30,353 nucleotides of DNA from a virus. The DNA is taken from positions 1 through 30,353 of the IMG/VR virus record IMGVR_UViG_3300027778_000008, one strand, 5' to 3'. Both the position numbers and the translations under genes were made by a program. Below the pieces are notes generated by a model. It did not search any database. It had not been told where the DNA came from and saw only the letters and a program-made list of their open reading frames with translations. Positions 1 to 30,353 of this stretch are shown piece after piece (the stretch's first letter is position 1; the number at the start of each line of letters is the position of its first letter).

Positions 1-466
1 ACGTCATCATGGTCAACATCTGGCTGGTAGTATAGTTGATTTTGTTCACGAACTCTTGTGCAGCGATACGGGATGTAAAGTGCGAGTTCAGTTCAACGGT
101 CACGGTACGACCTGCAAACTCTGGCGTGAAGTACATGCCAATGCTTTTATCCAGCCAGAACGGCATCTCTGTGGCGTCACGACGCTGGTTGTGGTAACCG
201 TTGTTAAACTCAGAGGGTTCTATTGCAGCAACGGCATAAACCTTGTTACGAAAGATTCCGTCGGTATACAGTGTTTGACTCTGGTCGTTACCGAAGTCAC
301 TGCCAATGAGTTTGGTGATCTCTGCTTCACCATTGAAGTAAACGTTCTTTGCGCCGTCTAAGCCAAAATACTTAAGTACGGAGATAATGGAATCGTAAAT
401 AACCGGTCGCGTAATAGAACGATAAGTTTCTATGGATCCGGCAAAGGTGGTTTGTGTGGCACCCAT
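1..466 (-). CDS. Unknown protein, N-terminal part only (runs off window)
   Basis: The reading frame is open from an ATG at 464-466 to the left edge, giving 155 residues that begin MGATQTTFAGSIETYRSITR. An AGGAAC ribosome binding site lies at 475-480, and an ATTTTATG late-type promoter element at 493-500 is 26 nt before the start codon. That makes this the first gene of a transcription unit. The sequence is a soluble, mixed-composition protein with no membrane segment and no motif I recognise. Several Y/F/N-rich stretches (for example around NGYHNQRRDATEMPFWLDKS) suit a tail or other virion protein, but that is only a guess from context. The 3' end lies outside the window, so the total length is unknown. 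Confidence 0.8.
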   Translation of the reverse strand, partial: MGATQTTFAGSIETYRSITRPVIYDSIISVLKYFGLDGAKNVYFNGEAEITKLIGSDFGNDQSQTLYTDGIFRNKVYAVAAIEPSEFNNGYHNQRRDATEMPFWLDKSIGMYFTPEFAGRTVTVELNSHFTSRIAAQEFVNKINYTTSQMLTMMT

Positions 467-492
467 AGCGGTTTGTTCCTTTTGAAATTAAA

Positions 493-500
493 CATAAAAT
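493..500 (-). promoter_or_regulatory. Late-type promoter element ATTTTATG
   Basis: On the minus strand this reads ATTTTATG followed by TTT, 26 nt before the start codon of the gene at 1-466. The same 8-mer occurs in four other intergenic spots of this window, always on the minus strand upstream of a gene. TATG-type motifs are described for phiKZ late promoters. Assignment to the late class is inferred from that resemblance. Confidence 0.6.
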
Positions 501-508
501 TTACCTGA

Positions 509-532
509 CTTAGTGGGTGTTACCCCACTAAG
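509..532 (-). terminator. Intergenic hairpin, probable transcript end
   Basis: A perfect 9-bp stem (CTTAGTGGG / CCCACTAAG) with a 6-nt loop lies between the stop of the gene at 544-1284 and the promoter element at 493-500. There is no immediate T run; the first T tract on the minus strand is inside ATTTTATG about 9 nt further on. The loop and closing bases resemble those of the hairpin at 9599-9626. Confidence 0.55.
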
Positions 533-543
533 CTCGGTTATGT

Positions 544-1284
544 TTAGAACGGACGGTCTTTATCGTCTTGCGGGATTACCGGAATAGCGAGCAGGTTACG
601 GTTAGCATCACGAAGGTAGACGCGAATTACCGCAGTGTCATCTTTCTGCTTGTACGTCTGGAAACGAAACACGGTAGCGTTACGCAGGATGTTCAGATTA
701 TCCTGTGTCACGTAGTCAGACGTCTTCAGACGCGTTTTAACGGCTTCAACTAACTCAGGTGAGAGTTGGTTACCGTTAAAGGCTTTGCTCGCGCAGGAGA
801 AGGGTTTAGAGATGCTTAAGATGCCCTGGAAGAAGATTAACTGGAAGGTCTTGGCTACGGTCGCCATACTGTCCAACAACTTTCCACCTGTCTCTGTGGT
901 GATGCGGATATTCACCGTTCCCTTGTACAGGAAAGAGTTATCCAGGATGCGCAACGGTACCGATCCCAGCATGTTCGCCGTTAACTGTACTTTGTCCTGA
1001 GACGCCGCATAATCCACACCTTCTACCAGACCCAAACCAAACTGCTTGGAGAAAGCCGCGATAACCTGAGAAACCGTGAAGTCCTTGTCGACCTTGATGG
1101 TAGGCAGGGATAACTGGAACTGTACGGTAAGGTCCATCTTCTTCACAATAGCAACGGTTGAAATGCCCTTGCTATTAACAAAGCTCACCGATGTCTCATC
1201 CCCGCCCGCAGTAAAGTACTCGCTGACTTTACCTCCCAGGCGCGCATTAAGTTTGTCGATGTTCTCTGACGTGATATTACTCAT
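544..1284 (-). CDS. Unknown virion-type protein, 246 aa
   Basis: I chose the ATG at 1284 (MSNITSENID) because it has an AAGGTGG site just upstream and gives an 8-nt overlap with the end of the preceding gene. A longer in-frame ATG at 1350 would add a basic 22-residue leader lying wholly inside that gene. The 246-residue protein is soluble. Its middle contains a segment, VPLRILDNSFLYKGTVNIRI (about residues 109-128), that looks like a beta-rich structural module, and the C-terminal part is rich in charged beta strands. I do not recognise the family. It is the last gene of the minus-strand run beginning with the coiled-coil pro-protein at 1277-2683, so a structural role is likely but unproven. 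Confidence 0.8.
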   Translation of the reverse strand: MSNITSENIDKLNARLGGKVSEYFTAGGDETSVSFVNSKGISTVAIVKKMDLTVQFQLSLPTIKVDKDFTVSQVIAAFSKQFGLGLVEGVDYAASQDKVQLTANMLGSVPLRILDNSFLYKGTVNIRITTETGGKLLDSMATVAKTFQLIFFQGILSISKPFSCASKAFNGNQLSPELVEAVKTRLKTSDYVTQDNLNILRNATVFRFQTYKQKDDTAVIRVYLRDANRNLLAIPVIPQDDKDRPF

Positions 1285-2683
1285 CGTTGCCACCTTCTTT
1301 CTTCTCCGCATAAAAGATGCTTGGTGTGATGCCCTTGATCGCTTTGGCAATAGCGCCCGCTGTCTTACGCTGAGCCGCTAACTGTTTCTTGAGATCATCG
1401 AACTTCGCACGCGCTTCCTTGGATTTCTCGTTGATGGCTGCCTTCTTGACGCTGATGGCTTCCTTGTCCCCGTCTGCAGGGGTATCGCTGGAGATGCTGC
1501 TTTCCAGGGCTTTGATATCAGAGTCGACCTCGTTAAAGGTTTTCTCCAATGCCTGGCCTTCATTAAACACCGTGGTGAATTCACTCATGAGTTTATCGAT
1601 AACACCAGGAGCGGAACTGACGTTGGAGAGGTTTCCTACCGCAGACTTAACGCCGTCATTGCCCGTTGCCGCTGCCAAGCGTTCGATACCCGCTTTGGCA
1701 CTGTCGGTTAATACCGCGTCTTTCTGTTCCACAGCAGCCAGCGCTTTCTTGTTGGCATCTGCTGCTTCTTTGATATCGTCGGCCATTTCCTGCAGTGACT
1801 TATCGAAGTAGTTCTCTTTGATAGCAACCAATCCGTCTTTCACTACCTGGAAGGCTTTCAGCATGGCGGCTTTAACCTTGTCCCACACCGCCCCTTCATT
1901 GCCCCCGATGTCGTTAGGGAGATGACCTTGACTGATCATTACACCTACTAGGTAACGCTGGGCGTAAGACTGTTGAGTGGCTACCCCGTCTGCTGCATGA
2001 AATTCTTCAAGCCCTTGCAGCAGGACGGCGAGATGACTGAATTGCTCGAGTCCATCAACGGCTTCTTCTTCAAAGCTTTCTGAATGATCTGTGTCTTTGT
2101 CAGAGAGATCAGTTGCGACCTGTTTAACGTTACAACCAAAGTGTTCACCGATACCGACTTCACTGCCATACTTCGATACCATAAAGGTACAGACAATCTG
2201 CGCTAATACGGTCAGGAATACCAGACGATCAGCCGCTTCGTTCAGTGAAGGGTAATCTTTGTCCTCGTCTACAAACAGACAGTACATCTCTTTGGTTTCT
2301 GCTAATACACTTTTCAGGCAGTCCAGTCCCTCACGTTCAGTGTAGGTCAAGTCCGCATTACCCAGTGCACAGAGAGTAGCCGATGCTTTGAGTGGATCAA
2401 TTACCTTTCTCGTCTCAACGATATTTCTCAGGTAATTACTCATGCCCTTGTTGGTGTGCTCTAATCCATTGAGGTAATCCAATGCATTATCAGCAGTGAT
2501 AAGGATTAAAGAGGTGAGTTGTTGCTTACAGGCTTTCACATCTTCAACGTTAATGAAGGAGGCATCTTTACTGATTACTTCACGAACATTATTGAACATG
2601 TCGTTGGTAGCAATAATGGCTCTCTCATCATCATTTAAACTTATTACTAAGTTAAGTAATTTAAATATAGTAACCCCTTCCAT
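1277..2683 (-). CDS. Internal-head-type pro-protein with GNE cleavage site and coiled-coil C-terminal half
   Basis: A 468-residue protein starting MEGVTIFKLL, with a GGAGG site upstream. Residues 1-165 are a predicted helical domain not found in the sibling proteins of this window. Residues 166-235 are acidic. Residues 240-263 (RYLVGVMISQ through GGNE) resemble the same region of the protein at 2869-3765. The motif G261-N262-E263 fits the (S/A/G)-x-E site cut by the prohead protease of phiKZ-related phages, and is followed by the helix GAVWDKVKAAMLKAFQVVKD. The mature part (264-468) is Ala/Lys/Glu-rich and almost certainly coiled coil. By family analogy it is packaged in the capsid and trimmed there. 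The function of the N-terminal domain is unknown. Confidence 0.85.
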   Translation of the reverse strand: MEGVTIFKLLNLVISLNDDERAIIATNDMFNNVREVISKDASFINVEDVKACKQQLTSLILITADNALDYLNGLEHTNKGMSNYLRNIVETRKVIDPLKASATLCALGNADLTYTEREGLDCLKSVLAETKEMYCLFVDEDKDYPSLNEAADRLVFLTVLAQIVCTFMVSKYGSEVGIGEHFGCNVKQVATDLSDKDTDHSESFEEEAVDGLEQFSHLAVLLQGLEEFHAADGVATQQSYAQRYLVGVMISQGHLPNDIGGNEGAVWDKVKAAMLKAFQVVKDGLVAIKENYFDKSLQEMADDIKEAADANKKALAAVEQKDAVLTDSAKAGIERLAAATGNDGVKSAVGNLSNVSSAPGVIDKLMSEFTTVFNEGQALEKTFNEVDSDIKALESSISSDTPADGDKEAISVKKAAINEKSKEARAKFDDLKKQLAAQRKTAGAIAKAIKGITPSIFYAEKKEGGNDE

Positions 2684-2754
2684 CCCCCGGCCTCCACCAG
2701 TATTGACATTAAGTTCGTTTTGCAGTTAAAAAACAATTCACACAGAATACCAAA

Positions 2755-2774
2755 CTACAGGGTTGCCCCTGTAG
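2755..2774 (-). terminator. Intergenic hairpin with GCAA tetraloop on minus strand
   Basis: An 8-bp perfect stem (CTACAGGG / CCCTGTAG) closes a loop that reads GCAA on the minus strand, a stable GNRA tetraloop. It lies in the 99-base gap between the small ORF ending at 2783 and the gene starting at 2683. A short TTT and, about 20 nt further, a T6 run follow on the minus strand. Confidence 0.5.
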
Positions 2775-2782
2775 CCGGTAGT

Positions 2783-2869
2783 TTAACGGAGCTTACGACG
2801 ATAACCCCCACCTGTGCTGTAATTACGTTCTACAGCAATACGCGACGTATCGTAATCCAGCCCAGGCAT
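2783..2869 (-). CDS. Possible 28-aa basic peptide, translationally coupled
   Basis: The stop codon of the internal-head-type gene at 2869-3765 overlaps an ATG as TAATG, the arrangement typical of coupled re-initiation. From this ATG an open frame of 28 codons encodes MPGLDYDTSRIAVERNYSTG followed by GGYRRKLR and a TAA. The peptide is Gly/Arg/Tyr-rich with a basic C terminus. It fills most of an otherwise empty gap and is followed by the hairpin at 2755-2774. There is no separate strong ribosome binding site, and I recognise no family. A chance frame of this length is quite possible. The TAATG overlap, used by real gene pairs elsewhere in this window (7717 and 24441), is the main argument for it. 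Confidence 0.4.
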   Translation of the reverse strand: MPGLDYDTSRIAVERNYSTGGGYRRKLR

Positions 2870-3765
2870 TACGCCTTTTTTGCGAAATAGCTCGGAGTGA
2901 GTTTATCCACAACACCGGTCACGAATGAACGGAAAGACGATTTCATTTGCTGGATCAAGGTGTAAGACTTCATCACCTCTTTCAGAGAAGCCAACTTCTC
3001 TTTGATTTCAGCAGATGCATTTTCACCGGCAGCTTTAACCTTGCTTTCCAGCTTCTCGATTTCAGCCAGAGTTTTAGACGCCAGTGACTTGACCTGAGAC
3101 GACATCAGACCACGGAAGTCACGGAAGTACATCGCCCACAGTTGCGCCTTGATAGACACAGCCAGTGCAATACCGCGACCTTGTTTCTTGGCAACTTCAA
3201 CACCACGGTTGGTGATCTCTGCCATTTTCTCCAGTGCGCCGTCCAGCTTTTCTTTCAGCTGAAGATCTTCAGCCAGAATCTTGGCAGTCTGCACGCCCTG
3301 GTTAACTTTCGCTTTAATGCTTGCGCCGGCAGCAGCCGCTTTAGCAGCAGCAGCGTCGATAGCGCCACGGGCAGCCTGAGTCAGTTCAGAGGTAGAAGGC
3401 AGTTTAGCCAGGATACCTTTTTCTTTCTCAATCTCACCGTCTTTCTCTTCATCCTTCGTTTCAGCATCTTTACCGAAGAAGAAGCCCCACATGCCCTTGA
3501 AGACATTTTTGATGTAAGTGACAGACTTCGCAAAGCTGGCCTTTACAGAGTTCCACACGGATTCATTACCGTGGATAGCGCTAGGAGGCAGCATGTCTGC
3601 GCCACACATTGCACCCGCCAGGTATTTAACCGCATAGCTTTCGGTGCCTTCAATGGCATCGATGCTACCCTGAATAATCAGGGATTCGTGGCTCTCATCG
3701 AGGTCGGCTGGAGTTTCGTCGAGTACCAGGTCGATAACGTCGTCTTGCATGATCTTTTTTTCCAT
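2869..3765 (-). CDS. Internal-head-type pro-protein, Ala-rich helical, GNE cleavage site
   Basis: A 298-residue protein. Residues 1-65 form an acidic propeptide-like region, then G66-N67-E68 matches the (S/A/G)-x-E prohead protease site of phiKZ-related phages. It is followed by a hydrophobic helix, SVWNSVKASFAKSVTYIKNV, and an aromatic patch (MWGFFFG, 92-98). After a charged linker (101-117, DEEKDGEIEKEK) the rest is Ala/Lys-rich helix, probably coiled coil (130-290). The start is uncertain: the ATG at 3765 has no clear ribosome binding site but lies exactly 26 nt from an ATTTTATG element, while the ATG at 3750 has a GGAAA upstream. It is probably a capsid-internal protein. Confidence 0.85.
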   Translation of the reverse strand: MEKKIMQDDVIDLVLDETPADLDESHESLIIQGSIDAIEGTESYAVKYLAGAMCGADMLPPSAIHGNESVWNSVKASFAKSVTYIKNVFKGMWGFFFGKDAETKDEEKDGEIEKEKGILAKLPSTSELTQAARGAIDAAAAKAAAAGASIKAKVNQGVQTAKILAEDLQLKEKLDGALEKMAEITNRGVEVAKKQGRGIALAVSIKAQLWAMYFRDFRGLMSSQVKSLASKTLAEIEKLESKVKAAGENASAEIKEKLASLKEVMKSYTLIQQMKSSFRSFVTGVVDKLTPSYFAKKA

Positions 3766-3791
3766 GTGAAAGTTAATAGGTGGGGTATAAA

Positions 3792-3799
3792 CATAAAAT
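3792..3799 (-). promoter_or_regulatory. Late-type promoter element ATTTTATG
   Basis: The minus strand reads ATTTTATG then TTTATA, 26 nt before the ATG at 3765, the same spacing as at 493 and 22251. The element overlaps the stop codon (3799-3801) of the gene at 3799-4263, so promoter and upstream coding end are interleaved and no terminator separates them. Confidence 0.6.
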
Positions 3800-4263
3800 T
3801 AGCAAGACACCGAAAACGCACCTTTGAAGTACGGACAATCGGTAAATTCGACGTGTAACTGGTTATCGAGCTTGGATAATGTCACTTCTGAACTGGTTAC
3901 CATGGGCATGCCCAACACGCTCATCAGCGTATCAAAAGTGTCCAGCAGGTTGTCATTAACCAGGATGTCGTTCTGATCAGCGACCAACACTGAGTCATCT
4001 TCAAAGACCGTATCACCGAGTTCTTCCAACGTAACATCTTCCGTGATGCTGCCGTGCAGATAACTGATGTCGATCGGTAAGGTTGACAGGAAACTCAGGT
4101 CGATCTTGTCACCACGAATAAAGCGAGAGCGGCACGCGGTGTCCACCACCGCATAGTTGTCAGCAGTGAGGTTATGCAGCGTTGGCGCCACAAAGCTTTT
4201 CTCATTACTGGCTTTCAACACACAGCGAGCAAACTGCCCAGGAGTTACGCGGATAATTTTCAT
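3799..4263 (-). CDS. Unknown acidic protein, 154 aa
   Basis: A 154-residue protein starting MKIIRVTPGQFARCVLKASN. Its ATG overlaps the stop of the preceding gene as ATGA, and GGGGAAAG in the end of that gene serves as ribosome binding site. It is acidic in the middle (residues 75-110, rich in D/E and V/L) with no membrane segment, no G-x-E plus hydrophobic helix pattern, and no motif I recognise. The overlap shows it is co-translated with the internal-head-type protein at 4260-5333. A role as its partner is possible, but that is inference. Confidence 0.8.
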   Translation of the reverse strand: MKIIRVTPGQFARCVLKASNEKSFVAPTLHNLTADNYAVVDTACRSRFIRGDKIDLSFLSTLPIDISYLHGSITEDVTLEELGDTVFEDDSVLVADQNDILVNDNLLDTFDTLMSVLGMPMVTSSEVTLSKLDNQLHVEFTDCPYFKGAFSVSC

Positions 4264-5333
4264 TTAAACGCTTTCCCCATGATGTCGTGTGCCGCCGTGT
4301 CAGCCTGTTGGATAGCTGTCATGACGTGCTTGATAAAGGCAATGTAGTTGACCAAGCTACGGAATGATGCAGCCATTGCGTACGCCTCGCCCTTGCCCAT
4401 GCCCTGGAGATCTTTCTCTGTCTTGATCTTGACATTGAACAGTGTTCCTTCACTCTTGGAGATCTCAGCCAAACGCACCAGGTTGTTGGAGGTCTTTTCC
4501 AACTTATCCACTAATCCGTCGAACTTACCTTCAGATACAGTGAACACATCATCGGCTTTTACGTCGGTTTGTTTCAGGGGAGAGATAACAAAGAGAATTG
4601 CGCCATCCTTGTCTTTCGTTACAGTTGCCCACTGTGCGCCCACCACGCGGAACTCACTCCCGCCCAGCTTCCCACCTAAGTGTGTCGCTACTGCACCACC
4701 AAAACGCTCTATGTCCGCCATGGTGACCTTTTTATCTTGCACCTTGGCAAAGAGGTCTTTAGCAGCCGTAAAGGTCTTGATAGCACCATCAGTGCGGCTT
4801 ACCAGGTTATCCAGTTCTTTAGCCAGCCAGTCCAGGTTAGCAGGGAAAGACTTAAAGCGTTTGCTGTCGATTAATGCTTTGGCATTGGCGGGGTATTTCA
4901 ATTCGGTATCGTAATTGATCTCTCCGGCCTTTACCTTACCCTGTAGTTTGTTGAAGTCTGTCTTAGAACGTTTACCAAAACCAAAGAAGGTTTCCGCCAG
5001 CCATTTAAAGAAGTTACCAATCATGCTGAGGAAACGTTTGATCAATGACCATACCGTGCCGAAAAGTCCTTCGCTGCCGTTTACTTCTGTGGGAGCATTA
5101 GGGATGATAGAGGCAACACGCAGATACAGTTGTTCTGTGCCTGTGCGCTCTTCCTCGGGCTTCTTTTCGATCTCGTCGGCTTTGTCCTTGACCGCCTTGT
5201 TGTCACCGTCCAGGAAAGCATCTACTGCCTTCTTGTCGGTTTGATAGAGTAACTCCACCGTTGGCGTGTTCACATAACGTGTAATCGCTTGGCTTTGAGT
5301 ACCTTTATCAAAGTCTTTAAAAATAGAAGTCAT
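4260..5333 (-). CDS. Internal-head-type pro-protein with GSE site and aromatic hydrophobic helix
   Basis: A 357-residue protein starting MTSIFKDFDKGTQS. Residues 1-85 are charged and helical (several K/D/E runs) and would be the propeptide. G86-S87-E88 matches the (S/A/G)-x-E cut site, followed by GLFGTVWSLIKRFLSMIGNF and FKWLAETFFGFGKRSK (89-124). This is a strongly hydrophobic, aromatic and amphipathic segment ending in basic residues. The remainder is a soluble alpha/beta region with a helical C terminus. The same order of acidic propeptide, GxE, hydrophobic helix and basic end is seen in the neighbours at 2869-3765 and 5430-6677. Likely packaged in the capsid and possibly membrane-active after ejection (inference). 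Confidence 0.85.
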   Translation of the reverse strand: MTSIFKDFDKGTQSQAITRYVNTPTVELLYQTDKKAVDAFLDGDNKAVKDKADEIEKKPEEERTGTEQLYLRVASIIPNAPTEVNGSEGLFGTVWSLIKRFLSMIGNFFKWLAETFFGFGKRSKTDFNKLQGKVKAGEINYDTELKYPANAKALIDSKRFKSFPANLDWLAKELDNLVSRTDGAIKTFTAAKDLFAKVQDKKVTMADIERFGGAVATHLGGKLGGSEFRVVGAQWATVTKDKDGAILFVISPLKQTDVKADDVFTVSEGKFDGLVDKLEKTSNNLVRLAEISKSEGTLFNVKIKTEKDLQGMGKGEAYAMAASFRSLVNYIAFIKHVMTAIQQADTAAHDIMGKAFK

Positions 5334-5354
5334 AAATAAAAAACCTCGAAGTCA

Positions 5355-5384
5355 ATACTAACCCGGGTTGCCCCGGGTTAGTAT
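5355..5384. terminator. Strong 13-bp hairpin with T6 tail on the plus side
   Basis: A perfect 13-bp stem (ATACTAACCCGGG and its complement) has a 4-nt loop that reads GCAA on the minus strand. On the plus strand it is directly followed by CTTTTTTC, which makes a textbook intrinsic terminator, although the genes on both sides run on the minus strand. On the minus strand the T run comes only after an 11-nt gap (T6 next to the 5333 start). It may end minus transcripts and also block antisense ones. Confidence 0.65.
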
Positions 5385-5429
5385 CTTTTTTCAAAGCGCA
5401 GTCAATGGGACCTGCGCAGATGGCACAGC

Positions 5430-6677
5430 TTAGATGTGCGCAGCAACGCCGTCGATCAGAGCTTCCAGGACGTTAGACGCCAGAGAAGTCGCAGAACGAG
5501 TCAGCGCAGCAGAAGATGCAGCAACAGCTTTAACCAGCGCAACTTTGTCACCAGTTTCTTTGTCATCTTTGCTTGCAGAAGCATTGATGTAGCCGATCAG
5601 TTTGTCACGCTTAGCAGCAGCGAATTTCTGGTCGATTTTACCGCTTTCCAGTTTACCGATAGCATTGCTAACGATGTTCAGCTGAGATTTCAGAGCAGCA
5701 GCGCTGGTGACTTTCGGAGCTACTTCGCCAGAAGTCAGTTTGCTGAAGTTATCAGCTTTAACAGTCTTCATGCTCAGAGCGCGAGCCAGGGCGCCAGCTT
5801 TCTTCAGGTCAGACGCTTCGCCTTCGCCAGTGTGCAGAACAACGCGGATGCCAGCGATCTGTGCAACCAGTTGGCCTTTCTCTTCTTTGCTTGCGCCAGC
5901 GCCAGCAATTTTAGATTTCAGACCAGAAACCAGCGCTTTGTACGCGGTACCGAATTCAGCCAGGGTGATTTCACCGTCCAGCAGGTTGGCGTATGCGCCC
6001 AGTGGTGCAGACACTTCTGCCAGCTCAACAACTTTACCGTTCAGACCTTTGGCTTCGTAATCGATGTAGCCGTTCCAGCCGCCCAGTTTGACTTTCTCTT
6101 TCAGCTTCAGGCCGTCTTTGCTCAGATCAGCGTTCAGACCTTCGATGCGACGTTTCATGGCTTTGTTCTTGTTGAACAGGCCGATGAAGAAGTTCACAAC
6201 GGTGTTGAAGATCTTCTTGATGAAAGCGATAACAGCAGCACCAGCGCCTTTCACTTTATCCATGAAGCCTTCCATACCGTCACGCGCCAGAGAAGAAGCG
6301 GTAGAGACGTCGTACAGATCTTCTGCGCCCATACGCGGAGCAGCAGTTTCCGGAGCGCCGCCCAGACGTTTGTCGGTGATTTTGAACGCTTGGTTGTACA
6401 GAGAAGCGAACGCACGGCCGTCGAAGTTACCAGAAGCCAGCATTGACTCCATACCTTCAACCAGGTCCTGAACTTCTTCAGTCGCTTCCTGGATGTCACA
6501 AACCTGCTCAGAGACTTCTTCCAGAACTTCGCCCTGCTCCTGGATTTCGGCGTTGGCTTCAGCAACTTCAGCGCGAATTTCAGAAACGGTTTCTGCTACC
6601 TGATCCAGAGTACCCTGAGAACCTTCTTCGTTCAGGTCCAGATCTTCGGTACCCGCATACAGTGATGGATTAAACAT
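5430..6677 (-). CDS. Internal-head-type pro-protein with acidic coiled-coil propeptide, probably abundant
   Basis: A 415-residue protein starting MFNPSLYAGTEDLDL, with the strongest ribosome binding site in the window (AAGGAG, well spaced). Residues 20-80 are a very acidic E/V/A heptad-like coiled coil. Two G-x-E sites follow: G117-A118-E119 and G134-M135-E136. After the second comes a hydrophobic helix (GFMDKVKGAGAAVIAFIKKI and FNTVVNFFIGLFNKNKAMKR, 137-176) ending in basic residues. The rest is Ala/Lys-rich and helical. Codon use looks even more biased than its neighbours (GCA/GCT, CTG, AAA), which with the strong start suggests high expression. Known (S/A/G)-x-E processing in phiKZ-related phages supports an internal head or ejected protein. 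Confidence 0.88.
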   Translation of the reverse strand: MFNPSLYAGTEDLDLNEEGSQGTLDQVAETVSEIRAEVAEANAEIQEQGEVLEEVSEQVCDIQEATEEVQDLVEGMESMLASGNFDGRAFASLYNQAFKITDKRLGGAPETAAPRMGAEDLYDVSTASSLARDGMEGFMDKVKGAGAAVIAFIKKIFNTVVNFFIGLFNKNKAMKRRIEGLNADLSKDGLKLKEKVKLGGWNGYIDYEAKGLNGKVVELAEVSAPLGAYANLLDGEITLAEFGTAYKALVSGLKSKIAGAGASKEEKGQLVAQIAGIRVVLHTGEGEASDLKKAGALARALSMKTVKADNFSKLTSGEVAPKVTSAAALKSQLNIVSNAIGKLESGKIDQKFAAAKRDKLIGYINASASKDDKETGDKVALVKAVAASSAALTRSATSLASNVLEALIDGVAAHI

Positions 6678-6698
6678 GTGTAAAACTCCTTGGAGATT

Positions 6699-6732
6699 TT
6701 TTACTTAAGTAAAAGTTTATTTAATTAAATAA
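6699..6732. repeat. Two adjacent AT-rich palindromes
   Basis: Two perfect 16-bp palindromes lie almost end to end: TTTTACTTAAGTAAAA (6699-6714) and TTATTTAATTAAATAA (6717-6732). The second contains the stop codon of the gene at 6725-7717. They sit just upstream of the strong ribosome binding site of the gene at 5430-6677. They could be weak hairpins at a transcript end, a cleavage site in the message, or a protein-binding site. No ATTTTATG element is present here. Confidence 0.45.
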
Positions 6733-7717
6733 CTTTCGATAAGACACCTAAGACGTCTTGGATGTATTTATCGACGTAGCTCACCACGCGTGGAGTGAAA
6801 CCACTATAAAATGCTAATGCGTGAGCATTACCTTTTAAGATGGACTCGGCTTCAGAGATAATCTGAGAACCTACGTTAGTTGTTTCACTTAAACCTTTGC
6901 TAGCTTCTTCTACAACAGAAGACCAGCTTTTAACGAAATCAAGATAATCAGCATAAGATCCTTTAACCTGCAGATGCAGATCATTGAGCTTGGCAACTTT
7001 TGCCAGGACCGACTGAAGATCAGACTTGGATGCTTCGAGGGTATGAGATTCACCAGCTGGCTTGTCTCCAGACATAGAATAGACTACATCATTGTCCTTG
7101 AACTTACACTTGATGACCTTGCCACCCGGTAAGACCTCTGAAACCGTCCACTCGCCGTTCTTGTGAGGAAGTTTGTATTCGGGATAATGAAGTCCCTCGA
7201 ACTCACGCACAACGTTCATGACATCGTTGGTGGTCTTGACACTCTTTAACTTGCGAGCTACCACCAATTCACGACTCAAATGATCTTTAACGTCATGCGC
7301 GTGTTTCTGGAACCCTTCCAGCGTTTTGATCAACTCATCCAGATCAGAACCGAAATCGCTCCACTGCCCCGTACTGGTCAATGCACCGACCAATGGACCC
7401 GAGAAAGTAAAGGCGTGGTTTTCATCATCTTTCATAGCATTAGGAATCTTGCCAATCAGAGACTTGTTGCTGTCAAAGGTTTTGGTGAGCTGTGCTCCCG
7501 CAGTTTTAATGCCTTTGTCCAGCAGATCCAGAGTATGACCACCTGCCCACTTCGCCACTGACAGCGCACCTGCCCCCAGTGACTTCATGGATTCCGCGAA
7601 ATCTTCATTACCCGCACGGTTATTTAACTTGACCACCGCCTGGAGCGTAGACATTGAGTCTAGCAAGTCGACATGATGAACACGGCAATCAACGTACAAC
7701 TCTCTAAGCTCAGACAT
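6725..7717 (-). CDS. Internal-head-type protein with short propeptide (GNE site)
   Basis: A 330-residue protein starting MSELRELYVDCRVHHVDLLD. G36-N37-E38, inside NRAGNEDFAESM, matches the (S/A/G)-x-E site and would release a short 38-residue propeptide. The following segment (FAESMKSLGAGALSVAKWAG, 40-59) is amphipathic but less hydrophobic than in the siblings. The middle (residues 160-230) contains beta-type sequence. The C-terminal part is helical. Its ATG overlaps the stop of the gene at 7717-9033 as TAATG, so the two are translationally coupled, and a GGTGAG lies just upstream. Membership of the processed set is less certain than for the proteins at 2869, 4260, 5430 and 16480. Confidence 0.82.
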   Translation of the reverse strand: MSELRELYVDCRVHHVDLLDSMSTLQAVVKLNNRAGNEDFAESMKSLGAGALSVAKWAGGHTLDLLDKGIKTAGAQLTKTFDSNKSLIGKIPNAMKDDENHAFTFSGPLVGALTSTGQWSDFGSDLDELIKTLEGFQKHAHDVKDHLSRELVVARKLKSVKTTNDVMNVVREFEGLHYPEYKLPHKNGEWTVSEVLPGGKVIKCKFKDNDVVYSMSGDKPAGESHTLEASKSDLQSVLAKVAKLNDLHLQVKGSYADYLDFVKSWSSVVEEASKGLSETTNVGSQIISEAESILKGNAHALAFYSGFTPRVVSYVDKYIQDVLGVLSKVI

Positions 7718-9033
7718 TAGCTCACCGATTTGGCAAAGTTAATAGAGTCATTGCACAGGCTGGCAATGGCGTTCAGGGTGATCACCAGGTAACGCGTAAA
7801 GTCCGCATTGAGATCCAACAGGTCTTGCTGGTTCTTGCGCACAATCATGGAGTACATGGCCATTACACGATGCTTGTTCGATTCATTGATCGGCATCTTG
7901 GTCAGGTTGCTTCCCACGATCTCGTAGTCACGCTCAGAGATACGGTGCTTGATCGCCTTGTTACAGATCTTCAGCCAGTTCTCCAGAATCTGGATAGAGA
8001 TCTGACAGATGTGGCGAATGGTGGCAGCACCAAAGGTATTGATCAGCTGTTCCTGGTCGATGAAGTTAGCTGACTCGCGCTTATTGAAACGCACACCCAG
8101 ATCCTGCACGCGAGAATCAAACCAGTCATCAATGGTTTTCACATCTTTGACTTTGATTGGATCCTTCCAGCGCGTATCAATCAGGTAGCGACCACCCATA
8201 AGCTCCACAGAACGCAACTGGCGGAGCCAAGGCACATTCTTATCTGAGATATCGATCTTACACTCACGGAACGCAGGAACATTCAGCAGAGGTCCAACCT
8301 GCATCAGGATCTGTGTGGCTTCCTCGTCAGAGCTTACGCCTTCAAAGCGAGAGAAGAACGCCATGATCTGCGTCAGCTCTTTTTCTGAATAGTCGTAGTA
8401 GTTGTTGGTCAGCGCAGAAGTGGTCTTGAACAGATTAGTAATCTGATTCTGCCAGTCTTCCTTTACCTGTCCCTGAACCTTTAACAGGTTAAACAGACGC
8501 GCACTGAGGTTGAACTGCTCCAGACCGTCTTTGAAGTCACCCATGTCTTTCAGCGCACGATCAATCATCTTGAAGCGGGTGATCAGAGACTCGGTATCCT
8601 CAACAGCCAGCGTATACGCGTCGTGGAAGTTCTGTCCCAGGCGTTTGGTAAACACCTTGGCGGTTTCCAGGGTATCGCTCAGGAAGCTCTCACAGGCCGC
8701 GATACGCGTCAGACGATAGTCCTTGGGGCGAATGGTACGACCAAAGCTTTCAGCGCCCGCTACACGGTGTGCGTTGTACGTAATGTGCCCGTCGTCGATC
8801 TCTACTACTTTGAGTTCGCTGAGTTCGCCATCAATCGTAATCGCATCTTCCGGAGAGATCTGGTGATCCTCGGTATTTTCCAGCAGGGTCTTGATCTCTT
8901 GTACGCGGTTACTGGAACTCAACACTTGGTTAGTGATGTTGTTCAGGTCACGGCTGTCTTTCACCGTTTCCATCAGTTCCAGGGATTTCACCACAGAGAT
9001 CGCCGCCATTTGCTCATCAAGCTCAGTTGTCAT
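7717..9033 (-). CDS. Large helical virion-type protein with GAE/ACE candidate cleavage sites
   Basis: A 438-residue protein starting MTTELDEQMAAISV, with GGAGAAA upstream and an 11-nt overlap with the gene at 9023-9544. Residues 1-90 are acidic and propeptide-like. G93-A94-E95 (VAGAESF) and A113-C114-E115 (AACESF) both match the (S/A/G)-x-E site. The repeated ...ESF after each site is notable. The rest is predominantly helical and well mixed, without the strong hydrophobic helix of the smaller siblings. I see no enzymatic motif. By position in the operon and the cleavage-type motif it is likely an internal head or inner structural protein, but the family is not recognised. Confidence 0.82.
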   Translation of the reverse strand: MTTELDEQMAAISVVKSLELMETVKDSRDLNNITNQVLSSSNRVQEIKTLLENTEDHQISPEDAITIDGELSELKVVEIDDGHITYNAHRVAGAESFGRTIRPKDYRLTRIAACESFLSDTLETAKVFTKRLGQNFHDAYTLAVEDTESLITRFKMIDRALKDMGDFKDGLEQFNLSARLFNLLKVQGQVKEDWQNQITNLFKTTSALTNNYYDYSEKELTQIMAFFSRFEGVSSDEEATQILMQVGPLLNVPAFRECKIDISDKNVPWLRQLRSVELMGGRYLIDTRWKDPIKVKDVKTIDDWFDSRVQDLGVRFNKRESANFIDQEQLINTFGAATIRHICQISIQILENWLKICNKAIKHRISERDYEIVGSNLTKMPINESNKHRVMAMYSMIVRKNQQDLLDLNADFTRYLVITLNAIASLCNDSINFAKSVS

Positions 9034-9544
9034 AACGGGTTTCTCCCAGCAGGGCCAGCAGGATGCGTGCCATGTTTTCCATGCCTACGCCGCGCAGCAA
9101 GCGGTAATAATCAAAGTTAGAGATGTTGTCAGTCAACGCCATGGAGTAGCGAGCTGAACTCTGGGTGCTGGTAATGAAACGACGATCCCAGGCGCCAGAG
9201 GTGTTGTTGTTGTGGTGGACGATCTCTTCAGCACAACGAATGTCGCTCATGATTGCACGAGCAGAACACTTGTCATTCAAATAGAGAACGATGGTGTTCA
9301 CAATCGAAGCCAACGGACCGATACCGTTTTTGTAGTTCGCTTCCAAGAAGTCCTGGAAGTTTTCACCGATCAAGCAACGCGCTGCACGCAGCACTTCCTG
9401 ATAGATGATGGGATTGGTTTTCTGGGCGTAGTCTTGGGTTGTGCTGTTTAAGAACGCACGAACCACTTCCTTGGCAGCCATAATGTCTGCGTTGGTGACC
9501 GCTCCATTAACAAACCCATTTTTAGCGCGTACAAACGTACTCAT
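9023..9544 (-). CDS. Unknown protein, 173 aa
   Basis: A 173-residue protein starting MSTFVRAKNGFVNGAVTNAD. A TGAGG lies upstream, and an ATTTTATG element at 9587-9594 lies 42 nt before the start, so it is the first gene of the unit running down to about 5430. It is mostly helical, with two His/Asn stretches (HHNNNTSG near 110-117) and no membrane segment. I recognise no family. The overlap of 11 nt with the next gene indicates co-translation with the 438-residue protein. Confidence 0.82.
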   Translation of the reverse strand: MSTFVRAKNGFVNGAVTNADIMAAKEVVRAFLNSTTQDYAQKTNPIIYQEVLRAARCLIGENFQDFLEANYKNGIGPLASIVNTIVLYLNDKCSARAIMSDIRCAEEIVHHNNNTSGAWDRRFITSTQSSARYSMALTDNISNFDYYRLLRGVGMENMARILLALLGETRYDN

Positions 9545-9586
9545 AGGGCAATAACCTCAGTAAGAAGGAGGGATGTCGAAAATCAT

Positions 9587-9594
9587 CATAAAAT
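9587..9594 (-). promoter_or_regulatory. Late-type promoter element ATTTTATG
   Basis: The minus strand reads TGATTTTATGATGATTTT, 42 nt before the start of the gene at 9023-9544. It begins 4 nt after the end of the hairpin at 9599-9626, so the T4 run of the promoter element also follows the hairpin. Confidence 0.58.
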
Positions 9595-9598
9595 CATT

Positions 9599-9626
9599 AT
9601 TACTGAGGGTGTGACCCCTCAGTAAT
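9599..9626 (-). terminator. Intergenic hairpin, 11-bp perfect stem
   Basis: ATTACTGAGGG pairs perfectly with CCCTCAGTAAT around a 6-nt loop. It lies just after the stop of the gene at 9637-10530 and just before the ATTTTATG at 9587. The loop (TGTGAC on plus) is nearly that of the hairpin at 509-532 (TGTTAC), with the same GGG/CCC closing. Confidence 0.6.
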
Positions 9627-9636
9627 AGATGAACGG

Positions 9637-10530
9637 TTACTGATAACTTTCAACGATCTTGTTAATCGTGCCGGAGTTCTTCACGATCTTCTCGCGGTAA
9701 ACTTCGATACGGTGATCCAGGGAAGCATCATTACTGCCGTTTTTCTGGTTGATTGCCTGGTTGATCTTCATCCCCAGGTATTCGTTCTGCTCTTGGGCAT
9801 TGCGGATACGGTGGAGGTCGATCTCACGCATCAGGCTGTCGTACCAGTATTTCGGGTTCAGATAATGAATACCGAAACCGCGTGCCATCTCTGGCTTCTT
9901 ACCGCCCAACCCCTGCATGATCTCCATGCTTGACTGATCGTCTGCATCGATTTCAGGGATCGCGTCGATCTCTTTCATCAGCACAGTCTTGCCTTTCAGC
10001 AGAGAAGCAGTGATGTTGCTGAAGTACAGCGAGGAGCCGTTCAGGAACATCAGTTCGTTCTTGGTCAGATACTTATCCAGAACGAAGCCGGTTTCTGAAG
10101 ACATGCTCAGCAAAACGTCCAGCAGCTTGGTGGCATAACGGGTCCAGAAGTCCAGCTGTTCAACGGTAGACAGCAGATAGACCTGGCGCACAGTCATGGT
10201 TTCGCCTGACCACAGCTCTTCCTTATAACCCGCTACTTGTTTCTTCAGGTAGTCGGTAAGGTGAGTGATCACTTCGGCAACAGTTTTCACGATAGACAGC
10301 GTAGGCGTGCCTGCGTTGAACTGTGGAACCGTTTTGGCTACGTTGCCAGAGATAGACTTGGTAACCGCCCAAGCGCCGCTCTCATTGCTTAACGTAAGGC
10401 CTGCGCTCTCCAGACGGTTAGCATGATCGATGAGATCGTGTGCAGTCACGTCGATGGTAGAGATCAGCGTTAAGATGTTCTTGCGGCTGACGTTTTTTAC
10501 GCTGGAGGCGTATGCGCTAATATCAGACAT
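9637..10530 (-). CDS. Unknown virion-type helical protein, 297 aa
   Basis: A 297-residue protein starting MSDISAYASSVKNVSRKNIL. The start is only 2 nt after the stop of the gene at 10533-11666, with AGGGAA in that gene's end as ribosome binding site, so the pair is one operon. It is mostly helical and soluble. The C-terminal 90 residues contain a charged, Asn/Gln-rich segment ending at IVESYQ. I see no convincing G-x-E plus hydrophobic helix pattern and no enzyme motif. The operon ends in the hairpin at 9599-9626. A structural role is inferred from location only. Confidence 0.82.
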   Translation of the reverse strand: MSDISAYASSVKNVSRKNILTLISTIDVTAHDLIDHANRLESAGLTLSNESGAWAVTKSISGNVAKTVPQFNAGTPTLSIVKTVAEVITHLTDYLKKQVAGYKEELWSGETMTVRQVYLLSTVEQLDFWTRYATKLLDVLLSMSSETGFVLDKYLTKNELMFLNGSSLYFSNITASLLKGKTVLMKEIDAIPEIDADDQSSMEIMQGLGGKKPEMARGFGIHYLNPKYWYDSLMREIDLHRIRNAQEQNEYLGMKINQAINQKNGSNDASLDHRIEVYREKIVKNSGTINKIVESYQ

Positions 10531-10532
10531 AA

Positions 10533-11666
10533 TTATTTCCCTGCCAGAATACGGGCCAGTGCTTCCAGAGAATCGGCGCCATCAGCTTTCTTGGCTTTGG
10601 TTTCGAGTTCTTTCAGCGTGAAGGTTTCAACCAGGCTGTCGCCATTGGTGAGGAATTCAAACACACCGTTACGCTCATCGCAGATAACGATGCGAGAAGC
10701 ATCCACAGCACGGAAGATGGCATCCAGGTTACGACCGTTGGAGAAACGTTTACCGATAGTCAGTTCGATCTGCTTGGCAGTGTCGGAACTCATGATAAAG
10801 GTGTTCGCCATGGTGTTCATGGATACAACGCCGGTACGGATTGCCTGCGCCTTGTTGATGCGCTCGCGTTTCGCCATCTCTTCAAAGTAACCGGTGGTAT
10901 CTTTGTTCTTGATGTTGAACTTCTCTTTGTTGACATCGCTACCAGAGAAGAACTGCGGACCAGTGATCTCGCCAGCCTGCCACATGTTCAGACGAGCAAA
11001 GAAACCGTCTTCAGATTTCGCCGCCTGGAACACGTTCAGCAGTTGTGCTGGGTTCATTGGCATCGGGATCTCACGGAAGGTCAGAGGAAGCTCTACCTTT
11101 CCGCCATTTGGGCCATGTGCCGTGGCGACGACAACGCGTCCAATTGCGAGTGGAGTGTACTCTGTGATGTCTGAATAAGACTTGCCACCAATAGTAACAG
11201 TATCGCTGCTATTGCCCACTTCGGTTCCTTCGGAGCCATCGTTGCCACCTTTATTAAACTTACCAGGTGCAGGTCCGTTGCCGTTCATTGCTTCACAGCC
11301 AGCCAGAGAAACTAAACCTGCACGACGCGGTTGAACACCACCGATGATCTCATCGATTTTGATGCCCATGCGTTCTGCGTTCTTGATAGAAATGTGTGCC
11401 AGGACAGCGTGCATGTCGCGCGCCATAACAACTTGCATCACAGCTTGCATGTAGCTAGCGTGTACAATCGTCTTGTCCACACCTACAATCGGTGCTACTA
11501 AAGTGCGATTGCCGCTTTGCACAACACTGTGCTTGGTCAGCAAATTGTATGTATTGCCGGCCTTATCCGCTACGTTGGAAGCTGCGGCAACTTCTCCATT
11601 CTCAGGAAAAATCATTTTTGCTGTGTCAAGCAGCAATCGACTAACGCCGATAATAGACCCTATCAT
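10533..11666 (-). CDS. Virion-type protein with internal Gly/Asn-rich linker, 377 aa
   Basis: A 377-residue protein starting MIGSIIGVSRLLLDTAKMIF, with AAGAGGT upstream. The N-terminal 20 residues form a hydrophobic helix, short of a clear membrane span. Residues 40-115 are a compact alpha/beta part. Residues 128-155 are a low-complexity Gly/Asn/Ser linker containing GSE and, just before it, a GCE (LAGCEAMNG), both of which fit the (S/A/G)-x-E protease pattern. The C-terminal 220 residues form a second alpha/beta domain and a Lys/Glu/Ala helix. Unlike the siblings, no hydrophobic helix follows the sites, so cleavage here is only possible. The family is unknown to me. Confidence 0.82.
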   Translation of the reverse strand: MIGSIIGVSRLLLDTAKMIFPENGEVAAASNVADKAGNTYNLLTKHSVVQSGNRTLVAPIVGVDKTIVHASYMQAVMQVVMARDMHAVLAHISIKNAERMGIKIDEIIGGVQPRRAGLVSLAGCEAMNGNGPAPGKFNKGGNDGSEGTEVGNSSDTVTIGGKSYSDITEYTPLAIGRVVVATAHGPNGGKVELPLTFREIPMPMNPAQLLNVFQAAKSEDGFFARLNMWQAGEITGPQFFSGSDVNKEKFNIKNKDTTGYFEEMAKRERINKAQAIRTGVVSMNTMANTFIMSSDTAKQIELTIGKRFSNGRNLDAIFRAVDASRIVICDERNGVFEFLTNGDSLVETFTLKELETKAKKADGADSLEALARILAGK

Positions 11667-11688
11667 ACTAACCTCTTATGGCTAAATT

Positions 11689-12804
11689 ATGAGTGAAAAA
11701 TTTGATATAAACGATCTGGCCGGGTTATTGAAAACACCGGGTCTAGCTCGTCCCGAAATTTTAAAACAAAATGTAGAACAGTCGAAAACGCAATCCGCAA
11801 TTCCGCCAGACCAAATAACGTCAATGCTGGATTATGCTTTTTCGGAACAAGGTGGACCTGGAGTACAGAGTCCGGTAATTAAATCATTGTCCGGCCTGAG
11901 AATCATTGGTCCAGGACACCAATTCATCCCCATAGCCGACGATGCCATAGGATTGCCTTTTGTATCGCGCCCCCTTTTAAACCTCTCAGATGAGAACGTC
12001 TCACGATACCCTGGCTTATTCCCGTTCTATCGGAGCCGTCCCAATAGCGTAATGAGCTATGTGCGAGGGTTGCTTGATAAACAATGGGGAGCCGCAAATA
12101 GCGGAGCTGTCTCTTTCCTGGATCCTCTCACTGCCTGGATGACACCTCTGACGAACTACTGTAAAACCAGCAACGGCTTTCCAGATCTCTCGCTAAATGT
12201 CTCCACCAGTTCACCGGGTTTCCGTCAAGAAGTGTATCGTTGGATCAGTGGGATCTTGCAGCACAATGGCGCTTATCCCATGCGTCAAAGCTTCCACATG
12301 TCCCAACCTAAGTTCCTTCCTTATATCTTTGAAACCTGGCTGAACTATATAAATGAAGTGACGTTGGGTGACCACGGGTTGGAGCCGTACCCTGAGGCAT
12401 TAAAGCAAAGCTACCAGGATTACGACTGTCGCATCTACCACATTATCCTGAACCGCAACATGCGGAACATTGAGTGGATCTTCTGTAACGCCAGCTGTGT
12501 GCCGACGACGTATCCGTCAGGGGCCTTCTCAGCAATTGACCGCACGACTAACTCTCTGCGCGGTCAAGGCCAAGATGAATTCGACATCAACTTTGATGCG
12601 ATCGCTTTCCGTTATGGTAACGTTACTGTGGCGCGCATGTTTAATGCCACCACGGAATACTTTAATAATGACATGCGTGATGAGATCCGTAATACCAAAT
12701 ACCGCATGCTGGAATTCGATCAGTATTATGGCAATAACAATGAGCGTGTCTATCCGTATATCAATCTGGATAAGATGACGCTGGAATATTGGGTGAAACG
12801 ATGA
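11689..12804 (+). CDS. Unknown tail/structural-type protein, 371 aa
   Basis: A 371-residue protein starting MSEKFDINDLAGLLKTPGLA. It begins only 22 nt from the start of the divergent gene at 10533-11666, and no convincing ribosome binding site is seen upstream. The first 50 residues are likely flexible. The rest is aromatic-rich (many W, Y and F), with segments such as RPLLNLSDENVSRYPGLFPF and VPTTYPSGAFSAIDRTTNSL, which look like a rigid virion component. It overlaps the next gene by ATGA. Coupling to the large protein that may be a baseplate or tail component suggests this is a neck, tail or baseplate protein too. That is inference, and I cannot name the family. Confidence 0.85.
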   Translation: MSEKFDINDLAGLLKTPGLARPEILKQNVEQSKTQSAIPPDQITSMLDYAFSEQGGPGVQSPVIKSLSGLRIIGPGHQFIPIADDAIGLPFVSRPLLNLSDENVSRYPGLFPFYRSRPNSVMSYVRGLLDKQWGAANSGAVSFLDPLTAWMTPLTNYCKTSNGFPDLSLNVSTSSPGFRQEVYRWISGILQHNGAYPMRQSFHMSQPKFLPYIFETWLNYINEVTLGDHGLEPYPEALKQSYQDYDCRIYHIILNRNMRNIEWIFCNASCVPTTYPSGAFSAIDRTTNSLRGQGQDEFDINFDAIAFRYGNVTVARMFNATTEYFNNDMRDEIRNTKYRMLEFDQYYGNNNERVYPYINLDKMTLEYWVKR

Positions 12805-15719
12805 GCATTGAAATAACACCAACCACCAAGTTGGCTGCTAACCCGATTCGTGGTTTGAACTACGTCGTGGACAGTCTTCAAAAAGCCTGGTTCGATCAAA
12901 AGGTCAACATCAACTCAGGTACACATCCCGTGGTGTTCTGTGCTGACTTAACCATCGGGGTGGGATTTGGTTTCCTGAGTTCGCTGAGTGATGCGATCAG
13001 TCAAGTATTCCCGGCACACGCAACCTCGATTGCTGACCTGTCGCGTAACATGAATGACATCGAGTATTACGGTTTGTTTGGTACACCTGCCGCTAGCCGT
13101 ATGAACTTGATCATCTCCATGGATAACCTCAAGGCCTTTGCCCCTACCGCTACCAGTACGGTTAATGGGGTGAACCTGAGTTATCAGAAACTGTTGATCC
13201 CGAAAGACACCGAAGTGGATGTGGCAGGTTATACCTTTGCGATCGAAAACGGCATCGAGATCCGTTACAACGAACGCACCGGCGTGCAGGTGGTATATGA
13301 CTCAACCACCAATAACCCGTTCAATGCCATCACCAGTAACGTGTTGAAGCGTAAAGTCCGCACGATCAATAGCAAAGAGTATCTGGTTATTGAAGTTCCG
13401 GTTCGTCAGCTTGCTTGTAGCTTTGATGCCAGTATTCCGTCGACCACAGCAGCGGGTTGTTCGGGTACACGCGCGTACTCTGATTACCTGTACGGCATCC
13501 GTGCCTACATCACGCAGTCTGACGGTGTGAAGCGTGAGATCCAGGTAGCGTACGACAAGGCGGTGTTTGATCCTGGCTCAGTGACGATGACCATTGACCT
13601 GGACACCTCTAACAGTGCTTTCTCCTTTGCCATTCCCGACATCTATATTGAGAACGGTTTAGGCGTAGGGACGGTGTCGCTGTACGTTTATACCACTAAA
13701 GGTACCGTGGACAAGGACTTCACCGGTAACGAGTTGTCTGACTACATCCCGGCTTATCGTGACTACCGCTACAACAACAACGAGCTGAACCAGTATTCTG
13801 ACTTCCTGACGAATATGGGTGGTGTGTTGTGGAAGTTTGACACGCCTATCTCTGGCGGTACTATTCCAACCTCGTTCAGTAAGATCAAATACGGTGTGGT
13901 GAACGGTCGTCGTCTGCGTAGCTTGCCTATCACGGAAAACAACCTGATCGGCTCTGTTGAAGATTACGGTTACTCGGCGGTGAAGAGCATCGACTTTGTT
14001 ACGTCTCGCTTGTTCTCCTTAACCAAAGAACTGCCGCTGCAAACCAACAAAGACTTCTATTCTGGAGTCAACTGTTTTGTGGGGACTAACCTGATCTCAG
14101 CCCGGGGCTTGGTGAACACAGGTGTTGCCATTGATAACGGTGCGCGTGTTACGGTGCCGGCGGGCACCATGTTTGACGTGACTTCGCAGGTCCCTCAGAT
14201 TGTGACTGCTGCACAACGTCGTGATATTGCGGCGATGACCAATAACGCGTTAATCGCCTATATGGAAAGCACCAGTCTGGCTTACCTGCCGTTCCACTAC
14301 GTGTTTGATACTACCCAGAACCAAGCAGCTATCCGCATGTACTATCTGGATAAGCCGAAGTTTGGGATTCAAAGCTTCCAGGAAGAGAACACCAACTTGG
14401 GAATTGAAACCGGTATCGATGCGGTGACGGTAGAGTATGAGAACAACGGTTACACCATCATGGCGCAAACCAGTTCTGGTCAGAGCTATAAGCTGTTGAC
14501 AGATGAACAGGTCGGCATGCAGTTAAGCGTTATGGTGTCAGGCAGTAATGAGCCGGCTAACCTGCGCGGCGAACTCGCCTACAAAACCAAAGAAGGTGAG
14601 CGTGTCTATCGCTTCCGTCTGGAAAGTAACCTGGACGTGGATGAAGGCGATCAGCTCCACATCACTAACTTCAGTCAGTATGGCAAAGTTCAACCCGATA
14701 CCCCAATTGCACTGGACCTTGATGTTTCCTTTATTATCCTGCGCCGTGTAGGTACGTGGCAAACAGTGATCAGTTCAGACAGCATGATCGATCACTCACT
14801 GTTCCCGGATCCAATGCAAGCTATCATCATGACCGATGTCGAGTTAACACTGGGCAAGCGTCTGGATCGTCTGTACAACCGTATTCGTCCTCTGGTAGGA
14901 GAAGGTCAGTATCAGCAGTATGACTTCAACGTCCCGGATGTGTATGAAGACAACGTGTACGAAGAGAAAGACGGACAGATGGTGTTGGGTCCCGATAACC
15001 TGCCTATCCTGAAGCATGCTAAAGGTGAAGCCATGCTCACTGATGCGGGCGGTCCAATCTATAAACACCGCAAGGGAGATTGGGTCAAGGATGCGCAAGG
15101 TAACTACGTGCAGTTGGCGCCACGTGAACTCAACTACCATTGGGACTTCGTGGGCTTTGACGGCGTCTATCAGCTGAGTAAAGATCAGTATGACTTGACG
15201 TTTGCACAAACGGTAAAAGACATGTTGGCGGATACCATCAGTCTTGACCTGGACCTGTTCAGTCAGCAGATCATTGACAAGACCCGTTTACTCTATCAGC
15301 CGAAGAGCAAGCTGGGTTGGCGTAAAGTGGTAGTGAACTCTAACTACTACTCTGTGCTGCGTCAGGACCTGTCGTTTGAGGTTACCTACTACCTGACTCG
15401 CTCTGGCTATCAGAACACTAACCTGAAAGCCTCACTGAAGAACAACACGCCGAAAGTACTGAATACCTTCTTGTTTGGTAACATTACCGTGGGTGTGTCT
15501 TCTCTGGTGAAGGCGTTGATGGAAAACTTGCCGTCTGATGTCGTGGATGTCAAGATCAATGCGGTAAGCGGTGACAGCACTGTGGATGTAATCTCAGCCG
15601 TGGATGAACTCAGTGGGTTCAGTGTCCGCAAGAAACTGGTGTTGGGTGATAACAAATTGCCAAGCGTCCAGGAAGATGTCAAGGTCGACTTCTTACAACA
15701 CGATGTAACCAGCCTATAA
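12801..15719 (+). CDS. Large structural protein, possible baseplate wedge/tail component, 972 aa
   Basis: The start is the ATG at 12801 (MSIEITPTTKLAANPIRG), which overlaps the stop of the previous gene as ATGA and has GGTGA a few bases upstream. An in-frame TTG at 12789 is inside the earlier gene and less likely. The protein is beta-rich throughout and has no membrane segment. About residues 95-205 contain alternating short beta strands (LLIPKDTEVDVAGYTFAIEN, EYLVIEVPVRQLACSF) in a style seen in gp6/gpJ-type baseplate proteins of contractile tails. The remainder carries several DNNxxP/YR-rich loops. The length suits a major baseplate or tail protein of a giant myovirus. The assignment is by style, not by a diagnostic motif. 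Confidence 0.85.
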   Translation: MSIEITPTTKLAANPIRGLNYVVDSLQKAWFDQKVNINSGTHPVVFCADLTIGVGFGFLSSLSDAISQVFPAHATSIADLSRNMNDIEYYGLFGTPAASRMNLIISMDNLKAFAPTATSTVNGVNLSYQKLLIPKDTEVDVAGYTFAIENGIEIRYNERTGVQVVYDSTTNNPFNAITSNVLKRKVRTINSKEYLVIEVPVRQLACSFDASIPSTTAAGCSGTRAYSDYLYGIRAYITQSDGVKREIQVAYDKAVFDPGSVTMTIDLDTSNSAFSFAIPDIYIENGLGVGTVSLYVYTTKGTVDKDFTGNELSDYIPAYRDYRYNNNELNQYSDFLTNMGGVLWKFDTPISGGTIPTSFSKIKYGVVNGRRLRSLPITENNLIGSVEDYGYSAVKSIDFVTSRLFSLTKELPLQTNKDFYSGVNCFVGTNLISARGLVNTGVAIDNGARVTVPAGTMFDVTSQVPQIVTAAQRRDIAAMTNNALIAYMESTSLAYLPFHYVFDTTQNQAAIRMYYLDKPKFGIQSFQEENTNLGIETGIDAVTVEYENNGYTIMAQTSSGQSYKLLTDEQVGMQLSVMVSGSNEPANLRGELAYKTKEGERVYRFRLESNLDVDEGDQLHITNFSQYGKVQPDTPIALDLDVSFIILRRVGTWQTVISSDSMIDHSLFPDPMQAIIMTDVELTLGKRLDRLYNRIRPLVGEGQYQQYDFNVPDVYEDNVYEEKDGQMVLGPDNLPILKHAKGEAMLTDAGGPIYKHRKGDWVKDAQGNYVQLAPRELNYHWDFVGFDGVYQLSKDQYDLTFAQTVKDMLADTISLDLDLFSQQIIDKTRLLYQPKSKLGWRKVVVNSNYYSVLRQDLSFEVTYYLTRSGYQNTNLKASLKNNTPKVLNTFLFGNITVGVSSLVKALMENLPSDVVDVKINAVSGDSTVDVISAVDELSGFSVRKKLVLGDNKLPSVQEDVKVDFLQHDVTSL

Positions 15720-15722
15720 CAG

Positions 15723-15754
15723 TAAACTACTACGCCCTAGGGCGTAGTAGTTTA
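15723..15754. terminator. 32-bp perfect palindrome between convergent genes
   Basis: A fully symmetric palindrome centred on CCCTAGGG, with arms reading TAAACTACTACG outward, occupies nearly the whole gap between the plus-strand gene ending at 15719 and the minus-strand gene ending at 15759. TTTATTTATT follows on the plus side. It can terminate transcription from both directions. Confidence 0.75.
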
Positions 15755-15758
15755 TTTA

Positions 15759-16466
15759 TTAAAAGTCATCTAACAGTTCGTTGAATACACGAATCAGGTA
15801 CAAACGCTGTTGCAGGTGAACTTTGAGATCCCGAAGGTCCTCTTTGTTTCCTACCCACGCCATGCGATCAACCAGACGCGGTAAACCACTGTACGCGTTG
15901 TTCACGGTGAGGCAGTACTCTTTTGCCACATTCGTGATCACTTCACTGATACCCGAGAACTCACCGCTGGGTCCGTAGTAACGGCTGGCCTGCTCGTCGT
16001 CTAATACAATGAAGTTCTGCTTGTTGACAAACTTGATGCGGTTGCAGTCGTAGTCGCGGAAACCACACACAAATCCCGCTACGATACTTTTCAAGTAACC
16101 ATAACGAGTAGGTGGAACACGGCCCGGGTTCTGCAGCATCTCAAACACACGGTCAGCAGTTTGGGATAATGCGTCGTAGAATTCCTGACACACTTCTTCC
16201 CCAACTGCACGCATGCCGCCGAAACGCACACCGAAACGCACCACGATGTTCAGGATAGTCCAACGCAGGTCACTGCTGTCAATGGCATACGTTCGTGTGG
16301 TAAGACGTTCTTTGATCTGTGTACGCAGCGGGTCCTGAATCGTGCTCACTAACTGCATGGCTTCTTCAAAACTCAATTCTGCGGGCAGTTCAAAACCCAG
16401 GGTACGGGTCAGGGTGTTTTCGAGGTCATCCGTTAACGTCTGGATATTTTCGAGGTTGACAATCAT
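15759..16466 (-). CDS. Unknown protein, 235 aa
   Basis: I chose the ATG at 16466 (MIVNLENIQTLTDDLENTLT). An AAGGA site overlapping the stop of the previous gene lies 10 nt upstream. An in-frame ATG at 16505 would add 13 residues inside that gene and lacks a site. The 235-residue protein is helical and soluble, with a central VRFGVRFGGMRAVGEEVCQE segment and a Cys-containing GFVCGFRDYDCNRIKF stretch. It is the last gene of the operon that starts with the metalloprotease at 19756 and ends at the palindrome 15723-15754. I recognise no family. A structural or assembly role is guessed from context only. Confidence 0.82.
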   Translation of the reverse strand: MIVNLENIQTLTDDLENTLTRTLGFELPAELSFEEAMQLVSTIQDPLRTQIKERLTTRTYAIDSSDLRWTILNIVVRFGVRFGGMRAVGEEVCQEFYDALSQTADRVFEMLQNPGRVPPTRYGYLKSIVAGFVCGFRDYDCNRIKFVNKQNFIVLDDEQASRYYGPSGEFSGISEVITNVAKEYCLTVNNAYSGLPRLVDRMAWVGNKEDLRDLKVHLQQRLYLIRVFNELLDDF

Positions 16467-16479
16467 GGTGAGCGCGTCC

Positions 16480-17997
16480 TTACAAGAGCTTGCCCAGGCC
16501 CGCATCTTTACCGAAGTTGTTTACCGCGGTACGGATGTTAAGCAGGTTGTTTTCGATAACCAGGTCGGAGATATCAGCAGCTTTCTCCATCACGGTCTGT
16601 GCTTCGGCTTCAGTTACTGCTACCAGCTTTGGTACGCCGTTCGGGTACATGTCCACGGTAAATGGACGACCTTCACGCATAGCACGCTGCTGTGCTTCCA
16701 GCATCATCTTGCCCACGGTCTGAACGTCGTTAGCTACCGCTGCCAGCATAAACGCATTGGCTTTGGCATACCAGTTGCCCAGGTCACTGAAGGTGGTACC
16801 GGCAAGGCGCAGGATTTCCACAGTGACCTTTGAGAAGTTGGTATAGACGTTAACCGCACCTGCCATCTGCTGATAGAAGCCAAGGTAGCGACCATCACCA
16901 GTGAGATTGCTCAGCATGGTAATCTGGGACAGTTCATCAGCACTGGTGAAGTTAAACAGTTCACGCATCGTTTCATGCATGTCTTTCTTCTGACCAGCCA
17001 GGTGTTCAAAGTTCTCGATAGTGGTCTTAGCGAGAATCTGATCGACCTTCTTCAGGAACGGAACATCAGCAGCCTGCTGTGCAGTTGTGATCGATGCCGT
17101 GATCTGTTGCGCAATCTCAATAGAACGTTTGGCAAAGTCATCTTCACTGTAGGTCTGCTGCATCACCACGCCCAGCAGCTTAGACAAGCCCGGAGTAATC
17201 TCGCTGTAGTTCAGTGCACGGATCACTTCCATCATGTCTTCGCGCAGAACGCCGCCCTGATAATCGAAGTCAAAGCCCGGCTCTTTGCTCTTGCGAACAA
17301 TGAACTGCAGGTTTTCAGAGAAGCGCTTCTTGGCCAGCTTGGCTTTCTTGGTGCCTTTGGCGATAGCCGCACACACACCCTGAATCAGACCTGGAATCTG
17401 CGTGAAATTTTCCAGGTAGTGTTCTTTGCTCACCAGTTTGGTGCTCATGAACTTCAGAGATTTGTTGTAGCGACCATCGGGCATGTCTTCCAGGAACTTT
17501 TCAAGATCCACCAGATGTGCAGGGAAGCCCATGGCCAGGAGATAGGCGCCGATCTGTTGCTTGATCTCCGGCATCTTCTCTTTCACCGCGGCAGCTTGAC
17601 GGTCACTTGGCTTCAGACCAAACAGAATCTGAATCTTATCAACGACCCACAGGGCGATCTTCTTGATAAAACGAATCACGGCCAGGATGCCATTTTCCAG
17701 CGCCTTCATGGTGGTTTGGAAGAAACCTTCACCGCCAAAGCGAGTGTTGTAAGCCGAACCCAGTGGATCCATCTTGGTTGAGCGAGTCGCAACACCCATG
17801 TACAGGGCAGTGGTTGCATCCAGCTTACCTGTGCTAACAAAGCTCTCTACACCCGACACGATCTTGTGGACCTTTAACTGCTTGTCGTAGTCAATGATCT
17901 CGGTCATGTCAATGCTGGCTTCATCAACCTCATCAAAGCGGATGGTGTCAATGGGGTCCGACTTTCCCAGACCCTCAACGGTAACCGTATTATTCAT
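16480..17997 (-). CDS. Internal-head-type pro-protein with GGE site and hydrophobic helix
   Basis: A 505-residue protein starting MNNTVTVEGLGKSDPIDTIR, with AAGAGGTG upstream and an 8-nt overlap with the gene at 17990-18394. Residues 1-87 are acidic and propeptide-like. G88-G89-E90 matches the (S/A/G)-x-E prohead protease site and is followed by GFFQTTMKALENGILAVIRF and IKKIALWVVDKIQILFGLKP (91-130), very like the equivalent segment of the protein at 5430-6677 (GFM... AVIAFIKKI...). The mature remainder (about 375 residues) is helical and basic in places. Although separated from the other siblings by about 7 kb, it clearly shares their architecture. Likely an internal head or ejected protein. 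Confidence 0.87.
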   Translation of the reverse strand: MNNTVTVEGLGKSDPIDTIRFDEVDEASIDMTEIIDYDKQLKVHKIVSGVESFVSTGKLDATTALYMGVATRSTKMDPLGSAYNTRFGGEGFFQTTMKALENGILAVIRFIKKIALWVVDKIQILFGLKPSDRQAAAVKEKMPEIKQQIGAYLLAMGFPAHLVDLEKFLEDMPDGRYNKSLKFMSTKLVSKEHYLENFTQIPGLIQGVCAAIAKGTKKAKLAKKRFSENLQFIVRKSKEPGFDFDYQGGVLREDMMEVIRALNYSEITPGLSKLLGVVMQQTYSEDDFAKRSIEIAQQITASITTAQQAADVPFLKKVDQILAKTTIENFEHLAGQKKDMHETMRELFNFTSADELSQITMLSNLTGDGRYLGFYQQMAGAVNVYTNFSKVTVEILRLAGTTFSDLGNWYAKANAFMLAAVANDVQTVGKMMLEAQQRAMREGRPFTVDMYPNGVPKLVAVTEAEAQTVMEKAADISDLVIENNLLNIRTAVNNFGKDAGLGKLL

Positions 17998-18394
17998 GGG
18001 CCTTTTTCACCTCTTGACGCAGGTAAGCCACGAGGTCACGGTAGCTCTGCTCTTCGCTCAGTACCGGTCCACCTTCTACATCCAACACCAGCAGGGGTTG
18101 TGCGGTACGACCCGTGGTAGACAGGCTGGCGTACAGCAGGTTCAGCGTAGAGATTACACCGGAGTAGATGGCGTCATAACCGATCGGTGACACGGCATTC
18201 CAGCGGTCGATCTGTTGACGATAGCAATCGCGCTCTTTATCAGTCAGGGTAAAGGTTGGGTTCACGGTAAAGTGATGAGCCACCAACGCATCCTTATAGG
18301 CGATATCAATAAGGTCGCGCTGTTTGAAAGGACACGTTACACCCAACTCAGCGAGTTTCTGTTTAACGCGGACGACATGATCTAAGTGTGACAT
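17990..18394 (-). CDS. Unknown protein, 134 aa
   Basis: A 134-residue protein starting MSHLDHVVRVKQKLAELGVT. AAGGAACC lies upstream, the gene begins 9 nt after the stop of the metalloprotease gene, and its end overlaps the next gene by 8 nt. It is helical and soluble, with one Cys-Pro (TCPFKQRDL) and an acidic loop near VLDVEGGPVLSEEQS. No motif is recognised. Its position between the metalloprotease and a processed head protein makes it part of the same late operon. Confidence 0.8.
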   Translation of the reverse strand: MSHLDHVVRVKQKLAELGVTCPFKQRDLIDIAYKDALVAHHFTVNPTFTLTDKERDCYRQQIDRWNAVSPIGYDAIYSGVISTLNLLYASLSTTGRTAQPLLVLDVEGGPVLSEEQSYRDLVAYLRQEVKKAHE

Positions 18395-18403
18395 AACGGT
18401 TCC

Positions 18404-19756
18404 TTATGCGGATAAGTTGGCAATTTTGACGTTCAGGATTTCCAACTCATTGTTGGCAATAACCTGTGAGAAGTGTTCGAACTCCTGGTATTTGAAATCA
18501 GAACCCTGAATCAAACGACCCAGTGCGCGGTCCAGTACGGTACCGGCAATAATCGGGCGAAGCTCTTCACACTGTTTAAGCAGTGCAGCAGCGCGTTCTG
18601 CAATTTCCAAACGCTCTTTACCCGTTAACTCCATGGTCTTGAGCTTGGCAATCAGCTGACGCACAGCATCTTCAAAACGACGGAACGGACTGTTGTAATC
18701 GCCAGAGTAAGACATCGCTCCGTAGACGAAAACAAAACTAACCAGGAAGCCTGCGGCAATGATCCCCAGGTACAACAGAGGAGCAATAGGAGCGAACTGA
18801 ATAAAGGCTATTGCAACCAGCAGAGACATCACACCAGTGGATTGTGCAATGTTACCTACACGACCCGCAGCAAAGATCTTGAGTGTTGCAGTAATGCCAC
18901 GATCAAAGCCCATGCGAATCGCGTACATGTCGGCCAGTACTTCAGAAGACATCTGGTCTACACCCAGGCTTAATGCACGACGGGTGTTACGGCGAGAGAT
19001 CAGCGCGTTGAAATAGATGACGATATCGTTAACACGGTCTTCGTCTTCTACCATGGCTTCCACGTTGTCACGGGTATTGATGTCCCCACCCAACAGCACA
19101 GCCGCATTGCGGATAACCGCGACACGTTTCTCTTTGGTGTTGGCTGCACCCAGGGTTGCCAGCGCACCACGGATCACGAAGTTATCGTTAGCTGTGGTAT
19201 CTACCGTAGAGCAAGCAGAGAAGCAATGTCCCATCTCATGCGCAATGCACGCCGCAATCATGGTCGCTACGCTGATGTTCAGCTTCTTGACTTCACTGCG
19301 TTTAAAGATGTCACCCACTGGACGGCCCAGGTAGAGCTTGATAGGCAGTTCAGCATAAGCGCCACCGACTTTACCGGTACGGTAGTCAATAGTGCCTTTA
19401 AACATCTTGCCTTTGTTCTTGCTGTACCACTGACTCAATGTGCTGTCAGTAACATCAAACCAGTCTTCAATACCTTTGATGTTCAAAATATTGCCTGGAG
19501 AGAGATAACCGACATCCACCATGAAGTTGGCGAAGTCCATCATTTCCACAGTGATGTTTTTGAACCCAGTGTACTTTTCAATGACCGGCAGGATAGCTTC
19601 CTTCACAGAACCGTTTAACACGGTTTCTTCGGCACGATTGATCGTTACGTGGGGTTCAATGGCAGCAGTTAATTCATCGGCGAAATTGTTGGTCACGAAG
19701 TCCATGAACTCTAACCCCGACAATTTCCCCTGTCGTAAAAAATCGATACCGAACAT
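18404..19756 (-). CDS. Membrane-anchored zinc metalloprotease-like protein (HEMGH)
   Basis: A 450-residue protein starting MFGIDFLRQGKLSGLEF, with AAGGAAC upstream and an ATTTTATG element 53 nt before the start. Residues 164-177 (ATMIAACIAHEMGH) hold a perfect HExxH zinc motif, H173-E174-M-G-H177. About 95 residues later SSEVLADMYAIRMG supplies E272-x-x-A-D276, the typical third ligand arrangement of gluzincins, similar to M48-type peptidases. Residues 308-322 and 327-346 are hydrophobic and would form one or two membrane segments, followed by a charged helical tail. It heads the operon with a processed head protein. Possible roles are envelope penetration, lysis or processing of a phage or host protein, and the sequence does not decide. 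Peptidase activity is inferred from the motif alone. Confidence 0.8.
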   Translation of the reverse strand: MFGIDFLRQGKLSGLEFMDFVTNNFADELTAAIEPHVTINRAEETVLNGSVKEAILPVIEKYTGFKNITVEMMDFANFMVDVGYLSPGNILNIKGIEDWFDVTDSTLSQWYSKNKGKMFKGTIDYRTGKVGGAYAELPIKLYLGRPVGDIFKRSEVKKLNISVATMIAACIAHEMGHCFSACSTVDTTANDNFVIRGALATLGAANTKEKRVAVIRNAAVLLGGDINTRDNVEAMVEDEDRVNDIVIYFNALISRRNTRRALSLGVDQMSSEVLADMYAIRMGFDRGITATLKIFAAGRVGNIAQSTGVMSLLVAIAFIQFAPIAPLLYLGIIAAGFLVSFVFVYGAMSYSGDYNSPFRRFEDAVRQLIAKLKTMELTGKERLEIAERAAALLKQCEELRPIIAGTVLDRALGRLIQGSDFKYQEFEHFSQVIANNELEILNVKIANLSA

Positions 19757-19786
19757 GGAGAGGTTCCTTATTTTATTACTGAGAAG

Positions 19787-19794
19787 GATATTAC
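19787..19794 (+). promoter_or_regulatory. GATATTAC, near match to phiKZ early-type motif
   Basis: The plus strand has GATATTAC 39 nt before the ATG of the exonuclease-like gene at 19834, one base from the TATATTAC motif described for phiKZ early promoters. The opposite strand of the same short region carries the ATTTTATG element of the metalloprotease operon. A match of 7 of 8 in an AT-rich gap is weak evidence. Confidence 0.25.
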
Positions 19795-19809
19795 ATAGTT
19801 TGAATTGAA

Positions 19810-19817
19810 CATAAAAT
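19810..19817 (-). promoter_or_regulatory. Late-type promoter element ATTTTATG
   Basis: The minus strand reads ACATTTTATGTTCAATTC, 53 nt before the start of the metalloprotease gene at 18404-19756. This is the one copy lying between divergent genes and without an adjacent hairpin. Confidence 0.55.
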
Positions 19818-19833
19818 GTCGAGGCTATAATAA

Positions 19834-21597
19834 ATGGCAGATACCGTTAAATCGCCTATCGTGGGGCGTGTTTGTAAACACGTTCACCAAGGTTTTAGTA
19901 AAGCCGAGCGCTTCGACGACCTAACCGCAATTAAAATAACCAACGTACACGCGGACGGTAGTCGTAGTGAAGATTACACTTTAATGAAGAATTTCCAGCA
20001 GCCCTTCTGGATTGTTAAACCGGAGCACCGGAAGTTTAAGCAGCAGAAAGACTATATTGAAGCTAAGAAGTGCAAACAGTTTAAAAGTAACACAGCCAAA
20101 TTAGCGTACATGATCACCAAAGTCTTACACGGTTCACCTGATCCAAAAGCCAACTTGCGTCAGGTATTAAGTAACCCGTATGTCTTTGGTTGTGACCAAT
20201 CAGCACCGGTATTTATCAAACAGCGTTTCTTTGATAAGTACGAAGAGTACCAGCAGACCGAGCGTTTTAGTGTAGCGGCATACGACGTTGAAACTGACAT
20301 GACCAAGAAAGGTGAGCCGGTCATGATGGCGTCTGTGACCATGCGTGACAAGGTTTACTTTGCCACTGTTCGTAGTTGGTGGGATGGGTTGTCTGATGAC
20401 GAGATCTTAAAAGGTCTGGCTGAAGAAGAAGAGAAACGGTTTGCTGAAGAGAAGCGTAATCGCGGCATCACGGTCTTTGAGTACGAGATTTTTGATACAC
20501 CAGGTCAAGTTGTTGAGAACTGCGTAAAGCGTTTCCATATGTGGAGTCCTGATTTAGTGGCTTCATGGAACGCAACTTACGATATGGAGAAAAACGAACA
20601 GGGCTTGAACGCAGACAGTCGTCCTCTGGAACGTATCTACTGTGACCCGAGTATTCCTGATGAGTTTACTCACTATCGTCTTGACCGTGGTCGTACACAC
20701 AAGATCAAGGAGAATGGCGACAAGTCTCCGTTAGAACCGCAAGAGAAGTTCCCAACGATTCGTTGTATGGCGAAATGGCAGTGGCTTGACTTCATGAGCT
20801 TCTATGCGATTAAGCGCGCACCAAGTGGCAAGTTGGACTCTTACGCGTTGAATGACTGTGCGAAGCGTGAAGGGGTGGATGGTAAGCTTTATACTGATGA
20901 AGGTAGTCACCTCATTGAAGGTAAGGCGGACTGGCACCGTTACATGCAGAAGAACCACAAGTTCATCTACTCCATGTACAACATCAAGGATAACTGGGTC
21001 ATTGAAGACCTGAACGACAAGACACTGGATCTGTCGATGTCCTTCCCACTGTTGACCAAAGCATCTGAGTACTTCAACTATCCAAGTCAGCCACGTATCA
21101 TCTCCGATGCACTTGCTTATATTGCTCGCGACAACGGTTATGTATGGGGTTGTGCGGGTGGTGGTAAGAGTGAGTTCGCAGACATGTTGCCAACCTTGGG
21201 TGACTGGATTGCCTTGCTGGAAACTGAGAAGAACGCCAGTAAAGGTTATATTCTGTTTGATGGTCTGTACGATGTTTACAGTAATGGTCGTTCTGCGGTA
21301 TCGGACGTTGACGTAGCCGGGGCATATCCTTACGCAACGGTCACAGAGAACGTATCGAACTACACCACACAGATTGAGGTGGTGCGTATTCAAGGTAAGG
21401 ATCCGTTGAAGCAGCGTGAGATTGCCGTGAACTATGCAAGTAGTCCGGAAGCCAATGCGGTCATGCTGTGCGAAGAACTGTTTAACTTCCCAAGCTATGA
21501 CACCGTGATTGAGAAGTTTGAAGAGATCATGGTTCAGCAGGAGTTGATGCCGAAGTTCATGCAGTCATTAACCGATGAAGATGTAGAAGTAGAATAA
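19834..21597 (+). CDS. Family-B polymerase-type 3'-5' exonuclease with truncated polymerase part
   Basis: A 587-residue protein. The start ATG at 19834 has GAGG 9 nt upstream. Motifs of family B polymerases appear in the right order: Exo I (AYDVET, D151 and E153), Exo II (ASWNATYD, N246 and D250) and Exo III (Y382-N-I-K-D386). These five residues are the usual 3'-5' exonuclease metal and catalytic set. Further on, DVDVAGAYPYA (D493) matches polymerase motif A (DxxSLYP). The protein ends about 95 residues later with no motif B (KxxxNxxYG) and no motif C (DTD), so it cannot polymerise alone. Either another gene supplies the missing palm and fingers, or it works as a nuclease. Its position among virion-type genes suggests it could be packaged (inference). 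It ends at a bidirectional hairpin. Confidence 0.82.
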   Translation: MADTVKSPIVGRVCKHVHQGFSKAERFDDLTAIKITNVHADGSRSEDYTLMKNFQQPFWIVKPEHRKFKQQKDYIEAKKCKQFKSNTAKLAYMITKVLHGSPDPKANLRQVLSNPYVFGCDQSAPVFIKQRFFDKYEEYQQTERFSVAAYDVETDMTKKGEPVMMASVTMRDKVYFATVRSWWDGLSDDEILKGLAEEEEKRFAEEKRNRGITVFEYEIFDTPGQVVENCVKRFHMWSPDLVASWNATYDMEKNEQGLNADSRPLERIYCDPSIPDEFTHYRLDRGRTHKIKENGDKSPLEPQEKFPTIRCMAKWQWLDFMSFYAIKRAPSGKLDSYALNDCAKREGVDGKLYTDEGSHLIEGKADWHRYMQKNHKFIYSMYNIKDNWVIEDLNDKTLDLSMSFPLLTKASEYFNYPSQPRIISDALAYIARDNGYVWGCAGGGKSEFADMLPTLGDWIALLETEKNASKGYILFDGLYDVYSNGRSAVSDVDVAGAYPYATVTENVSNYTTQIEVVRIQGKDPLKQREIAVNYASSPEANAVMLCEELFNFPSYDTVIEKFEEIMVQQELMPKFMQSLTDEDVEVE

Positions 21598-21613
21598 AAA
21601 AAGAAAGACATAC

Positions 21614-21641
21614 CTACCTCTACCCGCAAGGGTAGAGGTAG
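21614..21641. terminator. Hairpin with GCAA tetraloop between convergent genes
   Basis: A perfect 12-bp stem (CTACCTCTACCC) with a GCAA loop on the plus strand lies between the plus-strand gene ending at 21597 and the minus-strand gene ending at 21658. On the minus strand it is followed by a T/C-rich tract with a T7 run. The central 22 nt are the same as in the hairpin at 27413-27442, in opposite orientation. Confidence 0.7.
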
Positions 21642-21657
21642 TGTTTATGCGCGTCAG

Positions 21658-22224
21658 TTACTGAATAGCAAAGTTCGCCATCTTACGGACAAACAGGTTC
21701 AGGTTATCTTTGGCTTCGGTACGCATACCCACGATCATTGTTTCGATGTCGGTACCTTTGGCCAGTTTAACACGCGTCGGCCAGGAGCCTGCAACACGGA
21801 TACACCAGCTCATCAGTAAACGGTACTGTGCCATGGCGGTATGAGAATAGGTGATCTCACAGCCTTCCAGGAAGCGGAAGAAGCGACCATCAGCAGAAGC
21901 CTTGGGATTGTTACGCAGTTTCTGAATCAGATACAGGATACAATCTTCGAACTCCTTGTAGTCGTAGCTCAGCATGGTGCCGGTACGCTGCATAAAGCCG
22001 ATGTTGTTGGTTAAGCGGTCAGCGTCTTTGCTGTAACCACGTTCACCGTTCAGGTAGCGGAAATAGATATCCACTTCATTACGCCAGAACTTCTCGTTAC
22101 TGGTTTGTTCAACTTCTGCGGCAATGGCCTTGATGGTAATTGGCTCTTGCACTTTTGGAGTTTCGATGGGCTGTGCAACTACCAGCTCTTCGATTTCCGG
22201 TGCGTTGTAAGCATCGCTCTTCAT
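21658..22224 (-). CDS. Unknown protein, 188 aa
   Basis: A 188-residue protein starting MKSDAYNAPEIEELVVAQPI. GAGG lies just upstream and an ATTTTATG element at 22251-22258 is 26 nt before the start. The first 45 residues are Pro/Glu/Val-rich and probably disordered. The remainder is a compact helical domain with several aromatic residues (KFWRNEVDIYFRYLNGERGY) and conserved-looking Cys at about 92, 117 and 136. I recognise no family. Being alone behind its own late-type promoter suggests a virion protein, but nothing more can be said. Confidence 0.82.
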   Translation of the reverse strand: MKSDAYNAPEIEELVVAQPIETPKVQEPITIKAIAAEVEQTSNEKFWRNEVDIYFRYLNGERGYSKDADRLTNNIGFMQRTGTMLSYDYKEFEDCILYLIQKLRNNPKASADGRFFRFLEGCEITYSHTAMAQYRLLMSWCIRVAGSWPTRVKLAKGTDIETMIVGMRTEAKDNLNLFVRKMANFAIQ

Positions 22225-22250
22225 ATAAACCTCGATAGGGGGAAACGTGA

Positions 22251-22258
22251 CATAAAAT
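22251..22258 (-). promoter_or_regulatory. Late-type promoter element ATTTTATG
   Basis: The minus strand reads TGATTTTATGTCACG, 26 nt before the start of the gene at 21658-22224. It abuts the hairpin at 22258-22283, sharing one base, so the TTTT of the element also acts as the tail of that hairpin. Confidence 0.6.
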
Positions 22259-22283
22259 CAATGAAGGCCGAAGCCCTCACTGA
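22258..22283 (-). terminator. Hairpin with UUCG tetraloop, minus-strand specific
   Basis: On the minus strand an 11-bp stem (TCAGTGAGGGC with GCCTTCATTGA) closes a cUUCGg tetraloop and is followed by TTTT. Two of the pairs are G-U wobbles, which would be A-C mismatches on the plus strand, so the structure is selected for minus-strand RNA. It overlaps the stop of the gene at 22277-22687. Confidence 0.68.
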
Positions 22284-22687
22284 TTGTTGTTTTCATGAAT
22301 GTCGTTAAAACCTTGGGCGGCTTTTGCTTTACGTGTCTCTTCTTCACTGGCGGCACGTTCTGCTGCTAGCTTCTCCATGTTGGCACGTTCTTCTTCACCC
22401 ATCAACATCCCTTCGATTAACATCTCAGAGTGGTCAATGGGTAAATGAAGGTAAAGCTCGAGAGGCATCTGGTCCTTGAGTCGTCGCATGGCATAACCAC
22501 GTCCAATAGAACGGACAGACAAATCATGGTCGTACAGATGTTCCTCAACGTTGTAGGCAATGGATTGATGAGCACGCGGGTGTTCTAAATCCACGTATCC
22601 CATCCGCACCTGATATAAAAGACGCGAATGGAAAATCATCCTATCCCGTGAAACGTGTCGAGTGTCCTTACCCAACAGGTTATTCAC
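22277..22687 (-). CDS. Unknown protein, 136 aa or shorter
   Basis: The longest frame starts at a GTG at 22687 (MNNLLGKDTRHVSRDRMIFH). An ATG 16 codons in (MIFHSRLLYQVRMGYVDLEH) has GGGATAGG directly before it and is an alternative start. The protein is basic in the first half and ends in an acidic and Ala-rich helix (MGEEERANMEKLAAERAASE) with an Asn-rich tail. It lies 23 nt after the stop of the gene at 22711-24441, so it is co-transcribed. No family is recognised. Confidence 0.72.
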   Translation of the reverse strand: MNNLLGKDTRHVSRDRMIFHSRLLYQVRMGYVDLEHPRAHQSIAYNVEEHLYDHDLSVRSIGRGYAMRRLKDQMPLELYLHLPIDHSEMLIEGMLMGEEERANMEKLAAERAASEEETRKAKAAQGFNDIHENNNQ

Positions 22688-22710
22688 AAGCGATCGGTAT
22701 TGGTCATTCT

Positions 22711-24441
22711 CTATCGAGAAAGTCCCGAGAGGGCTTCTTGCCTTGCATTCTCGCCAACCTTCGACCGTCCAGTATACATCAGGTTGGCTAGGGTAAAAAA
22801 CGCCGACACGATGTTGATAGGCGTGTAGCCCAGGTCTTCATAGGCATCGCTCTGACCTTTGCAGTTTTCACATGCATAGTTTGCCAGACCCACAAAGGTA
22901 CGGCTCATGAACGGATAGTGCTTGATCACAGCCGCTACCAGGTTCGTTGCCATCACGTCGTTTTCCATGATGATCTTGAGGATACCTTTGTTGAACTCAG
23001 TTGGATCTTCTTCACGACGACGAAGGATCACCGGTTCACCGTCAGTACCCGCCGGCGGCATGATGCGGTATTCAGCGATGTAATGCAGGTAGTCAGTACC
23101 AACCAGACCATTCAGGAACTCTTCACGACGGTTGACATATTCTTCTTCTGTCATTGAGGTTTCGCGAATGGTGTTCAGTTCTTTCTGCACAACGTTGGCA
23201 AAGAACTCTTCTGCTTCAAAGCTTTCGGTCAGCGATGGCACACCCAGGATAAAGCAGGCAGTTTTCTGCTCGTTCCACACCGGCTCGATATCGTGCTGGT
23301 AGTTGGTGTTGTCAATGAACGCCAGTGACTCTTCGCGAGAATACTTGCGAGAGAAGTTGTTCATGTTCGCCAGCGCAGCCGCTTCTTCTGCGGTATCCAG
23401 CCACTTACGATCAATGGTCAGCAGGCTTGGATCGATAATGTCCTGGCTTGACCAGTTACAGCTGTCTTTCGCCAGGCAATGCAGGTTGAAGTTCACACCC
23501 TGAGGATAGAACAGCTCAAGCAGGGCAGCGCCCATGACGTTGATGTCAGTGATACGAATGATATCCGCCAGCTCATCGAAGTCATTGGTGTCTTTGGTAG
23601 AACACATAATGATCTTCTTACAAATGAACTTCCAGACTTCACGAATCGCCGCAATGTTAGCCAGTGCAGGCAGGTTCTGAGAAACCGTACGAACGTGACC
23701 ACGCACGGCTTTCGCAACGTTAGCAATCAGCTCACCCGCTTCCAGACGGTCAGGTTTAGCAAAGCGGAACGCCAGGAAAGAGTTGCGCAGCAGCAGGTCA
23801 TAGTTGTACGGGTCGTTGCTTACTGACAGTGCAGTACGACGCATGTAATCGCTCAGGCTGAACTTACCGCGATCACGGCTTGGCACTAAACCGTTAAGAC
23901 CGCCGGTGGCCAGCGAGGAGGTGCGCTGCATGACGTTGGTCAAACCCTTTTCACGCGTGATAGGGTAATGCAACAGCAGTGGGTCCGCCAGGTTGGTGAT
24001 GAATGCAAAGATGGTACGCTGACGCTCGTTCACTACAGCGATATCAACATCCGGCATGTTCTTGGCGACGTACTCTTCCCACACGGCCAGCTGAGCAGCA
24101 ATCTGTGAACGACTTACGCCTTCTTTCTGCAGCTCTTTGTCCGACATCATGCCCATCTGCTGAGCAGCGATGTAGTTCTGCCAGAGTTCCTGTTCATTTG
24201 ACACACGATCATACGAGTCTTTGTTCAGACCGATAAAGCCGTTGATGTAAACGGTGCCTGGGGCATTTTTATCAAACTGACCTGTGACCTGAGAACGCGG
24301 GGGGAGGATATCAAACGCAACGGTGTTCTCTGCGGTTTGGATGTCCTGGTGCGTAACCGGTTTCTTTTGAACCGGGGTCTGATCCACAGGTTGCGCAGCG
24401 GCCGCAGCGGCAGCAATCTTTTGATCTAATTCGTCAGACAT
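22711..24441 (-). CDS. Large virion-type protein of unknown family, 576 aa
   Basis: A 576-residue protein starting MSDELDQKIAAAAAAAQPVD, with an Ala/Pro/Gln-rich, probably disordered first 40 residues. The start overlaps the previous stop as TAATG. The body contains NDPYNYDLLLRNSFLAFRFA (209-228), then a helical region. A Cys/His cluster (H321-C322-x5-C328) is matched by a C-terminal CENC, so a structural zinc site is possible. A TREKGLTNVMQRTSSLATGG stretch (162-181) resembles nothing I can name. Similar Cys-pair plus YDY..LLRN layouts occur in some phage baseplate-hub or chaperone-type proteins, but the likeness is weak. It is probably a tail or inner structural protein. Confidence 0.82.
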   Translation of the reverse strand: MSDELDQKIAAAAAAAQPVDQTPVQKKPVTHQDIQTAENTVAFDILPPRSQVTGQFDKNAPGTVYINGFIGLNKDSYDRVSNEQELWQNYIAAQQMGMMSDKELQKEGVSRSQIAAQLAVWEEYVAKNMPDVDIAVVNERQRTIFAFITNLADPLLLHYPITREKGLTNVMQRTSSLATGGLNGLVPSRDRGKFSLSDYMRRTALSVSNDPYNYDLLLRNSFLAFRFAKPDRLEAGELIANVAKAVRGHVRTVSQNLPALANIAAIREVWKFICKKIIMCSTKDTNDFDELADIIRITDINVMGAALLELFYPQGVNFNLHCLAKDSCNWSSQDIIDPSLLTIDRKWLDTAEEAAALANMNNFSRKYSREESLAFIDNTNYQHDIEPVWNEQKTACFILGVPSLTESFEAEEFFANVVQKELNTIRETSMTEEEYVNRREEFLNGLVGTDYLHYIAEYRIMPPAGTDGEPVILRRREEDPTEFNKGILKIIMENDVMATNLVAAVIKHYPFMSRTFVGLANYACENCKGQSDAYEDLGYTPINIVSAFFTLANLMYTGRSKVGENARQEALSGLSR

Positions 24442-25148
24442 TATACTTCCTCACGATTATCGAGAGTATGGTTGATATCAGCAGCCTCATCTTCACAGAT
24501 GACTTCTTCTGCTTCAGCATTACGCGCAGTGGCATACTTCGGCGCAATGCGCGCTAAGCGGGTCAGTGCGATGTTGAACATAATCTGGCGGTAGTTCTGG
24601 TTCGGATAATGTTCTTTCAGGTAGGTTTCAACTGGCGTGGTGAACTCGCTTGCGTCAGCCATGATTTTAGGACACAGTTCAGTGACCAGTCTGTCAGAAC
24701 GGAAACCGGTATCCATCAGCAGTTCAGGCGGCACGCCCAGCAGGTTGGTTTCACCTTGCAGTGCGATGTTGATGATTTCGGCGTTCTCATTAAAGCGAAC
24801 CACATCGTGATCGAACGCATCGATGGTGGTGCGGAGTTCTTCAGAGATAACGAGCTTGCCTTCGCGCTCCAGGATCTCCAGCGTTTCAACAACAGACCCA
24901 ACGCCCGCATTGGTTTCAATGGTGTGGTTAATCATCTGCATAACGTCGCCGATAGCCAGTTCACGACCGTTTACAGCCTGACCGCGCGCCAGCAGACCTG
25001 CGACGGCATTGTTGGTGTAACGCTCAACACGTTCTTGGCGAACACGGGCATGACCAGCCACTTTCTTTGGCTTGTTGCGTTTTGCGTCGCGGGCTGCACG
25101 TTTCTTCAAACGATCCGCATGAATTTTATCACTTAATTTCTGGGTCAT
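24441..25148 (-). CDS. Basic-start helical protein of unknown function, 235 aa
   Basis: I use the ATG at 25148 (MTQKLSDKIHADRLKKRAAR), with AAAGAGAG upstream. An upstream start at 25205 would run through the divergent gene's start region and adds a hydrophobic leader unlike the rest. The first 45 residues are very basic (K/R-rich with NKPKKVAGHARVRQ), suggesting nucleic acid binding or capsid contact. The rest is acidic and helical. The stop overlaps the start of the next gene (TAATG), so both are translated together. I do not recognise the family. Confidence 0.8.
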   Translation of the reverse strand: MTQKLSDKIHADRLKKRAARDAKRNKPKKVAGHARVRQERVERYTNNAVAGLLARGQAVNGRELAIGDVMQMINHTIETNAGVGSVVETLEILEREGKLVISEELRTTIDAFDHDVVRFNENAEIINIALQGETNLLGVPPELLMDTGFRSDRLVTELCPKIMADASEFTTPVETYLKEHYPNQNYRQIMFNIALTRLARIAPKYATARNAEAEEVICEDEAADINHTLDNREEV

Positions 25149-25182
25149 GTTATGACTCTCTTTAAATAAAAAGGTTAACTGT

Positions 25183-26091
25183 ATGACAATGGTGAACAAT
25201 ACCATTCTGATAAACAGAGATTTGGTTATCGATCATTGCGGTAACGTTTGGAACGAGTTCATGGAAACTATTCCCGAGCCGCACGTAGAACTCTTTGAAA
25301 AAGGACTCGCTATTGTCTTCCGTGCGTTTCCTGAATCTTTGGTGAGCACACAAATCATCGAGCTGGTCGTTGATGAGCAACTTGATTCGAATATGCGCAG
25401 TATGGCCTTACGTAAAATTATTTACGACAACATAAGGGACATAATCAATAAGATGGGCATTACGCTAAATAATGATTATTTAGAACTTGACCACCTTGAT
25501 TTACTGTGTGACATTGCCGACTTCTTTTTCGTGGTCACGTTAATTGAAGACAGCATGTCAACTGTCTATCCACAGCTACAGGCCACTGACGTTCACCCCA
25601 AGTACCGTTTCATCCATGCATTCACCAAAGCCATGATGGATACGGAAGAGCCAGACATCTCTGAACTGGAGTGTATACTGGATGATGTGTCTGAAGTGAC
25701 CCTGGATACTATCTGTGCCTCCTTGACCGGTCATGACAACCAGGACATTCCACCTGACAACATTATCAAGCGTGTTGTAGGAGCTAAAGATGTTCTGGAC
25801 GGTTCACTGGGTTATCAACACGTCCGTAACGGTGGTGGCTTGGGTTCACCGGTAGAAAACTACCTGAATTTCTTTGCGCATGAACTTCGGGTGTTGCTGG
25901 AACAGGATACATTGGAAAGTTACATCGAATACGGACGCAACGTTATTTCCTTGTATATGATTAGTGAACTCAATGACGACCGTATAAAGGAAGCGTTGTT
26001 GAATTACTTCGACGGCCGTCTTGATGACCTCACTGCGTTAATTCGTATTGAGTCTATTGTCAAATCGCTGAACTTACCTGCGGGGAACTAA
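25183..26091 (+). CDS. Acidic unknown protein upstream of RNAP beta' fragment, 302 aa
   Basis: A 302-residue protein starting MTMVNNTILINRDLVIDHCG, with AAGG upstream. It is strongly acidic (many D/E, few K/R), helical, and has no membrane segment or known motif. Its stop lies 2 nt before the GTG start of the RNA polymerase beta' fragment, and the ribosome binding site of that gene is inside it, so the two are co-translated. It could be a partner, a further divergent polymerase subunit or a regulator. No RNA polymerase motif is visible in it, so this stays a guess. Confidence 0.82.
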   Translation: MTMVNNTILINRDLVIDHCGNVWNEFMETIPEPHVELFEKGLAIVFRAFPESLVSTQIIELVVDEQLDSNMRSMALRKIIYDNIRDIINKMGITLNNDYLELDHLDLLCDIADFFFVVTLIEDSMSTVYPQLQATDVHPKYRFIHAFTKAMMDTEEPDISELECILDDVSEVTLDTICASLTGHDNQDIPPDNIIKRVVGAKDVLDGSLGYQHVRNGGGLGSPVENYLNFFAHELRVLLEQDTLESYIEYGRNVISLYMISELNDDRIKEALLNYFDGRLDDLTALIRIESIVKSLNLPAGN

Positions 26092-26093
26092 AC

Positions 26094-27392
26094 GTGACTA
26101 AGTTTGAATTCTTAAAAGCCGCGTTCGCTCACCGTGCGTATAAGCGTAAAGAGTGGATGCTGTCAGTTTGCACCATTGGGTTCGAAGATGCAGAGTCCAA
26201 GGCGATTTTATCTAAGTGGCCCTATGCGGTGTGGATTGAGGGGGAAACCTTTAAGTTCCATGACCACGAAGGTGCGGAGCATACGTTAGAAGGTGATGTG
26301 TTAGAGCCTGTGTTTACCATGGCAGACACTATCGATATGCCAGGGGACTTCCACGCCGCATTACGTGGCGAAGCGATGACCACGACCTTTGGTATCTTCC
26401 TGTTTAACGTAGTGATGTTCTGGGAAGCCGTGGGTGAAGTCATTCCTTATCAGAACCGTGAACTCACTCCTGGCCTGATCCGTGACTTTATTGCTGACAT
26501 CATGGTAGATGACCCAGCCGAAGGGGAAACGGTTCCCGAAGGTAAGGCACCGGTACGTGACGTACTGAAGATCTCCAAGAACGCTAACTTCCTGGAAGGC
26601 ATTCTCTACGCGATCGTGAAGTGTGGGTCTAAGGATGCGCTGACTGTCAGTAAAGAAGTGGTGGATCTCAAGAACCGCCTGTTGAAAGAGAACAAAGACC
26701 GCCTGTCTGATCCTCTGGTGTTTAACGACATCGTTGAGCAGTGTGTTAACCTGGATTATGAAATCCAGATGAAAGGTGAGTCAGCTACGTTCTACATCGA
26801 CAAGAGCTACGTCAGTAACTGTCGTAAACGTATGTTCATTATGTTTGGTATCGAGTATAACTCTGAAACCAATACCTGGGTGCCATTGGTTGATCCACTG
26901 ACCAAAGGTTGGGACCCGCGTCACATGGTGGACTACATCAACACGGCGATCGAAGGCGCGTACAACCGTGGTAAGGCAACCGGTGAAGGTGGTGCAAGGG
27001 TTAAAGATATCCTGCGCATCATGGGATCCAAACGTGTTGTTCAAGATAACTGTGGCGTTAAAGTCGGCGAGATGGTCATGATGTACCCTGCTAACAAGAA
27101 ACTGTGGCTGGGTTGCTTTACCATTGATAACGGCAAAGACGTCATGATCACCAAGGACAACTGGGATAAGTATGAAGGCAAGGTCGTTCCTGTACGGTCA
27201 ATGCAGTTCTGCTTAACGCCAGAAGGTGACTACTGTAAGACGTGTGCCGGTAAGGGTTTGGGTGCCAGTGCAACCCGTCTGCCGGCTGCGGTGTCTCGTA
27301 CAGCTACTGTGTTTATGCTTTTGAGGATGAAGGCTTCACACATCTCAGGTACCTCGAACAGTCAAGTCGCTTGGGACCAAGCTTTCCGTTAA
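26094..27392 (+). CDS. Multisubunit RNA polymerase beta'-like fragment (rim helices to trigger helix)
   Basis: A 432-residue protein with a GTG start and GGGGA upstream. The C-terminal half follows bacterial beta' in order. ARVKDILRIMGSKRVVQDNC (301-320) matches the TRRLVDVAQD..VVTEDDCGT block. C320 with C373, C381 and C384 reproduces the four ligands of the second beta' zinc site, including CxxCAG. RTATVFMLLRMKASHISG (402-419) aligns with the QSIGEPGTQLTMRTFHIGG trigger-loop helix. Residues 180-285 would then hold rim and bridge-helix equivalents. It stops just after this helix, so the second half of the trigger loop and the rest of beta' must come from another gene. phiKZ-related phages encode two split RNA polymerases. 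The virion enzyme is more likely here from context, but this is not proven. Confidence 0.75.
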   Translation: MTKFEFLKAAFAHRAYKRKEWMLSVCTIGFEDAESKAILSKWPYAVWIEGETFKFHDHEGAEHTLEGDVLEPVFTMADTIDMPGDFHAALRGEAMTTTFGIFLFNVVMFWEAVGEVIPYQNRELTPGLIRDFIADIMVDDPAEGETVPEGKAPVRDVLKISKNANFLEGILYAIVKCGSKDALTVSKEVVDLKNRLLKENKDRLSDPLVFNDIVEQCVNLDYEIQMKGESATFYIDKSYVSNCRKRMFIMFGIEYNSETNTWVPLVDPLTKGWDPRHMVDYINTAIEGAYNRGKATGEGGARVKDILRIMGSKRVVQDNCGVKVGEMVMMYPANKKLWLGCFTIDNGKDVMITKDNWDKYEGKVVPVRSMQFCLTPEGDYCKTCAGKGLGASATRLPAAVSRTATVFMLLRMKASHISGTSNSQVAWDQAFR

Positions 27393-27412
27393 CAAAAAAA
27401 ATAAAGAAATAT

Positions 27413-27442
27413 ATAACCTCTACCCTTGCGGGTAGAGGTTAT
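27413..27442. terminator. Hairpin with GCAA tetraloop on minus strand between convergent genes
   Basis: A 13-bp perfect stem (ATAACCTCTACCC) has a loop reading GCAA on the minus strand. The minus-strand side continues into a T-rich tract with a T8 run, a good intrinsic terminator for the gene at 27456-28841; the plus-strand gene ends at 27392. The core 22 nt are the inverted twin of the hairpin at 21614-21641. Confidence 0.72.
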
Positions 27443-27455
27443 AGTAGTAGCAGAA

Positions 27456-28841
27456 TTAGAACTGGGTGATCTGTGTAGCAATCAGGTTACGCAGGTTCAG
27501 CGCCATGAGGTCGTCAGTAATACGTTCAAACTCATAGCCGTACACCGGCATCCCTTTCTTACGTGCAGCCTTATTCACCGTCTTGGGATCCCATCCCAAC
27601 AGTTCTATCTCCTGATCAGTGCAGAGCAGAATAAGGTGTCCATCCGAGATCCGCTTTCCCATGATGAAGTTCACGGTCGGCGCCTCCGGGGGGAAGGTCA
27701 GGGTATTTTGGAGATCAATCGCAGTACGCACCTGCAACATCTCTTCCTCATCTACACGGCGGAACGTATAGCCCTTGTGGACTTCCTCTTCGCCATCACA
27801 AACTTTCAGGATATCCGAGTAGTTCAACCCCAGATGTTCCGTTTCCAATGGATCCCCTTCAATCAGGATCATGTGTCCGTCCGCTACGCGTGTCCCCACG
27901 ATGTTCATGCAGTGACCCGCAGCAAACTCATGTAACAGAGTACGCAGCTTGGCCGGTACGCGGAATGCGCCGTACTGTGCGATCTCATCGTTGGTAGCAT
28001 AGCTCCAGCGACAACCGTACACGGTAAGGTTCATGCTCGCGGCATGTTCAGCGGCAGATGACATCCCCGGACCTAAAAGATCGTCCAGCTCTTTCGGTGT
28101 AGAGCGAATAAGACGAACGCCGTAGTAGTCACCGGGAATCATTACTTCCAGCATGATTGGACGGATATGGTACTGCTCGGGGTGACTGCCAGAACTGCTT
28201 GTAATAGAAAGCAGATTCACTTCCTTGTCACTTGCTACTTGAACCGTATGACCCACAGCCTTGTCTTCACGCACAGTTGGTGTCACGTTAGGAACATCGA
28301 CCACGGTCTGATCATTCTGATTACCCGCGAACCATTGGAGATTGCGGAAATCATTATCACCCTTACGGTCATTAAGATGCTTCACTTCAAGCGCGTAGTA
28401 CCCGTAGGCTTTGAGGTCTTTGGGTAGCGGCACGAAGCTGGTTGCTACAGCACGGTTCACTGAGAAATTAACAGGCCCATCCGTGAGCTGCACGACACTT
28501 TGCTGATATTCGTCTTCATCTTCGTTGACGTCTAACTGCGGTGTCTTGCGAAGGTGGTACAAGTTACCCTTGTTGCTGACGAACGCATACTTGGTATAGA
28601 ACTCCTTAACACCGGTGACGGTATTGAGCAGCAGATACTTGAAGTAGCGAACGGGTACCCACACTTCGTACTCAGGGTCCTCTTTCAGTTTAGCCAGCAG
28701 CGCGTCATGGACAATCTGCACATTATCAGGAAAGTCGAGTTCGTGATAACGCTTCAGATCTTCGGCTGTGAGTAAATCAGAAAGCTGATTATGGTTCTTA
28801 ATGAATTTCTTAAATTCACTGTTATATTTTTTCGTGTCCAT
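27456..28841 (-). CDS. HNH-type endonuclease-like protein with three C-terminal repeats; first His replaced
   Basis: A 461-residue protein starting MDTKKYNSEFKKFIKNHNQL, with GGGAGAA upstream. Residues 58-98 (VPVRYFKYLL, FYTKYAFVSNKGNLYHLRK) look like the NUMOD4-type lead-in of phage HNH endonucleases. Residues 126-170 follow the HNH_3 pattern (xNRAVATSF...VKH...N...NLQW), with H155, N163 and N167, but the expected first His of HR is Asn129. Three repeats of the form YG.R...GH..L....E..LG.....I......YG/GY..R follow at about 238-288, 313-368 and 393-450, similar in style to NUMOD1/IENR1 DNA-binding repeats. It is paralogous to the next gene over its first 300 residues. It may be a homing-type nuclease that has lost catalysis and kept DNA binding. 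Confidence 0.72.
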   Translation of the reverse strand: MDTKKYNSEFKKFIKNHNQLSDLLTAEDLKRYHELDFPDNVQIVHDALLAKLKEDPEYEVWVPVRYFKYLLLNTVTGVKEFYTKYAFVSNKGNLYHLRKTPQLDVNEDEDEYQQSVVQLTDGPVNFSVNRAVATSFVPLPKDLKAYGYYALEVKHLNDRKGDNDFRNLQWFAGNQNDQTVVDVPNVTPTVREDKAVGHTVQVASDKEVNLLSITSSSGSHPEQYHIRPIMLEVMIPGDYYGVRLIRSTPKELDDLLGPGMSSAAEHAASMNLTVYGCRWSYATNDEIAQYGAFRVPAKLRTLLHEFAAGHCMNIVGTRVADGHMILIEGDPLETEHLGLNYSDILKVCDGEEEVHKGYTFRRVDEEEMLQVRTAIDLQNTLTFPPEAPTVNFIMGKRISDGHLILLCTDQEIELLGWDPKTVNKAARKKGMPVYGYEFERITDDLMALNLRNLIATQITQF

Positions 28842-28878
28842 GAACGTTCTCCCGGGTTAAGGAATCAAGGAAAGTAAC

Positions 28879-28900
28879 CCCTGCCCCCGAAGGAGCAGGG
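28879..28900 (-). terminator. Hairpin with UUCG tetraloop, minus-strand specific
   Basis: On the minus strand CCCTGCTCC pairs with GGGGCAGGG around TTCG; one G-U wobble becomes C-A on the plus strand, so only minus-strand RNA folds well. It sits after the stop of the gene at 28923-29804 and before the start of the gene at 27456-28841. The following T tract is weak. Confidence 0.62.
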
Positions 28901-28922
28901 AGAAACTTGTCACATCTCAGGG

Positions 28923-29804
28923 TTATACGCGGATAGCGCCAGCCTCACGGTTGGAACGGGTATCGCGATAGTTTCTGAGCATTCTTACCAGCGAAGTCGG
29001 TATGACAGAAGTACCATAGACAATAACATCGGAGTCGGTGGCAGGCGTCCAGCGAATGCCGTTGGCTTCTTTCACCTTATTACGCAGAACTTCGTCGATG
29101 TCAACCAGGCCAGATGTCCCCAGCAGGTCTGTGATCTCGCGATCGCCAGAGCGAATGAAACGTACACCTAAGTGTTCGCCAGGGATGATGACTTCACCCA
29201 TTAATGGACGGATGCCATAATGGTCATGATGAATGGCGGATTGGATAACAGCCGACGGCAAGTCCTTTTCTTGTTCAACTACGTTGGAATCCCATTCCAG
29301 GTTCATGAAGTCGTTGTGCGCCTTGTCGGTATCCCGGTGCTTAACCTGGGCATAACCGTGACCAACATGTTTAAACTTCTCTGGAAGTGGGACGAAGCTG
29401 CAAGCAACTGCGCGGTGTAAAGAGAAGCGAACCGGACCATCAATTAAACGTACCAGTGAGCTTTGGTGACCGCTCTGCGTGGTATGGCCCTGTGGCGCCT
29501 TGGTTTTCTTACGGATGTGGTGGATATTGCCTTTGTTACTAATGAACGCGTACTTCGTGTAGAACGTTGAGACACCTTTCGCCGTGTCCAGTACTAAATA
29601 CTTATAGTAGTGGATTGGCACCCATACTTCATAATTTGGATCCAGAGCTAATTTCTTCTTCAATGCTGTATTCAGGATGGATACGTTGTCAGGATAACTC
29701 AATATCTGATAACGAGCGTATTCAACCGGAGTCAGCAAATCGCTCACTTGGTTATGGGTTGATTGGAACTCTTTCAAAGCAGATTCATAATCTTTGTTAG
29801 GCAT
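28923..29804 (-). CDS. HNH-type endonuclease-like protein with intact His/His/Asn set
   Basis: A 293-residue protein starting MPNKDYESALKEFQSTHNQV, with AAAGGA 8 nt before the ATG. Residues 58-98 are a NUMOD4-like lead-in (FYTKYAFISNKGNIHHIRKK). Residues 127-171 (FSLHRAVACSFVPL, VKHRDTDKAHNDFMNLEW) match the HNH_3 pattern fully: H130 followed by R, H156, N164 and N168. One C-terminal repeat (about 215-280, HYGIRPLMGE..LGVRFIR) corresponds to the first repeat of the paralogue at 27456-28841. Phages carry such genes as homing endonucleases. Here the pair lies next to the RNA polymerase fragment, which fits spread by gene conversion, but no intron is visible. Confidence 0.75.
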   Translation of the reverse strand: MPNKDYESALKEFQSTHNQVSDLLTPVEYARYQILSYPDNVSILNTALKKKLALDPNYEVWVPIHYYKYLVLDTAKGVSTFYTKYAFISNKGNIHHIRKKTKAPQGHTTQSGHQSSLVRLIDGPVRFSLHRAVACSFVPLPEKFKHVGHGYAQVKHRDTDKAHNDFMNLEWDSNVVEQEKDLPSAVIQSAIHHDHYGIRPLMGEVIIPGEHLGVRFIRSGDREITDLLGTSGLVDIDEVLRNKVKEANGIRWTPATDSDVIVYGTSVIPTSLVRMLRNYRDTRSNREAGAIRV

Positions 29805-29952
29805 GGTCGTTGATCCTTTAATGTAATTAGTTGGAATTGCTATTTGTAACTTCCATTTAAAGAACGATTGTGTGTAACTACCTAAGTAGGAAAAATGCGT
29901 AGCTTTCTTGAGCGTAAAACTCTAGATATGCTAAACTAGAGGGTGTTGCCTT

Positions 29953-29980
29953 TTGAGTAGCAACTACCCATTATTATAAT
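29953..29980 (+). promoter_or_regulatory. Sigma70-like promoter candidate
   Basis: TTGAGT (29953-29958) and a perfect TATAAT (29975-29980) are separated by 16 nt on the plus strand. An AAAGAGGA ribosome-binding-like site (29987-29994) and an ATG at 30004 follow. The -35 lies inside a hairpin loop and the -10 inside a palindrome, so structure could explain part of the match. A host-polymerase promoter would be unusual in a phage with its own polymerases. Confidence 0.35.
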
Positions 29981-30003
29981 AATCCCAAAGAGGATTTTCG
30001 TGC

Positions 30004-30105
30004 ATGTGTCAATCTCCCGAGTTGCCAGGCTGTTTTTCTATCCAGCTCAGGCTGTTTTTAGAATTTGGAAATGCGTATGGTTGTAAGAAAATTACTTCAC
30101 CGTAA
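30004..30105 (+). CDS. Possible 33-aa small ORF
   Basis: An ATG with AAAGAGGA 9 nt upstream opens a 33-codon frame starting MCQSPELPGCFSIQLRLFLE and ending in KKITSP. It includes the 12-bp direct repeat. A second plus frame (30071-30259, basic, about 62 residues) overlaps it in another frame; both cannot easily be real. Neither matches a family I know. The ribosome binding site and sigma70-like promoter are the only support. Confidence 0.3.
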   Translation: MCQSPELPGCFSIQLRLFLEFGNAYGCKKITSP

Positions 30106-30195
30106 AAAAATAATTATTTGTTTGATACGGTTAGAAAATATCCTTATCACCTGCGTGTGCACGCATCACAAATTCTTCGGTTCAAAAAAGAACCT

Positions 30196-30203
30196 TATAT
30201 TAC
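30196..30203 (+). promoter_or_regulatory. TATATTAC, match to phiKZ early promoter motif
   Basis: An exact TATATTAC octamer, the motif described for phiKZ early promoters, lies on the plus strand just after the GGTTC-A6-GAACC hairpin. A transcript from it would run antisense into the minus-strand gene ending at 30247. One octamer in an AT-rich gap is weak evidence. Confidence 0.3.
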
Positions 30204-30246
30204 CACGCCCACCTTTCGGCAGACGTAGTAAGAAGTATGAGGGGTA

Positions 30247-30353
30247 CTACCAAACGTAATAAATACCGTCTTTGTCACTCTTAACGGTCATGTCCGAGAA
30301 CAGGGCCAGGGAGTGGGTCAGGAACTCTTGTTCAAAGTTAGTGCCGTCCCAGC
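30247..30353 (-). CDS. Unknown protein, C-terminal 34 residues only
   Basis: A minus-strand frame enters from the right edge, reads WDGTNFEQEFLTHSLALFSD and ends at GIYYVW with a TAG at 30247-30249. It is the 3' end of a gene lying mostly outside the window. The frame is open to the edge and its codon use matches its neighbours. Function cannot be judged from 34 residues. Confidence 0.65.
   Translation of the reverse strand, partial: WDGTNFEQEFLTHSLALFSDMTVKSDKDGIYYVW

Follow-up and report, generated by a model that had tools for sequence, protein, structure and literature searches.

The closest described systems are the internal head proteins of phiKZ, 201phi2-1 and SPN3US. Mass spectrometry has proven cuts in SPN3US gp53, between AQE-125 and GWKETLKDLFER, and in gp54, between ARE-137 and SLWDDIK, and SPN3US gp50 also undergoes cleavage (PMC10052503). 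Proven cuts are likewise known at SQE-122 of phiKZ gp86 and SQE-113 of 201phi2-1 gp148, and in these two proteins, as in SPN3US gp47, where a cut is expected, an amphipathic or transmembrane helix follows immediately (PMC5694885).

The window, the whole 30,353-nt stretch of DNA analysed here, carries, by its sequence, a cluster of inner-body/ejection-protein genes from a nucleus-forming jumbo phage of the EL/RisingSun type. Its gene order agrees with RisingSun gp56-gp75 and with the SPN3US gp45-gp54 region, and a nucleotide search of phage records with the window gave no matches. Three products, 5430, 6725 and 7717 (proteins are named by their first coordinate, Table 1), score 114.7, 31.1 and 82.8 bits against PF12699, above its gathering cut-off of 27 bits, and thus resemble phiKZ gp93/94/95/162/163 and SPN3US gp53/gp54. 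In 5430, moreover, a long acidic propeptide, an x-E cut and an amphipathic helix follow one another just as in those proteins. It is 44% identical to RisingSun gp68, which ranked second among the proteins detected in a lysate of that phage (PMC6034870). Unlike the phiKZ and SPN3US members, in which P3 is S/A/G and A, respectively, the EL/RisingSun clade always has G at P3, and its helix is more hydrophobic. A PF12699 search of 1277, 2869, 4260 and 16480 gave no match; RisingSun gp59, a relative of 16480, produced a sub-threshold match of 23.2 bits spanning site and helix.

As direct BLASTP found no match between 5430 and phiKZ gp95 or between 7717 and phiKZ gp92, profile methods were needed. 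Alignment with phiKZ and SPN3US internal proteins had been suggested in the first-pass annotation. The profile places the 5430 site on SLE-156 of phiKZ gp93; when the alignment of 5430 was compared with SPN3US gp53 by hhalign, nothing was returned. Protein 16480 occupies the gene position of phiKZ gp86, 201phi2-1 gp148 (PF25617) and SPN3US gp47. Unlike these, it has no match in Pfam (PF25617 PhiKZ_gp86 included); hhalign sets its GGE90 on the SQE of phiKZ gp86, a weak similarity (E 0.0027) confined to the cut-and-helix stretch of the module, and shows none to SPN3US gp47, to which the link is positional only.

G-x-E sites in the gene cluster

All seven G-x-E motifs proposed in the first-pass annotation lie at the residues claimed, although the range quoted for them, 2869-17997, covers six of the proteins and leaves 1277-2683 outside. 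Because composition alone predicts one to three G-x-E per protein, a lone motif carries no meaning. Three tests, however, exceed chance: conservation of the sites and, as described below, a helix-only profile and the modules of other genera. G-x-E was present at all seven sites in five of five relatives, at identities as low as 22%, while the middle residue varied. Two further predicted substrates had been missed. Protein 10533 matches phiKZ gp89 (BLASTP 5e-22) and SPN3US gp50 (4e-7), and 18404 matches SPN3US gp45 (3e-7), whose cut is ASE-20; E16 and the HE-GH/E--AD residues of 18404 are invariant across five phages. Of the G-x-E motifs in the nine predicted substrates, 16 of 19 within propeptides were fully conserved versus 0 of 8 within mature parts; among other proteins the figure was 2 of 7 (Fisher p 7e-5). 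Additional conserved motifs lie within propeptides at residue 226 of 1277, 42 of 2869, 67 of 4260, 11, 77 and 119 of 5430, and 51 of 16480.

Table 1. Predicted prohead protease substrates encoded in the window (nucleotide positions in parentheses)
Coordinates	Strand	Assignment	Propeptide	Predicted cut and inner sites	Helix	Basis
5430..6677	-	Internal head protein PF12699 phiKZ_IP	1-136 (6270-6677)	GME136/G	137-172 (6162-6269)	Pfam 7e-33
2869..3765	-	Module protein	1-68 (3562-3765)	GNE68/S; inner GTE42	69-104 (3454-3561)	GTE42 and GNE68 5/5 conserved
4260..5333	-	Module protein	1-88 (5070-5333)	GSE88/G	89-124 (4962-5069)	Site 5/5 conserved
1277..2683	-	Module protein	1-263 (1895-2683), long	GNE263/G; inner GLE226	264-299 (1787-1894)	Both sites 5/5 conserved
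16480..17997	-	Module protein	1-90 (17728-17997)	GGE90/G; GVE51	91-126 (17620-17727)	5/5 conserved
6725..7717	-	PF12699-related internal protein		GNE38 (5/5 conserved)		Pfam 1.9e-7
7717..9033	-	PF12699 internal protein		GAE95 (5/5 conserved) and/or ACE115		Pfam 3.6e-23
10533..11666	-	Additional predicted substrate		GCE125 (5/5 conserved)		Homologue of phiKZ gp89, SPN3US gp50
18404..19756	-	Additional predicted substrate; HExGH...ExxAD		GLE16 (5/5 conserved)		Homologue of SPN3US gp45, phiKZ gp84

The sites in the major capsid protein (MCP), portal and protease of the clade are also G-x-E, whereas their SPN3US counterparts are A-x-E (MCP ATE, IP AQE). A site of prohead-protease type, with glutamate at P1 and a small residue at P3, is thus conserved in all five relatives and matched in the MCP, portal and protease. 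Together with the cuts demonstrated by experiment in related proteins of SPN3US and phiKZ, this comparison strongly supports the earlier proposal that the prohead protease would cut after G-x-E. At least nine products of the cluster would then be its substrates, with a predicted clade specificity of G-x-E followed by G or S. In 7717, a second site, ACE115, is ACE or GCE in all relatives (GCE in RisingSun and EL) and may be the final cut. The N-terminal regions preceding the seven sites had been described as acidic or charged, and this applies to most (net charge -5 to -24); 6725, at -2 over 38 residues, departs from it.

The shared N-terminal module

Five of the proteins (1277, 2869, 4260, 5430 and 16480) share a module of about 80 residues, in which an acidic propeptide leads to G-x-E followed by G or S and then to a basic amphipathic helix of about 36 residues. 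The profile found no module helix in 6725, and 7717 has none. RisingSun carries the module nine times, and 31 phage records contain it; in other genera, modules retain both site and helix. That of 2869 is homologous to those of RisingSun gp5/71/72/189. The module was common to 14 proteins tested, whose non-orthologous bodies were dissimilar: 49 pairs reached E<0.01 between modules versus three between C-terminal parts. The positional orthologues 4260 and RisingSun gp69 also lacked detectable C-terminal similarity in the pairwise test, so bodies that appear unrelated may be merely diverged.

A profile of the helix alone, with the site removed, gave 22 non-seed matches at E<=3e-3, many of them orthologues of each other, and G-x-E stood directly upstream in 22 of 22, compared with 2.7% of random positions. 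In RisingSun lysate, 7 of the 9 module proteins were found by mass spectrometry among the 31 of 243 gene products detected (p 9e-6), the orthologue of 1277, gp73, being one of those detected (PMC6034870). The clade helix profile gave nothing significant against phiKZ and SPN3US helices (best E 0.12), and the module sequence is therefore clade-specific although the architecture is wider. A requirement of the helix for protease recognition was ruled out: MCP, portal and protease are processed without one, so that it is not needed for cleavage.

Candidate roles of the helix

The evidence supports the expectation of the first-pass annotation that cleavage would make such a helix, here amphipathic, basic and aromatic, the new N-terminal segment. 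Module helices scored below background for interface energy (p 2e-7), and their hydrophobic moment was far above it (p 2e-15). The interface energies of 2869, 4260 and 5430 lie within the best 4%, and both scores of 4260 in the top 1%. The helix of 1277, though homologous, lacks hydrophobic character, its interface energy lying at the 72nd percentile of background, so four helices (2869, 4260, 5430 and 16480) rather than the five claimed are hydrophobic or strongly amphipathic. AlphaFold with five-sequence alignments predicted the helix but no usable packing (mean pLDDT 46 for 5430 and 45 for 16480), and a Foldseek search with the 5430 model gave chance matches only; structure was therefore left out as evidence.

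The explanation that we consider reasonably likely as a whole is that five of the substrates share a packaging-and-processing module whose exposed helix docks the cargo. This module, made up of an acidic propeptide that holds at least one extra G-x-E, an invariant final site and a retained basic helix, would carry differing cargo proteins into the prohead core, in the manner of a long T4-like capsid-targeting sequence. The prohead protease would then shred the propeptide, whose fragments would exit the head, and the exposed helix might serve, most tentatively of these steps, as a common docking element tying cargo to the inner capsid vertex, the inner body or fellow cargo. Internal docking is favoured because phiKZ gp93 and gp86 are chains of the solved capsid model 8Y6V; Pfam labels gp86 as vertex-binding.

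Alternatively, and as the first-pass annotation suggested, the helix could resemble a fusion peptide and act on membranes: the acidic propeptide would mask it until maturation, and once ejected it would help in delivery or in building the early infection vesicle. The shift in interface energy and hydrophobic moment agrees with this, and the scores permit membrane activity for 2869, 4260, 5430 and 16480. SPN3US gp47, the positional counterpart of 16480, has a TMHMM helix straight after its cut, and its authors already speculated on contact with the host membrane (PMC5694885); phiKZ gp93/94/95/163 are injected (PMC10449902), and EPI vesicles, which arise from the inner membrane, contain virion proteins delivered by injection (PMC12908238, PMC13282480). 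However, favourable interface partition, though enriched overall, is absent in the 1277 family and in the gp53-type homologues SPN3US gp53 and phiKZ gp93-95, which lie at the 70th-93rd percentile; the homologous helices of the latter two groups are too charged for membrane binding to be the general function. D or K is also usual among the first seven residues past the cut, and phiKZ gp93 and gp86 belong to the capsid model. We regard a membrane role as possible but unlikely. The broader version, in which the helix is a general ejection or membrane tag and maturation arms varied head proteins to build or line a genome-shielding early infection vesicle, appears more doubtful still. Under the docking explanation, the helices of 5430, 4260, 2869 and 16480 could additionally work at a membrane after ejection.

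An improbable alternative is a charge switch, in which the acidic propeptide keeps the basic mature protein off DNA until a cut before packaging lets the basic helix touch the genome wound around the inner body. Propeptides are indeed acidic (-2 to -25), most module-bearing mature parts are basic (+2 to +15) and the inner body is thought to spool DNA (PMC13282480), but mature 1277 and mature 6725 are neutral or acidic, as are the relatives of 16480 in RisingSun and EL, and the conserved hydrophobic face of the helix would be superfluous for binding DNA. No less improbable is that the helix merely opens each cargo fold, retained through the shared ancestry of one paralogous family and having no function of its own. 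Although PF12699 covers site, helix and body, and certain PHROG profiles run beyond the module, modules are highly similar (E to 1e-28) where bodies show no similarity, and in G004 the helix is conserved at 64-81% versus 35-58% for the body in all five families. Chance matches, conceivable because G-x-E is common, were ruled out by the conservation and profile tests and retain a negligible probability.

Comparison with T4 targeting signals and fusion peptides

The module turns hypothetical proteins into a defined class, its bearers being predicted packaged, protease-processed head proteins (nine in RisingSun). It also predicts a specificity of G-x-E then G or S for jumbo-phage proteases across the clade, together with exact mature N termini, such as GFMDK after GME131 in RisingSun gp68, GVLST after GNE87 in RisingSun gp72 and GFSLQ after GNE101 in the MCP. 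As a candidate packaging signal, it might allow jumbo-phage heads to be loaded with foreign proteins. The helix becomes a candidate in two questions, inner-body cohesion and the virion proteins responsible for the early infection vesicle.

With viral fusion peptides, the module shares, as a resemblance only, an N terminus made by a protease and a G/F/L-rich amphipathic helix; unlike them, it has charged residues close to the new N terminus and is located in the phage head interior. Closer is the T4 capsid-targeting sequence of IPI-III and Alt, likewise an N-terminal propeptide that is cut by the prohead protease after glutamate and found on several unrelated internal proteins. The T4 sequence comprises 10-20 residues with nothing known to be common after the cut, whereas here about 45 shared residues precede the cut and about 36 follow it. 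The targeting role of the module is proposed on the model of T4 and of the SPN3US gp47 truncation. Since the 14 module proteins carry one such removable signal at the N termini of differing bodies, the module is likely a variant of the T4-type capsid-targeting propeptide.

Conservation and specificity of the G-x-E sites

The window, an entire IMG/VR record of 30,353 bases, found no match in a nucleotide search of the phage collection. Its proteins resemble those of Erwinia phage RisingSun, Pseudomonas phage EL and Klebsiella phage Miami, and its gene order is that of RisingSun gp56-gp75 and the SPN3US gp45-gp54 region; the phiKZ counterpart, gp84-gp97, includes most inner-body genes (PMC13282480). 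Comparisons drew on relatives in IMG/VR that are close (80-92% identity) and on a more distant one of 231 kb (about 56%).

All seven G-x-E motifs of the first-pass annotation lie exactly where it placed them (proteins named by start coordinate: 1277, GNE263; 2869, GNE68; 4260, GSE88; 5430, GME136; 6725, GNE38; 7717, GAE95; 16480, GGE90). As composition alone predicts one to three G-x-E per protein, presence by itself is uninformative. However, 7/7 sites kept the motif in 5/5 relatives, even in EL and RisingSun (22-47% identity), while its middle residue varied. Across nine predicted substrates (these seven plus 10533 and 18404), G-x-E was fully conserved in 16 of 19 cases in propeptides versus 0 of 8 in mature parts, and in 2 of 7 in other proteins. 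Several substrates carry one or more additional conserved G-x-E within the propeptide, which would be consistent with its being cut into pieces; SPN3US gp53 likewise has several propeptide sites (ARE-12, AQE-95, AQE-125; PMC10052503). Site 115 of protein 7717 represents a natural A/G exchange at P3, the first motif residue.

The major capsid proteins (MCPs) of RisingSun, EL and three metagenomic relatives have GNE, GAE or GLE at the position homologous to ATE-130, where the SPN3US MCP is matured, and their portal sites read GNE/GSE and GIE/GLE. The protease itself has TAGLE near residue 206 (TAGCE in one relative), close to the SPN3US autocut AQE-203 (SPN3US numbering from PMC10052503). MCP and internal-protein sites agree at P3, with G in FishSpeaker, Miami, pTD1 and AerS_266 and A in SPN3US; GLE and GME also occur at this site in the MCPs of Kosakonia Kc263 and of Edwardsiella pEt-SU. 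G-x-E thus appears to be a clade-wide specificity that the substrates follow. Prohead-protease cleavage after G-x-E in the window proteins is very probable.

Some relatives have been cut experimentally. The PF12699 profile takes in 5430, 6725 and 7717 together with SPN3US gp53/gp54 and phiKZ gp93/94/95; mass spectrometry placed the gp53 cut at AQE-125, before GWKETLKDLFER, and that of gp54 at ARE-137, before SLWDDIK (PMC10052503). In the proposed alignment with phiKZ internal head proteins, the 5430-family profile matched gp93 (E 1e-8) with GME136 on SLE-156 and the helix beyond in register. Protein 16480 occupies the gene position of phiKZ gp86 and SPN3US gp47; hhalign matched it weakly to gp86 (E 0.0027), in the cut-and-helix stretch only, with GGE90 on the published cut SQE-122 (PMC5694885).

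A module shared at the cut

Proteins 1277, 2869, 4260, 5430 and 16480 share a module of ~80 residues (acidic propeptide, G-x-E, basic amphipathic helix). A helix-only profile that left out the cut site was used to search for further module genes. G-x-E directly preceded the helix in 22/22 non-seed matches up to E 3e-3, many of them orthologues of each other (background 2.7%), and is invariant in a 14-module alignment. Among fourteen proteins, 81-residue pieces around the cut gave 49 pairs at E<0.01, whereas C-terminal bodies gave only 3, all orthologues. As one positional orthologue pair also lacked C-terminal similarity, some bodies may be merely diverged.

By tblastn, the module is present in 31 phage records, at up to 7 places per genome, in phages of Erwinia, Pseudomonas, Klebsiella, Raoultella, Stenotrophomonas, Kosakonia, Edwardsiella and Aeromonas. 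The count per genome is a lower bound because weaker copies exist in RisingSun gp137 (L004:34732-35646; GNE before SLIVGS...) and a metagenomic relative (L055:2815-3666; GME before GLFSSA...). The helix profile found nine module genes in RisingSun, and 7/9 of their products are among the 31/243 detected by lysate mass spectrometry (PMC6034870; hypergeometric p 9e-6), indicating that the module marks virion proteins.

Other genes in the window

Further features of the window
Feature	Position	Strand	Basis
Second site of protein 7717	8689-8749		ACE115 in close relatives, GCE in RisingSun and EL
Predicted substrate	10533-11666		GCE125
Head protein family (SPN3US gp45, phiKZ gp84, RisingSun gp57); predicted substrate	18404-19756	-	homology; GLE16
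RNA polymerase subunit-like open frame	26094-27392	+	by eye, without Pfam match
Two adjoining related genes	27456-28841 and 28923-29804	-	resemble RisingSun HNH endonuclease gp80 (31%)

The 18404 family has an invariant HE-GH, E--AD ~95 residues on and a strongly hydrophobic stretch after. Both motifs matched Ste24p in an alignment of the family profile (E 0.0055). The phage may thus package an M48-like membrane metallopeptidase in its head, possibly identical to the uncharacterised zincin-like peptidase mentioned for one jumbo-phage group (PMC7824862). The polymerase-like frame ends beside the two homing-endonuclease-like genes, the first with a sub-threshold I-HmuI-like NUMOD match (PF22083), and is possibly interrupted.

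Possible roles of the post-cut helix

The module would probably act as a packaging signal for head proteins, by analogy with T4 and the packaged truncated SPN3US gp47. Acidic propeptides precede mature parts that, in module proteins, are mostly basic.

That the helix docks the mature protein to capsid, inner body or partners has about an even chance. Conservation in the 231-kb relative is higher for the helix than for the body across 5/5 module families (64-81% versus 35-58%); AlphaFold models were of poor quality. Capsid model 8Y6V includes phiKZ gp93 and gp86 (Pfam name, vertex-binding) as chains. In that work, inner minor proteins reportedly form a network beneath the shell. A review counts ~10 phiKZ minor capsid proteins, most attached inside.

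Action at the host membrane after ejection is unlikely as a general function, less so for 16480 and 5430. Module helices are strongly amphipathic (median moment 0.61 versus 0.37, p 2e-15), and their bilayer-interface partition is on average more favourable than that of other stretches (p 2e-7), but not in the 1277 family; matching helices of SPN3US gp53 and phiKZ gp93-95 are interface-unfavourable (70th-93rd percentile). A membrane role would matter because EPI vesicles derive from the inner membrane and contain injected virion proteins (PMC12908238, PMC13282480). Cleavage, packaging, docking and membrane roles are not mutually exclusive.

Our literature search, covering few subscription papers, did not find a large shared module with G-x-E specificity that leaves the same helix on many proteins; an earlier description is possible. 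That ejection proteins can carry a propeptide tag and be processed by a protease is already known in principle. The membrane proposal is itself in print for one protein, SPN3US gp47, in which a predicted transmembrane helix directly follows the expected cut ALE-111 and whose authors speculated that this helix meets the host membrane (PMC5694885).
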